A DNA stretch of 64,000 nucleotides from Clostridia bacterium (GTDB taxonomy: Bacteria > Bacillota > Clostridia > Christensenellales > Aristaeellaceae): positions 1 through 64,000 of the forward strand of contig JAFQQT010000040.1 of NCBI GenBank assembly GCA_017410455.1, written 5' to 3'. The position numbers were made by a program, and so were the translations under genes. The notes beneath the pieces were generated by a model. The model worked only from the letters and a program-made list of their open reading frames with translations. It made no database searches and was not told the DNA's origin. Below, piece by piece: positions 1 through 64,000 of this stretch; positions within the stretch are counted from its first letter, which is position 1; every line of letters starts with the position of its first letter.

Positions 1-846
1 GAAACAGTGGCCATCCCCGCCGCTGGTCAGATCTAGGGCGAATGGGCCACCACCACCGAGCCCACCTGCACCAAGGACGGCGAGAAGGCCCTGACCTGCT
101 CCGTCTGCGGCGATACCCTGGAAACCGAGGCCATCCCCGCCACCGGCCACACCGAGGGCGACTGGGCCACCACCACCGAGCCCACCTGCACCAAGGACGG
201 CGAGAAGTCCCTGACCTGCTCCGTCTGCGGCGATGTCCTGGATACTGAAGCCATCCCCGCCACCGGCCACACCGACGGCGAATGGGCCACCACCACCGAG
301 CCCACCTGCACCAAGGACGGCGAGAAGTCCCTGACCTGCTCCGTCTGCGGCGATACCCTGGAAACCGAGGCCATCCCCGCCACCGGTCACACCGAGGGCG
401 AATGGGCCACCACCACCGAGCCCACCTGCACCAAGGACGGCGAGAAGGCCCTGACCTGCTCCGTCTGCGGCGATGTGCTGGATACTGAAGCCATCCCCGC
501 TACTGGTCATGATGACGGCGAGTGGGTCGTCGTGACGCCTGCCACCTGCAAGGCTGACGGCACGAAGGAGCTGCAGTGCTCCGTCTGCGGCGAGGTGCTG
601 GACAGCGAAGTGATCCCCTCCGCCGATGCGGAGCATGTGCCCGGCAAGATGACCCTGACCACGCAGCCCACCTGCACGGCCGAGGGCGAGAAGACGCAGA
701 GCTGCACCGTCTGCGGCGAGGTGCTGGCCACGGAAAGCGTGCCTGCCCGGGGCCACGACGACGGCAAGTGGATCACCGTGAAGCCCGCCACCAAGGAGGA
801 AACCGGCCTGAAGGAGCTGCGCTGCACCAGATGCAGCGAGCTGCTG
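1..846 (+). repeat. Seven tandem 120-bp coding repeats
   Basis: Units lie at 1-120, 121-240, 241-360, 361-480, 481-600, 601-726 (126 bp) and 727-846. The first four are nearly identical and the last three diverge. The near-identity makes this stretch prone to slippage and to short-read assembly collapse. Confidence 0.9.
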
Positions 847-1350
847 GACACGGCAGTCATCCCCGTGAGGACCACGGATTACTACTCCGGCAACACCGCC
901 TGCAGCATCGGCCCCCGCTTCAGGGACGAGTGCGGTCTGACGGATAAGTGGTACCGCTTCACGCCCGTTGACCTGAGCGTGGACGGCGTGCAGACCTTTG
1001 ACCTGATCGCCAGCGACGCCTACATCATCGGCTCCGTCACCGTGACGGTTGCGGACGGCGCTGTCACCATTGACTGCAGCTATGTTTCCGAGGATGTGAA
1101 GGTCCACAGCGAGTTCTGCACCTTCCTGCCCTCCCTTGGCGAGATCACCACGGTGGATCCGGCGCAGCTGCCCAGCTACGGCTTCGGCGAGGCGATCAGC
1201 ATTGCCGATGCGCTGAACGGCGACACGAAGGTGCTGCTGTTCATCTGCAACGTGGTGGACTACCATTCCGACATGCCCATCACCCGCGTGTACACCAACT
1301 CGAACGACTTCGTGCGCAAGGTCAATGCGCTGAAGGAAAACCTGGAGTAA
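37..1350 (+). CDS. Cys-rich tandem-repeat protein, 5' end missing or interrupted
   Basis: The frame is open to the TAA at 1350 and already in repeats at the window edge, so the real start lies outside the window. It holds seven units of about 40 residues, each with a Cys, a Lys/Asp/Gly/Glu turn and a C-x-V-C-G motif, then a C-terminal region of about 165 residues without repeats. Such C...CxxC repeats are common in large surface proteins of gut Clostridia and may bind a metal or form disulfides; the function is unknown. No sortase motif or membrane anchor is visible at the C terminus. An in-frame TAG at 34-36 separates this frame from the upstream repeat. The first in-frame ATG downstream (475) is in mid-repeat and has no ribosome site, so it is an unlikely true start. 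A terminator follows at 1360. Confidence 0.6.
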   Translation, partial: GEWATTTEPTCTKDGEKALTCSVCGDTLETEAIPATGHTEGDWATTTEPTCTKDGEKSLTCSVCGDVLDTEAIPATGHTDGEWATTTEPTCTKDGEKSLTCSVCGDTLETEAIPATGHTEGEWATTTEPTCTKDGEKALTCSVCGDVLDTEAIPATGHDDGEWVVVTPATCKADGTKELQCSVCGEVLDSEVIPSADAEHVPGKMTLTTQPTCTAEGEKTQSCTVCGEVLATESVPARGHDDGKWITVKPATKEETGLKELRCTRCSELLDTAVIPVRTTDYYSGNTACSIGPRFRDECGLTDKWYRFTPVDLSVDGVQTFDLIASDAYIIGSVTVTVADGAVTIDCSYVSEDVKVHSEFCTFLPSLGEITTVDPAQLPSYGFGEAISIADALNGDTKVLLFICNVVDYHSDMPITRVYTNSNDFVRKVNALKENLE

Positions 1351-1359
1351 CCAACTTTG

Positions 1360-1390
1360 GCCCCTCCCGTTGCGGAGGGGCTTTTCGTTT
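1360..1390 (+). terminator. Rho-independent terminator of the repeat protein gene
   Basis: An 8-bp stem (1360-1367 with 1374-1381) with a 6-nt loop is followed by TTTTCGTTT. It lies 10 bases after the stop codon. Confidence 0.8.
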
Positions 1391-1417
1391 ACAGGTGTAA
1401 CAATCGCCGGTGCTGTC

Positions 1418-1446
1418 TTGCCCCCGGATCCCGGATGCTGTATAAT
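1418..1446 (+). promoter_or_regulatory. Sigma-A-like promoter
   Basis: TTGCCC, a 17-bp spacer and a perfect TATAAT, 40 bases before the start of the small conserved gene at 1487. Confidence 0.75.
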
Positions 1447-1486
1447 GGAGGCAGCATCCCACCGCAATGGACAAGGAGGCCTCCCC

Positions 1487-1816
1487 ATGATCCTGTACCG
1501 CCCCGTCGGACAGGCCGAATACGACCTGATCGCCGCATCCGGCTTCACCGCCTTCCCGCCGCGCCTGCCCGAGCAGCCCATCTTCTATCCCGTGCTCAAC
1601 GCGCAGTATGCCCGCGAGATCAACGAGAAGTGGAACCGCTTCGAGAAAGCCGCCGGGTACACGGGCTACATCACCATGTTTGAGATCGACGACGAATACG
1701 CCGCCCGCTTCCCCGTGCAGGTCGTCGGCGCACATTATCATCAGGAGCTGTGGGTTCCCGCCGGGGAGCTCGCGGAGTTCAACGCACACATCATCGGCCC
1801 GATCCGCGTGCTGTAA
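1487..1816 (+). CDS. Small conserved protein, often labelled ADP-ribosylation/crystallin J1-like
   Basis: A 109-residue protein without signal peptide or membrane segment. Start chosen at 1487 because AAGGAGG sits 8 bases upstream; the frame is open further 5' but that part crosses the promoter. It begins with a Leu-Tyr-Arg-Pro-Val motif, has FPPRLPEQPIFYPVLN at about residues 23-38 and ends in HQELWVPAGELAEFN before a short C-terminal tail. I recall database homologues of the same length carrying the label ADP-ribosylation/crystallin J1, but that name is not backed by any visible catalytic motif here. It is probably cytoplasmic. It has its own promoter and is followed 37 bases later by a membrane-anchored protein gene on the same strand. 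Function unknown. Confidence 0.75.
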   Translation: MILYRPVGQAEYDLIAASGFTAFPPRLPEQPIFYPVLNAQYAREINEKWNRFEKAAGYTGYITMFEIDDEYAARFPVQVVGAHYHQELWVPAGELAEFNAHIIGPIRVL

Positions 1817-1853
1817 ATCCGCATCGCCAACGCCCTGTCCGAAGGAGGCTCCC

Positions 1854-2351
1854 ATGAAACGCATCCAGCGCATTCTGCTGATCCTGTCCATCCTCGCCCT
1901 GATCGTCGCGGGGATCTGCCTTTACGCGACCCTGCGCCACATCCCGGGGCTCATGCAGCAGGCCGGGCTGCCCCTGACCTGCATCCACGGCATCCGCGAT
2001 GTGGAAACCTTCACCGACTGGCTGAACTACACCGACGGCTACGACTACGCCGTGCTGAAGGTGGACCCGGAGACCTTCACACCGCCGGAAAGCTGGACGC
2101 AGGGGCAAGCCACCATCGAAGACGTCAACCCCTACCCGGAGGGGCTGGGCTGCTACGACTTCCACGGGAACTTCCTGCACAACGCGTCTCTGCCGGAGCG
2201 CTACACCGCGTGGCTCTACATCCCCCGCGACGCCAGCGCCCCCCTCGAGGAGCAGCAGTGGTTCGCCGCCATGTATGACGCATCCACCGGCACGCTGGTG
2301 CTCTACCGCGGGCACAGCTTCTACGGCTCCCGCGGGTATGAATCACGCTGA
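1854..2351 (+). CDS. Membrane-anchored hypothetical protein
   Basis: 165 residues. One N-terminal hydrophobic helix (about residues 5-26) follows two basic residues, so the rest is predicted to face outside. The ectodomain is rich in aromatic residues and acidic patches and shows no family motif that I recognise. Start at 1854 is set by GAAGGAGG 7 bases upstream. It lies 37 bases after the small conserved gene at 1487-1816 with no terminator between, so the two are probably cotranscribed. A strong shared terminator follows at 2361. Confidence 0.7.
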   Translation: MKRIQRILLILSILALIVAGICLYATLRHIPGLMQQAGLPLTCIHGIRDVETFTDWLNYTDGYDYAVLKVDPETFTPPESWTQGQATIEDVNPYPEGLGCYDFHGNFLHNASLPERYTAWLYIPRDASAPLEEQQWFAAMYDASTGTLVLYRGHSFYGSRGYESR

Positions 2352-2360
2352 TCTGTACAC

Positions 2361-2403
2361 AAAGAGCCTGCACCCCTTGCAACAGGGATGCAGGCTCTGT
2401 TTA
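2361..2403. terminator. Bidirectional terminator between convergent genes
   Basis: A perfect 10-bp stem (2363-2372 with 2389-2398) with A residues before and T residues after it. It separates the plus-strand gene ending at 2351 from the minus-strand gene ending at 2410. Confidence 0.8.
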
Positions 2404-2409
2404 TGTGGC

Positions 2410-3417
2410 TCACTCTGCCGGGATCAGCGCGCCGGACGCCAGCCAGTCCCGGGTGTTGCGCTCCACCACCTCGATGACCACCCAGTCCGCCTGCGCCTCG
2501 GCAGCCTGTGACGCCACATCCGCATCGGAGCGGGAGAAGGTCATGCTGCCGGCGGCGTTGGCCAGGTACGGGAACAGCGCGCGCCCGAAGGAATCGCGCA
2601 CCACCAGCAGGGACAGCTCCGTCGTGGGGCTGGTGGTCTGGATGCGGGCGTCATCGACGGTGCGCATGGGGCGCCTGGTGCGGTAGACGCGGGCGATCTC
2701 CGGCTCTGCGTCGGCCTCGGTGGGCGGCGTGCCTGGCTGGCACAGGAGCAGCAGATCGCCGGCCGTGCCGGGGGTAAGGGGGACGTCCGCGTAATCCGGC
2801 GCGTCCGCCGTGCCGGTAAGATCCATCAGCGCCTGGTAGATGATGCGCGCGCCCCGGGCGTTCCAGTGGCTGTCCCCGGCGAAGTAGAGCAGCCCTTCCC
2901 CCTTGCGGGCGGTGAGCAGGCTCTGCGCGTCCAGCACCGTCAGCCCGGCGGCTGCAAGGTCGGTGTTCAGCCGGGCAAGGGCATCTTCCGCCGGGAGGAT
3001 GTTGGCCGGCAGCAGCTCCGGGTACACGCTGCGCTTGTCCGGCGCAATGAGGACGATGAGCCGCCGGCCGTCCGCAGCGAGGGCAGCCTCGAGAGCGAGG
3101 AGCTTCCCGGCCAGCGCGTCGGTCTCCTCCGCCGTGAGGGGCTGCTCTTCCAGCGATTCGGCGAAGAACAGGAACCCCTCCCGCCCGCGCCTCACCTGCA
3201 GGCTGCCGGATTCGCCCACCAGCGTCAGCAGCCGCGCCCGGGCGGTGATGGCCGCCGTGCGCAGGGCCAGCCGGTCAGTGATGTACCCCGCCGGATCCTC
3301 GGTGAAGGTGGCTACCTGCGCATCCGTGCGGTAGCTGCGCATATCCACGCCGAAGGGCGCAAGGAGCAGCGGCAGCATGAGCAGCAGCAGCGCCAGCAGG
3401 ACAAATGCTTTCTTCAT
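2410..3417 (-). CDS. AlgX/AlgJ-like SGNH-type O-acetyltransferase partner
   Basis: 335 residues with an N-terminal signal or anchor helix (about residues 2-22). The central motif G-D-S-H-W-N, about two thirds into the protein, matches the D-x-H-W signature of AlgJ/AlgX/DHHW proteins that move acetyl groups onto extracytoplasmic polysaccharide. An upstream phrase FLFFAES (about residues 82-88) matches the family's early conserved block. Start taken at the ATG at 3417, with GGAGGG 6 bases upstream; a GTG at 3423 is possible but lies inside that spacer. It begins 13 bases after the stop of the MBOAT gene (3431-4684), the usual donor-handling membrane partner of this family. Together they likely O-acetylate a wall or secreted glycan; which one is not visible. 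Confidence 0.8.
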   Translation of the reverse strand: MKKAFVLLALLLLMLPLLLAPFGVDMRSYRTDAQVATFTEDPAGYITDRLALRTAAITARARLLTLVGESGSLQVRRGREGFLFFAESLEEQPLTAEETDALAGKLLALEAALAADGRRLIVLIAPDKRSVYPELLPANILPAEDALARLNTDLAAAGLTVLDAQSLLTARKGEGLLYFAGDSHWNARGARIIYQALMDLTGTADAPDYADVPLTPGTAGDLLLLCQPGTPPTEADAEPEIARVYRTRRPMRTVDDARIQTTSPTTELSLLVVRDSFGRALFPYLANAAGSMTFSRSDADVASQAAEAQADWVVIEVVERNTRDWLASGALIPAE

Positions 3418-3430
3418 AACCACCCTCCCG

Positions 3431-4684
3431 TCAGAACTGCGCGTACAGCATGGGCATGTAGCCGCCGGAGAGCAGCTGCATCCACGCCAGCACCAGCAGC
3501 GCCAGCGCCACCGGACGCATCAGCCAGGCCGGCAGCCGCCCGGCATGTCCCTCGCAGATCAGCACCGCTGTGGCGAAGGCGAAGGCAATCAGCCCCGTGG
3601 GCGTGATGGCCATCACCGCCTGCCGCAGCGCCTCATGGGTCAGCGAGAAACCCGGGACGCCCGTCGCCATGAAGATCACGAAGCCCACGCTGACCGCCAC
3701 CAGCGTGTAGAACCGCGCCAGCCACGGCCGCCACTTCTCCGGGCGCAGCACGCCGCCATGCTCCAGCACCATCAGCAGCGCATGCCACGTGCCGAAGAGC
3801 AGGTAACCCCACGTGAACCCGTGCCACACGCCCATCAGCAGGAACACCACCGCCACGTTGCGCAGCTTGCGCCACGCAGCGCACCGGCTGCCCCCCAGGG
3901 GGATGTACACATAGTCCCGGAAGAAGCCGGAGAGGCTCATGTGCCACCGCCGCCAGAAGTCCCGGAGGGATAGGGCGTGGAAGGGGCGGTTGAAGTTCTC
4001 CGGCAGCGTCACGCCCAGCATCTGCGCCACGCCCAGGGCTGCGTCAGTGCAGCCGGCGAAGTCGAAATACACATACAGCGGGCAGCACAGCAGCGACGCC
4101 CCCCAGGCCAGCGGGTGCGCCGCGCCCGAAAAGGCCGCTGTGGCCAGCGGATACAGGCTGTCAGCGATGAGCAGCTTCTTGCCCAGCCCCACGGCCAGGC
4201 GGATCAGCCCCTTTTCGAGGCCATCCCAGTTGACGCGGGCAGCGTGCAGCGCCTCGCGGAAAGGGGCAAAGCGGGCGATCGGGCCCGCGCTCAGCTTCGG
4301 GAAGAAGAGCAGGTACGCCAGCGCATCCGGCAGACTCCCCCGGTCGCTGACGTCCCGCGCGGCATCCACCGCATACGCAACGCCCTGGATGGCCACGAAG
4401 GACAGGCCCACCGGCCAGGCCCGCCCCGTCGCCTTCACGGCAAAGAGCGTGCCGACCGCGAGGACAGCATATGCCGCCGCGCCCTTCATGCCCAGCCGGG
4501 GCGCAACCCACGCCAGGATGGCCAGCAGCAGCGTCAGCCACCAGGTTTGCGGCTGCACGCACAGCAGGAACACCGCACTCACCAGCAGCAGCCAGGCCCT
4601 GCGCAGCCGCGGGAAGGCCGTCAGCGCCAGCAGACCCAGCACGGAAAGGGGTACCAATAGCCCCAGATACAGCGGATGCATCAT
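3431..4684 (-). CDS. MBOAT family O-acyltransferase (AlgI/DltB-like)
   Basis: 417 residues with about ten hydrophobic segments. Conserved AlgI/DltB blocks are visible: FPKLSAGPIARF at about 129-140, LPENFNRPFHALSLRDFWRR at about 240-260, then WHMSLSGFFRDYVYIPLGG, and GVWHGFTWGYLLFGTWHA, which contains the invariant catalytic His. These enzymes pass an acyl group, usually acetyl, across the membrane to a secreted SGNH/AlgX-like partner, here the next gene (2410-3417). It starts 1 base after the stop of the small secreted protein gene (4686-5216), so translation is probably coupled. The three-gene order small secreted protein, MBOAT, AlgX-like suggests a complete acetylation cassette. The name AlgI is by family only, as no alginate genes are present. 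Confidence 0.88.
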   Translation of the reverse strand: MMHPLYLGLLVPLSVLGLLALTAFPRLRRAWLLLVSAVFLLCVQPQTWWLTLLLAILAWVAPRLGMKGAAAYAVLAVGTLFAVKATGRAWPVGLSFVAIQGVAYAVDAARDVSDRGSLPDALAYLLFFPKLSAGPIARFAPFREALHAARVNWDGLEKGLIRLAVGLGKKLLIADSLYPLATAAFSGAAHPLAWGASLLCCPLYVYFDFAGCTDAALGVAQMLGVTLPENFNRPFHALSLRDFWRRWHMSLSGFFRDYVYIPLGGSRCAAWRKLRNVAVVFLLMGVWHGFTWGYLLFGTWHALLMVLEHGGVLRPEKWRPWLARFYTLVAVSVGFVIFMATGVPGFSLTHEALRQAVMAITPTGLIAFAFATAVLICEGHAGRLPAWLMRPVALALLVLAWMQLLSGGYMPMLYAQF

Positions 4685-4685
4685 C

Positions 4686-5216
4686 TCAGATCACCATGTT
4701 GCGAAAGAGCATCCAGCCGATGCACTCCCACGTTTCCGTGTCGAAGAAGAAGAACACCTGCGGGCCGAATTCGTCGCCATAGACGGCGGTATCCCAGTCC
4801 AGGGCGTACTGCGTGCCGTACAGGGCTTCGATCCCTTCCAGCGTCATGCCCACCCTTGCACCACGGCAGGTGGCCACATCCGCAGAGAACACCATCACGG
4901 ACTCCACCGTGTTGGCGTCCGGGTCGCCGGGCAGGGGGCGGGTCGCCACGATGAACAGCTCATCCTCCGTGACGTACTCCCGCGTCATGCCGGGCAGCAT
5001 GCAGTCCGCATCCTCGAAGGTCATGGCGACGGGCGCACCGGTGTATTCCGCCAGGGCGGAAAGCAGGGCGTCCGCGTCCTCGCCGATGGGATAGACCGGG
5101 GCGTCCTCTGCCGGACTCAGGCGCAGGGTGAAGTCCGCCTCCGTCAGGGGCAGAGGCTCGGCCAGCGCAGGCAGCATCATGAGCAGCGTCAAGAGCATTG
5201 TCAGGAACTTCTTCAT
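4686..5216 (-). CDS. Small secreted protein of the O-acetylation cassette
   Basis: 176 residues with a clear signal peptide (Lys-Lys, then a Leu/Met-rich core, Ala-Leu-Ala at about residues 17-19). The mature part has no motif I recognise. It holds an alternation of Asp/Glu-rich turns and ends in an aromatic stretch with four Phe in a row. The start at 5216 is preceded by GGGAGGAA at a 6-base distance. It is the first gene of the MBOAT/AlgX-like set, with a 1-base gap to the MBOAT start, so it probably works at the cell surface with them. What it contributes, such as an acceptor or an inhibitor, cannot be told from sequence. Confidence 0.72.
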   Translation of the reverse strand: MKKFLTMLLTLLMMLPALAEPLPLTEADFTLRLSPAEDAPVYPIGEDADALLSALAEYTGAPVAMTFEDADCMLPGMTREYVTEDELFIVATRPLPGDPDANTVESVMVFSADVATCRGARVGMTLEGIEALYGTQYALDWDTAVYGDEFGPQVFFFFDTETWECIGWMLFRNMVI

Positions 5217-5253
5217 GGCAATTTCCTCCCAATAAGGTCCTTTTGGGGATTAT

Positions 5254-7206
5254 TCAGCGTACCTGCACGGCCTCCGCGCCCTCGGGCGCCTCGAATCCGC
5301 CGGAAACGATGGTCAGCTGCGTGAGGTAGCTGGTGCAGTTCTTGTACACCCACTCGGCGAACTCAAAGGGCGAGCGCAGGCAGCCGCCGGTCACCATGCC
5401 GGTGACCATCATGCCGGTCTTGACGCTGGCGCTGGAACGCTCCACGCAGGGCCAGCCGTGCACATAGCGGGCCTGGACATACTCGGTGGTGTGGGGCGTG
5501 TAGGTGTGGGTGAAGGTATGCCAGCGTTCCTTGTAGCCCAGGGTGAAGGTGCCCGCCGGGGTGGGCGTGGTGCGCTTGCCGATGCCAACCTCCGCGCAGA
5601 TGACGACCTCCGCCAGGTTGCCATCCTCATCCATGGTGAAAGCATAGCACATGCCGGTGGACTTGTCCAGCACCAGCTGGTAGTCCGGGACTTCCTCCGT
5701 GGCGGGGATGCCGCGGCTCTCCGCCGTCAGCAGCCCCTCCTGGGGCGCATACCCGGTATATCCGCCGCCGGTCACCATGAGGTAGCAGCGGTTGAAGCCC
5801 GTCACACGCAGGGACGTTCCGGCGGGGATCGTGCCCTTCACCGTGCCCAGGGTACTGTCCGGGAAGTCCATAACGGGGATATCCGCCGGCGCGGTGACCG
5901 TGTAGACGGTCAGGGGCGTGTCCGAGCCAAGGATGCGCACATCCGCCTTGGGCAGAAGGCCCTCGCCCGCCCCGCAGGTCACGCGCCAAAACTCCTCCGC
6001 CCCCCCGGTAATGACCAGGCGCATGCCCGCCGGCACGGTTTCCGGCGCGCCGCTCGCCCCGAAGAAGGCCGCCTCCTGCGTGGTGACGGCTGCGGTCAGC
6101 ATCATGGGGTCATCCTCGTTCAGCGCAGCCACCACTGCAGCGTCCTGCGGCAGGAAGCCCCAGGCTGCCGCCACCGGCAGCAGGTACCAGTCCCCGACGG
6201 CATACACCTCCGCCAGCAGGCCGCCGGCCGCGATATCCGCCGCAGCCTCCGCCCCAGCCTGCGGCCTGACCATCAGCGACGCATCCGCCGTCACCCGCAG
6301 GCACAAGCCCTCCTGATGCTCCACCGCCCAGGCCTCCACATCGTTGGCGCGGACATAGAGGGGCGTCCCCCGCAGGCGCTGGAAGCCGTTCTCCTGCGCC
6401 TCCAGCAGCATCACGCAGGCTTGCGGCAGGTGCGCCTCAGCCCGGGCTGACTGATCCGGCGCGGTAAAGAGCACCGTGCCCGGGGTGATGAGTGCCGCGC
6501 GGGCCGTTGCTGCCGCAGCCCGCTGGGTCGTGACCTGATCGACGGGCACATACACGGTCTCCTCCCCGAGGGTGACGCGGTAGTAGCCGTTGCAGACCGC
6601 CTCCGCCATGCAGGCGCGCCCGGCCTCCAGCGTCAGCACCACCGGCGCACCGGAGAGCGGATAGCGCCGCGCCGCCACAGCAGCGTCTGCGGTGAACTCC
6701 GCGTCCGTGGGGCGGGCATACATGCCGTCGATGGCCTCTGCATCCCGGGCGTAGACATAGCCGGTCTGGCCGGCGTATTCCACCAGCAGGAAGCGATCCA
6801 CCTCCGCCGTGACGGTCAGGGGCGTTTCCGCCGGAATGGTCAGCAGGGACGCCGCCCCATCCGCCGGGAGCACGAAGAGGTACTTGCTCTCCGGCAGATA
6901 GGCCAGGTAAGGCTCCACCGGCGTCCCCTCCGGCACGCGGAGGACTTCCGCGTAGTAGATATAGCCGCTCTTGCCCTCATAGGTGGCCTTCGCATAGCGC
7001 TCATCCACCGGCTCCAGTCGCAGCAGCGTCAGCGCAGGAATGGCCGCCAGCGACTCGCTTGACGCCGCCGGACTGGGCCGTAAGAACACCGTCTTCTCGA
7101 AATAGCCCTCGAACGCCGCCGGAATCTCCTCCGCCAGCGCGGCGCAGGACAGGATCATCAGCAACAGGATCATCAGCCAGACTTTCTTCCGCATGGGTTG
7201 ATTCAT
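5254..7206 (-). CDS. Secreted L,D-transpeptidase-like (YkuD) protein with SH3-like repeats
   Basis: 650 residues: signal peptide (about 1-25), then several SH3b-like segments (each with a Gly-Tyr-Ile/Val-Tyr turn, from about 30 to 500), then a C-terminal YkuD-type domain (about 510-640). The YkuD fold fits KSTGMCYAFTMDEDG, TPTPAGTFTLGYK, and a His583-Gly to Cys609-Leu-Arg core. In active L,D-transpeptidases the last motif is S/T-H-G-C-x-R. Here it is T-G-G-C-L-R, so the His before Gly-Cys is replaced by Gly while the Cys and Arg remain. It may crosslink peptidoglycan through a different residue set or be a wall-binding relative. The ATG at 7206 is only 1-2 bases from GGAGGG; the Met at residue 5 is an alternative with a long spacer. 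Confidence 0.75.
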   Translation of the reverse strand: MNQPMRKKVWLMILLLMILSCAALAEEIPAAFEGYFEKTVFLRPSPAASSESLAAIPALTLLRLEPVDERYAKATYEGKSGYIYYAEVLRVPEGTPVEPYLAYLPESKYLFVLPADGAASLLTIPAETPLTVTAEVDRFLLVEYAGQTGYVYARDAEAIDGMYARPTDAEFTADAAVAARRYPLSGAPVVLTLEAGRACMAEAVCNGYYRVTLGEETVYVPVDQVTTQRAAAATARAALITPGTVLFTAPDQSARAEAHLPQACVMLLEAQENGFQRLRGTPLYVRANDVEAWAVEHQEGLCLRVTADASLMVRPQAGAEAAADIAAGGLLAEVYAVGDWYLLPVAAAWGFLPQDAAVVAALNEDDPMMLTAAVTTQEAAFFGASGAPETVPAGMRLVITGGAEEFWRVTCGAGEGLLPKADVRILGSDTPLTVYTVTAPADIPVMDFPDSTLGTVKGTIPAGTSLRVTGFNRCYLMVTGGGYTGYAPQEGLLTAESRGIPATEEVPDYQLVLDKSTGMCYAFTMDEDGNLAEVVICAEVGIGKRTTPTPAGTFTLGYKERWHTFTHTYTPHTTEYVQARYVHGWPCVERSSASVKTGMMVTGMVTGGCLRSPFEFAEWVYKNCTSYLTQLTIVSGGFEAPEGAEAVQVR

Positions 7207-7578
7207 TCCCTCCTGTGCGGTATTCCTTGTGCTTTCTGAGCACAGACATATGCCGCTTCATCTATACTGACGCAATACTTCATCCATTCGTTTCACATTT
7301 TTCAAGAATATTCAATCTTTTCTTCTTCTGCTTCTGATGGAATACTTTTCTTGTTTACATATGTAACAATTCCGGATTTTTCCTTGCCACGCAGCGAATT
7401 TCTGTGCTATACTCCCCGGCAAGGGGAGGATTTTCACCGCGTCATTCCGAATTCATACGTCATTGAGCATCAGATTCTTCTTAAAGCCCCGTATTCAAGT
7501 GTCACTCCGATGGATATGGCTGTCTTCCTTCCGCCATCATGACTGTTCCATAAGAACTGACATCAAGGAGGAATCCCC
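7207..7578. other. Divergent intergenic region, AT-rich
   Basis: 372 bases between divergent genes, clearly more A/T-rich than the flanks. It holds the plus-strand promoter at 7384-7413. I see no RNA gene, riboswitch-like fold or conserved small reading frame. Confidence 0.6.
7384..7413 (+). promoter_or_regulatory. Probable promoter of the CapA-like gene
   Basis: TTGCCA, an 18-bp spacer and TATACT. This would leave a leader of about 160 bases before the start at 7579. Confidence 0.55.
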
Positions 7579-8628
7579 ATGAGAAAACTCGCCCTGCTGC
7601 TGGCCCTGCTCCTGCTGCCCCTCTCCGCCCTGGGTGAACGGCAGATCATCACCCTCACCGTGGCCGGTGATACGATGCTGGGCAGCAACGAGATCGTCCG
7701 CCCCTACGACTACTCCTACGACCACTACCTCGAAACCTACGGTTATGCGTACCCGCTGGAGAAGATGCAGTCCCTGCTGGCGACGGACGACATCACGCTG
7801 GTGAACCTGGAGGTGTCGCTGAACCGGTATGTCACCCCGCAGTACGGCCGGCTGATCTTCCGCGGCAAGCCGGAGTATGCGCAGGTGCTCTCCGAGGGCA
7901 GCGTGGAGATCGTCAACCTGGCCAACAACCACACCGACGATTACTGGGGCCTGGGCTACACCGCCACCAAGGAGGCGCTGGACGCGGTGGGCGTGAAGTA
8001 CTGCGGCGATACCGAATACGGGCGCGAGCTGTGCTGGTTCGACTTCCCCAATGGCGTGCGCATCGGCTTCATCGGCATCTTCCCGCTGTACTACACCGAC
8101 CACACCTGGGAGGTGGAAACCGACTTCCAGCGCCTGCGCGACGCGGGCTGCGACGTGATCATCTGCTCGCTGCACTGCGGCGTGGAGAAGCAGCCCACCC
8201 ATTCGGAGATCCAGGAGCGCCTGGGCCGCGTGTTCACCGAGATGGGCGCACACATCATCGTCGGCACCCATCCCCACGTTCCCCACGGCATCACCGTCCG
8301 GGACGGCGTGACGCAGCTGTACTCGCTGGGCAACTTCACCTATGGCGGCGCCGATGGCGTGGACGAGACCCTCTACTGCATCGGGAGCCTTGTGGCACGC
8401 ATCGACCTGCACTTTGAGGATGGCGCGTATGTCGGCCATCAGGTGACGCTCTACCCCATCCACATCAGCGGCACCGAGCCCCTGAGCAACTATCAGCCCA
8501 TCCTCGTGGAGGGCGAGGAAGCCCAGGCCATCATGGCCGCCGTGCAGGCGGACACCGCCTTCGAGCTGAACCCCTACGTGGATGGCCTCGGCGCAGTGCA
8601 GGACTTCGTGCCCTGGCCCGGCGACTGA
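7579..8628 (+). CDS. CapA-family extracytoplasmic metallophosphatase-like protein
   Basis: 349 residues: signal peptide (about 1-19) and one CapA/PGA_cap domain. Metal-site motifs are in order: AGDTMLG (about 29-35), NLEVSL, LANNHTDDYW, SLHCGVE, GTHPHVPHG and YSLGNF. These match the calcineurin-like CapA fold first named from poly-gamma-glutamate synthesis. No pgsB/pgsC genes lie nearby, so a role in that polymer is not supported here. Many stand-alone CapA proteins act on wall or capsule polymers at the surface. Start set by AAGGAGGAATCCCC directly before the ATG. A terminator follows within 10 bases, so it is monocistronic. Confidence 0.88.
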   Translation: MRKLALLLALLLLPLSALGERQIITLTVAGDTMLGSNEIVRPYDYSYDHYLETYGYAYPLEKMQSLLATDDITLVNLEVSLNRYVTPQYGRLIFRGKPEYAQVLSEGSVEIVNLANNHTDDYWGLGYTATKEALDAVGVKYCGDTEYGRELCWFDFPNGVRIGFIGIFPLYYTDHTWEVETDFQRLRDAGCDVIICSLHCGVEKQPTHSEIQERLGRVFTEMGAHIIVGTHPHVPHGITVRDGVTQLYSLGNFTYGGADGVDETLYCIGSLVARIDLHFEDGAYVGHQVTLYPIHISGTEPLSNYQPILVEGEEAQAIMAAVQADTAFELNPYVDGLGAVQDFVPWPGD

Positions 8629-8635
8629 CCCATCG

Positions 8636-8664
8636 GCAGCTTCCCGCGGGGAGGCTGCTTTTTT
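8636..8664 (+). terminator. Terminator after the CapA-like gene
   Basis: GC-rich hairpin (8636-8645 with 8649-8658) with a 3-nt loop followed by six T. Confidence 0.85.
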
Positions 8665-8778
8665 GCATCTGCATCTGCGATTTTTTGGTTGACCGTGCAA
8701 CGATTTTCGTGTATCATGGTAGCAGCAGGCGGCATGGATCCGCCGAACGCGATACAGCAGTAAATAAACCGGAGGTTC

Positions 8779-9810
8779 ATGCACATGGAGTATCCCTTCC
8801 ACGTACACGATATCCAGATCTCCGACCCCTTCATCCTGGCCGACCCGGTCAGCGGCAAGTACTATCTCTACGCCGCATTCTTCAACCCCGACCGCTTCCC
8901 GAACCAGAAGCGCCGCGGCGTGTTCCATGCGCTGGTTTCGGAGGATCTGGTGAACTGGTCGGAGCCGATCCAGGTCTTTGATGCCGCCGAAACCGGCTTC
9001 TGGGCCGACCTGGACTACTGGGCCCCGGAATGCCACATCTGGCAGGGCAAGTACTACATCATCTCCTCCTTCCGCGCCGAGGGCAAGTTCCGCCGCTGCC
9101 AGTGCCTGGTGGCGGACAATCCCCTGGGCCCGTTCCGCCAGGTGGAGCAGGAGGCCATCACCCCGCCCGGCTGGCAGTGCCTGGACGGCACCCTCTACGT
9201 GGACAGGAAGGGCAAGCCCTGGATGGTGTTCTGCCACGAGTGGCTGCAGGTGTTCGACGGGCAGATCTGCGCCATCCCCATGAGCGATGACCTGGGCCGT
9301 GCCATCGGCGACCCCATCGTGCTCTTCCGGGCCTCGGACGCGCCCTGGGCCGCCCATCTGGCCGGTCAGGACAGGCACAACGGCTTTGTCACCGACGGCC
9401 CCTTCCTGCACCGTATGCCCGACGGCAAGCTCATCATGCTCTGGTCGAACTTCACGAAGGAAGGCTATGCCACGGGCTACGCCACCAGCCGCTCCGGCGA
9501 GATCTGGGGCCCCTGGGAGCAGCAGCCCGACCCCCTCTACGGCCTGGACGGCGCGCACTCGATGCTCTTCCGCACCTTTCCGGGCCCCAGCGGGGCAGGC
9601 GGAATGCTGATGATGGCCCTGCACTGCCCCAACATCCACCCCAAGAAGCGCATGCTCCTCTTCGAGATGGACGAGAGCCGCGGCAGGCTGGCCATCGTCA
9701 ACGAATGCACCGGCAACTGGTTCAACGGCATCGGCGGCAACAACTTCCGCGGCTACCGTGAGCCGGTGCAGGAGGAGCCGGTCTTTTCGAAGCCCACCCG
9801 GAAGGAATGA
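8779..9810 (+). CDS. GH43-like five-bladed beta-propeller glycosidase
   Basis: 343 residues, no signal peptide, so cytoplasmic. Propeller motifs typical of GH43 are present: ISDPFILAD (catalytic-base type Asp, about 14-22), WAPECHIW (about 80-87), LDGTLYVD (about 135-142) and TDGPFLHR (about 206-213). In most GH43 enzymes the last block carries a catalytic Glu (E-G-P); here it is Asp-Gly-Pro, so either a divergent subfamily uses Asp or the acid sits elsewhere. A substrate such as arabinose- or xylose-containing oligosaccharide is likely but unproven. GGAGG lies 3 bases before this ATG and 9 bases before a second ATG at 8785, which may be the true start. The GH2 gene follows after 64 bases, so the pair probably degrades one imported oligosaccharide. 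Confidence 0.8.
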   Translation: MHMEYPFHVHDIQISDPFILADPVSGKYYLYAAFFNPDRFPNQKRRGVFHALVSEDLVNWSEPIQVFDAAETGFWADLDYWAPECHIWQGKYYIISSFRAEGKFRRCQCLVADNPLGPFRQVEQEAITPPGWQCLDGTLYVDRKGKPWMVFCHEWLQVFDGQICAIPMSDDLGRAIGDPIVLFRASDAPWAAHLAGQDRHNGFVTDGPFLHRMPDGKLIMLWSNFTKEGYATGYATSRSGEIWGPWEQQPDPLYGLDGAHSMLFRTFPGPSGAGGMLMMALHCPNIHPKKRMLLFEMDESRGRLAIVNECTGNWFNGIGGNNFRGYREPVQEEPVFSKPTRKE

Positions 9811-9874
9811 TGAGGGGAAACGACTCCCTCCTGCCCTCCCGCCCCCACACCGCAACGAAAGGAAATCAACATTC

Positions 9875-12202
9875 ATGGGCCAGAAAATCAACCTCAACCT
9901 GGACTGGAAATTCCACCTGGGCGACATGCTCCTGGGCGCGCCCCGCATGTCCCCGGACTTCATGGGCATGGACGACAGCGCCTGGCGCACTGTGTCCCTG
10001 CCCCACGACTGGTCGGTCGAGCATCCCTTCGATCCCGGCAACGCCTCCGGCACCGGTTATCTCCCCGGCGGCATCGCCTGGTACCGCAAGCACTTCATCC
10101 TGCCCGAGGACGTGAAGGGCAAGCGTGTGCGCGTCACCTTCGGCGGCGTGTACAAGCACGCCCGCGTGTACATCAACTCCAACCATGTGGGCAGCAACGC
10201 CTACGGCTACACCACCTTCACCTTCGACGTCAGCGAATTCGTCCGCCCGGGCGAGAATGTCCTTTCCGTCCGCGTGGAGCATGAGCAGGTGGCCGATTCC
10301 CGCTGGTTCACCGGCTCCGGCATCTACCGCGACGTGACGGTGGAAATCAGCGACATGCGCTGCTTCCGCGACAACGGCGTGTTCGTCACCACCAGGGACG
10401 TGGCGGACGGCACGGCCACCCTGTCCGTGAAGTACGAGACCCTTGGCGGCACCGGCGCAGCCTTCGACGTGGTGGACAAGGACGGCCATGTGGTCGCCAC
10501 CAACGGCGCCCAGGGTGAATGCGGCGAGTGCCTCCTGACCGTCCCGGCGGCCCATCTGTGGGGCGTGGATGACCCTTATCTGTACACCCTGCGCTGCGGC
10601 GTGCTGGACGGCGAAACCGTCACCGACGAAACCGAGCTGCGCTTCGGCATCCGCACCATCCGCTTCGACGCGGACACCGGCTTCTACCTCAATGGCGTCA
10701 ACATGAAGCTCAAGGGCTTCTGCGTCCACCACGACGCGGGCTGCCTGGGCGCGGCGGTGCCCAAGGCCGTGTGGAAGCGCCGCCTGCAGAAGCTGAAGGC
10801 CGTGGGCGCCAACGCCCTGCGCACGTCCCACAACCCGCCGGATGCCCACCTCCTCGACCTCTGCGACGAGATGGGCTTCCTCGTGCAGGACGAGGCCTTC
10901 GACGAGTGGGAGGGCGCAAAGAACAAGTGGTGGCAGGGCCACAATGTGTACCCGCCCAAGCGCTACGGCTACGCCGAGGATTTCCCCCAGTGGCATAAGT
11001 TCGATCTGGAGGCCATGGTCAGGCGCGACCGCAACCACCCCTCCATCATCATGTGGTCCATCGGCAACGAGATCGACTACCCCAACGACCCCTACGTCAC
11101 CCCCCTGTTCAACGAGGTGCTGGGCAACAACGACGCCAACAAGCCCAAGGCCGAGCGCATGTACGATGACCGCAAGCCCGACGCGGGCCGCCTGGCCGTC
11201 GTGGCCAAGCACCTGGTGGACATCGTCCACGCCATCGACACGACCCGCCCCGTCACCAGCGCCCTGTCCTTCCCCGAGCTTTCCACCCGCACCGGCTATG
11301 CAGACGTCCTGGACGCCTCCGGCTACAACTACAAGGAGCAGTTCTACGAGGAGGATCACGCCCGCTTCCCCGGCCGCGTCATCTACGGCAGCGAAAACGG
11401 CCACGGCGCCAAGGCCTGGCAGGCGGTCAAGGACAACGACTACATCTGCGGCCAGTTCCTGTGGACGGGCGTGGATTTCCTGGGCGAGTGCCACGGCTGG
11501 CCGCTGCGCATCAGCCAGGCGGGCCTGATCGACCTGGCGGGCTACGAAAAGCCCCTGTACTACCAGCGCCTGGCCTTCTGGACGGAAAAGCCCTTTGTGA
11601 AGATCTCCACCGAACCCAACCGCGGCCAGAAGTGGCACGGCGTGTGGGGCGAGCGCTTCTGCTGGCATGGCGAACCCGGCGCGCCGATGTACGTCTCCGT
11701 CGCCACCAACCAGCCGGAGTGCGAGCTGTTCCTCAACGGCGTGTCGCTGGGCAAGAAGGAAGTCAGCCTGGACACCGAATGCCGCGCGACGTGGGAGATC
11801 CCCTACGCGGACGGCGAGCTGAAGGCCATCGCCGGTGAGGCGGAAGACGTGCTCACCTCCACCGGCCCCGCCACGAAGATTGCCCTGACCCCCGACAAGC
11901 TGGACATGAAGGCCGACGGCCAGGATATCATCCAGGTGGAAGTGACCCTGCTGGACGAAGAGGGCCGCATCGCCGCGGGCTTCGATGAGGATATCATCTG
12001 GCAGATCACCGGCGACGCGGTCATCCTGGGCATCGAGAACGGCCACCCTGCCGACCTGACCCCCTACAGCGACAAGCACCGCAAGACCAGGGCCGGCCGC
12101 GCCATCGTCTACGTCCGCGCCGGCACCATGCCCTGTCCGGTGACGCTCTACTGCTACACAAAGACCGGCCTGCGCAACGCCGTCGTCTTTGAACAGGAGT
12201 GA
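9875..12202 (+). CDS. GH2 beta-galactosidase-type glycosidase with DUF4982-like C terminus
   Basis: 775 residues with the full GH2 order: N-terminal jelly-roll (SLPHDWSVEHPF at about 42-53), Ig-like domain (about 180-280), TIM barrel (about 285-590), then a C-terminal part that fits DUF4982 and a further Ig-like domain. The acid/base Glu399 lies in WSIGNEID and the nucleophile Glu507 in YGSENGHG. No signal peptide, so it acts inside the cell. Start chosen at 9875, with GAAAGGAAATCAACATTC upstream; the frame is open further 5' but overlaps the GH43 gene. DUF4982-containing GH2 enzymes are mostly beta-galactosidases, though beta-glucuronidases also occur. It probably shares a transcript with the GH43 gene and ends at a terminator at 12211. 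Confidence 0.9.
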   Translation: MGQKINLNLDWKFHLGDMLLGAPRMSPDFMGMDDSAWRTVSLPHDWSVEHPFDPGNASGTGYLPGGIAWYRKHFILPEDVKGKRVRVTFGGVYKHARVYINSNHVGSNAYGYTTFTFDVSEFVRPGENVLSVRVEHEQVADSRWFTGSGIYRDVTVEISDMRCFRDNGVFVTTRDVADGTATLSVKYETLGGTGAAFDVVDKDGHVVATNGAQGECGECLLTVPAAHLWGVDDPYLYTLRCGVLDGETVTDETELRFGIRTIRFDADTGFYLNGVNMKLKGFCVHHDAGCLGAAVPKAVWKRRLQKLKAVGANALRTSHNPPDAHLLDLCDEMGFLVQDEAFDEWEGAKNKWWQGHNVYPPKRYGYAEDFPQWHKFDLEAMVRRDRNHPSIIMWSIGNEIDYPNDPYVTPLFNEVLGNNDANKPKAERMYDDRKPDAGRLAVVAKHLVDIVHAIDTTRPVTSALSFPELSTRTGYADVLDASGYNYKEQFYEEDHARFPGRVIYGSENGHGAKAWQAVKDNDYICGQFLWTGVDFLGECHGWPLRISQAGLIDLAGYEKPLYYQRLAFWTEKPFVKISTEPNRGQKWHGVWGERFCWHGEPGAPMYVSVATNQPECELFLNGVSLGKKEVSLDTECRATWEIPYADGELKAIAGEAEDVLTSTGPATKIALTPDKLDMKADGQDIIQVEVTLLDEEGRIAAGFDEDIIWQITGDAVILGIENGHPADLTPYSDKHRKTRAGRAIVYVRAGTMPCPVTLYCYTKTGLRNAVVFEQE

Positions 12203-12210
12203 ATCCCCCG

Positions 12211-12241
12211 CCAGCCTGCCACCACGCGGGCTGGCTTTTTG
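12211..12241 (+). terminator. Terminator after the GH2 gene
   Basis: CCAGCC...GGCTGG hairpin (12211-12234) followed by CTTTTTG. Confidence 0.8.
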
Positions 12242-12277
12242 TCAACCCCGGCGGGACAAGCCTCCCGCAGCCCGTGA

Positions 12278-12306
12278 TTGCAATCCGCCGCCGTCCGTGC
12301 TATGCT
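12278..12306 (+). promoter_or_regulatory. Promoter of the XRE-methyltransferase gene
   Basis: TTGCAA, a 17-bp spacer and TATGCT, 28 bases before the start codon at 12335. Confidence 0.65.
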
Positions 12307-12334
12307 GAATGCAGCAACCAAAGGAGGGAACGCC

Positions 12335-13570
12335 ATGGACGTCACCGCCATCGGAGCCTACATCAGCCTGCTGCGCCGCCAGCGGGGTCTTTCCCAGCGG
12401 GAGCTGGCCGCCCGGCTGGGCGTGAGTTATCAGGCCGTCAGCAAGTGGGAGAACGCGGAGAACCTGCCCGACGCCAGCATCCTGCTGCCCCTGGCCGCGG
12501 AGCTGCGCACCACCGCCGACGCCCTGCTGAGTGCAGGCCATGCCCGGCTGCGCCAGCCCGTCGACCTGAACGCGCTGCACGCGGGCATATCCGCGCTGTC
12601 CACCGCAGCAGCGGTCTTCGGGGAGGACTTCCCCGTGAGCGGGGCCATCGCGGACGCGCTGCACACCATGGGCGCGTCCCTCGCCGATGCGCCAGGACGC
12701 GAACGCCTGCTGACCGAGGCCATCCTCCACCGGCTGCTGCGCGGCGAAACCATCAGCGACAGTGCCATCGACGCCGCCGTGCAGGATGCCGCCTGCCGCG
12801 AGCGCATCCGCAAATGCCGCCACGACTGCGCGCTTTTCGCCGACAAGCAGCAGCTCTACGACAGCTGCCGCCCCTCCTACCCGGAGGAAGCCATCCGCCT
12901 CATCCGCGAGGCCGTGGGCACGGGGGCGGTCATCGCGGACCTTGGCAGCGGCACGGGCAAGATGGCCGCGCTTCTGGCCCCCTGGGCAGGGACGCTTTAC
13001 GCCGTGGAGCCCAACGCCCACATGCGGGGCCTGCTCCGGCAGAACCTCGCCGCTTTCCCCAACAGCCGCATCATCCCCGCCACGGCGGAATGCACCCGCC
13101 TGCCCGACCGGAGCGTCGATGCCATCGTCATTGCCGAGGCCTACCACTGGTTCGATGGCGACGCTGCCCGCGCGGAGATCCGCCGCATATTGACGCCCGG
13201 CGGCCGCGTGTTCCTGCTGTGGAACCACTTCGGCGGCGCAGACAACCCCAACCCCTTCGATCAGGAGATGCAGGCCCTCCACCAGCGCCACCGCACCACG
13301 CCGCAGCTGCCCCGCTTCGCCGGTGCGCAGCGGGCCGACGCGCTCTTCGGCCCCGGCTGCTGGCAGCGCCTGACCTTCGACAACACCCTCCGCCAGACCC
13401 TGCCGCGCTTCCTGGGCGGCATGAGCAGCGCCTCCTATGCCCCGGAAGCCGGAACCGCCGCAGGCGAAGCCTTCACCCGGGAGTGCCGCGCCCTTTTCGA
13501 CCGGTATGCCGAAGGCGGGCTGCTGACCACCCGCATCACCACCGTGTGCTTCACGGGGATCATCGCCTGA
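12335..13570 (+). CDS. XRE-type helix-turn-helix fused to a SAM-dependent methyltransferase
   Basis: 411 residues with two clear parts. Residues 5-60 form a Cro/C1-type DNA-binding domain (LSQRELAARLGVSYQAVSKWE). Residues about 175-290 form a class I methyltransferase: motif I is ADLGSGTGKMAALL, the following acidic residue is in AVEPNAHMRG, and a post-motif phrase is IVIAEAYHWFDGD. The middle part (60-170) is Ala-rich helices. The start at 12335 follows AAAGGAGGG, and the promoter is 28 bases upstream. It is cytoplasmic and likely a regulator or a DNA-tethered methylase; no target is visible. The methyltransferase part resembles small-molecule (UbiE-like) rather than DNA methylases because no N/D-P-P-Y motif is present. 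Confidence 0.85.
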   Translation: MDVTAIGAYISLLRRQRGLSQRELAARLGVSYQAVSKWENAENLPDASILLPLAAELRTTADALLSAGHARLRQPVDLNALHAGISALSTAAAVFGEDFPVSGAIADALHTMGASLADAPGRERLLTEAILHRLLRGETISDSAIDAAVQDAACRERIRKCRHDCALFADKQQLYDSCRPSYPEEAIRLIREAVGTGAVIADLGSGTGKMAALLAPWAGTLYAVEPNAHMRGLLRQNLAAFPNSRIIPATAECTRLPDRSVDAIVIAEAYHWFDGDAARAEIRRILTPGGRVFLLWNHFGGADNPNPFDQEMQALHQRHRTTPQLPRFAGAQRADALFGPGCWQRLTFDNTLRQTLPRFLGGMSSASYAPEAGTAAGEAFTRECRALFDRYAEGGLLTTRITTVCFTGIIA

Positions 13571-13604
13571 CGAAGGGGTCCCACGCAGCACTTGAACAAG
13601 CAAA

Positions 13605-13642
13605 AGCAGCCAGCCTCCATTGCGGAAGGCTGGCTGCTCATT
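13605..13642. terminator. Bidirectional terminator
   Basis: Perfect 12-bp stem (13605-13616 with 13627-13638). Read on the minus strand it is followed by TTTTGCTTG, so it best serves the minus-strand gene ending at 13648. Confidence 0.8.
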
Positions 13643-13647
13643 ATGCT

Positions 13648-15147
13648 TTACTCGCCAACGGTCAGGTTGGAGTAAGTGCAGCTCTCGCGGGTCAGCAGGA
13701 AGTCGCCGGTCGCGACCTCGGAAGAGGACTGCATGCCGGCAGGGCCGCCGAAGCTGGCATCCTCGCCCATGGCGGGATCACCGGCGCTGTCGCCGTTGCT
13801 GGCGCCCTCTTCGCCGGCAGGAGCCTGCTGACCGGCGCTGTCACCGGAGCTCTGGCTCTCATCGAAGGCAGGAGCCTGCTCGCCGGCGCTGTCACCGGAG
13901 CTCTGGCCCTCGTCGAAAGCGGGGGCCTGCTCGCCGGAGCTGGCGTCTTCATCCATGGCAGGCATGGCGATGTCGGTGCGCATCTCGGCAACGCCGGCGC
14001 CGTGGTGCAGCTGACGGCCGGGCACATAGGACTCGATGGCGGTGTACAGGCCATCCTCCTGGGTACCGACGATCTCGCCGCCCAGGTAGACGTGGTAGAT
14101 CTCACCCTCGATCAGGTGGGGGGTGGAGAAGCAGATGTACATGAAGTCATGGGGGAAGTCAAAGGCAAAGACCGGCACGCCCTCGCTGTTGGTGACCACC
14201 AGCAGGTCGTCGGTGGACTCGGCGAACTCCAGCATCATGAACAGCTGGGCGGAATCCTTCTCCACCTCGTCGTACATGTTGCCCGCGCCGACGATCAGGC
14301 CGCCGTTGATGTAGGAACCCATGTCGGAGTCGATGCCGCCGTCCATGCTGCCGGGGTGGGCCAGGTTGATGGCGGTGCCGCCGTTGAAGTAGATGTAGCC
14401 GTTGGAGTCGATGCCGTCGCCCTCGCCGCCTTCCTCATTGCGGACGGCGGAGAAGAGGTAGCCGTCGTTCATGGTCAGCACGCCCACAAAATCCTCAGAC
14501 ACGTTCAGGGGATCGTCAGCAGCGTTAATGTGGAACACGCCGCCGTTGATGGTCATGTGGCCAAACTTGACCTCGATGCCCTCGTTGTCAGCTTCCACGT
14601 CCAGACGGCCGTTGGTGCCTTCAAAGCCCAGGGAGATCAGGGAGTCGATGGCACCGTCCATCTTGGTATCGGTGTCCAGGATCCTCTTGGTGTGGCTGCC
14701 GCGCACGATGTTGTAGCTGTCGTCCGCCAGCTCGATCACCACGCCGTACTCGCCGGGGGTCTTGGGGTCAAAGCCGGAGAACACGGCGATGGCAGGAGCG
14801 GTGCGGCAGGTGATATCAACGCCGTCCAGAATGACGCGCACGCGGTCATTCTCGCCCGCACGCACGGCCAGCTGGGTGTTTTCAGCCGTGCCGGAAACGC
14901 GGTAGGTGCCGGCGGTCGCGATGGTCACAACGCTGTTGGGCAGGCCCGCGCGGTCTTCGGGCACATCGCTGTGCAGCTCGACCACATAGGCCATGTAAAC
15001 GGGGGCCGTGGTATCCTCGGTGATGGGCGCGCCATTGACGGTGACCGTTTCACCCAGGACGATGACGGTCTCTTCCGCAGCTTCGCGGGCAGAGGCCATC
15101 GTCAGCAGCAGAGCGAACATCAGGAACAATGCCAGGAACTTCTTCAT
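13648..15147 (-). CDS. Secreted beta-helix carbohydrate-binding protein (Cthe_2159/DUF4353-like)
   Basis: 499 residues: signal peptide (about 1-21), a right-handed beta-helix-like region (about 60-320) with Asn/Asp-Gly turns (for example ISLGFEGTNGRLDVEADNEG, ITINGG-type rungs, DGIDSNGYIYFNGG), and a C-terminal tail with Ser-Gly-Asp-Ser-Ala-Gly repeats (about 395-470). The pattern matches the DUF4353 family, whose founder Cthe_2159 was described as a cellulose and polygalacturonate binder. No catalytic residues of a lyase are evident. The C-terminal tail repeats a block of about 17 residues twice in near-identical form and may be a flexible spacer. It is oriented with the MATE gene upstream on the same strand, 44 bases away. 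Confidence 0.8.
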   Translation of the reverse strand: MKKFLALFLMFALLLTMASAREAAEETVIVLGETVTVNGAPITEDTTAPVYMAYVVELHSDVPEDRAGLPNSVVTIATAGTYRVSGTAENTQLAVRAGENDRVRVILDGVDITCRTAPAIAVFSGFDPKTPGEYGVVIELADDSYNIVRGSHTKRILDTDTKMDGAIDSLISLGFEGTNGRLDVEADNEGIEVKFGHMTINGGVFHINAADDPLNVSEDFVGVLTMNDGYLFSAVRNEEGGEGDGIDSNGYIYFNGGTAINLAHPGSMDGGIDSDMGSYINGGLIVGAGNMYDEVEKDSAQLFMMLEFAESTDDLLVVTNSEGVPVFAFDFPHDFMYICFSTPHLIEGEIYHVYLGGEIVGTQEDGLYTAIESYVPGRQLHHGAGVAEMRTDIAMPAMDEDASSGEQAPAFDEGQSSGDSAGEQAPAFDESQSSGDSAGQQAPAGEEGASNGDSAGDPAMGEDASFGGPAGMQSSSEVATGDFLLTRESCTYSNLTVGE

Positions 15148-15191
15148 ATGTACTTCATCCTTTCCGGATTATTGTTATAAACATTGTATCG

Positions 15192-16640
15192 TCATTGTGT
15201 GATGGCTGTGTGAACATTTCCACATTCTTTCAGAGGATTCCACGCCCCCCGCGCATAACACCACAGAAACAGCGCGAAAAGCAGCATGTTGTGGGCGATC
15301 ATGCAGGTCCAGGCCGCCACGAGGCCCGCCCCGCCCCCGAAGAAGAAGGTGGTGCAGATGAGCGTGCCCACGATGCGCACCAGCCACATGCCCGCCACAT
15401 TGAAGATGAAGGGCTGGCGCGTGCGGCCCACGCCCTGCATCAGGCCCTCGACGATGATGGAGAAGCCGTAGAAGGGCTCGGACAGCGCCACCATGCGCAG
15501 CACCGTCACGCCCAGGGCAACGACCGCCTCATCCGCCGAAAAGAGGCGTACCAGCGGCTCCGCCAGCGCGAACAGCGCGCCGCCGGAGAGGATCATCAGC
15601 CCCACCTCGATGGGGATGAACATCCGCGCCAGCCGCTCCATCTGCCTGCGGTCCTTCGCGCCATAGGCATTGCCCGCCAGGGTGGCGGCGGCGGTCTGCA
15701 TGCCATAGCCGGGGATGTAGAAGGCGGATTCAACGGTGTTGGCGATGGTATGGGCCGCCGTGGCCACCTCGCCCAGGCCATTGATCATGCTGGCAAAGGC
15801 CACATAGCCCAGCGAGGTGCCGAAGCGCTGGAACATGTTGGGCACCGCCACGCGGAAGGTGGGGCGCAGGATGGCCATATCTGGCCGGAAGCGCTGCCCC
15901 CGGGGCGAAATGAGCGGATGCCGCCACAGCGTCAATGTGATGTACACGCCGCCCACCGTGACCGCAACGGCACTGGCGATGGCCGCGCCCTCCACCCCCA
16001 GCCCCGCGCCGGGCATGGTGAACGTCCGGCCAGCGAGGGTCATCACCCGGGTGGGGTAGATGAGCAGGAAGTTGAGCACCACGTTGATCAGATTGACCAC
16101 CACGCCCACCTTCATGGGGGTGCGGGTGTCGCCCGCCGCCCGCAGGAGGGTGCCGAAGATGATGGTGGCAGCCCGGGGCAGCATGGGCAGGTAGAGGATG
16201 AAGAAGTACCTGGACGCCATGGGGCGGATGGCTGCATCCACCTGCATCCACAGGGGCACCAGGCCGCTGAGGCCCAGGGTCAGGGCGGTAAAGAGCAGGC
16301 CCACCGTGACCGTAACAAACACTGCCTGCGCCGAAGCCCGCGCCGCCGAGGCCCTGTCCTTCGCGCCGCAGGCCTGCGCGATGAAGGACAGGAACCCCAC
16401 GCCAAAGGCCGACACCATGCCGCCCACCAGCCAGCCCACCGTGGTCGTGGCTCCCACAGCTGCCGTGGCGTCCGTGCCCAGGGAGCCCACCATGGCCGTA
16501 TCGATGTACTGCACCGCCGTCTGCATCAGCTGCTCCAGCATCGTCGGCCACGCCAGCGCCAGGATCACGCCCGCCATACCCTTGTCAAATCGCTTCAGCC
16601 AGGAAAACATCATGCACCTCTTCATCCGTTCTTGATCCAT
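15192..16640 (-). CDS. MATE-family multidrug/solute efflux transporter
   Basis: 482 residues with twelve predicted membrane helices in two homologous halves. Family landmarks include LAWPTMLEQLMQTAVQYIDT at about residues 28-47, GTLLRAAGDTRTPM at about 161-174, and in the second half PGYGMQTAAATLAGNAYGAK and EGLMQGVGRTRQP. MATE pumps expel cationic compounds in exchange for sodium or protons. The start is uncertain: ATG codons at 16640, 16625, 16613 and 16610 are all in frame; the last has AGAGGTG just upstream, the first has only a weak site. It is divergent from the response-regulator gene at 16793. Confidence 0.88.
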   Translation of the reverse strand: MDQERMKRCMMFSWLKRFDKGMAGVILALAWPTMLEQLMQTAVQYIDTAMVGSLGTDATAAVGATTTVGWLVGGMVSAFGVGFLSFIAQACGAKDRASAARASAQAVFVTVTVGLLFTALTLGLSGLVPLWMQVDAAIRPMASRYFFILYLPMLPRAATIIFGTLLRAAGDTRTPMKVGVVVNLINVVLNFLLIYPTRVMTLAGRTFTMPGAGLGVEGAAIASAVAVTVGGVYITLTLWRHPLISPRGQRFRPDMAILRPTFRVAVPNMFQRFGTSLGYVAFASMINGLGEVATAAHTIANTVESAFYIPGYGMQTAAATLAGNAYGAKDRRQMERLARMFIPIEVGLMILSGGALFALAEPLVRLFSADEAVVALGVTVLRMVALSEPFYGFSIIVEGLMQGVGRTRQPFIFNVAGMWLVRIVGTLICTTFFFGGGAGLVAAWTCMIAHNMLLFALFLWCYARGAWNPLKECGNVHTAITQ

Positions 16641-16736
16641 CCCATTGAACCATGTTTGCCCCGCCCTGTCAACCCGCGCGTACGTCCGAATTCCCCAGGA
16701 TGTATGCTGAAACGCACCCTATTTATCATCAAAAGC

Positions 16737-16765
16737 TTGATTATTGCGGAACAATGCGGCATAAT
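16737..16765 (+). promoter_or_regulatory. Promoter of the OmpR-type two-component operon
   Basis: TTGATT, a 17-bp spacer and CATAAT, 27 bases before the start at 16793. Confidence 0.6.
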
Positions 16766-16792
16766 GGAGGGGTACGAAACGGGGGGATGCGC

Positions 16793-17467
16793 ATGTTCCA
16801 CATTCTGGTGGTGGATGACGACAAGAACACGCGCCTGCTGATGCAGGCCATCCTGGAAGCTGAGCGCTACACGGTGTCCCTGGCGGCCAGCGGGCTGGAA
16901 GCGCTGGATCTGCTGGAGAGCACCCACATCGACCTGATCCTGCTGGACGTGATGATGCCCGGCATGGACGGGTACGAATTCACCCGCACCCTGCGCGCCG
17001 CCCGCAGCGATCTGCCCATCCTGATGGTCTCGGCCAAGCAGCTGCCCTCGGACATCAAGCAGGGCTTCATCGCCGGCACGGACGACTTCATGGTCAAGCC
17101 CGTGGACGAGGAGGAGCTGCTGCTGCGCATCCATGCGCTGCTGCGACGGGCGCGCATCGTGTCCGAGCGGCGGATCGTCATCGGCTGCGTCACCCTGGAC
17201 TGGGACAGCCTCACCGTCCGCCGGGGCACGACGGAGCAGGTGCTGCCCCAGAAGGAGTTCCAACTGCTCTACAAACTTCTCTCCTACCCCGGGCGCATCT
17301 TCACCCGGATTGAGCTGATGGACGAGATCTGGGGCGCGGACAGCAACACCGGCTGGGAAACCGTGACGGTGCACATCGGCCGGCTGCGCAAGCGCTTCGA
17401 GGGCTGGCCGGAGTTTGAAATCGTCTCCGTCCGCGGCCTGGGCTACAAGGCGGTGAAGCACGAATGA
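16793..17467 (+). CDS. OmpR/PhoB-family response regulator
   Basis: 224 residues. Receiver domain 1-115 with the acidic pocket in VVDDDKN, phospho-acceptor Asp in LILLDVMMPGMDG (about 50), conserved Ser/Thr in LMVSAK and Lys in DFMVKPVD. Winged-helix DNA-binding domain about 125-222, with the KEFQLLYKLLSYPGRIFTR core and ETVTVHIGRLRKRF recognition helix. The ATG at 16793 is chosen because GGGGGG lies 6 bases before it; the ATG at 16787 directly abuts that site. It overlaps the kinase gene by 4 bases (ATGA), so the pair is translationally coupled and is a cognate system. Confidence 0.92.
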   Translation: MFHILVVDDDKNTRLLMQAILEAERYTVSLAASGLEALDLLESTHIDLILLDVMMPGMDGYEFTRTLRAARSDLPILMVSAKQLPSDIKQGFIAGTDDFMVKPVDEEELLLRIHALLRRARIVSERRIVIGCVTLDWDSLTVRRGTTEQVLPQKEFQLLYKLLSYPGRIFTRIELMDEIWGADSNTGWETVTVHIGRLRKRFEGWPEFEIVSVRGLGYKAVKHE

Positions 17468-18552
17468 AGAAACGCAACACCAACCCCGAGCAGCGCAATT
17501 TCACCCTCGTGTGCTCGCTGTGCGTACTGATCATCATGATCATCACCCTGGTGCTGTTCTCCGCCGGGACGCTGATCATGCAGTACTCAGGCTTCTCAGA
17601 GTATGTGGACAACACCTCCGCGCTGCCCTTCATCTTCTGCGCAGCGGGCAGCTTCGTCATCGGATACTGCGTCACCCCGCTGATCCTGCGCATCCCCCTC
17701 ACGCCGGTCAACCGCCTGGTCAACAGCATGCAGCGCCTGGCCGCCGGACACTTTGACGAGCGCATCAGCCTGGGCGGCACCACCATGGAGCGGGAGCTGA
17801 CCGACAGCTTCAACACCCTGGCCAGCGAGCTGCAGAACACCGAGCTCCTCCGCACGGACTTCGTCAACAACTTCTCCCACGAGTTCAAGACCCCCATCGT
17901 GTCCATCCGGGGCTTTGCACGCATCCTCCTGCGCGACGAGCAGCACCCCGGCTCCCCCGACGCCCTCACCCCCCAGCAGCGCCTGGATTACCTGGGCGCC
18001 ATCGTGGACGAGAGCACCCGCCTGGCCCACATGGCCACGAGCGTGCTGCACCTGACGAAGGTCGAAAACCAGCAGATCCTCACCGATGTGACGGAGTTCA
18101 ACCTCTCCGAGCAGCTGCGCCGCTGCATCCTCCTGCTGGAGAAGGACTGGAGCGGCAAGAACATTGCCATCAACGCCGACTTCAGCGAGTTCACCATCTG
18201 CGCCTGCGAGGAGCTGCTGCGCCAGGTGTGGCTGAATCTGCTGGACAACGCCGTGAAGTTCACCCCCGAGGGCGGCGCCATCACCGTGCGCATCTACACC
18301 AGGGCTGAGCTCCTGCGGGCCCGCAGCGTCCTGCAGGTGGATGTGACCAACACCGGCACGCCCCTGACGGAGGAGCAGCGCAAGCGCGTGTTCGACAAGT
18401 TCTGGCAGGGCGACACCTCCCATGCCGGCTCGGGCGCGGGCGTCGGGCTCTCCATCGTGCGCAAGATCACCGAGCTCCACGGCGGCAGCGTCGAGGTCAT
18501 CGCCGGGGAGGGCTGCAACACATTCTCCGTCACGCTGCCCACACGCCAGTGA
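17464..18552 (+). CDS. Membrane sensor histidine kinase
   Basis: 362 residues: two membrane helices (about 14-38 and 56-76) with a very short outside loop, HAMP-like segment (about 80-130), HisKA with H-box NFSHEFKTPIVSIRGFARIL (about 139-158), and HATPase_c with N-box VWLNLLDNAVKFTPEGG and G-box GSGAGVGLSIVRKI. The small loop suggests that it senses within the membrane or via a partner. The start overlaps the regulator stop by 4 bases. The nearest downstream gene (DegV) has its own -10 box, so the operon seems to be just these two genes. Signal unknown. Confidence 0.9.
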   Translation: MKKRNTNPEQRNFTLVCSLCVLIIMIITLVLFSAGTLIMQYSGFSEYVDNTSALPFIFCAAGSFVIGYCVTPLILRIPLTPVNRLVNSMQRLAAGHFDERISLGGTTMERELTDSFNTLASELQNTELLRTDFVNNFSHEFKTPIVSIRGFARILLRDEQHPGSPDALTPQQRLDYLGAIVDESTRLAHMATSVLHLTKVENQQILTDVTEFNLSEQLRRCILLLEKDWSGKNIAINADFSEFTICACEELLRQVWLNLLDNAVKFTPEGGAITVRIYTRAELLRARSVLQVDVTNTGTPLTEEQRKRVFDKFWQGDTSHAGSGAGVGLSIVRKITELHGGSVEVIAGEGCNTFSVTLPTRQ

Positions 18553-18590
18553 TCGCGCCGGATGTTTAGATTCAGTTTATCTTCGCTGCG

Positions 18591-18596
18591 TATAAT
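18591..18596 (+). promoter_or_regulatory. -10 box of the DegV gene
   Basis: A perfect TATAAT 46 bases before the DegV start; no good -35 is seen at 16-18 bp, so activity may be weak or activated. Confidence 0.45.
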
Positions 18597-18642
18597 GGGA
18601 ATGTAAGCCATTGCCCTTATACGACAGAAAGCGAGGATCCCC

Positions 18643-19494
18643 ATGGTCAAGATCATTTCCGACAGCACCTGCGATCTCTCCCCGGAGCTGATCGCGAAAT
18701 ACGATATCGACATTCTGCCCCTGCACATCGTGCTGGGCGAGGAGGACTTTGAGGACGGGCGCGGCATCAGCCCGGACGAAATCTACCAGTGGAGCGACCT
18801 GCACCGCCAGAGCCCCAAGACCGCCGCCTGCACCCTCCCCGACGCCATGGCCGCCCTGGAGCCCTATGTTTCCGCCGGGCGCGAGGTCATCATGTTCTCC
18901 ATCTCCTCTTCCATGTCCTCCACCTTCAATGTGATGAACATGGCCGCCGAACAGCTGGACGCCGGCCATCTGGTGACGGTCATCGACTCGATGAACCTGT
19001 CCACCGGCGTGGGCCTGCAGGTGATTGAGGCGGCGGAGATGGCGCAGCAGGGCAAGTCCGCCCGGGAGATCATCACCCATATCGAAGCCATCCGCCCCCG
19101 CGTGCGCGCCAGCTTCGTGGTGGACACACTGACCTACCTGCACCGCGGCGGCCGCTGTTCCGGCCTGGTGGCGATGATGGGCGGCGCGCTGCGGCTGCAC
19201 CCGCGCATCGGTGTTGCGGATGGCAAGATGGCTCCGGGCAAGAAGTACCGGGGCAAGATGGACCGCGTGATCCTCTCCTACGCCCAGGAGATGGAGGCGG
19301 AGCTGCGCACCGCAAAGCCCGACCGCGTATTCATCACCCACTCCGGCTGCCCGGAGAGCACCATCACCGCCGTGCAGGAGTGGCTGCAGAGCCTGGGCTG
19401 CTTCAATGAGATCCACATCACCCGTGCCGGTGGCGTCGTATCCAGCCATTGCGGCCCGGGCACCCTCGGCGTGCTTTTCATCGCCGGCGAATAA
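18643..19494 (+). CDS. DegV family fatty-acid-binding protein (FakB-like)
   Basis: 283 residues, full length for the family. It starts with IISDSTCDLSPELIAKYDI (about 3-21), followed by LPLHIVLGEEDFEDG, the central TAACTLPDAM block, ISSSMSSTFN (about 87-96) and the C-terminal THSGCPE...GPGTLGVLF motif that holds the fatty-acid head group in FakB proteins. FakB presents fatty acid to the kinase FakA for phospholipid synthesis from outside lipids; no FakA gene is within the window. GAGG lies 6 bases before the ATG. The PAP2 gene follows 21 bases later, which fits a lipid-related pair. Confidence 0.9.
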   Translation: MVKIISDSTCDLSPELIAKYDIDILPLHIVLGEEDFEDGRGISPDEIYQWSDLHRQSPKTAACTLPDAMAALEPYVSAGREVIMFSISSSMSSTFNVMNMAAEQLDAGHLVTVIDSMNLSTGVGLQVIEAAEMAQQGKSAREIITHIEAIRPRVRASFVVDTLTYLHRGGRCSGLVAMMGGALRLHPRIGVADGKMAPGKKYRGKMDRVILSYAQEMEAELRTAKPDRVFITHSGCPESTITAVQEWLQSLGCFNEIHITRAGGVVSSHCGPGTLGVLFIAGE

Positions 19495-19515
19495 ATCAAG
19501 AATCGAGTGACCCGA

Positions 19516-20235
19516 ATGAAACTGCGTCCCCCCGTCCTGGATTACCGCCGCCTGCGGCTGACCAACCTGACCAGCCCGGAGTTCCGCCATGTGCTGCTGC
19601 TCCTGTACTGGATCGCCTATCTGCTTGCCTTCATTTTCATCGAGCGCCTGACCCCGGCGGCCTACCACCACCCGGTGCACATGTGGCTGGATGATGTGAT
19701 CCCCTTCTGCGAGTGGTTCCTCATCCCCTACATCAGCTGGCATGTATCGCTGGTGTGGATCAGCCTGTACACCCTGGCTTATGACGTGGAGGAATTCCGG
19801 TATTTCATGTACAACCTGATCCTCACCACAGCCATCGCCATCGCCACCTACATCATCTGGCCCAACGAGCAGCAGCTCCGCCCCGACCTGACGCAGCTGG
19901 GGCGCTCCAACCTTTTCACCTGGGGCACGTCCATCATCTACACCATGGACACCAACACCAACGTGTGCCCCTCGCTGCACTGCATCGGCGGCTTTGCCGT
20001 GGCCATGGCGGCGGTCAGCTGCCCCCGCTTCAACAGGCCCGGCTGGAAGGTGTTCTTCTTCATCTTCGCGATGCTGATCTGCGCCTCCACCGTGTTCATG
20101 AAGCAGCACTCCATCGTGGATTTCTTCGCCGCCATCCCCGTGATCGCGCTGGGCTGGCTGATCTTCTACCTGCCCCGCCGCAAGGCCATCGCCGCCAAGG
20201 CAAGGGTGGAACAAACCGCTTCCCTGTCCGCATAA
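19516..20235 (+). CDS. PAP2-family membrane phosphatase
   Basis: 239 residues with about five membrane helices. PAP2 motifs: a C1-like NEQQLRPDL (about 117-125), C2-like NVCPSLHCIGGFAVA (about 151-165) and C3-like KQHSIVDFFAAIP (about 197-209) with the catalytic His and Asp. It likely removes phosphate from a lipid phosphate such as phosphatidate or undecaprenyl diphosphate, on the outer leaflet. The ATG at 19516 is used; a GTG at 19507 is in frame. The ribosome site is weak, consistent with coupling to the DegV gene 21 bases upstream. A terminator follows. Confidence 0.85.
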   Translation: MKLRPPVLDYRRLRLTNLTSPEFRHVLLLLYWIAYLLAFIFIERLTPAAYHHPVHMWLDDVIPFCEWFLIPYISWHVSLVWISLYTLAYDVEEFRYFMYNLILTTAIAIATYIIWPNEQQLRPDLTQLGRSNLFTWGTSIIYTMDTNTNVCPSLHCIGGFAVAMAAVSCPRFNRPGWKVFFFIFAMLICASTVFMKQHSIVDFFAAIPVIALGWLIFYLPRRKAIAAKARVEQTASLSA

Positions 20236-20241
20236 CCCACA

Positions 20242-20268
20242 AAACGCCAGTTCTCCTGGCGTTTTTTA
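20242..20268 (+). terminator. Terminator after the PAP2 gene
   Basis: AACGCCAG...CTGGCGTT hairpin with a 5-nt loop, followed by TTTTTT. Confidence 0.85.
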
Positions 20269-20295
20269 TTGCAGACGTTTCCCCTGCAAGACGAA

Positions 20296-20329
20296 AACGC
20301 GCCGTGATCCGGGTGGATCACGGCGCGTT
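20296..20329 (-). terminator. Terminator after the beta-mannosidase gene
   Basis: Perfect 15-bp stem (20296-20310 with 20315-20329), 4-nt loop. On the minus strand it is followed by TTTTCGTC, and it lies 16 bases past the stop at 20345. Confidence 0.85.
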
Positions 20330-20344
20330 CTGCATGCCTCTGTA

Positions 20345-22873
20345 TCAGTCTTCCATGCCCATCCAGTGCAGCGAGGGCCTGAAGGCAGGGTCAGCCGCAT
20401 GGGCGATGATGGTCTTCGTCTCGCCGGGCCAGAGCTCGAAGTCGTTCTCCTCATACGCCACGCCCTCCGGCTCCGCCAGGTGCAGCATCCACACGAAGCG
20501 ATCCGCCGTCAGGGTCACTTCCCATCGGTCCCCGTCCAGGGGGCGGCAGCGGCAGTCCACCTGCGCGTCCTGCGCCACCATCTGTGCGAAGGGCGCGAAG
20601 AAGTAGCGGCTCTCATTGACGATCTGCCCGCCCTGCCGCAGGCGCACCCGCATCACCGTCTTCTCCGGATCTGCGATCGCGCTCGCCACAGCGACCTCCG
20701 CCAGCCGGACGCTCCCATTGGCCGGGAGCAGTACATCCTGAATGCCGGACAGCAGCGTCTGCCCGTCCGTGGTCAGCACGGCCCAGTCCAGCTGCGCGGC
20801 GGCGTCCTGCAGGGTATCGTTCATGCCCCAGATCTCCAGGGGCGCAGGGCTGCCACGCCAGTGATCCCGGTACTGCACGCGGCCAACGTCATTGTGCACG
20901 TCGTACCCCCGCACGCAGGCCATCAGGGGCGCCATCGCCTGCTTCAGCGCGTGGAAGACAGGCTTGCGGCGCAGCTGGTAGTCGATCAGCGACCAGTTGT
21001 GCACGCCGTAGCTGTCGCTCAGCGTCCAGAACAGCAGGCCCGAGCAGGTGAACTTCTGCCGCCGGAACTCCTCATAGATGTGCCGGGTGATCTCCGCCTG
21101 AATGGCCTGGCTGCGCAGGATGTACTGCCGGGGCGAATGGGGCGCATCGCCGAAGTACTGCCGCGCCATGCGGTCCAGGAGCACGCCGCCCATGCAGCTG
21201 TTGGCATGGTGCAGCCAGACCGGATCATCCGGGCGCATGTGCTCCGCCGGGATGCAGCTCTGCGCGGTTTCCAGGGTCATGGCGCCCATCACGCCGAACT
21301 CGGAAAAGAACTTCACCGGGAACTCCGTGAAGCGCCACAGGTCAAGGTAATGCGGGTGACTGGTGACGTGGGTCAGCAGCCAGATGTGCTGATCGCCATG
21401 GTGGCAGTCGCCCTGATACGCACCTCCGTGCGGGCTGGAGGGGCGGTAGACCAGCGTGGGGCAGAGCTCGGCCACCAGCGCGGGAAGGATCTGCTCATAG
21501 ATCGTGCCGCCATACCAGGGCAGGTCGGGCATGTACTGCTTCTGCGAGCCGTACATCTCCTGAATTTCGTTGTTGCCTGCCCAGCCGATGAGGCTCGCAT
21601 GGCGGCGCAGGCGGATGATGGCCCGACGCGCCTCGTCGGTGATGTTTTCCACAAAGCCCACGTCATGGTCGGGGTAGTAGCCGCAGGCATACATGAAATC
21701 ATGCCAGACCATGACGCCCGCCTCGTCGCAGGCCTCCATGAAAGCCTCGGAGGCGTACACGCCGCCGCCCCAGACGCGCAGCATGTTCATGTGCGCATCC
21801 CGGGCCTGAGCGATGAGGGCACGCTCCTTTTCCGGGGTGATGCGCCCGGGCAGGCAGTCGCAGGGCACATGGTTCGCGCCCTTGCAGAAGACCCGCTCGC
21901 CGTTGAGCACGAAGGTGAAGCCCGTGTCGCCGCCCGCCAGCTCCGGCTCGATCAGGGCGATGGTGCGCAGGCCCAGGCGCTGCGTGCGCACATCCATGAG
22001 CGTGCCGTCCGCCGCCAGCAGGGCAACCTCCACCGTGTAGAGGTGGCTTTCGCCCATGCCATTGCACCACCACAGCCGCGCATGGGGGATGGTCATCTCC
22101 AGCGAACCCGCCAGCGGGCCCTGCTCCTGCGCCACCAGAACGCCTTCCCGGTCGGTGATGCGGCATCGCAGCTGGCAGCATTCCCCGGAGGGCACATCCG
22201 CCGCCACGTCCACCGCCACGCGGCAGGGCTGACCCTCGGTCAGCACGGCCTGCGCCGCGCGGGCGTACACATCCGTCAGGGCCGCCCGGTCGTAGCCCGT
22301 CAGGCACACGTCGCGCCAGATGCCGCAGGAGGCCAGCCAGATGGTCCAGTCCCAGCCGTAGACATACTGCGGCTTGCGCATCCAGGCGCGCCAGGGCTGC
22401 TCGTTGTTCCACATCACGCCCATGCGCGCCAGGTCGTGGGTCTGCGCCTCGGCGAGGCCCTGGTCGATGCGCACCAGCAGCACATTCTCCCCCGGGTGCA
22501 GATGCCTGCGCACCTCCCACACGGCCTCCACAAAGGCGTTGCTGTGCCGGCCGATGAAGGCGCCGTTGAGCCACACGTCCGCCGTGCAGTCCAGGCCAAA
22601 GAATGTCAGCTGCATCACCCTGCGCAGGTCCTGCGCCGCCAGGGTGAACCGCCGCTCGCACCAGAACTCCTTCTCCTCCACCCAGCGGCAGTCCAGGTCG
22701 TTCATGCCCACCAGCGGCTCGGCGATGATCCCCGCCTCCATCAGCGGGGTGTGCACATCGCCGGGGACGCTGTAGGGCAGCGCGTCCATGGCAGCAAAGC
22801 CCTCCGGGGTGCCCGCGCCGATATCGCAGTACGCCATGCGCCACACGCCGTTCAGGCTGATGTCCATCCGCAT
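20345..22873 (-). CDS. GH2 beta-mannosidase
   Basis: 842 residues from the chosen start, without signal peptide, so cytoplasmic. It begins with the LNGVWRMAY phrase of GH2 mannosidases, has a jelly-roll domain (about 1-190), Ig-like domain, TIM barrel with acid/base Glu436 in WAGNNEIQEMYG and nucleophile Glu525 in FFSEFGVMG, then C-terminal beta domains. The order and the N-N-E-I motif fit beta-mannosidases. In-frame start codons lie at 22894 (GTG), 22891 (ATG, overlapping the preceding stop as TGATG) and 22873; the last has GGAG at 8 bases and gives the family-typical N terminus. It is the last gene of a minus-strand set with a sugar isomerase, suggesting use of manno-oligosaccharides. Confidence 0.9.
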   Translation of the reverse strand: MRMDISLNGVWRMAYCDIGAGTPEGFAAMDALPYSVPGDVHTPLMEAGIIAEPLVGMNDLDCRWVEEKEFWCERRFTLAAQDLRRVMQLTFFGLDCTADVWLNGAFIGRHSNAFVEAVWEVRRHLHPGENVLLVRIDQGLAEAQTHDLARMGVMWNNEQPWRAWMRKPQYVYGWDWTIWLASCGIWRDVCLTGYDRAALTDVYARAAQAVLTEGQPCRVAVDVAADVPSGECCQLRCRITDREGVLVAQEQGPLAGSLEMTIPHARLWWCNGMGESHLYTVEVALLAADGTLMDVRTQRLGLRTIALIEPELAGGDTGFTFVLNGERVFCKGANHVPCDCLPGRITPEKERALIAQARDAHMNMLRVWGGGVYASEAFMEACDEAGVMVWHDFMYACGYYPDHDVGFVENITDEARRAIIRLRRHASLIGWAGNNEIQEMYGSQKQYMPDLPWYGGTIYEQILPALVAELCPTLVYRPSSPHGGAYQGDCHHGDQHIWLLTHVTSHPHYLDLWRFTEFPVKFFSEFGVMGAMTLETAQSCIPAEHMRPDDPVWLHHANSCMGGVLLDRMARQYFGDAPHSPRQYILRSQAIQAEITRHIYEEFRRQKFTCSGLLFWTLSDSYGVHNWSLIDYQLRRKPVFHALKQAMAPLMACVRGYDVHNDVGRVQYRDHWRGSPAPLEIWGMNDTLQDAAAQLDWAVLTTDGQTLLSGIQDVLLPANGSVRLAEVAVASAIADPEKTVMRVRLRQGGQIVNESRYFFAPFAQMVAQDAQVDCRCRPLDGDRWEVTLTADRFVWMLHLAEPEGVAYEENDFELWPGETKTIIAHAADPAFRPSLHWMGMED

Positions 22874-22890
22874 CGCAATCGCTCCGTTCA

Positions 22891-23649
22891 TCACGCAAAG
22901 CCGCAGGCCGTCAGGTACTCATAGCTGCGGCGCAGGCAAGCGAAGGGGTCCTCGCCGTTGCAGTCGTCCTGCTCGACCATCATGTACTGCGTGCCGGCGG
23001 CCTCCGCCTTCTCAAACACGCGGCCGAAGTTGATGTTGCCCTCGCCGATGACGGCCATCTTCCGCCCGTAGGCGTAGTCCTTCAGGTGGATGACGGGCAC
23101 GCGGCCGCTCAGCTTTTCGACCCACTGCGCCGGGTCGCCGCCGCCCGCCTGAATCCAGAAGGTGTCCAGCGTGAAGCCCATGTCCTCTTCCGGGATGCTC
23201 TCCGCCAGGTATTCGAGGATGATCCGCTTCCCGTCGGGGGTGCGCTTGAACTCCTGATCGTGGTTGTGATACATGAAGTAGCGGCCGCCCTCACGGATCT
23301 GTACCGCGATGGCCGGGTAGGTGGCCATGAAGTGCGCGAGATTCGCGTCCTCCTTGCTCTCGTCAAAGGCGTACCAGCCCAGGCCGATGTTCTCGCATCC
23401 AAAGACGTGGTGATCCGCGATGACCTGCGTCAATTCGCCCGTCAGGCGCGGCACGGGGATGTGGGTCAGCACGCAGCGAAGACCGTTTGCGTCCAGCTGC
23501 TCCTTCAGCCACTGCGCGTCGTAGGGGCAGGTGCCGGAGATTTGCACGGTCCTGTAGCCGATGTCCGCCACCCTGCGCAGGGTCAGGGCGAAGTCATCGA
23601 GGGTCTGGCACTGGTTGCGGACGGTGTAGAGCTGTGCGCCGATTCGCAT
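22891..23649 (-). CDS. Sugar phosphate isomerase/epimerase (AP-endonuclease-2 TIM barrel)
   Basis: 252 residues of the xylose-isomerase-like TIM-barrel family: starts IGAQLYTVRNQCQTLDDF, with RTVQISGT, the metal-ligand type MYHNHDQEFKRT block, DTFWIQAGGGDPAQW and HLKDYAYG followed by GEGNINFGRVFEKAE. These are the conserved Glu/Asp/His metal-site blocks of the family. The exact substrate cannot be read from sequence; such proteins act on keto- or inositol-type sugars. AAGGAGG lies 8 bases before the ATG. Its stop overlaps the region of possible GH2 starts, so the two genes are coupled. Confidence 0.87.
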   Translation of the reverse strand: MRIGAQLYTVRNQCQTLDDFALTLRRVADIGYRTVQISGTCPYDAQWLKEQLDANGLRCVLTHIPVPRLTGELTQVIADHHVFGCENIGLGWYAFDESKEDANLAHFMATYPAIAVQIREGGRYFMYHNHDQEFKRTPDGKRIILEYLAESIPEEDMGFTLDTFWIQAGGGDPAQWVEKLSGRVPVIHLKDYAYGRKMAVIGEGNINFGRVFEKAEAAGTQYMMVEQDDCNGEDPFACLRRSYEYLTACGFA

Positions 23650-23661
23650 GGGGATACCTCC

Positions 23662-24825
23662 TTATTCAGTCATAGCATCCACATCCACCCAGTACGGGAC
23701 GAAGCGGATCTTCTGCCTTGGGCTGCTGTGATGGGTCGCGCCAGCCGGGTTTTCCATCGGGATGACCCAGACATGCGTGATCTCCGAGCGATTCAGCCCA
23801 TCATCCTTGAACGTGCCGCCGATGAAAGTCAGGTTAAGCCGGAATTCATTGGCCTGGCTTATGTCATACGCCTTTTTGGTGCGTGCCAGCGGCGAATCCG
23901 GGTTGACGCCCCGGAAGATGGGCGCATCCGGGAATGCAACCTCCCAGCCCTTCCCGCCATCCCTGAACGTCACCCGACGTGGGACAGCCTTTGCCTCATA
24001 TTCCACCGGGGCGGGGTGGCCGCAGTTCCTGTTCAGCGTATTGTCCAGGTGCGCACAGGCACAGCGCCAGTCCTCCGCGTCATAGCCCTCAGCCTTCATC
24101 AGCACGCGGATCCCCTTTCCCGCGCCGCCGCAGGGCTTGACGCTCACACCGATGGAATTGCCATAGCCGCCGCATACCAGCGCGAACGCCGGCGGCGCGT
24201 CCTCCGGCATCATCAGCGGCACAGCTTCCTCCCCCGCCCGGTCGAACCCCAGCACCGCGAAGGGTTCCGCGTCCTCGTCGATAAACAGCGCTTCCGGCGT
24301 GTACCCAAAGAGCGCCGCCATCTCCTGCGCGGCTGACTCGGAGAAGACCCGATCCTCATCGTCCACGGCGAGAATGCGCCGGAACTCCGCCCGGGCCGCC
24401 TCATCCGGCAGCAGGGCGTCGAACACGGACAGGTCCTCGCTGTCGGTCATGGCCTCGTCGTCCTCGTCGATGAAGCCGACATGGACGTGCTGCACGGTTT
24501 TGCCATCCGTGGCGGCCACATAGAGGAAGTCGCTGTCAAAGTTCATGAAGTAGAGGATGGGCGTGTGCATTTCGGCGGAGAGCTGGCGCAGAAGCTCCGT
24601 CTGTGCGCCGAGATCCTCCGGCATATCCAGCGCGATGGTCAGCCATGCGCTCTTTTTGTCGTGATGCAGGGGCAGCACGAGGGCGGCGGAATCCGCATCA
24701 GCGGCTTTCGTGTAGCCCATGCGTTCAAAGCCCTCGCGGATGGCCTTGCGGGTCGCGGGGGCGGTGGGGGTCTTGCCCGGTGCGCCGGTCTTCTTCACCA
24801 GCGCGGCAGCGAATGTGTAGCCCAT
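23662..24825 (-). CDS. Hypothetical cytoplasmic protein
   Basis: 387 residues, no signal peptide or membrane segment. I do not recognise the family. The N-terminal part (1-115) has alternating beta and helix segments (MGYTFAAALVKKTG..., then a LVLPLHHDKKSAWLTIALDM strand pair); the middle is very acidic (DEDDEAMTDSEDLS at about 125-140), and the last 150 residues contain three Cys and several Trp. It lies 12 bases upstream of the sugar isomerase gene, so is cotranscribed with it. GGAGGAG is 6 bases before the ATG, inside the tail of the GH43 remnant. It may be a cytosolic accessory or an unrelated insertion in the operon. Confidence 0.65.
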   Translation of the reverse strand: MGYTFAAALVKKTGAPGKTPTAPATRKAIREGFERMGYTKAADADSAALVLPLHHDKKSAWLTIALDMPEDLGAQTELLRQLSAEMHTPILYFMNFDSDFLYVAATDGKTVQHVHVGFIDEDDEAMTDSEDLSVFDALLPDEAARAEFRRILAVDDEDRVFSESAAQEMAALFGYTPEALFIDEDAEPFAVLGFDRAGEEAVPLMMPEDAPPAFALVCGGYGNSIGVSVKPCGGAGKGIRVLMKAEGYDAEDWRCACAHLDNTLNRNCGHPAPVEYEAKAVPRRVTFRDGGKGWEVAFPDAPIFRGVNPDSPLARTKKAYDISQANEFRLNLTFIGGTFKDDGLNRSEITHVWVIPMENPAGATHHSSPRQKIRFVPYWVDVDAMTE

Positions 24826-24838
24826 ATTTGCTCCTCCA

Positions 24839-25204
24839 TCAGTAGGTGTAGGTGATCAGCAGGTCGTCAAATCGCGTCGAGCCCCGGCCCTGGGCGTACA
24901 AGCCCAGCACCACGCCGGTGAAGGGCGAGGAGACCTCGTTGGAGAGCCACTTCGACTGGGCGGAGCCGAGGTGCTGCTCGCCATCCGCCGTGCGCAGACA
25001 GAAATCGTAATGCAGGCTGTCCGCGCGGATGACCAGCTCCGCCGTGTCGCCCTCGATGGGCACGATGGCCTGATCGTGGCGGATGCCGCCGATGTTCATC
25101 TTCAGCACGACAGCCTTGCCGCCGTCCGCCATTTCACGGATGGCAAGGTCGTAGTGCTCGGACTCGGTGGAATAGAGGGACAGGCCGCCCCCCGTCCGGC
25201 GTGA
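24839..25204 (-). pseudogene. Orphan C-terminal fragment of a GH43 enzyme
   Basis: About 120 residues that match the C-terminal beta-sandwich of GH43 xylosidase/arabinofuranosidase enzymes: an LSLYSTESEHYDLAIRE strand pair, KMNIGGIRHDQ, then SSPFTGVVLGLYAQGRGS and FDDLLITYTY at the end. The catalytic propeller is missing. The frame runs on upstream to 25240, but those residues are out-of-frame overlap with the preceding gene, so the homologous part starts at about 25200, four bases from that gene's stop. No ribosome site or sensible start is present. I read it as a remnant left after a deletion or replacement of the 5' part. Confidence 0.7.
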
Positions 25205-25205
25205 A

Positions 25206-26210
25206 TCATTCCTGTGCCTCACGGACATACGTCCACACATCCTCCCCGACGGTGCGGATCAGCTGGCCGTCGGTCAGGACAAATACATACTCCTTGCTGC
25301 CGATGGAGAGGATCACGCAGCCATCCACGAATGTCCAGCTGCCATCGTTCCAGGAGACGCCCACGCCACTGCGGGCGGAGCCGTCCGCATTCAGCTCGAT
25401 GGTCATGGTCTTTGCCCACAGCCGGGGGTCGTTCATGATCGCGTCCCGGTCGAAATGCAGGCTCCCATTGGTCAGGCTGGCGGCCTGCCAGAGGCCGACA
25501 CAGGCGGCAGGCGACTTCTCCACCGCGTCCCCCACGCGTTCCAACGTGAACACAGCGCCGCTGTACTCCACGCTCACCAGCAGGCCGTCCGTCAGATGGA
25601 AGGTCAGGGGCGCATCGCCGATGGTCACGATGATGCTGTCCCCTTCCACCGTCCAGCTGCCGACCAGCTGTTCGCGGCCGTTGTCGCCCCAGGCGCTGCC
25701 GTCTTCATACAGCTCGATGATCAGGTTCGCACCCGTCGCCTGAATCGCTTCCTTGTCCATCACCATGTCACCCATGGTCAGGCGGCAAAGTTCCCAGCGG
25801 CCCGTCAGGTCAGGAGCGGCGGACGCCTTCTCCACCGCGTCCCCCACGCGTTCCAACGTGAACACAGCGCCGCTGTACTCCACGCTCACCAGCAGGCCGT
25901 CCGTCAGATGGAAGGTCAGGGGCGCATCGTCGATGTTCACGATGACGCCGTCCCCTTCCACCGTCCAGCTGCCGTCCACCTGTTCGCGGCCGTTGTCGCC
26001 CCAGGCGCTGCCGTCTTCATACAGCTCGATGATCAGGTTCGCGCCCGTCGCCTGAATCGCTTCCTTGTCCATCACCATGTCACCCATGGTCAGGCGGCAA
26101 AGTTCCCAGCGGCCCACGAGGGCAGAGGCGTCCACCGCCGGCGTTTCAGCCTGCGCGGCGGTCAGCATCAGGAGCATCAGCGTCAGAAGCATCAGCAGGA
26201 ATCTCTTCAT
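25206..26210 (-). CDS. Secreted lipocalin-like triple-repeat protein
   Basis: 334 residues: signal peptide (about 1-21, ending A-Q-A) and three units of about 104 residues. Units one and two are almost identical: GRWELCRLTMGDMVMDKEAI, LIIELYEDGSAWGDNG, GSWTVEGD, APLTFHLTDGLLVSVEYSG and FTLERV. Unit three is diverged (VGLWQAASLTNGSLHFD...). The G-x-W start and the beta-strand pattern fit lipocalin-like DUF folds found in secreted Firmicute proteins; ligand unknown. It has a ribosome site (GGAGG) before its ATG and is the first gene of the set leading to the isomerase and beta-mannosidase. Confidence 0.75.
   Translation of the reverse strand: MKRFLLMLLTLMLLMLTAAQAETPAVDASALVGRWELCRLTMGDMVMDKEAIQATGANLIIELYEDGSAWGDNGREQVDGSWTVEGDGVIVNIDDAPLTFHLTDGLLVSVEYSGAVFTLERVGDAVEKASAAPDLTGRWELCRLTMGDMVMDKEAIQATGANLIIELYEDGSAWGDNGREQLVGSWTVEGDSIIVTIGDAPLTFHLTDGLLVSVEYSGAVFTLERVGDAVEKSPAACVGLWQAASLTNGSLHFDRDAIMNDPRLWAKTMTIELNADGSARSGVGVSWNDGSWTFVDGCVILSIGSKEYVFVLTDGQLIRTVGEDVWTYVREAQE
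25490..26113 (-). repeat. Near-identical 312-bp direct repeat within a gene
   Basis: The segment around 25490-25801 recurs at about 25802-26113, with only a few differences. The period (for example TGAATCGCTT at 25741 and 26053) is exactly 312 bp, or 104 codons, which points to a recent tandem duplication. Confidence 0.9.
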
Positions 26211-26268
26211 GTTCGGTTCCTCCGTATCTGGTCAGCAGGCTGCCCGCATACGCCGCGGCCTGCATATC

Positions 26269-28494
26269 TCATTCGGCATACTGCCAGTTCGTAATGGTGA
26301 AGGTGATGGTGACAACCTTCGGCTCCATACCGTCGGGGAAGATGACGTTGTAGGTGGTCTTGTCCTCGACGACCTCCTCGACATAGGAGCCGTCCCAGGC
26401 GTTGAGGGGATCGTTGGTATCGAGCTTGCCGTTGGCCTTCAGGGCACTCTTGGGTGCGTGCTCCTTGATGGTCATGGCCACGCCGTCGATGACGATCTCG
26501 TCCCAGTGGATGTCGCAGCTGGACAGCACGCCGGACTTGCTGCTGATGTCGTACAGATACAGCGCGCCGATGCCGTTGAGGCTCGTGACGCCCGCGTCCT
26601 TCGCCGCCTGGGAGAGGTGCTTCTCGCAGTCGAAGGTGATGGTGTAGGTGCCATCGCCCATCAGGGTCACAATATCGGACACGTCGTTGCCGTAGTAGCC
26701 GTGCTCCTGATCGTTGTAGTACGCGCCCACGGCCACGTTCACGCCGCCCTTGGGGGCCGCGTCCTTTGCCTCCACCTTCACGGCGATGGTGGTCTTCTTG
26801 CCCGTGGAAGTGATGACGGTCACCTTGGCGGTGCCTTCGGCGATGCCCACCAGCTTGCCCAGCGGGTTGACCATGGCGATGCGGTTATCGCTGGAAACGA
26901 AGTAGACCGCGTCGGTGTGGCTGGCGGGGGCGACGGTCACATCCAGCTGCAGGGAGGTACCGGCCTTCAGCGTCACCTCGGCGGGGGCGTTGATGGCGGT
27001 GACGGGGGTCTCCACCTTGGCATTGCGGACGATGACGATGATCTCCGCCTTCGCCGTACCGCTCTGGCTCATGACCGTCACCTTGGAGGAGCCGGGGGCC
27101 TTGCCGCGCAGCACGCCCTGATTGACGCTCACGACCTCGGGATTGGAGGAGGTGTAGACCAGCACATCCTTTGCGTCGGCAGGTTCGGCGGTCACATTCA
27201 GCGTCAGCGTCTCGCCGGACGCGAGGAAGACCTGCTTCTGTGCCACGGTGATCTTCTCAAAGGAGGGGAAGCTGGGGGCGACGGCCTTGTCCTCGTACTG
27301 GGTCAGGCCCTTGAGGATGTTCTGGCGCAGATCGCCCTCGATGGGCAGGTGGTAGCCGCGCATCATCGCAGAAACCACGCCGGGGAAGGGCTGCTCGCAG
27401 GTCTTGCGGTCAAAGAAGCACATGCTGTAGTCAGCGGGCTTGGCGTTGAAGTTGTAGGTGCCGGCGGACCAGCAGATGGGCACCACGCCGCACATGACGC
27501 TCATGCGGGTCACGGCCTCGTAGTAATAGGCGCGGGCGCCGTCGTTGTTCTTGTGGGCCGCGCCGTACTCGCCCAGCACCACCGGGATGCCCTGGTCGGT
27601 GAACTTCTCCTTCAGGCCCAGGAAGTTCTGCATCAGGGTCAGTGCCTTGTCCTGGTTCCAGATGGTGGCGTTCATGTTGTCCTGCAGGCCGAAGACCCAG
27701 TCGTAGTCATGCACGGAGAGCATCAGGCGGGCCGGCTCGCAGGTATCGGTGGGCATGGTGAAGCCGTAGGAGGCGTTCAGCACGTTGACGATGTTGGTGT
27801 AGCGGGGCACCACCATCAGCCAGCGGCGGGCATTGTTGCCGCCGGTGGCGCGCACGGTGTCCACGAAGATCTGGTTGAGCTCCTCGATGTGGCGGAAGTC
27901 GCGCTTGATGCCGGCGGTGGAGTTGTCATCGCCGGTGACCTCGTTCATGCACTCGAAGATGATATGCTCGTCATAATCGCGGAAGCGGAGGGCGATCTGC
28001 TGCCACACGGCGGCGAACTTCTCCTTCACGGCCTCCCACTTCTCGCCCTCGGCGGCCACGCGCAGCCAGCCGGTCTGCTCCGCGCCGTCGTGGTGGATGT
28101 TGATGATGACGTACATGTCATGCCGGACGGCGTAGTCCACCACGTCCTGCACGCGGCTGAGCCATTCCTCGTTGATGGCATAGCCGTTCTCGTCGTCGAT
28201 CATGGTTCCCCAGGTCACGGGGATGCGCACGGTGGAGAAGCCCGCATCGTGCACGGCGGTGATCAGCGCAGGCGTGGTGTACACGGGCTGCCAGAGCACC
28301 TCGTCGGGGGTGAAGGCGGTGTGGGCGTCGAAGGTGTTGCCCAGGTTCCAGCCCAGGCCCATCTCGCGGGTGATGGTGGCCGCGTCAATGTCGCGGAAGG
28401 GCATCACGGGGGCGGCCGTGTCTTCCGCCGCCGCAACAGGCAGGACGGACAGCGCCATCAGGATGCAGAGGATGAGGGAGAGGATGCGCTTCAT
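26269..28494 (-). CDS. Secreted GH5 endoglucanase with Ig-like domains and a C-terminal beta domain
   Basis: 741 residues: signal peptide (about 1-23), GH5 barrel (about 35-400) with GWNLGNTFDAH, VRIPVTW, acid/base Glu185 in FECMNEV, HDYDW and nucleophile Glu309 in VVLGEYGA; then two bacterial Ig-like (Big_2) domains (about 425-505 and 510-595) with the typical VSSDN, GxLxGxAxGxAxVTV pattern; then a C-terminal domain (about 605-741) with YYNDQEHGYYGND, likely carbohydrate binding. GH5 with N-x-G-N-T-F/W features fits cellulase or related endo-beta-1,4-glucanase or mannanase activity. Start at 28494 follows AAAGGAGGTACCCCC; the frame is open upstream, but only through the ATTCATT repeats. No dockerin is present. 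Confidence 0.93.
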   Translation of the reverse strand: MKRILSLILCILMALSVLPVAAAEDTAAPVMPFRDIDAATITREMGLGWNLGNTFDAHTAFTPDEVLWQPVYTTPALITAVHDAGFSTVRIPVTWGTMIDDENGYAINEEWLSRVQDVVDYAVRHDMYVIINIHHDGAEQTGWLRVAAEGEKWEAVKEKFAAVWQQIALRFRDYDEHIIFECMNEVTGDDNSTAGIKRDFRHIEELNQIFVDTVRATGGNNARRWLMVVPRYTNIVNVLNASYGFTMPTDTCEPARLMLSVHDYDWVFGLQDNMNATIWNQDKALTLMQNFLGLKEKFTDQGIPVVLGEYGAAHKNNDGARAYYYEAVTRMSVMCGVVPICWSAGTYNFNAKPADYSMCFFDRKTCEQPFPGVVSAMMRGYHLPIEGDLRQNILKGLTQYEDKAVAPSFPSFEKITVAQKQVFLASGETLTLNVTAEPADAKDVLVYTSSNPEVVSVNQGVLRGKAPGSSKVTVMSQSGTAKAEIIVIVRNAKVETPVTAINAPAEVTLKAGTSLQLDVTVAPASHTDAVYFVSSDNRIAMVNPLGKLVGIAEGTAKVTVITSTGKKTTIAVKVEAKDAAPKGGVNVAVGAYYNDQEHGYYGNDVSDIVTLMGDGTYTITFDCEKHLSQAAKDAGVTSLNGIGALYLYDISSKSGVLSSCDIHWDEIVIDGVAMTIKEHAPKSALKANGKLDTNDPLNAWDGSYVEEVVEDKTTYNVIFPDGMEPKVVTITFTITNWQYAE

Positions 28495-28548
28495 GGGGGT
28501 ACCTCCTTTGTTTTGGGGTGGGCAGAGCGGGGGGAGCGGGGGGACTTT

Positions 28549-28653
28549 AATGAATAATGAATAATGAATAGTGAATAATGAATAATTGGATGGTGGACCG
28601 TACTCCACTATTCATTATTCATTAGCGAAGCGACTTCATTATTCATTATTCAT
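28549..28653. repeat. Palindromic ATTCATT repeat element (MITE-like)
   Basis: Tandem 7-bp ATTATTC-type units form inverted arms: 28556-28573 is the perfect complement of 28606-28623 (18 bp), and a further arm lies at 28636-28653. It has no coding content and sits between the GH5 and GH43 genes. Confidence 0.75.
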
Positions 28654-28700
28654 TTCCGGTTGGCTATGGCCTCCCGGCAGGGAAAGCGCCGCGCCAACCC

Positions 28701-30041
28701 TCACTTCTTAAAAACGAACTTCTCCAGCCGCGTCAGGCAGCGGTCGTGCAGCCCCCAGGACATCTGCGTGCGGTCGTCGTGGAAGACAAAATACACCGCG
28801 TGCCGCCCGGTGATGCAGGGCAGTTTGATCTTCAGCAGCTGGTCATCGCCGGTGAAGCAGCCCTCGCCGATGGGGGCGCTCTCCGCGTCATCGAGGTGGA
28901 CGGTGACGCGCCCGGCCTCGCCCAGGCCGCGCAGCTCCATCAGCAGCTCGGTGTGGGTGGCGGAGAAGTCCTCGCCGAAGTCGAAGTACTTGTAGCCCAC
29001 CACCGTGCCGGTACGCAGCTCGTCCAGGACGGTGTGGAACTCGTTGAGGTACTTGACCATGCCGCCGCCCCGCAGCACGCAGGCGCGGTGGGCGGGAGTC
29101 GCCTCGTAGGGGTTGAGGGCCTTCGAAAAGCCCAGGGAGGTCATCTCCACCGGGGGGATGGTGCCGTCGGGCAGGATCTCGATGCGCTCCACGCAGGCCT
29201 GGCGGGAGAAGCAGGTGCCGTTGGTCATCCGGTGGTAGAAGATGTACCACTGGTCGCCCACCTTCATGATGGAGCCGTGGTCGTTGCCGCCGGGGTAATC
29301 GTCGCCGTTATCCACGATGTAGCCCCGGTAGGTGAAGAGGCCGATGGGCTTGTCGCTGGTGGCGTAGGCCAGGCGGCTGCCCCGGCGGGGGGAGTAGATC
29401 AGGTAGTAGGTATCGCCGACCTTGCGGGGGGAGCTGGCCTCGAAGAAGCGCTGCTCCTGCGGCACCTCCTCCCGGTCGTCGATCACATGATGCAGCAGCG
29501 TGCCGGGCAGCACGCGGTTCATGGCCGTCGGGTCCAGCTCGTTCATGTGGGAGGCCTCGAAGCCGTAGTAGATGTACACGCGGCCGTCATCGTCCACCAG
29601 CACGCCGGGGTCGTTGTAGACGCCGCCATCGCCCGCGTCCTCCGGGGCGTACTGGTAGGTGCCAATGACCCGGAAGGGGCCCTCGGGCCTGTCCGCCACG
29701 CTCACGCAGCCCTTGTCGAAGAAGATGTAGGTGAACAGGTAGTACCTGCCGTCCTTCTCCACGCAGTCCGGGGCGTACATCATGTGCCTGTCGCAGGGCA
29801 TCATGTCGCACCAGGTCACGTCGGCGGGGTGATCCTCGTCGGCCTGGGCGTGGAAGACGTCGCCGTGGCAGGTCCAGTGGTCCAGGTCGTCGATGGGCGC
29901 AGACCAGACCTTCAGCCGGATATCGCAGAAGTCGCCGGCCAGCGGGCGGTCATGGGAGCCATAGAGGTACACGCGGTCGCCGAACACGCGGGGCTCGCCG
30001 TCCGGGATGTGTTCCCACAGGGGGAGGATGGGGTTGGGCAT
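28701..30041 (-). CDS. GH43 glycosidase with C-terminal carbohydrate-binding-like domain
   Basis: 446 residues, no signal peptide. The five-bladed propeller covers about 1-300: general-base Asp type RVYLYGSHD, MYAPDCVEKDGRYYLF, YNDPGVLVDDDGRVYIYYG, and catalytic Glu in RFFEASSPRKV, followed by DHGSIMKVGDQWYIFYHR. The rest (about 310-446) fits a CBM6-like beta-sandwich (HTELLMELRG, VYFVFHD). This order is found in GH43 xylosidase/arabinofuranosidase subfamilies. ATG at 30041 is used (GAGG 11 bases upstream); a GTG at 30050 is an alternative. A canonical promoter lies upstream. Confidence 0.85.
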   Translation of the reverse strand: MPNPILPLWEHIPDGEPRVFGDRVYLYGSHDRPLAGDFCDIRLKVWSAPIDDLDHWTCHGDVFHAQADEDHPADVTWCDMMPCDRHMMYAPDCVEKDGRYYLFTYIFFDKGCVSVADRPEGPFRVIGTYQYAPEDAGDGGVYNDPGVLVDDDGRVYIYYGFEASHMNELDPTAMNRVLPGTLLHHVIDDREEVPQEQRFFEASSPRKVGDTYYLIYSPRRGSRLAYATSDKPIGLFTYRGYIVDNGDDYPGGNDHGSIMKVGDQWYIFYHRMTNGTCFSRQACVERIEILPDGTIPPVEMTSLGFSKALNPYEATPAHRACVLRGGGMVKYLNEFHTVLDELRTGTVVGYKYFDFGEDFSATHTELLMELRGLGEAGRVTVHLDDAESAPIGEGCFTGDDQLLKIKLPCITGRHAVYFVFHDDRTQMSWGLHDRCLTRLEKFVFKK

Positions 30042-30082
30042 GATTTTCACGGCCTCAATCGTTTTCGCTGGGATATGCTTAC

Positions 30083-30111
30083 ATTATATCGCAATTTTCA
30101 CACATTGCCAA
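30083..30111 (-). promoter_or_regulatory. Promoter of the GH43 gene
   Basis: Minus-strand TTGGCA, a 17-bp spacer and TATAAT, about 42 bases before the start at 30041. Confidence 0.75.
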
Positions 30112-30213
30112 TAGGGTACAATCAAAAAACTGCCGCGTCCACCGCCCGGCCCCCTCCCGCCGCCCGCACTCCATGTATTGCATACATTTCACGGCTTGTA
30201 TCATGTCGTCTTC

Positions 30214-30242
30214 TTGCAATGCAGCCCGTTTTCGCGTATACT
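30214..30242 (+). promoter_or_regulatory. Promoter of the NagB gene
   Basis: TTGCAA, a 17-bp spacer and TATACT, 45 bases before the start at 30288. Confidence 0.7.
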
Positions 30243-30287
30243 CGATATACCCGGTCAATAATACGTCTTAACCTCAGGAGGCATCCT

Positions 30288-31022
30288 ATGCAGACGCATG
30301 TATTCCTAAACGCTCATCAGGTGGGTCAGGCCGCCGCAACCCTCATCGCCGCGCAGCTCCTGCGCAAGCCGGACAGCGTCCTCGGTCTGGCCACCGGCTC
30401 CTCCCCCATCCCGACCTATGAGGCCCTCATCGCCATGCATGAGGCCGGCGTGCTGGACTTCTCCCGCGCGACCTCCTTCAACCTGGATGAGTACGTCGGC
30501 CTCGCCCCCGATCACCCCTGCTCCTACCATGCCTTCATGCAGGAGCACCTGTTCAGCCGCGTCAACATCCGCCCCCAGAGCGTGCACATCCCCGATGGCG
30601 AAGCTGCCGACCTGTACGCCGCCGCCCGCGCCTACGACGACGCCATCCTCGCCGCCGGGGGCATCGACCTGCAGCTGCTGGGCATCGGCCACAACGGCCA
30701 CATCGGCTTCAACGAGCCGGGCGAGCACTTCGTCTACGGCTGCCACCGGGTCGCCCTGAGCCAGAGCACCATCCAGGCCAACAAGCGCTTCTTCGCCTCG
30801 GAGGCGGACGTCCCCCGCTATGCGGTGAGCCTGGGCATCGGCAGCATCATGCAGGCGCGGCAGGTGCTGCTCATCGCCACGGGCGAGGACAAGGCCGAGG
30901 CTGTCCGCCAGGCGCTGGAGGGCGACGTGAGCCCCCTGTGGCAGGCCTCCATCCTCCGCACCCACCCCGACGCCATCTTCCTCCTGGACGAAGCCGCCGC
31001 CAGCCGCCTCAGCGGCCGGTGA
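30288..31022 (+). CDS. nagB: Glucosamine-6-phosphate deaminase
   Basis: 244 residues, full length for the family. It converts glucosamine-6-phosphate to fructose-6-phosphate and ammonia in amino-sugar catabolism, in the cytoplasm. Visible motifs: LGLATGSSPIPTYEALI (phosphate loop, about 32-48), TSFNLDEYVGL (catalytic Asp, about 62-72), the signature LLGIGHNGHIGFNEPG (about 128-143) with the catalytic His, AVSLGIGSIMQA, and LIATGEDKAEAV. AGGAGG lies 7 bases before the ATG. No nagA or PTS genes are adjacent; the AraC-type gene follows after 76 bases. Confidence 0.95.
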   Translation: MQTHVFLNAHQVGQAAATLIAAQLLRKPDSVLGLATGSSPIPTYEALIAMHEAGVLDFSRATSFNLDEYVGLAPDHPCSYHAFMQEHLFSRVNIRPQSVHIPDGEAADLYAAARAYDDAILAAGGIDLQLLGIGHNGHIGFNEPGEHFVYGCHRVALSQSTIQANKRFFASEADVPRYAVSLGIGSIMQARQVLLIATGEDKAEAVRQALEGDVSPLWQASILRTHPDAIFLLDEAAASRLSGR

Positions 31023-31098
31023 GTCAGCAGAAAAAGTCGGGCAAACCGCGCCAGACTGTGCTATGATGGTCTCAATCACCGAGCAGGGAGGCATCACC

Positions 31099-31947
31099 AT
31101 GCAGACCATCCGGGAGGGCGTGCAGGCCGCCATCGACTACATCGAGACCCACCTGACCGAAGAGATCGACGTGCACGACGTGGCAGCGCGCGCCTACGTC
31201 AGCGCGTATCACTTCCAGCGGATCTTCTCGGCCCTGTGCGGCATGCCCCTGGGGGAGTATGTCCGCTGCCGCCGCCTGACCCTCGCCGCGCAGGAGCTGG
31301 CCGCCGCAAAGCACAGCCGCTCCCCCGAGCGCGTGCGGGTCATCGACGCTGCCATCAGGTACGGCTACGACTCCCCCGACAGCTTCACCCGGGCCTTCCG
31401 CCGCTTCCACGGCGTGGTGCCCTCCCAGGCGGGGCTGCCGGGCGTGATGCTGCGCTCCTTCGCGCCGGTGAAAATCGAAGAAGCGACGGAGGCAAGACAA
31501 CCAATGGACTACCGGATCGAAACGAAGGAGGCCTTCACCGTGGTGGGCTTCCAGCGCCACTTCCATAACGAAACCAGCTACACGGAAATCCCCGCCTGGT
31601 GGGGCGAGATGATGCAGAAGGGCATGCCGCTGGACGGCGAGTTCGGCGTGTGCATCGACGCGGACGGGAGTGAATTCGACTACCTCATCGCCGACCGTTA
31701 CCAGCCCGGGCAGGCCGTCCCGGAGGGCTGCATCACCCGCGACATCCCCGGCGGCATGTGGGCGGTGTTCCCCTGCACGCTGGGGACCCTGCAGGACGTC
31801 AACACGCAGATGTGGCGCGACTGGCTGCCCGCCTGCCGCGAGTACCGGCTGAGCCACAACTGCAACCTCGAGTTCTACTACCCGCTGAACGAGGCCGATC
31901 CCTCCTCCAGCAAGGCGGAGCTCTGGCTGCCCATTCAGCCCGCGTAA
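31099..31947 (+). CDS. AraC-family regulator with GyrI-like effector domain
   Basis: 282 residues: two helix-turn-helix motifs (about 8-105; AYVSAYHFQRIFSALCGMPLGEYVRCRRL and AIRYGYDSPDSFTRAFRRFHG), then a GyrI-like small-molecule-binding domain (about 120-280; FTVVGFQRHFHNE, YQPGQAVPEGCI, IPGGMWAVFPC, EFYYPLN). Such proteins resemble Rob/BltR-type regulators that sense drugs or toxic organics. Start at 31099 has GGGAGG 8 bases upstream; the frame is open 5' but over the promoter region. A -10 box TATGAT lies at 31062-31067 without a clear -35. Its own stop is followed by a structured repeat element. Confidence 0.9.
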   Translation: MQTIREGVQAAIDYIETHLTEEIDVHDVAARAYVSAYHFQRIFSALCGMPLGEYVRCRRLTLAAQELAAAKHSRSPERVRVIDAAIRYGYDSPDSFTRAFRRFHGVVPSQAGLPGVMLRSFAPVKIEEATEARQPMDYRIETKEAFTVVGFQRHFHNETSYTEIPAWWGEMMQKGMPLDGEFGVCIDADGSEFDYLIADRYQPGQAVPEGCITRDIPGGMWAVFPCTLGTLQDVNTQMWRDWLPACREYRLSHNCNLEFYYPLNEADPSSSKAELWLPIQPA

Positions 31948-31957
31948 CCATATAAAA

Positions 31958-32205
31958 AACAGGCAGGATGCATCACGCGTCCTGCCTCAAAGCATCGACA
32001 AAGTCGATGGTTTACAGACCTTCAAAAAAGTCTGCAAGCCAAGGCGGCAAAGCTGCAAATTCGGGAGTTTACTTCGCGGTAAATGACCGGATTTGCAGCT
32101 GCAGCCAACGCAGGAAGCATCCTTTCCGGCACCCTTGCCGGAAAGGATGCGGTTGCGGGCTTTTTTGATGGTCTGAGGCAGGATGCATCACGCGTCCTGC
32201 CTGCT
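31958..32205. repeat. Nested palindromic element flanked by identical 27-bp repeats
   Basis: Identical 27-bp copies at 31961-31987 and 32176-32202 are themselves hairpins (AGGCAGGA...TCCTGCCT). Inside are a 10-bp inverted repeat with extra pairs (32051-32060 with 32091-32100) and a perfect 14-bp stem with a 6-nt loop (32117-32130 with 32137-32150). An outer pair (GACCTTCAAAAAAG near 32018 and CTTTTTTGATGGTC ending 32172) closes the whole. It has no coding content that I trust. It looks like a MITE or a structured RNA and may also stop transcription of both flanking genes. Confidence 0.8.
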
Positions 32206-32211
32206 GTGTAT

Positions 32212-33627
32212 TTACCTGCTTTCCGCCTCTTTCCGGGCCTTTTCAAGCACCTTCGTGTAGGGCATCAGCATCCCCTCGGTCATCTTGCCGCTGGCCTTCT
32301 TCTGCAGGGTCTTGCTGCGCATCATGCTGCCCACCAGGTACATGGCCAGCATGCGGCCGCGGCTCTTCTGGGGGAAGTCGTACTGCCCGTGGGCCTTGAA
32401 GAAGCGGTGATCCTCCCGCATCAGGCCCTGCATCAGCCAGATCAGGTCGCGGAAGATCTTCATGCCGCCCACGCCCAGGAAGTTCTTCGGCTGGGTGTGG
32501 TGGTTGTCCATCGCCCAGGCCATTTTTGCCGCAAGCGCGTCGATGGCCGCGTCGGTATCGACCTCGTCGGTGGCCACACCGCAGAGGAAGTTGCCGCCCA
32601 CCTCGGCCCGGCCCTCCAGGATCATGCGCAGGTTCTCCTCATGGCGGTAGTTGCCGCTGACGATGTAGCCGATGGGCGTACCCATGCGCACGGTGCGGTG
32701 ACCGTTGCAGAACTGGCGGTCGCTGTAGCGCTTGAAGGCGGCGCTCAGGCCGTGGTCGCTGATGGTGAAGGCCTGCACCTCCGCCTCCGCCGTCTGGATC
32801 TGTTCGCGCAGGAAGGTGTCGAACTCGTCCTTGTGGATGCACTTGCCGGTACTGGCGCACTGGAAGCAGCCGAGGCACCCGCCCCTGAAGGGGTACTCGC
32901 GGATGTTGATGACCCGCGTTTTCTTCGGGCAGACGGCCCGGAAGCGGGCGATCATCGCGGCCAGCTGGGTATCCTCCGGCCTGCAGTCGGTGAGGATGAC
33001 CACATCCCCCGTCTTCTCCCCGCCCAAAGGCTCCCTCCCCGAGGGAGCTGGCAGCGAGCCTGCTCGCTGACTGAGGGAGTCGGAGTCCCCCACCGGCGTG
33101 ACAGCGACATGCGCCGGCTCCGGCTGCACGGGCAGGTCAGGCTCGCACAGACCCCGTTCGATGCACCACATCAGGTGATTGAAGAAGGAAACCGCCTCCT
33201 TCTGTCCGCGCTCGCAGGTCAGGTCATCCATGTCGGCAGACAGGCCGCGCACGAACTTCATGCCCATGTCCTGCGCATTCTCCATCACATAGCGGTGGGC
33301 CGTCACGTCGTAGAAATGCTTGGAGGTGCTGATCTGGCTGGCCCACTTGCCGCGCATGTCAACGGCGTGCTCCTTCATCAGCTCAATGAAGCGGTGCAGC
33401 TGCGCGGGCGCAATGAAGGTATACACGGGGTAGCTGAACAGCACCAGCTCCGCCCGGGCCAGCGCCTCCGCAGCGGGGGCGAAGTCCTTCTCCAGCGCGC
33501 GGATCTTCTGGCCGACGTGCAGCGTCTCCCACTCGTGGGCGGGATAGAGGATCTTGAGGTACTCGATGGTCTGCAGGGTGATACTGTTCTTGCCCTTGGG
33601 GCTGCCGTTGAGGACGAGAATGCGCAT
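32212..33627 (-). CDS. Double-domain NAD(P)H-dependent FMN reductase / flavodoxin-like protein
   Basis: 471 residues. The N-terminal domain (1-165) begins MRILVLNGSPKGKNSITLQ, the flavin phosphate loop, with SYPVYTFIAPAQLHRFIELM. The second part (about 205-370) has a second Rossmann-like start (VVILTDCRPEDTQ) and a C-x-x-C-x-x-x-x-x-x-C block (GGCLGCFQCASTGKCIHKDEF) of NADPH-FMN reductases, with GYIVSGNYRHEENLRM. A C-terminal tail (about 375-471) is helical and basic. The join between domains (about 178-200) is encoded by a palindromic repeat element at 33026-33080. AGGAG is 7 bases before the ATG. It probably moves electrons in the cytoplasm; partner unknown. Confidence 0.82.
   Translation of the reverse strand: MRILVLNGSPKGKNSITLQTIEYLKILYPAHEWETLHVGQKIRALEKDFAPAAEALARAELVLFSYPVYTFIAPAQLHRFIELMKEHAVDMRGKWASQISTSKHFYDVTAHRYVMENAQDMGMKFVRGLSADMDDLTCERGQKEAVSFFNHLMWCIERGLCEPDLPVQPEPAHVAVTPVGDSDSLSQRAGSLPAPSGREPLGGEKTGDVVILTDCRPEDTQLAAMIARFRAVCPKKTRVINIREYPFRGGCLGCFQCASTGKCIHKDEFDTFLREQIQTAEAEVQAFTISDHGLSAAFKRYSDRQFCNGHRTVRMGTPIGYIVSGNYRHEENLRMILEGRAEVGGNFLCGVATDEVDTDAAIDALAAKMAWAMDNHHTQPKNFLGVGGMKIFRDLIWLMQGLMREDHRFFKAHGQYDFPQKSRGRMLAMYLVGSMMRSKTLQKKASGKMTEGMLMPYTKVLEKARKEAESR
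33026..33080. repeat. Palindromic repeat element inserted within a coding region
   Basis: AAAGGCTCCCTC...GAGGGAGCT followed by GCAGCGAGC...GCTCGCTG and ACTGAGGGAG: the two-hairpin layout of a repeat seen again at 62160 and 62285. Here it is read in frame as part of the linker of the flavodoxin-like protein. Confidence 0.8.
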
Positions 33628-33670
33628 GTTCGATCTCCTTCCGGATGTGGATTCAACGATTTATATAATC

Positions 33671-33699
33671 ATTATACACCCTGCGGCGCGCTTTGCCAA
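33671..33699 (-). promoter_or_regulatory. Promoter of the double flavodoxin-like gene
   Basis: Minus-strand TTGGCA, a 17-bp spacer and TATAAT, 44 bases before the start at 33627. Confidence 0.75.
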
Positions 33700-33751
33700 T
33701 AGCAAAAACCGGAACCGCCGCAGCGATCCCGGTTGAGGATATCATCACAGA

Positions 33752-34699
33752 TCAGTTGAACACGGGCCGGTCGTTCTCGTCATACTCCACCGGCCAGACA
33801 TGGCAGTGGCGGTTGGGGTCGGAGAGCGGGTCGGGGTCGAAGCCCGGATAGGGGCGGGCGTGGAACACCAGCAGGTCGCGGCCATCCTTGTCCTTGGTGA
33901 AGGAGTTGTGGCCGGGGCCAAAGATGCGGTGGGCGGGATCGGTGACCATCACCGGCACGGGGGACTTGCTCCAGCTGTCCTTGCAGAGCAGGTCGGCGTC
34001 CTCGTCAGCGGTCAGCATGCCCATGGCGTAGTTCTCGTCGGTGGCGGAGCCGGAGTAGGTCAGGTACAGCTTGCCGCTGTGCTTCAGGACGCTGGGGCCC
34101 TCGTTGACCAGGTAGCCGATGCACTCCCAGTCGTACTCGGGGATGGTCAGCAGCGTCGCCGGGAGCTTCAGCTCCGTGGGAGAGAGCATCTCGGCGATGT
34201 ACAGGTTGCTGTTGCCGGGGATGGCGTAATCGCGCTGCGCCCAGACGAAGTAGCGCTTCCCGTTCGCCGTGAAGGTGGTGGAGTCAATGGTGAAGGACTC
34301 CCAGCCGGTGTTGATCTGGCCCATCTCCTCCCACTCATCCACCATGGGATCGCCATGGCACTGGATGCAGTAGGTGCGGTGGCTGAAGACGCCCTTGTCA
34401 TCGGGCTCCTCGCCGGCGGCGGCGAAGTAGATGCACCAGACCTTGCCGTCGGTGTGCTGCTCCTCCACCTGGTGGATTTCCGGGGCCCAGATGTACTTGC
34501 TCATGGGGCCGTCATCATGCTTGTGCCAGACCACGCGGGTGGGCGCGTCAGGCAGCTCCTCGATGGTCTTCGCCCGGCGGATCTCGATCAGGTCAAAGTC
34601 CGGCACGGAAGCGGTGAAATAGTACCAGCCATCATCCGCCAGCAGGATGCAGGGATCAGCGCGCTGGGGGATCAGCACGTCGCTGTACTTCTTGATCAT
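33752..34699 (-). CDS. GH43 glycosidase (arabinofuranosidase-type)
   Basis: 315 residues, no signal peptide, so cytoplasmic. Propeller motifs: RADPCILLADDGWYYFTAS (base Asp, about 13-31), YIWAPEIHQV (about 69-78), FTIDSTTFTANGKRYFVWAQ (about 136-155), catalytic Glu in LVNEGPSVLKHSGKLYLTYS (about 198-217) and FGPGHNSFTKD. This arrangement is usual in alpha-L-arabinofuranosidase-like GH43 subfamilies. ATG at 34699 follows AAAGGAG at 9 bases; the frame is open upstream through the promoter. Confidence 0.87.
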   Translation of the reverse strand: MIKKYSDVLIPQRADPCILLADDGWYYFTASVPDFDLIEIRRAKTIEELPDAPTRVVWHKHDDGPMSKYIWAPEIHQVEEQHTDGKVWCIYFAAAGEEPDDKGVFSHRTYCIQCHGDPMVDEWEEMGQINTGWESFTIDSTTFTANGKRYFVWAQRDYAIPGNSNLYIAEMLSPTELKLPATLLTIPEYDWECIGYLVNEGPSVLKHSGKLYLTYSGSATDENYAMGMLTADEDADLLCKDSWSKSPVPVMVTDPAHRIFGPGHNSFTKDKDGRDLLVFHARPYPGFDPDPLSDPNRHCHVWPVEYDENDRPVFN

Positions 34700-34739
34700 G
34701 GAGAAACACTCCTTTGAATTGTGTTTGATACCATTGCAC

Positions 34740-34768
34740 ATCATAGCACAGTTGGCTGCATTATGCAA
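34740..34768 (-). promoter_or_regulatory. Promoter of the GH43 gene
   Basis: Minus-strand TTGCAT, a 17-bp spacer and TATGAT, 41 bases before the start at 34699. The -35 overlaps the very end of the recQ gene. Confidence 0.65.
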
Positions 34769-34769
34769 C

Positions 34770-36593
34770 TCAGAAAATCAGATCCATCTCCTGCAGACGG
34801 CGGCGGATTTCCGCCGGGGACACATCCAGCTCGTCCGCCATCGCCTGGATGGTGACGCCGGAGAGGTAGGCGTCGGCGATGGACTCATCGTCGTTTTCCA
34901 GGGGGAGCGGAGCAGGCGACGGGAGCGGCAGCTCCGGCTTCGGGAGCGGAAGGGGGCGGGGCGGCTCCGGGGATGCCTGCCGCTTCTGAGCCATCCGGTG
35001 CGCGATGGACTGCGCCTGATCCGCCAGGGCGGCCATCTGCCCCCTGCTGCGGGCCCGCGCCACCTCATGCTGGCGGATGACCTGCATGAAGGCCTCGCCA
35101 TAGCGTTCCGTCTTGATCTCGCCCATGCCGTTCACGCGCAGCATCATCTCCCGGGTGGTGGGCTTGATGCGGCACATGCTGGCCAGGGTGGTGTCCGCGC
35201 AGATGACATAGGGCGGCACCCGACCCGCTTTGGACAGGGTCATGCGCACCTGCCGGAGCTTCTGGTAGAGGTCATCGTTGGGTTCGATGGGGGCAATCTG
35301 CGCCGCGCTGCCCGCAGGCTTCTGCTTCCGGGAGGGCGTCTTCGCCAGGGCGGCTGCGCCGTAGCGTCCGCCGGTGCAGAACCCGCAGTCCCCGCAGGGC
35401 GCGGCGTTCCGCTCGCCGAAGTAGCGCAGGATGCCCGCCCGCAGGCAGCCATCCCCCTGGCAGTAGTCGGTCATCTGCTTCAGGCGCTGCAGGTCCATGC
35501 GGCGAACTTCCGCCTGTTCCTCCGCCGTGAGCGCCTCGTTGGGCTCGGCGTGGTTGATCATCCACTTCGCGGTGACGATGTCCTGCTTCATGAACAGCAG
35601 CACGCACTCCGACGGCGCGCCATCGCGCCCGGCGCGGCCTGCCTCCTGGTAGTAGGCCTCCATCGACTTGGGCATGTTGTAGTGGATCACGAAGCGCACG
35701 TTGGACTTGTCGATGCCCATGCCGAAGGCGTTGGTGGCCACCATCACCTGCACGCGGTCATACTGGAAATCCTCCTGATTGCGCTTGCGTTCCTCGTCGC
35801 TGAGGCCGGCGTGGTAACGGCTGGCGGCGAATCCCGCCTTGATCAGCTTGTCGCACACATCCTCCACGGCCTTGCGCGTGGCGCAGTAGACGATGCCGCT
35901 CTCCCCCTGCTTCCCCGAGAGCACCTGCATCAGCGCCGGGTCGCGGTGCTCGGGGCGCACGACCTCGAAGTACAGGTTCGGCCGGTCAAAGCCGGTGGTG
36001 ACCCCGGCGGGGTCGTGCAGCTTCAGGTGGCGGATGATGTCCTGCCGCACGCGCTGGGTGGCCGTGGCGGTGAAGGCGCCCATCACCGGGCGGCGGGGCA
36101 GCTGGGCGATGAAGTCGGCAATGCGCAGGTACACGGGGCGGAAGTCCTGCCCCCACTGGCTGACGCAGTGCGCCTCGTCCACCGCCACAAGGGAGATCTC
36201 CGCCTGCTGGGCAAAGCGCAGGAAGGAGGCCGTCTCCAGCCGCTCCGGGGCAACGTAGATGATCTTGTACCAGCCCTGATACGCCCGCTCGAGGGCGAGA
36301 TCCATCTGCCGGGCCGTGAGGGTCGAATTCAGGTACGCCGCCGCAACGCCTGCGGCCTTCAGCGCCGCCACCTGATCCGCCATGAGGGAGATCAGCGGGG
36401 AGATGACCAGCGTGATCCCCGGGAGCATCAGCGCCGGCACCTGATAGCACATCGACTTGCCTGCGCCGGTGGGCATCACGCCCAGCGCGTCCCGGCCGGA
36501 GAGCAGCGCGTCCACCATCGTCTCCTGCCCTGCGCGGAAGCTCTCGTGGCCGAAATAATGCCGCAGCGTTTCGAACTTGTCCATTTTTTCCAC
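34770..36593 (-). CDS. recQ: RecQ-family ATP-dependent DNA helicase
   Basis: 607 residues from a GTG start. It unwinds DNA 3' to 5' in repair. Motif order: FGHESFRAGQETMV (motif 0, about 12-25), Walker A MPTGAGKSMCYQVPA (about 36-50), DEAH box VAVDEAHCVSQWGQDFRPVY (about 130-149), AFTATAT, then the second RecA lobe with YHAGLSDEERKRNQEDF and arginine-finger QEAGRAGRDGAPSECVL; the zinc-binding Cys cluster around CLRAGILRYFGERNAAPCGDCGFC; an HRDC domain (about 440-520); and a C-terminal HTH of about 40 residues. GTG at 36593 is preferred: AAGGGGGGCGG is about 6 bases upstream, while the ATG at 36626 lies within a likely -10 box (TACAAT). Confidence 0.93.
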   Translation of the reverse strand: MEKMDKFETLRHYFGHESFRAGQETMVDALLSGRDALGVMPTGAGKSMCYQVPALMLPGITLVISPLISLMADQVAALKAAGVAAAYLNSTLTARQMDLALERAYQGWYKIIYVAPERLETASFLRFAQQAEISLVAVDEAHCVSQWGQDFRPVYLRIADFIAQLPRRPVMGAFTATATQRVRQDIIRHLKLHDPAGVTTGFDRPNLYFEVVRPEHRDPALMQVLSGKQGESGIVYCATRKAVEDVCDKLIKAGFAASRYHAGLSDEERKRNQEDFQYDRVQVMVATNAFGMGIDKSNVRFVIHYNMPKSMEAYYQEAGRAGRDGAPSECVLLFMKQDIVTAKWMINHAEPNEALTAEEQAEVRRMDLQRLKQMTDYCQGDGCLRAGILRYFGERNAAPCGDCGFCTGGRYGAAALAKTPSRKQKPAGSAAQIAPIEPNDDLYQKLRQVRMTLSKAGRVPPYVICADTTLASMCRIKPTTREMMLRVNGMGEIKTERYGEAFMQVIRQHEVARARSRGQMAALADQAQSIAHRMAQKRQASPEPPRPLPLPKPELPLPSPAPLPLENDDESIADAYLSGVTIQAMADELDVSPAEIRRRLQEMDLIF

Positions 36594-36765
36594 AGTCCGC
36601 CCCCCTTCCGGATATTTCTCCCCCATTGTACATCCCCTGGATGGAAAAAGAAAGCGAACACGGCGAATTTCCTGCGGATTGCGGAGGCCCGCCCCACGGA
36701 TACCGGTGACCGGGAGATGGTCATTCCCTGCCGCACATCCGCACCCGCTGCAAGGCACGCACCCC

Positions 36766-36800
36766 AAAAGGCTCCCCCTCGAGGGGGGCTCCGACTGTCG
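36766..36800. repeat. Palindromic repeat fragment
   Basis: AAAAGGCTCCCCCTC and GAGGGGGGCTCC form a hairpin like those at 33026 and 62285; the second hairpin is not conserved. Confidence 0.6.
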
Positions 36801-36849
36801 AACAACATCCGGGCATCGAATTAGAATTGGTTCTCGAGCACATGTGTGA

Positions 36850-36905
36850 GTAACCACCTCATCCGTCTTCGCCTTTGGCGAATCCACCTTCCCCTCAAGG
36901 GCATT
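36850..36905. repeat. Palindromic repeat fragment
   Basis: ACCACCTCATCCGTCTTCGCC, a TTCGCC/GGCGAA hairpin and CCACCTTCCCCTCAAGGG: the reverse-oriented form of the same small repeat type (compare 62160-62207). Confidence 0.6.
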
Positions 36906-36928
36906 CAACATAGGGATTCAATCAACGC

Positions 36929-36971
36929 CTCCGACTCTGAAGGTCGCGGGTATCGAATCCAGTCGGGCGTA
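36929..36971 (+). pseudogene. 3' half of a tRNA-Arg(CCG), 5' half absent
   Basis: The stretch begins exactly with an anticodon loop (C-T-CCG-A-C, 36929-36935), then the 3' anticodon-stem strand TCTGA, a 5-nt variable loop AGGTC, a T-stem/loop GCGGG-TATCGAAT-CCAGT with one extra base and a mismatch, and the 3' acceptor strand CGGGCGT-A. The 5' half (D arm and matching TCAGA strand) is not upstream, where repeat debris lies. A strong terminator follows directly, as expected after a tRNA gene. This shape is typical of an att-site scar, as integrases often use the anticodon-loop-to-3'-end part. Confidence 0.6.
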
Positions 36972-36977
36972 CATAGG

Positions 36978-37015
36978 AAACTCCCCGGAATCTCGCAAGG
37001 TTCCGGGGAGTTTTT
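36978..37015 (+). terminator. Strong terminator after the tRNA remnant
   Basis: Perfect 13-bp stem (36978-36990 with 37001-37013) with a 10-nt loop. The T-run (TTTTTGTGTTTG) is on the plus strand, so it belongs to transcription from the tRNA side. Confidence 0.85.
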
Positions 37016-37080
37016 GTGTTTGGGGAATAGGAGCGGGAAATGTATGCGGCACATGACGTACATACATTTGCTAAGGCAAC

Positions 37081-37656
37081 TTATTTCGCTTCCCCCTCCG
37101 GGAAGATGATCTTGTTGACGAAGAAGAAGACCACCATAGACACGCCACCGTTAAGCACTGTCGTGCCGATGTTGTACAGCCACGGCGCCACCCACTGGCC
37201 AGCCACATCCACCCAGATGCAGTTGATGCTGTTGACGATCACCGTCACAATGCAGAAGGCCACGACATACCACGCGATCTGTGGGCGGACGGGGCGCTTG
37301 CTGCGGAAGACGAAGCTGCGCTGGATGGGGAAATTGATCGCTTCGCCGATGACCATGGCGATCATGAAGGCGATGAAATAGCCCAGACCGCCCATGGATG
37401 CACCGCCATCCTTCACCGCATAGCCGAAGATATTCCATGTGAAGGGTTGCCCGAAGAGTTCTGCCTCAATACCCGGCCAGCCAAAATCCACCGCCCACAG
37501 ATCCTTGAAGGCCAGGGGCAGGAAGGTCAGGATCAGATACTTGAATACCGTCACCAGGTTGCTGACGATCACGAACAGTCCGCCCTCACGGATCCACTTG
37601 GACGCCGCAGGGTGCTTATCCGCAAAGGATTTCCACCAGTTGATGATTGCTTGCAT
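37081..37656 (-). CDS. GtrA-like membrane protein
   Basis: 191 residues with four predicted membrane helices (about 25-50, 78-100, 124-148, 158-182). The pattern, with a Arg-Ser-Phe-Val-Phe phrase in the loop before helix three (QRSFVFRSK), fits the GtrA/DPMS family that moves or aids transfer of lipid-linked sugars across the membrane. ATG at 37656 has GGAGG at 8 bases; a start 15 bases further up overlaps that site. It is the last gene of the operon that begins at 45811, 16 bases after the GH3 stop. A lipid-sugar protein at the end of a GH3 operon is unusual and might link glycan breakdown to surface glycosylation. Confidence 0.75.
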   Translation of the reverse strand: MQAIINWWKSFADKHPAASKWIREGGLFVIVSNLVTVFKYLILTFLPLAFKDLWAVDFGWPGIEAELFGQPFTWNIFGYAVKDGGASMGGLGYFIAFMIAMVIGEAINFPIQRSFVFRSKRPVRPQIAWYVVAFCIVTVIVNSINCIWVDVAGQWVAPWLYNIGTTVLNGGVSMVVFFFVNKIIFPEGEAK

Positions 37657-37672
37657 TTGCGATGCCTCCATA

Positions 37673-40069
37673 TTACTTGGCTTTAGTGAGATTGGGCCGC
37701 TTGAAGAAATGTTTTACCAGTCGCCCGACACCTCGGAAGAAATGTCCGTTGGCAATGAAACGGATGTCGTCCGCCATGTCCATGGTGATCATTCCGCCCA
37801 TCATCTTCGCCATGCCTCTGAAGGGAATGTTGTAGATGAACAGCAGATTCAGATCGGGCTTGCCGTTAGCAATGGCCTTGTCGATCATGCTGCTGAGCAC
37901 CTTGGCAACCAAGCGGCAGATGGCATTTTTCGCGTAGGCCATCTGACGGATCGTGTCGTTCATCTCCAGCGGACGCTCCCTATTCCACATGTGTTGCGGG
38001 ATCGGACGGCCAAGCAGAACTGTGAAGACCTCATCTGATACTGTCAGCACGTCACCCGTGCAGTAGGCTGCAATAGACAAACCGTCATACGGATTCGGCG
38101 CATCCGTTCCGGTGACATAGCATTTTCCGCGCAGACGGACGTCCTCGCTGGAGGCCGCAAGACAGATCTCATACTCTCCCGTTTCCACCTCAAACCTCCC
38201 CGTGGAAACGTTGAAGTAGCGGAAGGTATACTCATCAAAAAGCAGCTTCACCTGTACGGTTTCTCCTGCCCTGACTTGCACGCGGCGGAAGCCCTTCAGT
38301 TCCATCGCCGGCCGGAATACCTTCGCACCTGGCAAGCTGACATACAGCTGAACGATTTCGTCGCCGTCCACCTTGCCGGTGTTGGTCAGGTCGAATGTTA
38401 CACTGCGGCTGTCGATCGTCAGGTTGTCATAGGCAAAGGTGGTATAGCTCAGGCCGTGGCCAAAGGGGAACCGCACAGGCTTGTTCGTCGTGGTGAAGTA
38501 GCGATATCCCACATACAGGCCCTCGCGGTATTCGCTGGTGGCCTCTGTTCCGGGATAGTACCGACTGACAGGCATATCGTCGTATGCCGCCGCGAAGGTT
38601 TCTGCCAGCTTACCGCCGGGGTTCACTTTGCCACTCAGGACATTCAGCATGGCCGATGCGCTGGCCTGTCCGCCAAGGCAGCCATAGACGATGGCCTGGC
38701 ATTTTTCTGCCCACGGCATTTCCACCGCGCTGCCTGCGCTGAGCACAACGATCACATGCTGATTGACAGCATGGATGCGTTCCATCAGCTCGAGCTGATT
38801 TTGGGGCAAATGCATGTGATTCCGGTCAAGACCTTCGGTTTCAAAGCCCTCCGGCAATCCAAGATACAGCAGGACACATTCCGCCTGTTTTGCGAGGGAA
38901 AGCGCCGCCTCAGAAAGCTCAGCGGAAGGCTTATCCAGACGCGTAAAGCCCTGGGCGTAGCCAATGCAATTGGGGAAGTACTCCGGAATGATTTCCGTGC
39001 TAACCTCGACCCGCTCCGCGTTTACCATGCTGCTGCCTGCGCCCTGATACCGGGGCTCGGCAGCAAATGCGCCGATCACCGCGACCTTAGCATCGCGACG
39101 CAGGGGCAGGATTTCGTCCTCATTCTTCAGAAGGACGATGCACTTCTCCGCAGCTTTGCGGACGGCCTCGTGCTGGGCATCCGGATCAGCGGTCACGCCG
39201 GTGGGACGCTTGGCCAGGGCGATGCTCAGCAGCTCGTCCACCCGCTGGTCAACCTCGGCCTCAGTGATGGTTCCTGTCTTGACGGCCTGCAGCAGCTGGC
39301 AGGCGCTGTCATCTCCTGCGGCGGGCATTTCAAGGTTCATGCCGGCATGGACGCCGTCCACAATGCTGTTGCTGCCGCCCCAGTCCGTCACCACCATGCC
39401 ATCAAAGCCCCATTCACCGCGCAGAATGTCGCGCAGCAGCAACTCACTTTCATTGGTGTAGACACCATTAAGCCGGTTGTAGGAGGTCATGACCGCCTTG
39501 GGCTTTCCTTCCTTCACGGCAATCTCGAAGTTGGTCAGGTAGAGTTCTCGCAGCGTGCGCTCATCCACCACGGAATCACTGTGCATCCGCAGCAATTCCT
39601 GACTGTTGGCAGCAAAATGCTTGGCGCAGGCATTCACGCCCTGCTTCTGCACACCACGAATGAACCCGGCGGCCAGCTTACCTGCAAGATATGGATCTTC
39701 GGAATAGTATTCGAAGCTGCGGCCGCACAACGGGCTGCGCTTGGTGTTGAGTCCCGGCCCCAGCAGTACCTGCACATCCTGTGCCGCAGCATCTGCACCC
39801 ACGACGGAGCCCATGGCTTCTGCGACTTCAACGCTCCAGCTGTTGGCAATGGTCGCCGCAGAAGGAATACAGGTCGCTTTGGTGGACGCATTCAGCCCCA
39901 GATGATCGCCCGTAGCGGCCTGTTTGCGCAGCCCGCTGGGGCCGTCAGAGAGGGTCATTGCCGGGATGTTCAACCGGTCGATGGCATGGGTGTGCCATAC
40001 GTCTGCGCCTGAAAGGAGAGCGCCTTTCTCCTGCAGGGTCAGCTTGGTGATGATTTCAGCATGCTTCAC
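37673..40069 (-). CDS. Cytoplasmic GH3 beta-glucosidase (normal domain order)
   Basis: 798 residues without signal peptide. N-terminal barrel (about 1-300): LSDGPSGLRKQ, GPGLNTKRSPLCGRSFEYYSEDPYL, ACAKHFAANSQE and nucleophile Asp229 in MVVTDWGGSNS. C-terminal alpha/beta domain (about 310-560) with IVLLKNEDEILPL and LPEGFETEGLDR, then GH3 Fn3-like domain (PFGHGLSYTTF...), and a unique helical tail of about 100 residues after 690. GTG at 40069 is chosen because AAAGGAG is 8 bases upstream; an ATG at 40087 overlaps that site. It follows the transporter gene by 19 bases, so it probably hydrolyses the sugar that this transporter brings in. Confidence 0.9.
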   Translation of the reverse strand: MKHAEIITKLTLQEKGALLSGADVWHTHAIDRLNIPAMTLSDGPSGLRKQAATGDHLGLNASTKATCIPSAATIANSWSVEVAEAMGSVVGADAAAQDVQVLLGPGLNTKRSPLCGRSFEYYSEDPYLAGKLAAGFIRGVQKQGVNACAKHFAANSQELLRMHSDSVVDERTLRELYLTNFEIAVKEGKPKAVMTSYNRLNGVYTNESELLLRDILRGEWGFDGMVVTDWGGSNSIVDGVHAGMNLEMPAAGDDSACQLLQAVKTGTITEAEVDQRVDELLSIALAKRPTGVTADPDAQHEAVRKAAEKCIVLLKNEDEILPLRRDAKVAVIGAFAAEPRYQGAGSSMVNAERVEVSTEIIPEYFPNCIGYAQGFTRLDKPSAELSEAALSLAKQAECVLLYLGLPEGFETEGLDRNHMHLPQNQLELMERIHAVNQHVIVVLSAGSAVEMPWAEKCQAIVYGCLGGQASASAMLNVLSGKVNPGGKLAETFAAAYDDMPVSRYYPGTEATSEYREGLYVGYRYFTTTNKPVRFPFGHGLSYTTFAYDNLTIDSRSVTFDLTNTGKVDGDEIVQLYVSLPGAKVFRPAMELKGFRRVQVRAGETVQVKLLFDEYTFRYFNVSTGRFEVETGEYEICLAASSEDVRLRGKCYVTGTDAPNPYDGLSIAAYCTGDVLTVSDEVFTVLLGRPIPQHMWNRERPLEMNDTIRQMAYAKNAICRLVAKVLSSMIDKAIANGKPDLNLLFIYNIPFRGMAKMMGGMITMDMADDIRFIANGHFFRGVGRLVKHFFKRPNLTKAK

Positions 40070-40088
40070 AGGCACGTCTCCTTTCATA

Positions 40089-41762
40089 TCAGCACAGGGC
40101 CGTCAGTACCAGCTGCGCCGCGCCGATCACGCCGGCAATGATATTGCCAATGGTCAGCTCGCGTTCACGGTCGAAGATGTTGGTCAGCAGATGCGCCAGC
40201 ATACCCGCAGCCATGCCGCAGGCCAGAGAGTTCAGGAAGAAAGCTGCGGCAACCGTCGCCAGCATCGGAGCTGCATGGCGGGTGTTTGTCCAGTCGTGAC
40301 GCAGCGCGCGGTGGATCATCATCAAGCCAACCAGAGCCATCACCGCATCCGCCACGATGAAGCTGGAATCCGTCAGCAGCTGCAGCACCTTGCCGTAGTG
40401 ACCATACATGTTGAACACAATGTCATAGCTGGTGGTGGTACAGAAGAGGAAGGGCACCAGCCACACAAAGGCAGAGACAAGGAAGCCAATAGCCGCCACG
40501 ACACTGGCAAGGCCGGAGCGCGCGCCATCCCTGCGCCCGGCAACGGAGGCGATGGAGATGGCTGCCGGCGTCATACCAAGCAGCGGGGAAACAACATTCA
40601 TCACTGCGTTACACAAGTGGACGCGACCACCAGCAGCATCATCCAGATCGCCATCCTGCAGCATGGCCTCGGAAGACGCAATGGAGGCACACAGGAAGGT
40701 CAGCAGGCCAGTAGCAAAGAGCATGAGGACATTGCCGCCGGCTTCGGTATACGCGGTGAAATTGAAGCCTTCTTTGAAGAGTTCACCGATGGACAGGTTC
40801 TGAAGGATGAAACTCAGGTGCAGGTGCTGGGCGTCCTCGCTGCCCACCATCCACAGGCGGCCCCAAAGCACATCCAGCTCATAGCGAAGCTGACCGGAGC
40901 GGGAGAAGTAGAACACCACCTGCGTCAGCAGGCCAATGAAGAACACCAGCGTGCCAATCAGCAGCGCATACAGCGTGGGATGCTTGGTCTTTCGCAGCAG
41001 CAGGAAAGCCGCAAAAGAGGCAACCGCGCCAAAGAGACTCCACTGGATCACCGGGAAGTAGGAATCCGCCTTGTAACCCAGCTCCTGATACCTGGCAAAG
41101 TCAAACAGCACGGGTGTCTGCACGGTCTGGGCAATGCCGTCCATGCGGGTGATGGAATTGCCAGTGCCATAGATGATCATGTTGGAATCGCCAAAGGATA
41201 CCAGGCCGGTCAGCTGCATGGCGATCATTACCAGCAGCACACCCAGCGCAATGGGCGCAGCACGACGGACGCTCAGCGGAATCGCACTTAGAACCGCCTT
41301 CCGCACAAGCGGCACGGCCATGATGACCGTATACACCGCAGAAGACACGAAGCATACAGCCAGCAGGTTCTGATAACTCAAACCCGTGCCAATGCCCAGG
41401 GTGGAGATCATGACTGTGGACAACCCCAGACTGGTGGTCTGCACCAGCGGCAGCCGGGCAACAAGGCCCATCAGCAAACTGCCCACAAAGGCAAGCATCA
41501 TCGACAGAAAGTAGAATTCCGCGTAGAATTCACCATTGGCAGCCAGCTGCTCCACGGTGGCGGCAATGGCACTGCCGGACACATAATACTGCCCGATCAG
41601 CTGCATGTTGATGAACATCCCACATACACCCAGGATGCACATCAGCACACCCGCACCAATCTCCCGACCAGTGGTACTGCCCCGGTCGATATGGTGGAAA
41701 TACTTGTTCAGAATGGAGGGGCGCTTGGCCCGCTTCTTCCCTTTGACTTGGATCTCAGACAT
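40089..41762 (-). CDS. NCS2/AzgA-like membrane transporter, divergent
   Basis: 557 residues with about 13 hydrophobic helices. The scaffold resembles AzgA/NCS2 purine permeases: an early MGLVARLPLVQTTSLGLST region, a IPLSVRRAAPIALGVLLVMIA helix like that in AzgA, and in the second half a NAVMNVVSPLLGMTPAAISIASVAGRRDGARSGLAS block where AzgA has its tyIESaaG-RTGLt motif. The Glu and Ser/Thr residues that bind purines in AzgA are not conserved. Placed directly before a cytoplasmic GH3 gene, it might carry a glycoside or an aglycone instead of a purine (inference). ATG at 41762 follows GGAGGG at 8 bases. Confidence 0.65.
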   Translation of the reverse strand: MSEIQVKGKKRAKRPSILNKYFHHIDRGSTTGREIGAGVLMCILGVCGMFINMQLIGQYYVSGSAIAATVEQLAANGEFYAEFYFLSMMLAFVGSLLMGLVARLPLVQTTSLGLSTVMISTLGIGTGLSYQNLLAVCFVSSAVYTVIMAVPLVRKAVLSAIPLSVRRAAPIALGVLLVMIAMQLTGLVSFGDSNMIIYGTGNSITRMDGIAQTVQTPVLFDFARYQELGYKADSYFPVIQWSLFGAVASFAAFLLLRKTKHPTLYALLIGTLVFFIGLLTQVVFYFSRSGQLRYELDVLWGRLWMVGSEDAQHLHLSFILQNLSIGELFKEGFNFTAYTEAGGNVLMLFATGLLTFLCASIASSEAMLQDGDLDDAAGGRVHLCNAVMNVVSPLLGMTPAAISIASVAGRRDGARSGLASVVAAIGFLVSAFVWLVPFLFCTTTSYDIVFNMYGHYGKVLQLLTDSSFIVADAVMALVGLMMIHRALRHDWTNTRHAAPMLATVAAAFFLNSLACGMAAGMLAHLLTNIFDRERELTIGNIIAGVIGAAQLVLTALC

Positions 41763-41795
41763 TTGTACAGCCCTCCGTATCATCATCATAAAGAT

Positions 41796-41829
41796 GCGTG
41801 CCGACAGATATTGCTACCTGCCGGCACGC
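41796..41829 (-). terminator. Intercistronic hairpin
   Basis: GCGTGCCG (41796-41803) pairs with CGGCACGC (41822-41829). With a second hairpin (41866-41875 with 41887-41896) just after the preceding stop, it may reduce read-through into the transporter gene. T-runs are weak. Confidence 0.5.
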
Positions 41830-41909
41830 ACGGTCACGGTTTGAAGCAGGCGCTTCGGGTATGTACCCGGGCGAGATGAGGAGGAACTCACCCGGGCCGA
41901 TGTCATGGA

Positions 41910-42857
41910 TTATTCAGCGTAGGAGGTAGTGGTCTGGATTGCGGCTTCGTCAACGCGTCCAGGGGCGCCGCCGGGCTTGGCTGTGGGAACGCCCATGACG
42001 CCGGGGTCCTGCCACAGCGTGGTTTTGACGGCAGTGTATTCACCAGAGGGTTCCGCATCGGTCAAGGTGAAGGCAACCACGTCGCTGACCTTGGAGGAAG
42101 CAATCACAGCCTCGTTATCGGAGATCGCCTGAACAGTGGCGTAGTAGGTGCCGGCAGGCAGAACATAGGGCCACACAGTGTTGGCAAAGCCCATGCCATT
42201 CAGGTAGGGGTGGTTGGAGGTGGTGCTATAACCCCAGATGTAGCCGCCGGCGGGATGGGTGTCCATGGTCGCACGCAGATCATTGAGGTCAATAGTGTCG
42301 GTCATGACCAGCGCCGTGCAAGCTTCGTCGCTGTACACATTGAAGGTCACATTGGGCATGAACTGATACTCGTAGTAGTCGGAAATGCTGTACCAGTCCA
42401 CAATGAATTCAGCAGTGTTGCCATCGGCGATGACCATCATTTCAGGCTTCTCCAGCACACCGCCCACGCCGTAGTAGGCGTTGATGATGACAGGGGCAGG
42501 CGCCTGGTAGTTGGTACCGGAGGCTGCGAAGGTGATCAGCTTGATATGATAGGTGCCCCAGCCGATGGTGGAGACATCTACCTTGCCCTTCTTCTCACCC
42601 AGCTTGCCCGCATTGATGCGGCGGGAGGAGGCGACATATTCGGCGGCTTCCTCGCCGCCCACAACGGGATACACGCGAACGAAGTAGTAGCCCGCATTGT
42701 CGTCGGTGGTGGTGAAGGAAAATTCGCCGGTCTCGGTGTTGAAAGCGAAATCAGTCGGCGGGGTCAGAGGCGTTTTTTCTTCCGCAAAGGCTGCAGTTGC
42801 AAGGCATACCAGCAGCATCGCCGCAAGCAACAGGGTCCCAAACAGCTTTTTCTTCAT
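41910..42857 (-). CDS. Secreted GH3-partner protein, family A
   Basis: 315 residues: signal peptide (about 1-23), then PPTDFAFNTETGEFSFTT (about 30-47), YYFVRVYPV, SSRRINAGKLG, a WGTYHIKLITFAASGTNY stretch and PAGTYYATVQAISDNE near the C terminus. It looks like two or three Fn3/Ig-type beta-sandwiches. I do not recognise a named family. A clear paralogue lies at 48359-49363 with the same order of phrases (PPTDFVFDPATGNYSF, SSKRIRGGKTG, WGHYAVSLNSFAAAGSSF, PAGTYYVTLQAISRDE, LW-x-x-PG). Both follow a permuted secreted GH3 gene and an intercistronic hairpin, so they likely bind or help the enzyme at the surface. Confidence 0.75.
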   Translation of the reverse strand: MKKKLFGTLLLAAMLLVCLATAAFAEEKTPLTPPTDFAFNTETGEFSFTTTDDNAGYYFVRVYPVVGGEEAAEYVASSRRINAGKLGEKKGKVDVSTIGWGTYHIKLITFAASGTNYQAPAPVIINAYYGVGGVLEKPEMMVIADGNTAEFIVDWYSISDYYEYQFMPNVTFNVYSDEACTALVMTDTIDLNDLRATMDTHPAGGYIWGYSTTSNHPYLNGMGFANTVWPYVLPAGTYYATVQAISDNEAVIASSKVSDVVAFTLTDAEPSGEYTAVKTTLWQDPGVMGVPTAKPGGAPGRVDEAAIQTTTSYAE

Positions 42858-42892
42858 AGTGCGCTCATTCTCCTTATTTTGATGGGGAGTCA

Positions 42893-42928
42893 CCCGGCAG
42901 CAAACCGTACTGACAGCCGGCTGCCGGG
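42893..42928 (-). terminator. Hairpin between the permuted GH3 and its partner gene
   Basis: Perfect 9-bp stem CCCGGCAGC/GCTGCCGGG, 18-nt loop, between the GH3 stop (42950) and the partner start (42857). It has no T-run, so mRNA stabilisation or partial attenuation is more likely than full termination. Confidence 0.7.
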
Positions 42929-42949
42929 CAGGACGGGATACCGTACCAG

Positions 42950-45811
42950 TCAGTTCACTGCGTTGATGGTGGAGCAGTACTGGTACAGGCAGTAGCGCAT
43001 GATGTTATGCAGACAATAGCGGCCGTACACATACTCGGTGGGATCGCCATAGGCAGCCACAGCAGCACGGGAGTCCGCATACACACCGCGAGAGAGCATG
43101 GAGCCCTCGATGGACAGCATGGCCACAGGCGGGTTGTAGCAGTCGCCGTTGCCGCCGTCGCCGTCGGTGATCAGGTAGCCCTGCCAGCCCCACTCATCGC
43201 GCATCATGGTCTTGTACATGCCGTAGTGATACCAGGTCATGCCGATGCGGTTCAGGGAGCCCATGATACCATTGGCGCCGTATTCCTTGCAGGAGATCTC
43301 GTAGGTCTTCATGTAGATCTCGCGGATGGCCTGCTCGTTGGCCCAAGTGGTGTTGCCGCCACGGTTGGTGTCGCCGTCGTTCAGGGCGCAGTGCTTGATG
43401 AACACGCCCGTGCCGGTGGACTGCATACCGGCAACCACGTTGCCGCCGATATGGCCGGAGACGAAGCCGTCCTCAGAGTAGTACTCGAAGTTGCGGCCGC
43501 CGAAGGGAGAACGATGCATGTTCATCGCAGGGGCATAAGCTGCACCAACGCCCGCCAGGATGGCCTGATGGCCGTAGGCAACACCCTCAGCATAGGCCAG
43601 ATCGTTGTTCCATGTGGAGGCAATCAGCACTGCGCAGGGGAACCAGGTCGCACCAGCGAAGGTGCCGTTGGCAGGCTCACCGGGGCCGTCAACGGTCTTT
43701 TCCACGGGCTTGCCCACGGACTTGACCGCGCTGATCTGCCAGCCGGAGTTACCCTGGATTTCCATCGCTTCCTCAAGGGAAGTCATGTTGGCCAGCTTGT
43801 CGAACAGTTCCAGGCCTTCCTCGGTGTAGATATCCACGCCCGCCAGATCATTGACGGTCAGGATGTGGTAATCACCCTTGGGTTTCTCATCCACAACAAC
43901 AGGATTGCCCGCAGCGGTCTTTTCGCCCTCAACAACGTAGTAGGTCTGCTCCCACAGCGGATCCTCCAGCGTGGCGACCTCAATGCCGTCGTAGGTGTAC
44001 TCGGCATAAGGCATCATGGTAGAACCGTGGGCGTAGAGGGTCTTTTCCAGGGTGGTCTTCACACCCTTGATGTAAGTCACGAAGGTGTAAACAGCGGATT
44101 CTTCATTGGACAGGTCCAGGATCTTCTGGATTTCCGCCGTCACGGATTCGTTGGCTTCCTCGTTGGAGGTGTGGGACATGATCTGCTTCATGCCGCCAGC
44201 GATATCGTTGCGGGACAGGTAGCCATCGACCATGTTGCCGTCGCCGGCGGTCACGTCGTCCATGGCGTTCTTTGCCACGACCTCGTCGGAGTCACGGGCA
44301 CCGGCATAGATAGCTTCCGCAACGTCGCCCGCCTCGTCGTAGATGATGGAAGCAGCCAGCTCAGCCTTCACTGCCGCAGAGGCACGCTCGCCCCACTGAT
44401 GGGCATCCTTCTGCACGTTGAAGGTATATTCGCCCTTCTCCAGCACATAGCATCCCTGACCGAAGTTGTCAAAGGAAGCCAGATCGTCGGTAGCAAAGGA
44501 GATGGTCACATCCTGGCTCTCGCCGGGCTGGAGGATCTCGGTCTTGGCATAGCCGATCAGCACGACCTTGGCCTTTTCCAGACCCACGCCCTTGATGCCG
44601 AAATTCTCGGTATCTACCTGATAAGGCGCATCCATGTACAGCTGGACGACGTTCTTGCCCGCGACGTCGCCGGTGTTGGTGACCTTCACAGTGACGGAGT
44701 TATCACCATGGGCCGCAAGCTTGATGTCAGAGGCGGTGATCTCCTCGGTGAAGGTGGTGTAGGACAGACCGTAGCCGAAGGGGAACTGCACGACCTGCTC
44801 GTAGCCCGCCGCGCTGCCGTTCTTAAAGGTCAGCGCCTTGAACTCGTCAGAGTCGAAGTAGCCCACAGCATCCGCCGTCTCGTAGTAGCGGTAGCCGACG
44901 TAGATGCCTTCCTCATACTGGTAGAAGGTTTGACCGGAGGTGTAGCGGTTATTGTCGGTGTTGTAGTAGGTGGGATTGGTAGTCATGTCGTAGGCATAGG
45001 TGTCCACCAGACGGCCGGAGGGATTCACACGGCCGGACAGGATGGTCGCCACGCCGGTTACGCCAGCCTCGCCGGGATGGCCGATCCACAGACATGCGTC
45101 AATGTTGTACTCTTCCTGCTCGATGAAGCCCAGCTCCATTGCAGCGGCGGAATTCACCAGCAGGATAGTGTGCTTGAAGTTCTTCGCAGCCCAGGCCAGC
45201 AGATTCTTCTCGTCCTGATCCAGCTCCAGGTAGGTGCTGCCACTCAGGGTGGAGCCGTCGCCGTCGTAATCCATGGAGGGGGACGCACCCTCAGCGCCGG
45301 AGCGGCTGATGGTCACGATGGCGTAATCGGTGTAGCCCTCCGCCAGGATGGTAGAAGCGGCGTTCTCGTACACGCTCACATCAAACTCGTGGATCTTGGA
45401 GTAGCTGGTCCAGCCCGCCCCATCGGGATCAGCGCTGTCCACGCCGCGCTCGCCGCCGCACTGCTCCTCCAGCCAGTACCAGGCGTCCTCATTGACGTCC
45501 AGACCCGCCTCCAGCAGCGCGTCGATCATCAGCACGGTGTTCTCGTCATCCGCGCCGCCGGCGGAACCGGTGCCGCCCTCGACGTAGTTATAGCTCATTG
45601 CGCCCAGCACAGTGACCTTAGTATCCTCGGCCAGGGGCAGGGTCTTTTCCTCATTGCGCAGCAGCACCGCGCCTTCGCCGGCAATCTGCACGCTCACGTC
45701 GTAACCTTCGGCGTAGCAGTAATCGCCATCGTAGTTGGCAGCCATCGCCGTGGAGCTGAGCAGCATTGCCAGCGCACACAGCAGGCTCAGGAGCTTCTTG
45801 CCATACTTCAT
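42950..45811 (-). CDS. Secreted circularly permuted GH3 glycosidase
   Basis: 953 residues: signal peptide (about 1-24), GH3 C-terminal alpha/beta domain first (about 35-330; AVLLRNEEKTLPL, ISRSGAEGASPS, WIGHPGEAG, NPSGRLVDTYA), Fn3-like domain (about 360-480; PFGYGLSYTTF, VKVTNTGDVAGKNVVQLYM), a linker of about 180 residues, then the TIM barrel (about 650-953; VDGPGEP, NMHRSPFGGRNFEYYSEDG, FIKHCALNDGD) with candidate nucleophile Asp883 in LITDGDGGNGD. GH3 enzymes with this reversed order are known from Ruminococcus and Butyrivibrio. Its promoter and a LytTR-like half-site are at 45912-45959. First gene of a five-gene operon down to 37081. Confidence 0.93.
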   Translation of the reverse strand: MKYGKKLLSLLCALAMLLSSTAMAANYDGDYCYAEGYDVSVQIAGEGAVLLRNEEKTLPLAEDTKVTVLGAMSYNYVEGGTGSAGGADDENTVLMIDALLEAGLDVNEDAWYWLEEQCGGERGVDSADPDGAGWTSYSKIHEFDVSVYENAASTILAEGYTDYAIVTISRSGAEGASPSMDYDGDGSTLSGSTYLELDQDEKNLLAWAAKNFKHTILLVNSAAAMELGFIEQEEYNIDACLWIGHPGEAGVTGVATILSGRVNPSGRLVDTYAYDMTTNPTYYNTDNNRYTSGQTFYQYEEGIYVGYRYYETADAVGYFDSDEFKALTFKNGSAAGYEQVVQFPFGYGLSYTTFTEEITASDIKLAAHGDNSVTVKVTNTGDVAGKNVVQLYMDAPYQVDTENFGIKGVGLEKAKVVLIGYAKTEILQPGESQDVTISFATDDLASFDNFGQGCYVLEKGEYTFNVQKDAHQWGERASAAVKAELAASIIYDEAGDVAEAIYAGARDSDEVVAKNAMDDVTAGDGNMVDGYLSRNDIAGGMKQIMSHTSNEEANESVTAEIQKILDLSNEESAVYTFVTYIKGVKTTLEKTLYAHGSTMMPYAEYTYDGIEVATLEDPLWEQTYYVVEGEKTAAGNPVVVDEKPKGDYHILTVNDLAGVDIYTEEGLELFDKLANMTSLEEAMEIQGNSGWQISAVKSVGKPVEKTVDGPGEPANGTFAGATWFPCAVLIASTWNNDLAYAEGVAYGHQAILAGVGAAYAPAMNMHRSPFGGRNFEYYSEDGFVSGHIGGNVVAGMQSTGTGVFIKHCALNDGDTNRGGNTTWANEQAIREIYMKTYEISCKEYGANGIMGSLNRIGMTWYHYGMYKTMMRDEWGWQGYLITDGDGGNGDCYNPPVAMLSIEGSMLSRGVYADSRAAVAAYGDPTEYVYGRYCLHNIMRYCLYQYCSTINAVN

Positions 45812-45911
45812 GTTGGATCCTCCTTGTTATTACGATCCACGGAATCACAACTACCACCGCAATGTGGGCAGCATGCGGCAATATCTGCGCAGTCCTGAAT
45901 CTTTTATGATA

Positions 45912-45940
45912 AGTATACCTGGGTGGAGATGGCAGTTCAA
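45912..45940 (-). promoter_or_regulatory. Promoter of the first GH3 operon
   Basis: Minus-strand TTGAAC, a 17-bp spacer and TATACT. A LytTR-like half-site ACCGTTGAA (45951-45959) ends exactly 10 bp upstream of the -35. Confidence 0.75.
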
Positions 45941-46022
45941 CGCAAGTGGATTCAACGGTGTTTGACATGCTCAAACATTCCTGTCTGATCCGAAACCGGC
46001 GTGTTCGCGTTTTTCTTATAGA

Positions 46023-46052
46023 ATGAACGGTATTCTTTTCGGCACGAACGGT
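46023..46052 (-). promoter_or_regulatory. Perfect pair of LytTR boxes
   Basis: On the minus strand, ACCGTTCGT (46044-46052) and ACCGTTCAT (46023-46031), separated by 12 bp. Both match the published LytTR consensus [TA][AC][CA]GTTN[AG][TG] at every position and have the canonical 21-bp period. It lies 82 bp upstream of the GH3 -35 and 48 bp upstream of the kinase -35. Confidence 0.8.
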
Positions 46053-46100
46053 TCGGATTTGCCTTTCATGCCCTCCCCGTTGAAACGCCACTCCTATGCT

Positions 46101-46130
46101 TGACGTTTCCAACGCAAAAATGGTAAAATT
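46101..46130 (+). promoter_or_regulatory. Promoter of the GHKL/LytTR operon
   Basis: TTGACG, an 18-bp spacer and TAAAAT, 35 bases before the GTG start at 46166. Confidence 0.65.
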
Positions 46131-46165
46131 GACACAGCAAGGAGCAGAAGAGAGGCGTATACAGA

Positions 46166-47512
46166 GTGTTTGAATACATCAATCTGTTTTATATTCAGCG
46201 AGGATGGGGGATTTGCTACATCCTGACCAATGTCGTGCTGATCTTCGGCGGCGTTCTCCTTTTGAATGACACCGTCAAAACCGTCAGGGGCATACTTCTC
46301 AAGGTGATGGAATGCCTGCTCTGTTTCGGCGTGTATACGCTGCTGGTCAGCATCTATTATGCGTTCTTCGGTACAAACCAGATGGATCGCGTCAGCCTGG
46401 CTGTCTTTTTTCTTGGATATTCCACACTGCGCAGCAAATATAAACGCCGGGTATGCCTTGTGCGCGGCAGTGTCTACTATGCCAGCATCATTGTCATGCT
46501 GCCCCTGTCTGAACCGCTGGGCGAACTGTTCAAGAATATCAATGTCAGCTATTTCGCTTGGGCACAGTATCTGACACTTCTTGTTGTCATAATGCTCACC
46601 GGAGCAATGATATGGTTCCTGCGCCACTTTGCATTTGAGGCCAAGAGCGTGGTGCATCCTCAGTTCACGTTCCTGACCGTATCGATTTCCATGCTGACAG
46701 TCATCTGTCAGACAGCGGCAATGGCGTGGGATACACCGGGCAGTTACAACCGCTTCGTCTGTGCCGTGCTGTGGCTGATCAATCTGCTGGCGTATTATAT
46801 GTTCTACGTCATCAGCCGCATCACAAAGGAGAACGTGTCCCTGCTGACAATGCGCCACAAAGCTGAGATGGAGCTGGAAAAGTATCAGGTCACCAAGATG
46901 AACTTCGATGAGCTCCGCCTGATCCGCCATGAGATCAAGAACCATCAGTTCTATATGAAGGCGCTGCTGGAAGAAGGCAAGATCGATCAACTGGCGGAAT
47001 ACCTGGAGCGCACATCCATGGCCGAGAGTGGCTTCCTGAAGGAATTCGACTGCGGCAACTACACGCTGAACGTTATTCTGAACCATTCCATCGGAGCCGC
47101 ACGCATCAGTGGCGTGGAAATGCAGACCGAGGTGCTCGTCCCCAACCAGCTGCCTTTCCCTGAGGAGGAACTGTGCAGCCTGCTTTGCAACCTGCTGGAT
47201 AACGCCATCGAGGCGGCTGCCTCCTCCAATGCTTCCAAGCCAGAGGTATTCATCCGCATCCAGCCCCGTCAGGATTACCTATTCATCAAACTCGTCAACA
47301 GCGTGAATGATCGCGTTACACCCCAGCGCCGTTTGTCGCTGCGCACAACAAAGGCCAATCGCGAACTGCATGGCTTTGGTACGCAGATCATCAAGCGCAT
47401 CGTGGATAGCCACAACGGATCAATCAAATACAGCATGGACAAGACCAGCACCGGAGAACATTCCTTTGTCACTGACGTGATGCTCGAGCTGCCGAAGGAG
47501 GATGAAACATGA
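46166..47512 (+). CDS. GHKL sensor histidine kinase (AgrC-like)
   Basis: 448 residues: six predicted membrane helices (about 15-225), then a cytoplasmic kinase part. H-box LRLIRHEIKNHQFYMKALL (about 252-270) has the R-H-x-x-K-N-H pattern of AgrC/CitA-type GHKL kinases. N-box LCNLLDNAIEAAAS (about 341-354) and G-box HGFGTQIIKRIVDSH (about 400-414) bind ATP. AgrC-like sensors usually detect a cyclic peptide, but no agrB or agrD gene lies in the window, so the ligand is unknown. GTG start at 46166 with AGAGGC upstream. It overlaps the regulator gene by 4 bases. Confidence 0.9.
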   Translation: MFEYINLFYIQRGWGICYILTNVVLIFGGVLLLNDTVKTVRGILLKVMECLLCFGVYTLLVSIYYAFFGTNQMDRVSLAVFFLGYSTLRSKYKRRVCLVRGSVYYASIIVMLPLSEPLGELFKNINVSYFAWAQYLTLLVVIMLTGAMIWFLRHFAFEAKSVVHPQFTFLTVSISMLTVICQTAAMAWDTPGSYNRFVCAVLWLINLLAYYMFYVISRITKENVSLLTMRHKAEMELEKYQVTKMNFDELRLIRHEIKNHQFYMKALLEEGKIDQLAEYLERTSMAESGFLKEFDCGNYTLNVILNHSIGAARISGVEMQTEVLVPNQLPFPEEELCSLLCNLLDNAIEAAASSNASKPEVFIRIQPRQDYLFIKLVNSVNDRVTPQRRLSLRTTKANRELHGFGTQIIKRIVDSHNGSIKYSMDKTSTGEHSFVTDVMLELPKEDET

Positions 47513-48246
47513 TCCATTGGAACATCGCTGTCTGCGACGACGAAAGGGCTGCCTTGTCAGTGCTGTCCGGCGCATTGGTGAATGCCTTCCGTCAGCATGA
47601 TGTGGAGGCGACGGTCGAGATGTTCGTGACCGCCCGCGATCTGGTTCGTCGGATGAAGGAATGTACCTTCGACCTGCTCTTTCTGGATATCGAAATGCCG
47701 AGCATTGACGGCCTGACCCTCGCCCGCCAGCTCCGTAAGGAGGGCAACCTGATCGACATCATCTTCATCTCTAACCGGGAGGATCTGGTCTTTGATGCCC
47801 TGCGCACCAACCCCAAGGGCTTCATCCGCAAGAGTCGGTTCATTCAAGATGTACCATCTGTCATCAACGCCTATTTTGCTGCCCGGCAGGACAACAAATC
47901 CAAGGTGCTGATCGTTCATACCCGGGGACAGGTACTCTATATCCCGATCGACAAGCTCACCTACATTGAAGGCAGCGGGAAGGCACAGCTCGCCCACATC
48001 GTTGGACGGAGCGAGCCGCTGGAACTCCGCAAGCTGATGCAGCAGTTGGAGGAAGATCTGAAGCCCTATGGCTTCCTGCGCATTCACAAGGGCTTTCTGG
48101 TCAATTACCGCTTCATCCGCAGGATCAGCGACAATGAGGTCATTCTCACCAACGACCAGAGGCTGCCCATCAGCCGCCGCAAGGAACAAGAGAGCCGGGA
48201 TGCTTATTTGGATTTGATGCAGGGCGAGGGATCTCTGATTCTATAA
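47509..48246 (+). CDS. LytTR-family response regulator (AgrA-like)
   Basis: 245 residues: receiver domain (1-120) with acidic pocket AVCDDERAA, phospho-Asp about residue 60 in LLFLDIEMPSIDG, Ser in IFISN and Lys near PKGFIRKS; LytTR DNA-binding domain (about 135-235) with HTRGQVLYIPIDKLTYIEGS, FLRIHKGFLVNYRFIRRI and LPISRRKEQE. LytTR proteins bind paired 9-bp direct repeats with a 12-bp spacer, and such a pair lies 1.5 kb upstream between this operon and the first GH3 operon. It is thus the best candidate controller for the three GH3 promoters. Terminator at 48276. Confidence 0.93.
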   Translation: MIHWNIAVCDDERAALSVLSGALVNAFRQHDVEATVEMFVTARDLVRRMKECTFDLLFLDIEMPSIDGLTLARQLRKEGNLIDIIFISNREDLVFDALRTNPKGFIRKSRFIQDVPSVINAYFAARQDNKSKVLIVHTRGQVLYIPIDKLTYIEGSGKAQLAHIVGRSEPLELRKLMQQLEEDLKPYGFLRIHKGFLVNYRFIRRISDNEVILTNDQRLPISRRKEQESRDAYLDLMQGEGSLIL

Positions 48247-48275
48247 ACCCATATTACAACGCCATTTTCATTTGA

Positions 48276-48305
48276 CACGGAGTCGCATTGTCTCCGTGCT
48301 TTTTG
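48276..48305 (+). terminator. Terminator after the LytTR regulator
   Basis: CACGGAG (48276-48282) pairs with CTCCGTG (48292-48298), then GCTTTTTG. Confidence 0.85.
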
Positions 48306-48308
48306 TTG

Positions 48309-48342
48309 AAAAAGGAGACCGTGCGCATGATGCACGGTCTCC
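48309..48342 (-). terminator. Terminator of the GH3-partner gene
   Basis: Perfect 11-bp stem (48314-48324 with 48332-48342). On the minus strand it is followed by TTTTTC. It lies 17 bases past the stop at 48359. Confidence 0.85.
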
Positions 48343-48358
48343 AGCTATTTACTTAAGA

Positions 48359-49363
48359 TCAATCAATCAGGACGCCCACAGTGGGCTGATTCAGCGCAAA
48401 GTCCACACGATCCGTCTGCAGACCGGGATTGACGCCGGGCATATCCATCTGGCCGGGCTCCTTCCACAGCTCGGTTGTCGCCATGCCGTATTCCGCCACA
48501 GGCGCATCATCCGTCAGGGTGATGGCAATAGCGGGCGTGATCTGGGAGTTGAGGATGTACTCGTCGCGGGAGATCGCCTGCAGGGTCACATAGTAGGTAC
48601 CTGCGGGGATGCCCATGGACTCGGTGGTGTAGGAATACAGGTCATAGCAGAAGTACAGCTCCGTACGCAGAGAACCAACGGGGCCGCCGCTGACTTCCGT
48701 ACCGACCGGCACATAGAGATGATCGCCCTTGGTCAGATTGTAGCCCCAGATCTCGATGATGCCGGGAGGATTCTTGCGCAGGGTATCCTTGAGCAGCTCC
48801 AGGTCAACGGTATCGCTGTACACTTCCTGCGTACAGGCCTCATCTGCATAGAAGGTGAACTTGGCATAGGGCAGGTACTCATAGTACAGGTAGTTGTCCA
48901 GCGTCCACCAGTCGATGACAAACTGCACGCGGTTGCCGGAGTACATCGCCAGCATTTCAGGGCGCTCCAACGGAAGACCCACTCCGAAGACGGTGTAGAT
49001 GTTGATGGGCTCGGGGCTGACGAAGCTGCTGCCTGCCGCCGCAAAGCTGTTCAGGGATACTGCGTAGTGACCCCACGCCACATCGCTCAGGTCGATAGTG
49101 CCGGAGATTTCGCCGGTCTTACCGCCGCGGATGCGCTTGGAGGAGGAAATGTATTCGCCGCTGATTTCCCCATCCTTCACCTCAAAGAAGCGGATGAAGT
49201 AATAGCTGACATTCTCGTCCACAGCGTTAAAAGAGTAATTGCCAGTTGCAGGATCAAAAACGAAATCCGTCGGCGGAATAAGAACGTTTTCTTCTGCCGA
49301 AGCCATGGCACACATGCCCAGTGCCAGAAGCACTGTAATCAATGCGATAAAGATCTTTTTCAT
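48359..49363 (-). CDS. Secreted GH3-partner protein, family A
   Basis: 334 residues: signal peptide (about 1-22), then the same phrase order as the protein at 41910-42857 (PPTDFVFDPATGNYSF, SSKRIRGGKTGEIS, WGHYAVSLNSFAAAGSSF, FVIDWWTLDNYLYYEYLP, PAGTYYVTLQAISRDE, TELWKEPGQM). This order and similar length make them clear paralogues. The fold looks like beta-sandwiches. AAAGGAG is 10 bases before the ATG. It follows the permuted GH3 gene after 87 bases that hold a strong hairpin, and ends at two back-to-back terminators. Probably a surface helper or glycan-binding partner of the enzyme; no direct evidence of activity. Confidence 0.75.
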   Translation of the reverse strand: MKKIFIALITVLLALGMCAMASAEENVLIPPTDFVFDPATGNYSFNAVDENVSYYFIRFFEVKDGEISGEYISSSKRIRGGKTGEISGTIDLSDVAWGHYAVSLNSFAAAGSSFVSPEPINIYTVFGVGLPLERPEMLAMYSGNRVQFVIDWWTLDNYLYYEYLPYAKFTFYADEACTQEVYSDTVDLELLKDTLRKNPPGIIEIWGYNLTKGDHLYVPVGTEVSGGPVGSLRTELYFCYDLYSYTTESMGIPAGTYYVTLQAISRDEYILNSQITPAIAITLTDDAPVAEYGMATTELWKEPGQMDMPGVNPGLQTDRVDFALNQPTVGVLID

Positions 49364-49403
49364 GAGGGTGCTCCTTTCGTTTGATGCATCGGAACGGGTT
49401 TTG

Positions 49404-49436
49404 AGCGGCAGCACAGCATCATACCATGCTGCCGCT
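49404..49436 (-). terminator. Hairpin between the permuted GH3 and its partner gene
   Basis: Perfect 10-bp stem (49404-49413 with 49427-49436) with a 13-nt loop, between the stop at 49451 and the start at 49363. No T-run; same position as the hairpins at 42893 and 56823. Confidence 0.7.
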
Positions 49437-49450
49437 TGAGCCCGCTGTGA

Positions 49451-52351
49451 TTACTTATCCAGGGTGGAGCAGTACTGGTACAGGGCGTTGCGCATGATGT
49501 TATGCAGCATATAACGCCCGTACACGTAATCCGTCGCATCGCCGTAGACTGCGATGGTCTGGCGGGAGTTGATGTACTGGGAGATGCTCAGCATGTTGCC
49601 CTGGATGGACAGCATCGCCTGAGGAGAGTTATACACATCGCCGGCGCCGCCGTCACCGTCGGTGATCAGCATACCCTGCCATCCCCATTCATCGCGCATC
49701 ATGGTCTTGTACATGCCATAGTGGAACCAGGACATGCCAATGCGGTTCAGGCTGCCCATCACTCCGTTGGCGCCATATTCCTTGATGCTGATCTCGTAGG
49801 GAATCATGTAGATCTCGCGGATGGCCTGCTCGTTGGCCCAGGTGGTGTTGCCGCCGCGGTTGGTGTCGCCGTCATTCAGCGCAGCGTGCTTGATGAACAC
49901 GTTGGTGCCGGTGGACTGGATGCCTGCCACGGTGCTGCCGCCGATCTGTCCGGAGATGAAGCCGTCCTCAGAGTAGTACTCGAAGTTACGGCCGCCAAAG
50001 GGAGAACGATGGATGTTCATTGCGGGCGCATACGCGCAGCCGATGCCGAATAGATTGGTCTGATGGCCGTAGGAAACACCCTCGGCGTAGGCCAGATCAC
50101 GGTTCCAGGTGGCAGCGATGGTAACCGCACAGGTGAACCAGGTGCCGCCGTTGTACTGGCCGTTACCGGGCTCGCCGGGGCCGTCCACAGCGATCTGCTG
50201 GGGCTTGCCGACGGATTCCACCGCAGGCACCTTCCAGCCCGCATTGCCCTGAACCTCAATGGCTTCGTCGATGGAGGTCATGTTGGCCAGTTTGTCGAAC
50301 AATTCCAGACCTTCCTCGGTGTAGATATCCACGCCGATCAGATCATTGACGGACAGAATGTGGTAATCGCCCTTGGGCTTCTCATCAACCACAACAGGGT
50401 TGCCTGCAGCGGTCTTTTCGCCCTCGACAACGTAATAGGTCTGCTCCCACAGCGGATCCTCAAAGCTGGAAGCCCGCACGCCGTCCGGGGTATACTGGGC
50501 GAAGGGCATCATGTTATTGCCATTGGCATAGATGGTCGAAGTCAGGGTAGTCTTCACACCCTTGATGTAGGTTTCAAAGGTATACTCGTAATGATCTTCC
50601 TCGCGCACGCTCATAGCCTCTACGAGGGCTTCGCTGGCCATTTCATTGGCCGCCTCATTGGACTGATGCGCCATGATGGCCTTCATGCCGCCAGCGATAT
50701 CACTGCGGGACAGGTAACCCTCCAGCATGCAGCCGTCACCGGCAGTCACGTCGTCCATCGCATTCCTGGCGATGGCCACATCGGATGCACGGGCGCCGGC
50801 GTAAATCGCACCGGGCACATCGCCCTGTGCATCATAAATGATCGCAGCGGGCAGCTCCACCTGCACGGACGCAGCAGCACGCTCCCCCCACTGGTGAGTA
50901 TCCTTCTGCACGTTGAAGGAATACAGGCCGTTCTCCAGCACGTAGCAGCCCTGGCCAAAGTTGTCGAAGGAAGCCAGGTTGTCGGTCTCGAAGGTAATGG
51001 TCAGTTCCTGGCTCTCACCGGGCTGCAGGATGTCCGTCTTGTCAAAGCCGATCAGCACGACCTTGGCTTTTTCCAGACCCACGCCCTTGATGCCGAAGTT
51101 CTCCACGTCGGACTGCCAGGGTGCATCCATGTACAGCTGCACAACGTTCTTGCCAGCCACAGAACCGGTATTGGTCACCTTCACGGTGATGCTGTTGGTG
51201 CCATGGGGCTCCAGCTTCACATCGGAGGCAACGATTTCCTCAGTGAAGGTCGTGTAGCTCAGGCCGTAACCAAAGGGGAACTGCACAACCTGCTCATAAC
51301 CTGCAACGGAGCCGTTTTTGAAGGTCAGGGTCTTGAATTCCTCAGAATCGAAGTAACCCATCGCATCAGCGGTCTCAAAGTAACGGTAGCCAACGTAAAT
51401 GCCTTCCTCGTACTGATAGAAGGTCTGACGGCCGCCGCCGGAACCATTCATAGAAGCGGTGGACAGGTTGGCGTACTTGTTATCATCGGTGTTGTAGTAA
51501 GTCGGATTGGTGGTCATGTCATAGGCATAGGTATCCACCAGACGGCCGGAGGGATTCATGCGGCCAGTCAGCAGAGTACCAACGCCCACAACGCCCGCCT
51601 CACCGGGATGACCAATCCACAGACATGCGTCCACATTGTATTCCGCGCTGTCGATGAAGCCCAGCTCCATCGGGGCTGCAGAGTTGACCAGCACGATGGT
51701 ATGGGCAAAGTTCGCCTTACACCAGGCCAGCAGGTCCTTTTCATTCTGATCCAGCTCCAGGTAGGTGGTGCCGGTCAGGGTGGAGCCGTCGCCGTCGTAG
51801 TCCATGGAGGGAGATGCGCCCTCAGCACCGGAACGGCTGATGGTCACGATGGCGTAATCAGTGTAGCCATCCTTCAGGATGTCCGCCGCGCCAGCCTCGT
51901 AGGTACCAATGGGGAATTCGTGGATCCCGCGATAGCTGGTCCAGTCACCCACACCTGAAGGGTCTGCACTGCCGACGCCACGTTCGCCGCCGCACTGCTC
52001 CTCCAGCCAGTACCAGGCGTCTTCATTGACGTCCATACCGGCCTCAAAGAAAGCGTCCGCCAGCAGAACGGTATTCAAGTCGTCCTTACCGCCGGCAGAG
52101 CCGGTGCCGCCCTCAACGTAGTTGTAGCTCATTGCACCCAGGATGGTCACCTTCGTGCCCTCCGCCAGGGGCAGAACGCCCGTATTCTTCAGCAATACCG
52201 CACCTTCGGATTCCAGCTGCACATTGACGCTGTAGCCCTCAGCGTAGCATTCATTCGCATCGAAGGTTTCCGCAAATGCAGAACCCGAAACACAGCTGAG
52301 CAGCATGGCCAGCGCGCATACTGCACTGATGATCTTCTTACTCAGTTTCAT
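49451..52351 (-). CDS. Secreted circularly permuted GH3 glycosidase
   Basis: 966 residues: signal peptide (about 1-27), alpha/beta domain first, Fn3-like domain (PFGYGLSYTTF), linker, then the barrel (NIHRSPFGGRNFEYYSEDG, FIKHAALNDGD) with candidate nucleophile Asp898 in MLITDGDGGAGD. It is a close paralogue of the enzyme at 42950-45811; most phrases are shared word for word. An insert of about ten residues with Gly-Ser-Gly-Gly-Gly (about 324-336) distinguishes it. GAGGAGGAATACC precedes the ATG at 52351. The promoter at 52454 has a weak -35 and a LytTR-like half-site at 52493, so an activator is likely. Confidence 0.93.
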   Translation of the reverse strand: MKLSKKIISAVCALAMLLSCVSGSAFAETFDANECYAEGYSVNVQLESEGAVLLKNTGVLPLAEGTKVTILGAMSYNYVEGGTGSAGGKDDLNTVLLADAFFEAGMDVNEDAWYWLEEQCGGERGVGSADPSGVGDWTSYRGIHEFPIGTYEAGAADILKDGYTDYAIVTISRSGAEGASPSMDYDGDGSTLTGTTYLELDQNEKDLLAWCKANFAHTIVLVNSAAPMELGFIDSAEYNVDACLWIGHPGEAGVVGVGTLLTGRMNPSGRLVDTYAYDMTTNPTYYNTDDNKYANLSTASMNGSGGGRQTFYQYEEGIYVGYRYFETADAMGYFDSEEFKTLTFKNGSVAGYEQVVQFPFGYGLSYTTFTEEIVASDVKLEPHGTNSITVKVTNTGSVAGKNVVQLYMDAPWQSDVENFGIKGVGLEKAKVVLIGFDKTDILQPGESQELTITFETDNLASFDNFGQGCYVLENGLYSFNVQKDTHQWGERAAASVQVELPAAIIYDAQGDVPGAIYAGARASDVAIARNAMDDVTAGDGCMLEGYLSRSDIAGGMKAIMAHQSNEAANEMASEALVEAMSVREEDHYEYTFETYIKGVKTTLTSTIYANGNNMMPFAQYTPDGVRASSFEDPLWEQTYYVVEGEKTAAGNPVVVDEKPKGDYHILSVNDLIGVDIYTEEGLELFDKLANMTSIDEAIEVQGNAGWKVPAVESVGKPQQIAVDGPGEPGNGQYNGGTWFTCAVTIAATWNRDLAYAEGVSYGHQTNLFGIGCAYAPAMNIHRSPFGGRNFEYYSEDGFISGQIGGSTVAGIQSTGTNVFIKHAALNDGDTNRGGNTTWANEQAIREIYMIPYEISIKEYGANGVMGSLNRIGMSWFHYGMYKTMMRDEWGWQGMLITDGDGGAGDVYNSPQAMLSIQGNMLSISQYINSRQTIAVYGDATDYVYGRYMLHNIMRNALYQYCSTLDK

Positions 52352-52453
52352 GGTATTCCTCCTCTTCACATTTCGCAATCATTGGGACACGCCGGGTAGT
52401 TTCTGCCCTCCCTTCTCCATTGTTGCATACATAACAGCTATACCGCTACTGAT

Positions 52454-52501
52454 ATTATAGCATCGATACGGAGCCAGATGTGCCGACTGCGCTCAAACGG
52501 T
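52454..52501 (-). promoter_or_regulatory. Activator-type promoter with LytTR-like half-site
   Basis: Minus-strand TATAAT (52454-52459), 17 bp from a poor -35 (CACATC, 52477-52482); half-site ACCGTTTGA (52493-52501, 8 of 9 consensus positions) ends 10 bp upstream of the -35. The 299-base gap 52352-52650 holds nothing else that I can support. Confidence 0.65.
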
Positions 52502-52650
52502 GCTTATGCATCCCGATTTCCCATCCTTTGGTACAAGCGTCTGTTTCTCCGGCATAAGCGGAATTGCATGCGTGTGAATTTGGACGCAACCGTGTTTTCC
52601 CCTTGACCGCACGTAAAACTCCCGGAGAGATTCCAGGAGCCGTATGATGC

Positions 52651-55605
52651 TTAACAGGTTTGAACAGAACGACGTTTCCGTTCCTGTGCCAAGGTAAGAA
52701 GGAGTATGGCCGTTGACACTGCACCCAGCGCAAAAGAAGAAGCCTGTGCCGCCATGAGCATCATCTGCCACCAGGGCGTCACGGGTACAATTTCACTGGC
52801 GGAGGAGAAGCCGTTCATCGCCGCACTGTAATTGGCAATCACATACAGGTAACGGTGAACTGCCTCCCGGATGGCGCTGCGGAAAGTGACGCTGGATGCG
52901 TAGCTGTCAAACTGACTCTGTGCACCAGTGGGATCCAGGAACAGATCCGTCCCCTGAACAAAGGAGTCGTAGGACATATAGGCATTCTGCCCCAGTGCCA
53001 TGTCCGTCAGCACCACGCCATCGAAGCCGAATTCACCGCGCAGGATGTCCTCCATCAGCTCGCTGCTGGCGCTTGTCCAGATGCAGCCAGCCCGGTTGAA
53101 GGAGCTCATCACGCCATGGGCATTGCCCCTGGAGGGTGCAACAGCATACTCAAAGGGTCGCAGGTAAATTTCACGAGCGCTCTGCTCGTTGAGCCAGATG
53201 CCGATGCCAATGCGGCTGTCCTCCTGATCGTTGAAAGCATAATGCTTCACATAGGGGATCACGCCCTTGGACTGCACGCCCTTGATCTCCGCTGCCACAG
53301 CCACGCCGGACAGATATGGATCCTCCGAGAAATACTCATGCGCACGTCCACCAAAGGGTGTACGGTGGATATTCACGCCGGGAACGTACATGCCCGTCAC
53401 ACCAACGTTCAGCGCATCCTCGCCCAGCGCGCCGCCGACCTTTTCGATCAGCTCCAGATTGAAGGACGCTGCCCATATGCTTTCGCTGGGGAAGGATACA
53501 TCCTCTGCGCTGTCCACCACGCCGGTGGGACCGTCCTGCGCTTTGATTTCCGGCAGTGTAACAGAGGTTACGCCCTTGCTGCCATAGCCTGCCAGCATGA
53601 CCAGATCCCGCTGTTCCTCCCAGGTCATCTGATCCAGCAGATCATCCCAGGTTTCCGCGTCATAACTTTCGCTGCGCAGCATAATGAGGCTCAGTCCATT
53701 AGAAGCGCCATAGACAGGCATTTCCGCTTCAGGATCCTCAGTAATAGCCTTCATCGTTTTCAGATCCTCGGCCATCTGCGCTGTCACGGTGAGTGTAATG
53801 GCCTCTTTGGGGAAGGTTCCTTCCCAATCGCTGCGGGATACATAGGTTACAGCATTGTCGCCGCGGCCTTCATACTTGTTGACGTCGGCAAAATCCAAGC
53901 GGTTGGTGATTTCCTCGCCGGTCTCGGAAGACACGGCATAGGTCGTGGTATCCAGGGTGATATCCTGCCCCACCAGCGATGCCAAGGCAGCATTGCCATC
54001 CTGATCCATGCCGTCTGCAACAGTTTTGCCCTTCAGGGCAAGGATGTTGTTGAGCGCATCATGGGAGGATGTACCGGTGGCCAGATAGTACTCGCCAGCT
54101 TCGAGAATGTAAGTCTTGTATCCGTTTGCGTCGTAGGTTTTGAACTGCTCTCTGTCTACCGTGATGGTCAGAGTTTGACTTTCGCCGGGCGCAAGCATTC
54201 GGGTCTTGTCAAAGCCACAAAGCTCAACTGAGGCCTTTTCCACGCCATGGGCCTTATCATACTCCGTATAGGGCTTTTGCAGATAGATCTGCACAACTTC
54301 CTTACCGGATACATCACCCGTGTTTGTAACTTTCACGGAGACCGCATAGCTGCCATCCGCCGTTTCAGCGACGGAATAGTCGCTGTACTCAAAGGCTGTG
54401 TAGCTCAAGCCATAGCCGAAGGGCCGGGAAACGACGCTTTGGTAATCGTAATGCCCTGCGCCGGGACGGCCCAGCACAATATCCTCATAGCGGGTCTCAT
54501 AGTAGCGATACCCGACATAGATGCCCTCTGTATACACGCCATACCGGGTCTGCGCGTCAGAGGACAGCAGTTCACTGTTCTGATACTTTGCGGCGTAGGT
54601 GCCAGTGGTATTTTGCAGCACCCAGGCTGCCATCGCCGGAGAGGAGAAATTGTCCTTGACATAGGTATCAGGCAGCTTGCCGGAGGGATTCACCTCGCCA
54701 ACCAGTGTCTTGGCAACCGCTGTGACGCCGCCCATGCCCACGTTGCCGACCCATAGGCAAGCATCCACATCCACCGTATAGGTCGCACCGTTGACCTCCA
54801 CCATCCAGTCATCCTGCAGGAAGGCGGTTTCAAAGACAAGCGCTGTGTTGATGAGCACCACAATTCCATCCAGCTCACCAGCCTTTTTCATGCTGGTCAG
54901 TTCGGCAAGGATCTCAATCTCCTCCGCCGTGAGGGAAAGATAGCTCCCGTCGTAGCCATCGCTCTTCTTGGTGGACAAGTCTGCGCCCTCACCGCCCAGT
55001 CGGCTGACGACGACGATGGCAGTACCGCCGGTGGTATGAATGGACGACCGTGCTTCTTCAGAGTAATCAGCCCAAGCCAATGCATTCACCTTGTAGACCG
55101 GATCGCCCTTGCGGCTGTAGGTTACAGCCTGCCGGGAGGGATTCGCAGCGTAAAAATCCCACAGGGTGGTATTGACTGCCAGTCCTGCTGTCTCCAGCGC
55201 TGTTTTCAGGTTGGTGTACTTGGTTGCATCGATCGCACCGGAGCCAGAGGAGCCATAGCTAAAGCTATATGCAGACTGCAAAACAGTGCTCACGCTGTCG
55301 CCCTTGGAAAGCGGCAGCGCGGAGTTCTTGTTTTTGAGCAGCACCATGCCCTCGGCCTCGGCCTCTTCACTGACGGCCTTGCCATAAGCTGTGACCGCTT
55401 CGGTGCCCTGATGCCCCGCTTCAAAGTAAACCGCATCATCCTGCTCGTCATCGCTTTTGACGACCTTGTAAGAGCTGGTCTTCAGGGCGAAGTTCAGGGC
55501 AGGGGCATAGGCATTTGCCACCTCGCCCACCATGGACACGACGATTGCCAGCGTCAGGAATGAGACTGCTAAAGTTCGCCACGTTCTCTTGTTCAGCCAC
55601 TTCAT
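52651..55605 (-). CDS. Membrane-anchored circularly permuted GH3 glycosidase
   Basis: 984 residues with a membrane helix at each end: N-terminal (about 12-33) and C-terminal (about 945-970, followed by a basic QERKRRS tail). Between them lie the GH3 alpha/beta domain (about 60-390; GMVLLKNKNSALPL, VSRLGGEGADLS, WVGNVGMGG, NPSGKLPDTY), Fn3-like domain (FGYGLSYTAFEYSDYSV), a linker, and the barrel (about 660-930; QDGPTGVVDS, NIHRTPFGGRAHEYFSEDPYL, YVKHYAFNDQE) with candidate nucleophile Asp868 in VVLTDMALG. The enzyme is thus tethered outside the cell. It starts 3 bases after the stop of a small four-helix membrane protein, its likely partner. Confidence 0.92.
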   Translation of the reverse strand: MKWLNKRTWRTLAVSFLTLAIVVSMVGEVANAYAPALNFALKTSSYKVVKSDDEQDDAVYFEAGHQGTEAVTAYGKAVSEEAEAEGMVLLKNKNSALPLSKGDSVSTVLQSAYSFSYGSSGSGAIDATKYTNLKTALETAGLAVNTTLWDFYAANPSRQAVTYSRKGDPVYKVNALAWADYSEEARSSIHTTGGTAIVVVSRLGGEGADLSTKKSDGYDGSYLSLTAEEIEILAELTSMKKAGELDGIVVLINTALVFETAFLQDDWMVEVNGATYTVDVDACLWVGNVGMGGVTAVAKTLVGEVNPSGKLPDTYVKDNFSSPAMAAWVLQNTTGTYAAKYQNSELLSSDAQTRYGVYTEGIYVGYRYYETRYEDIVLGRPGAGHYDYQSVVSRPFGYGLSYTAFEYSDYSVAETADGSYAVSVKVTNTGDVSGKEVVQIYLQKPYTEYDKAHGVEKASVELCGFDKTRMLAPGESQTLTITVDREQFKTYDANGYKTYILEAGEYYLATGTSSHDALNNILALKGKTVADGMDQDGNAALASLVGQDITLDTTTYAVSSETGEEITNRLDFADVNKYEGRGDNAVTYVSRSDWEGTFPKEAITLTVTAQMAEDLKTMKAITEDPEAEMPVYGASNGLSLIMLRSESYDAETWDDLLDQMTWEEQRDLVMLAGYGSKGVTSVTLPEIKAQDGPTGVVDSAEDVSFPSESIWAASFNLELIEKVGGALGEDALNVGVTGMYVPGVNIHRTPFGGRAHEYFSEDPYLSGVAVAAEIKGVQSKGVIPYVKHYAFNDQEDSRIGIGIWLNEQSAREIYLRPFEYAVAPSRGNAHGVMSSFNRAGCIWTSASSELMEDILRGEFGFDGVVLTDMALGQNAYMSYDSFVQGTDLFLDPTGAQSQFDSYASSVTFRSAIREAVHRYLYVIANYSAAMNGFSSASEIVPVTPWWQMMLMAAQASSFALGAVSTAILLLTLAQERKRRSVQTC

Positions 55606-55608
55606 TGC

Positions 55609-56061
55609 TTACGCCTCCTTCCCGGTCGGATCGGTGTGCCAGCCCAATTCCTGCTTCTGCAGGATGGCAGAAATCAGTGTGCACACCCATGCCAGCAGCC
55701 CGAAAATGACCGTCAGGATGAAGCCGATGCTGAATTGGTTGCCGTCGATCCCCACCAGCACATTGGAGATGTAGGAGGCCTCATAGAAGAGGAATTCCAA
55801 CCATGTCCACAGGCTGAGGAGGTACAGTCCATACTTGCCATTCTTGACCTCAAAGAGTACAAGCAGAACACCGATATCGATGCATATGCTCTCCATCACG
55901 ATCACCTTGGTGGACAGAACAGGGGTGAACGTGGAGATCCCGGTCAGAGCGTAAGCGATCAGCATCGCAGCTGAAAAAGCTACACCCAGTGCAATGAATA
56001 AAAACGGAATGCTTCTCTTGTGCCGGATCATGTGCCCGATCCGCTCCATGAAAGCGTGCAT
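55609..56061 (-). CDS. Small four-helix membrane protein paired with the tethered GH3
   Basis: 150 residues with four membrane helices (about 20-42, 50-72, 79-98, 112-135). No named family recognised. ATG at 56061 with AAGGAGG at 10 bases; a TTG three codons upstream is in frame. The stop lies 3 bases before the start of the membrane GH3, so translation is coupled. It may help insert, hold or regulate that enzyme. It comes 60 bases after the secreted CBM-like gene and likely shares the transcript from 61.2 kb. Confidence 0.7.
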   Translation of the reverse strand: MHAFMERIGHMIRHKRSIPFLFIALGVAFSAAMLIAYALTGISTFTPVLSTKVIVMESICIDIGVLLVLFEVKNGKYGLYLLSLWTWLEFLFYEASYISNVLVGIDGNQFSIGFILTVIFGLLAWVCTLISAILQKQELGWHTDPTGKEA

Positions 56062-56121
56062 TATGGTCAATCCTCCTTACATGATCCGGCCTGAAAAAAC
56101 AACATTCAGGTCAGAAGCGCA

Positions 56122-56790
56122 TCAGTTGACATACGCCGGGTTGTAGGTGATGGGCGTGATCACACCGTCGGTATACAGGATCAGGCAGTCTACCAGAGGC
56201 GCTGCAGCCTTCATCGTGCCGCCCACACCCTTGATGTCGTTGTTGATCAGCAGCTCCACGGCATTGTAGCCCTTTTTGATGGAAACATTCTCCACCACGA
56301 GGTAGTCCTGAAAGTCCATGACCCGGCTGGAAAATTCACTATAGGACTCAATGGTCAGCGGGAAGTCGAACTGCTGCTCATATGCCTCGGCATCCTCGTC
56401 GTAATTGATGCCCACGATCAGCTGGTCGCCCTTGACGTTGATGCTGTTATACTGGGCAGACAGACGCAGCACGATGGTCAGATCATCGATGTCCTCAGCG
56501 GCTTCAAATTCAAAGCTCAGGTATGCGCCGGGATAGTACAGCCAGCTGACATAATAGCCGTTGGAGGCCGTCTTTGAGTCGGTGTCGTCGCCGGTGATCA
56601 TACCCGTACCCGTCGTCGAACCGGAATAGCCGCTGCCATACTTGTTCTCCAGGTTGGTCAGTTCCGCTTCCAGCACGTAGACATTGGGCTGGGCTTCTTC
56701 AGCCGGTGCAGCTGCTTCACCCTCCGCAAGTGCAGCGCTGCCGAGCAGCAGCAGGGCACAGAATAAGGACAGAATCCACTTGCATTTCAT
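56122..56790 (-). CDS. Secreted CBM6/35-like protein paired with the giant GH3
   Basis: 222 residues: signal peptide (about 1-22), short Ala/Glu linker, then one beta-sandwich (about 35-222) that begins YVLEAELTNLENKYGSGYSG and has SNGYYVSWLYYPGAYLSFEF, LRLSAQYNSI and a VSIKKGYNAVELLIN strand: the E-A-E and Y-x-x-G-A-x-x-x-F pattern of CBM6/35 modules. It probably binds a glycan at the surface. ATG at 56790 has GGTGG 8 bases upstream; 56796 is an alternative. Unlike the two family-A partners it has a recognisable CBM, but it holds the same place after a permuted GH3 and a hairpin. Confidence 0.78.
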   Translation of the reverse strand: MKCKWILSLFCALLLLGSAALAEGEAAAPAEEAQPNVYVLEAELTNLENKYGSGYSGSTTGTGMITGDDTDSKTASNGYYVSWLYYPGAYLSFEFEAAEDIDDLTIVLRLSAQYNSINVKGDQLIVGINYDEDAEAYEQQFDFPLTIESYSEFSSRVMDFQDYLVVENVSIKKGYNAVELLINNDIKGVGGTMKAAAPLVDCLILYTDGVITPITYNPAYVN

Positions 56791-56822
56791 ACTCATTTCC
56801 ACCTTCCGGAAAAATTCAGCTT

Positions 56823-56869
56823 GCCGTTGGACGCTGCGAAGCATCTCAGCCTCAGCAGCGCCCAACGGC
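56823..56869 (-). terminator. Hairpin between the giant GH3 and its CBM-like partner
   Basis: GCCGTTGG plus CGCTGC (56823-56837) pairs with GCAGCG plus CCAACGGC (56855-56869), one bulge. On the minus strand it is followed by AAGCTGAATTTTT, so partial termination is possible. Confidence 0.65.
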
Positions 56870-56916
56870 GTGATTAAGTCATCTGGGTCAAGTCCCGATG
56901 TCAAGTCAATTTGGAC

Positions 56917-59900
56917 TTATTTGCCCCAGGTCACGGAGATCTGGCCATCCGCAGCGGTCCACACACCGGTCTCGTTCGCGCCAGCGATGGGGCCGGCAGC
57001 GCCAACGACCAGCTGAGTGGTGCCGTCAGCCTTCAGGTGCAGAGTCATCTCCACGCTGAAGGGAGCATTAGGATCGCCCATGGCAAGGGAGTAAGTGTAC
57101 TGGTCGCCCTCCTGAGCCTCCGCCTTGGAAGCGGTGGTCTTGAAGAGCTGGTGCTCGCCGATGGACCAGGAGAAGGTCTCTGCGCCCTCTGCGAAGGTCA
57201 CATCCTCAGGCACGACCTCGAAGCCGGCCATGCCGCCGCCACCAGGCATACCGCCGCCCATGCCGCCGCTGGAGACCTCGATCTCCTTATTCTCCTCCAG
57301 CTCTTCGTTCATGTCGGGGGTAGGCACGCCGTCCTCGTTGACGAGCAGCTTGTAGGTCCAGGTCAGGAAGCGGTTGAAGGGCTGCTTGTCATCGTTGACC
57401 AGGTCGGAGCAGACCCAGCCGTCGATCAGCACATGGATGGTCATCTTGTACTGGCCGTTCTCGGTGGGCACGCCGGAAAGGGTCGCCGTGGCAGGATCGA
57501 AGGTCATGCCCGCAGGAACGTCGCCCTCGATGGTGTATTCAGCGGTGTACAGGGGCGTCTTCACGCCGTTCTCGTCCACGGTGTAAGTGCTCTTGGCCTC
57601 GCCGGAGAGGTCGAAGACCAGCTTGGCTTCGCTGCCCTTGACGAAGGTACGCTCCTCAGCGGTGAACTCGGGCAGCTTGGTCAGGGAGTGACCATTCAGG
57701 TTGGTCAGGGCATTGGACTCGATGTAGAGGATGCGGGCCGCGAGCATGCGCAGGTAGTACCACTGGCTGTAGCTCTCGACCTCTTCGCCGCGGTAACCGC
57801 CCTTGACGTTCTCGTCCGCCACAGAGCCGCGGTCGTTGTACATCACGGTTGTGGTGGCAAAGTCGTCGCCGTAGAAGTCATACTCGGTGTCCCACGCGCC
57901 GGTGTAGGCGTAGAACTTGCCGGTCTCCGCGTCATAGCGGCCGGAGATGGCAGGAATACGGCCATTCAGAGGCAGCGGCACGACGAAGGAGCGCATCATG
58001 CTGGCCATGGTGGTGCAGCGGGAGAAGCCAGAGTAGCCGTCGGTGATGAAGAAGCCGTTCCAGCCCCACTGATCCACGACCATGCCTTCCATCAGGCGGT
58101 TGTTGGAGGAGGTGGGCACGCCGCAGAAGCGAGCAAAGCCAGTCATGGAGGAGGAAGAACCGCCCTCCTGCATGCACATCTGGAAGACCTTGAAGTAGAT
58201 CTGACGGGCAGCCTGCTCAGAGAGCCAGACCATGTTCTCCATGCCGTCGCGGCAGGTTTCCTGATCATTCAGGGCAAAGTGCTTGATGTAGCAGGTCACG
58301 CCCATGGCTTCCATGCCGCCGGTCAGGCCAGCGGCCATGTAGCCGCCTACCAGGCCGTCCTGGGACATGTACTCGTAGTTACGGCCGGAGAAGGGGCTGC
58401 GGTGGGTATCCATTTCGGGGCCGCCCCAGGCAGACCAGCCATTGTACAGGCTCAGATTGCCGCGAACCTGACCGATCTCGTAGGCCAGATCGGTATTCCA
58501 GGTGGCGGTGATGGTAGGCGCATCCACCCACAGGAAGGTATCGCCGTTGTTGTTGTAGCTGTCCTTCTGCTGGTTGGCAGCCTTGCCGATATTGGGCAGG
58601 CCGGTAGAGCGCCACATATTGGTGTTCTTGCGGATGAGGGTGGTCATTTCCTCCACGGTGAGCTGGTTCATGAACTCGTTCCACTCATCGGTGAGGGTGC
58701 CGTCCTCATCAAACAGCTCCTTGCCGGACATGTCGGACAGCACGATGGCATAGGTGCCAGTCTCCTCGTCCACCACGCCGGTTCCCTGAGCCCAGCCCTC
58801 AGCGATGGCTTCGTCAGCGGTGTGGTAGGTCTCGTCGCCCTCAATGTCGGCAGCGGAGAACTGGTTCCAGTAATCCAGGTGCGCAACGTAGCTCTCGGAG
58901 AGCACCAGATCGCCCTCGGTGGGAGTCTCGGGGAAGTAGGTCAGGAAGGTGTCGCGGGTCAGGAGGATTTCCTTGCTCTCGCCGTCCGCCATCAGATTTT
59001 CGGTACGGAGGGAATTGAAGATCTGGTAGTGATCCTCGTCGGTGTCCGCAGCCCAGACGTTGCCGTTCACGTTTTCGCTGTCCTCGTAGGACTCGGAGAA
59101 GATGGCTTCGCTGTTCTTGCCGGAGAAGTCGTCCAGCACCAGGCGGGCAGCGCCCTTGGAGCCAGTCTCAGCAGTCTCGGCCAGCGTAAAGCGAACCTCG
59201 GCGTATTCATCGGTGGTGTCAGCCAGGTCGGTAGCCATGTCATAGTGAGAGGTGTTCATCGCGCGGATGATCCACTCGCCGGTTTCCATGGTGTAGCCGG
59301 TCACGCCCTCGCTGTAAGCGTCGGCGTAATCAAAGGGCACCATGTCCTGCACGTTGACGCTGACCAGAACGGTCTCACTCTCGCCGGGCTGGATGACGCC
59401 GGACTTGCCGAAGCCTGCCAGCGCCACGAAGGACTTCTGCAGCTTCGCAGTTTCGGTGTTATAGGGAGCGGTAACGTAGATCTGCACGACTTCCTTGCCA
59501 GCCATGTCGCCGGTGTTGGTGACAGTCACGGGAATGACGATGGTCTTGACCTTGGCGGGCTTGCCATCGGAGGAGGACAGGTTCTCCGCCGTCATATCGG
59601 TGGCGATGTTGAAGCCCTCTACCAGGGTATCGTCAGCAGATTCCAGCGCGCCGCCGTAAGCGGTGATGGCGTCCGCATCAATGTTCAGGCTGAAGGTAGT
59701 GTAAGAGAGGCCGGAGCCGAACGCGAAGGTCACGTTCTTCTTCCACCATTCACCGGCAGCGTAGGCAGCTTTCTCCTCGACGGTCTCGCCGGGAGCGTCT
59801 GCACGAGACACGGTGTGCACCACGCCGTTGCCCTGATACTGGACGGTCTCATTTTCCAGCAGAGCCTCGTACAGGGAAGCGTAGAGGGTCTCCCAGTAGG

Positions 59901-61116
59901 CATAGCCGAGGTAGATGTCTTCCTCGTAGTCAGTGCCATAGTAGGCGTTCTGGTTGTGCGAGCCGTAGGTGATGGTGGTCTCGCCGCGCTCGAGGTAATC
60001 GTCGTAGTTGCCGTTGCCTTCGTAGGCGGTGACCGTCGTGCCGTATTCGCCGACATAGTAGATGTTCTGGCTGCCGGTCTGGGCGTTCCAGGCAAAGTTG
60101 TTCCAGGTGGGATCTGCAGTGAAGTCGGTGTTCCACTCATCGACCAGACGGCCGGAGGGATTGGTCAGACCCGCCAGGATCGTGCCCACGACAAAGTGGC
60201 CGGTTTCGCCGCCGCGGCCCATCAGCAGGATGCCGTTGATGCGCTCATCCTCGCGCAGGTCGTAGCATTCCATGGCGTTGGAGGTATTCAGTACCACGAT
60301 GACCTTCTCGCAGCTCTTGGCCACATAGTCGATCAGAGCCTCCTCCGCATCGGTCAGCTGGAGGTAGTGCTTGTACTCCGTCCCGTTCTCGTCGTAGTTG
60401 GCGCTGGTGCCAGCAACCTGATAGGAGGCGGAAGAGCCCATGGGGCCGCCACCGCGTCCGCTGCTCTGCGCTGCCGCCACGACTTCGCCGGTGTACAGCG
60501 CATCATGCTCGTACTTAGAGGGCTGCTCGCCGTACATGCCGTCGTTGATTTCAGGAGTGACCATGTCCAGGTCTGCACCTTCGCCGCCGTAGCGAGCCAG
60601 GACGATCACGCCAACCTCGCTGTATTCAGCGATGGAGGCTGCGGCTTCCGCAGAAAACTCCAGCGTCTCCTTGCCGCAGTCGCCGGTGGAGAAGCCCTTG
60701 GCAGCGTAGAAATCTGCCATGGTAGGATTGACGTTAAAGCCAGCCGCAGTCAGGCCGTCATAGATCGGGCCGCGCTCGCTGACAGTGAAGTCGGTATGCT
60801 GCTTGTACGCGCTGTTGCTGGTGGGGCCCGCAACAGTCGTAGAAGAAGCGATACCGAATACACTGACCCTCTCCGAACCGGTCAGGGGCAGCGTGCCATC
60901 GTTCTTCAGCAGTACCTGTCCTTCCTCTGCAGTCTGCGTATTCACTTCGCCGACATGCTCCAGAAGCTCTGCGTAGCTGTCAAAGCGGGAATAATACTTG
61001 CCTTCTGCTTCAAGCACAGCGGCAGAAGCAGGACTCACAGCCGTCAGACACATGATCAGCGCCAGCACAGCTGCTGTAATGGTTCTTCTCAGGTGGTTTC
61101 CAGTATACTTGCTCAT
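56917..61116 (-). CDS. Giant secreted circularly permuted GH3 glycosidase
   Basis: 1399 residues, far longer than typical GH3. Signal peptide (about 1-33); alpha/beta domain (about 65-440; QVLLKNDGTLPL, LARYGGEGADLD, MGRGGETGHF, NPSGRLVDEWN) with a large insert that carries AAAQSSGRGGGPMG; Fn3-like domain (about 490-640; FGSGLSYTTF, VTVTNTGDMAGKEVVQIYV); linker; barrel (about 780-1130; DTHRSPFSGRNYEYMSQDG, YIKHFALNDQE) with candidate nucleophile Asp1026 in FFITDGYSGFS; an Ig-like putative domain (about 1150-1260); a Gly/Met-rich linker (SSGGMGGGMPGGGGMAG); and a final beta domain of about 100 residues. ATG at 61116 follows AAGGAGG. Promoter at 61223 with LytTR-like sites upstream. Confidence 0.92.
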   Translation of the reverse strand: MSKYTGNHLRRTITAAVLALIMCLTAVSPASAAVLEAEGKYYSRFDSYAELLEHVGEVNTQTAEEGQVLLKNDGTLPLTGSERVSVFGIASSTTVAGPTSNSAYKQHTDFTVSERGPIYDGLTAAGFNVNPTMADFYAAKGFSTGDCGKETLEFSAEAAASIAEYSEVGVIVLARYGGEGADLDMVTPEINDGMYGEQPSKYEHDALYTGEVVAAAQSSGRGGGPMGSSASYQVAGTSANYDENGTEYKHYLQLTDAEEALIDYVAKSCEKVIVVLNTSNAMECYDLREDERINGILLMGRGGETGHFVVGTILAGLTNPSGRLVDEWNTDFTADPTWNNFAWNAQTGSQNIYYVGEYGTTVTAYEGNGNYDDYLERGETTITYGSHNQNAYYGTDYEEDIYLGYAYWETLYASLYEALLENETVQYQGNGVVHTVSRADAPGETVEEKAAYAAGEWWKKNVTFAFGSGLSYTTFSLNIDADAITAYGGALESADDTLVEGFNIATDMTAENLSSSDGKPAKVKTIVIPVTVTNTGDMAGKEVVQIYVTAPYNTETAKLQKSFVALAGFGKSGVIQPGESETVLVSVNVQDMVPFDYADAYSEGVTGYTMETGEWIIRAMNTSHYDMATDLADTTDEYAEVRFTLAETAETGSKGAARLVLDDFSGKNSEAIFSESYEDSENVNGNVWAADTDEDHYQIFNSLRTENLMADGESKEILLTRDTFLTYFPETPTEGDLVLSESYVAHLDYWNQFSAADIEGDETYHTADEAIAEGWAQGTGVVDEETGTYAIVLSDMSGKELFDEDGTLTDEWNEFMNQLTVEEMTTLIRKNTNMWRSTGLPNIGKAANQQKDSYNNNGDTFLWVDAPTITATWNTDLAYEIGQVRGNLSLYNGWSAWGGPEMDTHRSPFSGRNYEYMSQDGLVGGYMAAGLTGGMEAMGVTCYIKHFALNDQETCRDGMENMVWLSEQAARQIYFKVFQMCMQEGGSSSSMTGFARFCGVPTSSNNRLMEGMVVDQWGWNGFFITDGYSGFSRCTTMASMMRSFVVPLPLNGRIPAISGRYDAETGKFYAYTGAWDTEYDFYGDDFATTTVMYNDRGSVADENVKGGYRGEEVESYSQWYYLRMLAARILYIESNALTNLNGHSLTKLPEFTAEERTFVKGSEAKLVFDLSGEAKSTYTVDENGVKTPLYTAEYTIEGDVPAGMTFDPATATLSGVPTENGQYKMTIHVLIDGWVCSDLVNDDKQPFNRFLTWTYKLLVNEDGVPTPDMNEELEENKEIEVSSGGMGGGMPGGGGMAGFEVVPEDVTFAEGAETFSWSIGEHQLFKTTASKAEAQEGDQYTYSLAMGDPNAPFSVEMTLHLKADGTTQLVVGAAGPIAGANETGVWTAADGQISVTWGK

Positions 61117-61222
61117 ATTTACCTCCTTACTCATATCAAACGGATCCATCTGGAAAACTGGGGGCAGTTGCAGCACCTCCCTTTCTTTATAAGCTCCCAT
61201 TTCCAGACTATATGCTAATTTG

Positions 61223-61310
61223 ATTTTATCGGAGAAGATAACCACGGGCAAGCGACCAGGAATGAACAGCTCTTCCCCGGAACAAGAAACGAAAATGTAG
61301 AACGAACGGT
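61223..61310 (-). promoter_or_regulatory. Promoter of the giant GH3 operon with LytTR-like sites
   Basis: Minus-strand TTGCCC (61246-61251), a 17-bp spacer and TAAAAT (61223-61228). Half-site GCTGTTCAT (61262-61270, 7 of 9) ends 10 bp upstream of the -35. A perfect half-site ACCGTTCGT (61302-61310), identical to one of the 46-kb boxes, lies further up. Confidence 0.65.
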
Positions 61311-61357
61311 CCATTTATGGCACAAGCAAAAGTATCATTCGTCTGCAAGCAGCATAA

Positions 61358-61615
61358 ACGGTACTCCATTTCCTCGAGGCCCTCAACCGGCAGAAGCCTG
61401 ACACACTCGAGTCCTTCACGGCCATCTGGTACAGGCACAACTCAGAGGCCGGGTACTACTGGGAGATGCTGGCTCGCCACCACTACGACCACAGCCGCTA
61501 CCACCTGCTGAACCTGCATGCGGCCTTTTCCCTCGAGCGGCCTGCGCGAACCATCGAGTTCCGGGCTTTCAACGGCACACTCCACGCCGGGAAGATGAAT
61601 TCGTCCGCCTGGTGA
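61358..61615 (+). pseudogene. C-terminal remnant of an amidoligase-family protein
   Basis: Between in-frame stops at 61355 and 61613 the frame reads FLEALNRQKPDTLESFTAIW, YWEMLARHHYDHSRYHLLN and RTIEFRAFNGTLHAGK. The last phrase is the hallmark of putative amidoligases (Amidoligase_2) found in Firmicute mobile elements. No start codon or N-terminal ATP-grasp part is present. The homology stops at about 61592, where the sequence changes into a recombinase in another frame. It is a broken piece, not an active gene. Confidence 0.7.
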
Positions 61616-62040
61616 TGAAGAAAAGCCGGGCCGAGTCCGATCGCAGCCTGCGCGAGCATCGAAGGGCGCTGGAGCAGGCACTCAACCGCATTGCAAGGCT
61701 GGACGGCATTATCCAGCGGCTTTATGAGGACAATCTGGAAGGCCGCATGTCTGATGAACGCTTCGCCCGCATGTCTGCCAGCTACAAAACGGAGCAGCAT
61801 ACCCTGGAGGCCCGCGTTGCCGAGCTGCGGACACTCCTTACAGATGCGCAGGATAAGCAGGTGAATATAGACCGGTTCCTGACGTTGGTTCGCAAGTATA
61901 CCGACATTCAGGAGCTGACAGCCGAGGTGCTACGAGAGTTCGTGGAGAAGGTGCATGTGCACCAGACGCAGCGGATTGATGGGCAGAAAGTACAAAGGCT
62001 GCAAGTCGTTTACAACTGCATTGGGGAGTTTCAAGCATAA
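61588..62040 (+). pseudogene. C-terminal remnant of a large serine recombinase
   Basis: About 150 residues: EDEFVRLVMKKSRAESDRS, a coiled-coil segment (RRALEQALNRIARLDGIIQRL), YEDNLEGRMSDERFARM and ELTAEVLREFVEKVHVHQ, ending VVYNCIGEFQA. This is the typical end (DUF4368-like) of Tn4451/TnpX-type large serine recombinases. The catalytic resolvase domain and zinc ribbon are missing. The frame joins the amidoligase remnant at 61588-61596. A GTG/ATG pair at 61612-61617 could start translation, but the product would lack catalysis. Confidence 0.8.
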
Positions 62041-62057
62041 TCAGGGAAAAACAAAAA

Positions 62058-62091
62058 CGGCATAGCCGCAGTGAAAAGTGCGACTATGCCG
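62058..62091. terminator. Hairpin after the recombinase remnant
   Basis: CGGCATAG (62058-62065) pairs with CTATGCCG (62084-62091); followed by ATTATTGTT. Probably the old terminator of the recombinase gene. Confidence 0.55.
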
Positions 62092-62159
62092 ATTATTGTT
62101 GGGATGGGGAATCCCTAAGGGGAACTCTCACAAGGGGACGGCTTATGGCAGCTTGTCCC

Positions 62160-62207
62160 TGGCTTCCCCTTGAGGGGAAGCTGTCGCCGCAGCGACTGAT
62201 GAGGTGA
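62160..62207. repeat. Palindromic repeat element
   Basis: TGGCTTCCCCTT/GAGGGGAAGCT, then TGTCGCCGCAGCGACTGATGAGGTG: two hairpins, the same kind as at 33026 and 62285. Part of a 372-base gene-free stretch (62041-62412) made up of such repeats and two terminators. Confidence 0.75.
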
Positions 62208-62284
62208 TTACTTCTGTACGCGACAGCCGGGTAAATCTATCCTTCACATTCCTGATGCTGGTCAAGCTGCTTTTTTGACAGGCC

Positions 62285-62330
62285 GGGCTCCCCCTTGGGG
62301 GGAGCTGTCAGCGCAAGCTGACTGAGGGCG
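62285..62330. repeat. Palindromic repeat element
   Basis: GGGCTCCCCCTT/GGGGGGAGCTGTCAGC, then GCAAGCTGACTGAGGGCG. Two hairpins; third good copy of the family in the window. Confidence 0.75.
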
Positions 62331-62349
62331 TTCCCCCGCACACAGGAAA

Positions 62350-62384
62350 GCCCCGCACAACCCCTATTCAGAGCCATGCGGGGC
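62350..62384 (-). terminator. Terminator of the M16 peptidase gene
   Basis: GCCCCGCA (62350-62357) pairs with TGCGGGGC (62377-62384). On the minus strand it is followed by TTTCC, 29 bases after the stop at 62413. Confidence 0.75.
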
Positions 62385-62412
62385 CATATTCAATCCATCG
62401 GAAGCGCGAGGA

Positions 62413-64000
62413 TTACTCGGCGATGACGAGGTTCTCCGCATCGCAGGCTTTGAGCGCCTCCTCGTGAGCCACGACGCAGACCGCGCCAGTCTTCGCCATG
62501 TGCTCCAGGGCGTCGCACCAGTAGAGCAGGGCGTTGCCGTCGGTGACAAGGATTTCGGCACGCTCGCGGCGCAGGTCCGCCTCGGTCTTGCCGGCGAACC
62601 AGTGGCCGTCCGCCACAGCACCCTCGTCGCGGGGGCTCATAAGGGGCTCGGTGTCCGAGACGGTGGAGATGACGAACTTGTCGATGCGCTCGCCGGATTC
62701 CACGAAGGAGCGCAGGAAGTCCGCCGCCTCGCGGTACATCGTCAGCGAGCGGGCGGGGGTAGGATCGCGGAAGGAGTAGGCCATCGCGACCGCGCGGCCG
62801 ATACGCAGGCCGCAGCCGTAAGCGCCGCCCTGCACGCGGATGACGTTCCACAGGTAGCCCAGGCTCAGGATGTTGGCCGCCACCAGCGCGGAGCCGTTCC
62901 ACTCGCAGCCCAGGTCGGAGGCCAGGATGCCGTAGCCGATCTGCGCGGGGATGCGGATGCCCTGTGCCCTGGGCAGGTCGATGGCATAGGCTGCCTCGGG
63001 AGCGCAGCCCTCACCGGCAGGCAGCGCCGCGATCAGCGCGGACACGTCCGTCTCCGCGTTGGCCGTGACGGACAGGGTCAGGCGGGCACGGCACACCGCC
63101 GCAGCCAGCTTCGCCTGCAGCAGCGCCACATGCGCGCCGATCTTCGCGTCAAAGTCCGCCACAAAGCCCTGCAGCCACTGAACGCCCGTGTAGCCCTTGA
63201 GCACCTCGCCCACCGCGCCGGACGCGCTGTAATGGGACTGTGCCGCCGTCAGAGCCAGCACATGGCCGCCCATGATGCACATCTGCTTGGCCTGCTCGTT
63301 GGCCTGCAGCGCGATCTCGCGGATGCGGTCGGTCTGGGTGAAGTCGGTGGCAGTGAGGATCTCACAGATCAGCTCGCGGGCAATGTCGAGCTTGTCGGCC
63401 ATGACGGAGCAGTTCACGCGCAGCACGGGGGTGCACGTTGCGGTCACGCCCATCTTCTCCTTGGTTTCCAGGGAGAAGTTCAGGCGGCCCAGGTGGGTCT
63501 TGACGGCCTGCTGCAGCGCCGCCGCGCTGTACTTCGCCGTGGGCAGCTTGCCCAGCAGGCGGGTCAGGGAGTCCAGCTCACACAGCTCGTTCAGCGTGCA
63601 GTCAGACAGGTTGAAATACAGGTTCAGGTGGACGATGCCGTTGGTGGCAGCCCTGTGGTAGAGCACCTTCACGCCGTCCACATCAGACTCCTCCGTGTGC
63701 AGCAGCACCGGGTCGGGGCTGACTTCGCTCAGGTCCAGCACGGGCAGGGTCGCCAGCTGCTCGGGGCTGTCGGGGGTCTGCTGCCAGGCGTGGAGCTTCT
63801 CGTTGAGTTCGAGGATGGCGGCCTTCTCCTCCGCCGTCCAGGCGGCAGCCGCCGCAGCCAGCTTCGCGGCCTCCTCGGCGCGCAGCTCCTCGCCCAGCGT
63901 CGTGGAGGGCAGCGTGTGCATCACGACCATGTCGTCTTCCTTCAGCAGCAGGTCGGAGAGCAGCGCCTCGAAGCCGCCGTTTTCGGCCATCTGGCGGATC
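62413..64000 (-). CDS. M16-family peptidase, C-terminal part (PreP/M16C-like), runs off the window
   Basis: At least 528 residues; the frame stays open to the right edge, so the N-terminal half with the HxxEH zinc site is outside the window. The visible part fits the second half of M16C (presequence-protease-like) enzymes: the conserved linker region ELNEKLHAWQQTPDSPEQLATLPVLDL, LYFNLSDCTLNELCELDSLT with LLGKLPTAKYS, then the second insulinase-like domain with LWNVIRVQGGAYGCGLRIG (about 130 residues from the end), where the R-x-x-x-G-A-Y-G motif binds substrate. These clam-shell enzymes digest peptides in the cytoplasm. The Met at about 63990 is internal, not the start. Confidence 0.85.
   Translation of the reverse strand, partial: IRQMAENGGFEALLSDLLLKEDDMVVMHTLPSTTLGEELRAEEAAKLAAAAAAWTAEEKAAILELNEKLHAWQQTPDSPEQLATLPVLDLSEVSPDPVLLHTEESDVDGVKVLYHRAATNGIVHLNLYFNLSDCTLNELCELDSLTRLLGKLPTAKYSAAALQQAVKTHLGRLNFSLETKEKMGVTATCTPVLRVNCSVMADKLDIARELICEILTATDFTQTDRIREIALQANEQAKQMCIMGGHVLALTAAQSHYSASGAVGEVLKGYTGVQWLQGFVADFDAKIGAHVALLQAKLAAAVCRARLTLSVTANAETDVSALIAALPAGEGCAPEAAYAIDLPRAQGIRIPAQIGYGILASDLGCEWNGSALVAANILSLGYLWNVIRVQGGAYGCGLRIGRAVAMAYSFRDPTPARSLTMYREAADFLRSFVESGERIDKFVISTVSDTEPLMSPRDEGAVADGHWFAGKTEADLRRERAEILVTDGNALLYWCDALEHMAKTGAVCVVAHEEALKACDAENLVIAE

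Follow-up and report, generated by a model that had tools for sequence, protein, structure and literature searches.

A candidate LytTR promoter layout at GH3 glycosidase genes around a GHKL-LytTR system in a Clostridia bacterium

The window analyzed here is a stretch of 64,000 nucleotides from a Clostridia bacterium (contig JAFQQT010000040.1). It contains four GH3 genes, named GH3a to GH3d, which lie around genes for a GHKL sensor kinase and a LytTR response regulator (Table 1). PF00933 and PF01915 were found in all four GH3 genes with the C domain first; in GH3a the Pfam scan gave the permuted order C domain, Fn3-like domain, N domain. The TD motif of GH3b aligns with the TD motif of a solved beta-glucosidase. 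By their N and C domains and the catalytic Asp region the four products are GH3 glycoside hydrolases with a predicted activity. Two hydrophobic segments were seen in GH3c (984 residues), one at 9-27 and the other, which is C-terminal, at 952-970. U351 had no match in Pfam or NCBIfam, and its counterpart in a related genome (G178) is 77% identical and lies in the same gene order. U260, U153 and GH3c are presumably co-transcribed with GH3d; the gene order in another relative, G114, is similar. By hydropathy, the N-terminal half of the kinase has about six to seven hydrophobic segments.

The regulator scores 54.8 bits against PF00072 (cut-off 30.2) and 54 bits against PF04397 (cut-off 22.6), and by these cut-offs it is a LytTR-domain response regulator. 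A preliminary description of this DNA had placed a LytTR regulator and a GHKL kinase amid GH3 operons, and the domain matches (PF14501, PF00072 and PF04397) agree with it. The label "Agr-like", which it also used, is weak. AgrC, the partner of AgrA, is a GHKL kinase, but the regulator reaches only 25.4 bits against the AgrA equivalog NF046049 (NCBIfam), far under the cut-off of 400, and by this model it is not AgrA. Among the 22 window ORFs of at least 80 aa that were scanned with Pfam, a size range above that of AgrD, none matched AgrB. The solved structure best matched by the regulator sequence is ComE (4cbv; E 8e-8, residues 68-232); in the profile comparison ComE was second by E-value and matched over residues 12-229. 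ComE is the competence regulator of Streptococcus pneumoniae; it has the receiver-LytTR architecture in common with the cluster regulator, but its targets are unrelated. A search of the genus gave a best match outside the own genome with an E of 3e-23 and 26% identity, with short partial matches reaching 39%. Since these were only distant, orthologues were sought in the family and the order. A scan of the genome contigs gave one distant locus, L070.

Table 1. Genes and candidate promoter elements of the cluster (positions in the window).
Feature	Position	Strand	Remark
GH3a, probably secreted GH3 glycosidase	42950..45811	-	one N-terminal hydrophobic segment
GH3a promoter, TTGAAC-N17-TATACT	45912..45940	-	string present at this position
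GH3a HS3, ACCGTTGAA	45951..45959	-	site of the preliminary description
GH3a distal pair, ACCGTTCGT-N12-ACCGTTCAT	46023..46052	-	HS1 46044-46052, HS2 46023-46031
GHKL sensor kinase	46166..47512	+	PF14501
LytTR response regulator, receiver and LytTR domain	47509..48246	+	PF00072 and PF04397; homologues in relatives
U351, probably secreted, downstream of GH3b	48359..49414	-	family without a name
GH3b, permuted GH3, probably secreted	49451..52351	-	start read as ATG at 52351 after GAGGAGG
GH3b promoter, CACATC-N17-TATAAT	52454..52482	-	poor -35
GH3b HS3, ACCGTTTGA	52493..52501	-	site of the preliminary description
GH3b distal pair, TCCGCTTAT-N12-GACGCTTGT	52533..52562	-	composite score 30.4
U260, U153 and GH3c	52651..56904	-	one strand, behind GH3d
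GH3d, permuted GH3, probably secreted	56917..61116	-	start read as ATG at 61116 after AAGGAGG
GH3d promoter, TTGCCC-N17-TAAAAT	61223..61251	-	string present at this position
GH3d HS3, GCTGTTCAT	61262..61270	-	site of the preliminary description
GH3d distal pair, TTTGCTTGT-N11-ACCGTTCGT	61302..61330	-	first half weak, 20-bp period

The preliminary description had reported a half-site, a -35 and a -10 upstream of GH3a, GH3b and GH3d; all three strings are on the minus strand where it had placed them. Its half-site, here called HS3, begins 42 bp before the start of the -10. A distal pair of half-sites, absent from that description, precedes each HS3. The half-site before the -35 is real, but it belongs to a larger element whose stronger component is the distal pair. 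The whole layout reads HS1-N12-HS2-N31/33-HS3-N10-[-35]-N17-[-10], with HS1 and HS2 usually 21 bp apart. The half-sites of the distal pair are 9 bp long and of the type NCCGTTYRT, and all half-sites are in direct orientation.

GH3b and GH3d fit this layout, GH3d with one weak half. In the GH3a promoter HS2 and HS3 are further apart by about 31 bp (three helical turns), which puts its pair 105 nt from the -10 as compared to the common 73-75 nt. The GH3a pair is the best match genome-wide of a model of the pair (E 8.6e-5), albeit as a training site, and the sole ACCGTT-N15-ACCGTT in the genome; the same pair precedes the GH3a orthologue of G247. The GH3d pair, which was untrained, is the third best match genome-wide (E 3.8), and the GH3b pair is absent from the whole-genome matches up to an E of 10. 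The -35 hexamers of GH3a and GH3d are fair (4/6 positions), while CACATC of GH3b matches TTGACA at only 1/6 and is to be read as the -35 position, not as a good hexamer.

A distal pair serving the divergent kinase gene was rejected: no plus-strand place in the window was among the best 14 of each spacing class (lowest scores 13.1 and 12.8). In G247 the LytTR and GH3a genes are in tandem with the pair between them; the pair therefore follows GH3a and not the kinase.

Next we considered how unusual this arrangement is. The pattern CNGTTNR...TANNNT at the set spacing occurs four times in the window, three of them being the sites of the preliminary description, as compared to 0.63 expected; none of 100 shuffles reached four, albeit with a pattern chosen post hoc from these very sites. 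By itself the half-site shows no clear enrichment in the window (13 ACCGTTNR versus 8.1 expected, 8 of 100 shuffles reaching 13), and sigma-70-like hexamer pairs are no more frequent than in shuffles (6 versus 8.3). The full layout was scanned over 617 kb (19%) of the own genome with half-site weights learned from other genomes only. GH3a scored 37.1 bits, GH3b 30.4 (the best of its spacing class) and GH3d 28.3, and the next best place 19.7; the spacing class of GH3a was defined after seeing GH3a, and the common spacings were partly read from the window. Occurrence at many unrelated promoters had been named as a concern, and in the 617 kb scanned only these three promoters reach such scores.

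The layout recurs in relatives. When the scored genome was excluded from the weights, 14 distinct places in their fetched stretches score 22-37; only places of at least 22 were counted, the rest (17.1 to 19.7, the GH3 gene of G597 having only 17.1) being comparable to the best chance score of the own genome. Half of the 14 lie before GH3 genes (one in G247, two each in G178, G025 and G440), and these include two families besides that of the own genome. Two places precede kinase genes (G440 and G597) and two precede genes for secreted proteins (G440, and a doubtful one in G597); the remaining ones are in front of a ligase-like gene in G287, at a place in G440 with no nameable gene behind it, and at L070, where the place is unexplained. 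The layout stands beside the closest homologues of the regulator in G025, G178 and G247, which speaks for the dedicated LytTR regulon of GH3 genes proposed in the preliminary description. Apart from the cluster, 23 LytTR loci were fetched, and 15 of them have a gene like GH3a-d: 13 of the 21 loci in other genomes, and both C42 and C65 of the own genome. None of 20 background stretches held such a gene, a contrast that is flattered, as these stretches were taken away from the GH3-fetched regions; in the own genome GH3 places occur in 11 of about 165 bins of 20 kb.

The spacing was analyzed in 28 upstream regions, 25 of GH3 and 3 of GHKL genes. At a spacing of 21 bp, nine regions reached 14/16 consensus matches; at other spacings from 15 to 27 at most three did, and on the opposite strand at 21 bp two. 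In 9 of the 11 promoters that were taken from these regions for having a visible pair, the -10 begins 73-75 nt past the pair. In 5000 block shuffles this offset never rose above 4/11, and no offset rose above 5.

The position of HS3 was examined with a matrix trained on the distal half-sites (leave-one-out). For this profile one G440 promoter was added and the GH3d-like promoter of G025 left out; 10 of the resulting 11 promoters were used, GH3a being omitted for its spacing. The offset -42 from the -10 start ranked first of 132 over the 10 promoters; when the window rows were removed (8 promoters) it was third of 132, and only the two distal sites ranked higher. Over 8 promoters of other genomes it was first of 45 offsets, and none of 4000 shuffles reached its mean, but only four of these eight are clearly positive at HS3. 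The rank of -42 could also be taken to mean that the whole operator is one half-site at 10 bp from the -35, either single or left over from a pair that lost its other half, and that the upstream pairs are incidental. Such a site is in the usual place for LytTR operons, as far as the available part of the report on them describes (PMC6193735), and AATGTTTGA at 45971-45979, 20 bp upstream of the GH3a HS3, is a possible partner. However, outside the window the distal pair is the best conserved element, with peaks at -83 and -104. The distal pair is retained in G025 GH3e, G597 GH3 and G114, all of which are negative at -42, G114 strongly so. A partner position near -62 ranks only 10 of 132 in a jittered profile, which also speaks against four half-sites at 21-bp steps. 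We consider the single-site operator unlikely.

Another objection is that a flexible pattern has been read into upstream DNA by chance. The pattern of the preliminary description was chosen after the fact, and short patterns behave poorly. The exact distal pattern occurs in 308 genomes of the family at 17 places (14 genomes), whereas its reversed control gives 12. Cluster proteins lie within about 1.5 kb at the places of the window and G247 only; since the other 15 of 17 lack them, the short pattern is not diagnostic on its own. Allowing up to 3 mismatches made it uninformative (158 places in the own genome, 237 for the control). The pair model gave 21 matches at an E up to 0.3 in 36 chosen genomes, 7 of them training sites. 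Eleven of the 14 untrained matches were looked at, leaving out three G033 places, and two have a -10 at 73-75 nt, both in G440; G086, G428 (three places), G024, G111, G025 C98, G247 2287 and G081 have none at that distance. At an E up to 0.01 a match was present in 6 of 17 genomes with a regulator homologue and in 0 of 19 others, although five of the six had supplied training sequences. Applied to 396 genomes of the order, the pair model also gave new places. Those in G379, G613, G330 and two of four in G403 have no TANNNT at 73-75 nt and no cluster protein within about 1.5 kb; in G593 a GH3-like gene lies upstream of the place, which has no -10 at 73-75 nt. The new places in the order were set aside as unexplained or chance. 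Set against this, the full layout separates the three promoters from the 617 kb scanned with weights from other genomes, and it recurs at GH3 genes of another family in G440. Chance is thus a very improbable explanation.

Together, the 9-bp direct repeats about 12 bp apart at the cluster promoters, which recur at promoters of relatives, are candidate sites of the LytTR type. Judged by these elements and how they are spaced, by their return in relatives and by the observed linkage of regulator and GH3 genes, the GHKL-LytTR system of the cluster is quite probably the dedicated regulator of the flanking GH3 genes, acting through the distal pair and HS3. Several points count against this. The GH3a and GH3b promoters may not be independent, since the two genes are paralogues with 76% identity, and the distal pairs of GH3b and GH3d are weak alone. 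GH3a departs from the common distance, HS3 is clearly positive in only half of the outside promoters, the pair model alone predicts poorly, and GH3a and GH3d have fair -35 hexamers. The LytTR genes of C42 and C65 also have GH3 neighbours, yet the layout is absent from their fetched stretches.

It is also conceivable that the sites are genuine LytTR sites whose binding partner is one of the five LytTR proteins encoded elsewhere in the genome. The genome has six LytTR genes including the cluster regulator, and C42 encodes a 38% identical relative of the regulator near other GH3 genes. C42 and C65 both have LytTR genes by GH3 genes, yet their fetched stretches hold no layout place above 13.3, and in G025, G178 and G247 the layout accompanies the closest homologues of the cluster regulator itself. 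We regard binding by another LytTR protein as improbable.

For the dedicated system we propose the following scheme. The LytTR protein, presumably the cluster regulator, would bind the tandem 9-bp half-sites centered near -100 from the putative transcription start, and the third half-site, HS3, would be bound 10 bp before the -35, in the usual LytTR position. The near-whole-turn spacings and the direct orientation would place the bound protein on one face of the DNA, from where it would aid RNA polymerase at promoters with an often poor -35. The kinase may sense a cue at the cell surface, perhaps a glycan product. The same geometry might instead serve repression, either of the GH3 genes directly or through a loop that the distal pair forms to silence them until the kinase is triggered; the pair is well upstream of the polymerase footprint and a near-whole-turn from HS3, as we infer such a loop would need. 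The -35 matches at 3/6 positions or less in 7 of 10 layout promoters, however, which suits an activator, and in the available text of the respective reports AgrA at P2/P3 and HdrR/BrsR activate (PMC4227749, PMC6193735), although the AgrA paper also names a repressed gene. Repression is accordingly doubtful.

In the literature searched we found no report of this promoter layout; the link between LytTR and GH3 itself is in print for Butyrivibrio (PMC2914790, 2010, available in part). In B. proteoclasticus B316, PUL7, 21 and 33 each have a LytTR response regulator near a secreted GH3, and the secreted GH3 proteins carry a C-terminal membrane helix, as GH3c does here. By these descriptions the cluster is a LytTR-GH3 locus of the Butyrivibrio type. 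It differs in having several GH3 genes and secreted proteins of no named family, and the part of that paper available describes neither sites nor a promoter layout. The streptococcal HdrR/BrsR LytTR operons have 9-bp direct repeats, mostly N12, with a bias to 10 bp before the -35, and some of their half-sites, for example ACCACTTAT, are similar to HS3 of G178 and G247; in the text available these operons have a membrane inhibitor partner and one repeat pair at the -35 (PMC6193735). The cluster, in contrast, has a receiver-LytTR protein with a GHKL kinase, which rules out a system of the HdrRM type, and its strong pair is about 41 bp further upstream. AgrA of Staphylococcus is likewise a LytTR response regulator, and its target promoters are preceded by tandem direct repeats, but these are centered near -60 according to the part of the paper available (PMC4227749), whereas the strong pair here would be near -100.

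The cluster would be a concrete case for studying LytTR action from about 100 bp upstream, as compared with about -60 for AgrA (PMC4227749) and repeats next to the -35 in streptococci (PMC6193735), both as described in the portions available. We lean slightly towards a mode of LytTR activation absent from the literature searched, in which a pair about 100 bp upstream of the start and a half-site by the -35, at near-whole-turn spacing, operate in several families. If true, this mode would depend on bending of the DNA or on a higher-order LytTR assembly, and the glycosidase regulon would be recognizable from sequence alone. With the targets of a single regulator clade marked by such a layout, glycosidase regulons could then be called in bacteria known only from their genomes. 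The layout at the kinase promoters of G597 and G440 further indicates that the kinase genes of these relatives are likely autoregulated.

The preliminary description had quoted three minus-strand strings in which a LytTR-like half-site stands 10 bp before a -35 element. All three were confirmed in place, each upstream of a GH3 glycosidase gene (GH3a, GH3b and GH3d). The window has four occurrences of the pattern they share, where 0.63 would be expected, and three of the four are these same sites; because the pattern was derived from them, this post hoc count is only suggestive. Taken by themselves, neither the half-site ACCGTTNR (8.1 expected and 13 in the window, a count attained by 8 of 100 shuffles) nor sigma-70-like hexamers (6 in the window, 8.3 expected) exceed chance. 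The half-site is a real element, as described, but one of three: the GH3a distal pair, which had gone unreported, is a 9-N12-9 direct repeat of the form typical of LytTR regulators and is stronger than the element reported. The putative operator comprises the distal pair and the proximal half-site, followed by N10, -35, N17 and -10, and recurs with its regulator clade.

Features of the GH3 cluster in the window
Feature	Position	Strand	Remark
GH3a	42950-45811	-	Reported half-site string in upstream region
GH3b	49451-52351	-	Reported half-site string in upstream region
GH3d	56917-61116	-	Reported half-site string in upstream region
GHKL kinase	46166-47512	+	Between GH3a and GH3b
LytTR regulator	47509-48246	+	Between GH3a and GH3b
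GH3a distal pair, ACCGTTCGT-N12-ACCGTTCAT	46023-46052		Upstream of GH3a
U351	48359-49414		Downstream of GH3b; N-terminal hydrophobic segment
U327	41910-42893		Downstream of GH3a; N-terminal hydrophobic segment

The spacing of the pair was analyzed in 28 upstream regions (25 of GH3 and 3 of GHKL genes) from this genome and its relatives, each region being scored by the pair that best matches the LytTR consensus WMMGTTNRK. Nine regions attained 14 out of 16 at 21 bp, against two of the 28 for this spacing on the opposite strand; no other spacing between 15 and 27 had more than three. Among 11 regions picked for a visible pair, a TANNNT -10 started 73-75 nt after the pair in nine, while 5000 block shuffles gave at most 4 of 11 there and at most 5 at any offset. 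The exceptions are one gene of the related genome G025 and GH3a of the window, whose -10 starts at 105 nt, some three helical turns further on. Between offsets 10 and 129, two or more of these 11 regions shared a -10-like string nowhere outside 71-77, so there is no ordinary promoter 33 nt past the distal pair. PMC4227749 places AgrA repeats near -60.

For the proximal half-site, a weight matrix from distal half-sites alone was slid over 10 promoters aligned at the -10, leaving out one promoter at a time. The best three of 132 offsets were -42 (the reported site), -83 and -104; over eight promoters, without the window rows, -42 was third of 132. We also scored eight promoters from other genomes with weights that omitted the scored genome and included the window distal sites. 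Among the 45 offsets lying between the pair and the promoter, -42 came first here, with none of 4000 shuffles matching its mean; that offset was clearly positive in just four of the eight and strongly negative in one. Together, these results indicate that the proximal half-site is a real yet variable part of the layout. Its position is that to which LytTR operon repeats are strongly biased, 10 bp before the -35, according to PMC6193735.

We then searched this genome for the full layout in 617,038 bases, about 19% of the assembly, made up of the window, 20 background stretches and 10 gene regions that had been fetched. The half-site weights came from other genomes only, and the spacings were partly read from the window. 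In the common-spacing class GH3b (30.4 bits) and GH3d (28.3) lead, and the next place scores 19.7. In the wide-spacing class, which has about 31 bp extra and was defined after seeing GH3a, GH3a scores 37.1, GH3d 27.0 and the next place 17.4. A model of the distal pair alone (eight training sites, GH3b and GH3d left out) gave three matches in the whole genome at E up to 10: GH3a, itself a training site (8.6e-5), a place on contig C84 (3.7) and GH3d (3.8); GH3b had no match in this search. The string ACCGTT-N15-ACCGTT occurs at a single place in the genome, the GH3a pair; a gap one base longer adds one place, and the reversed control finds one. An extra ACCGTTTAT lies at 61354-61362, 52 bp upstream of the second half-site of GH3d and at about the offset of the first half-site of GH3a.

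In relatives, 408,757 bases from 28 loci picked for LytTR homologues or pair matches were scanned with weights omitting the scored genome, and 14 distinct places scored at least 22. Seven precede GH3 genes, in G247 (36.7), G178 (30.8, 28.4), G025 (28.7, 22.0) and G440 (35.3, 34.2). Two precede kinase genes (G597, 28.5; G440, 22.9) and two secreted-protein genes (G440, 35.4; G597, 25.5, doubtful, as only 6 nt separate its -10 from the start codon). One in G287 (36.2) lies ahead of a gene that adjoins the LytTR pair of that genome and was named from its sequence as AMP-ligase-like, one in G440 (33.8) has no nameable gene behind it, and one at locus L070 (26.7) is unexplained. Within the order, G440 and G597 come from families other than that of this genome; the GH3 gene of G597 itself scores just 17.1. 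With the pair model alone, the -10 lay at 73-75 nt in two of 11 untrained matches examined, so the signature is the full layout, not the pair. The GH3 regulon proposed earlier is probably right, as judged from sequence, since these three promoters top the 617,038 bases scanned here and the layout recurs with the regulator clade. We found no report of this layout in the open literature on LytTR with GH3, beta-glucosidase, polysaccharide utilization or half-site spacing, which mostly excludes subscription papers.

G247, of another genus in the same family, carries GCCGTTCGT-N12-GCCGTTCAT ahead of an orthologue of GH3a that shares 80% identity across 439 residues. LytTR precedes GH3a there on one strand with the distal pair between them, which indicates that the pair goes with GH3a and not with the kinase gene. 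The G247 regulator ORF is a short fragment with the LytTR domain only (L084 1865-2320), with another LytTR-type pair upstream. A 21-bp tandem repeat on contig C9 of G033 (about 21694-21764; L100, L105, L107) matches the distal pattern exactly at three places. A strong layout match in G440 (L180, about 1425, minus strand), with a TTGACA/TATTGT promoter, has no recognisable gene behind it; the product may be a small protein or RNA. Genes reading like AMP-binding ligases adjoin LytTR relatives on C42 of this genome (L024 2250-3704) and in G287 (L083, about 5194).

Twenty-three further LytTR loci were fetched, and 15 of them contain a GH3a-d-like gene (E up to 1e-20): 13 of the 21 from other genomes, plus C42 and C65 of this genome, the C65 regulator being just 22% identical. 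No such gene occurs in 20 background stretches of this genome, sampled away from regions fetched for GH3; GH3 places occupy 11 of its roughly 165 20-kb bins. The C65 LytTR gene (L071 2727-3380), a third one in this genome, is flanked by GH3 genes, and the layout was not found there. Among 308 genomes of the family, four have GH3a/b-type genes, and three of these four also encode a close homologue of the regulator. One contig of G178 reads GH3b-U351-GH3a-U327-U566, and another short one kinase-regulator-GH3b. In PMC5320581, one arabinoxylan locus is tabulated with a LytTR regulator and a kinase.

The system had also been called Agr-like, a label the regulator does not bear out (25.4 bits with the AgrA equivalog model, cut-off 400). 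AgrB had no Pfam match among the 22 window ORFs scanned, all of 80 aa or more. The closest solved protein by sequence is ComE (regulator residues 68-232), and in the kinase some six to seven hydrophobic segments precede the GHKL domain. GH3a-d share the order C domain, Fn3-like domain, N domain, each with an N-terminal hydrophobic segment, and GH3b keeps the TD motif in piecewise alignment with solved beta-glucosidases. U351 and U327, without significant match in Pfam and NCBIfam scans, are probably secreted. The two look alike, and each is kept in G178 next to the same GH3 gene. U566 (40089-41789) is an integral membrane protein that has many hydrophobic segments and matches no family; it lies 3' of GH3a-U327 in G178 and G177.
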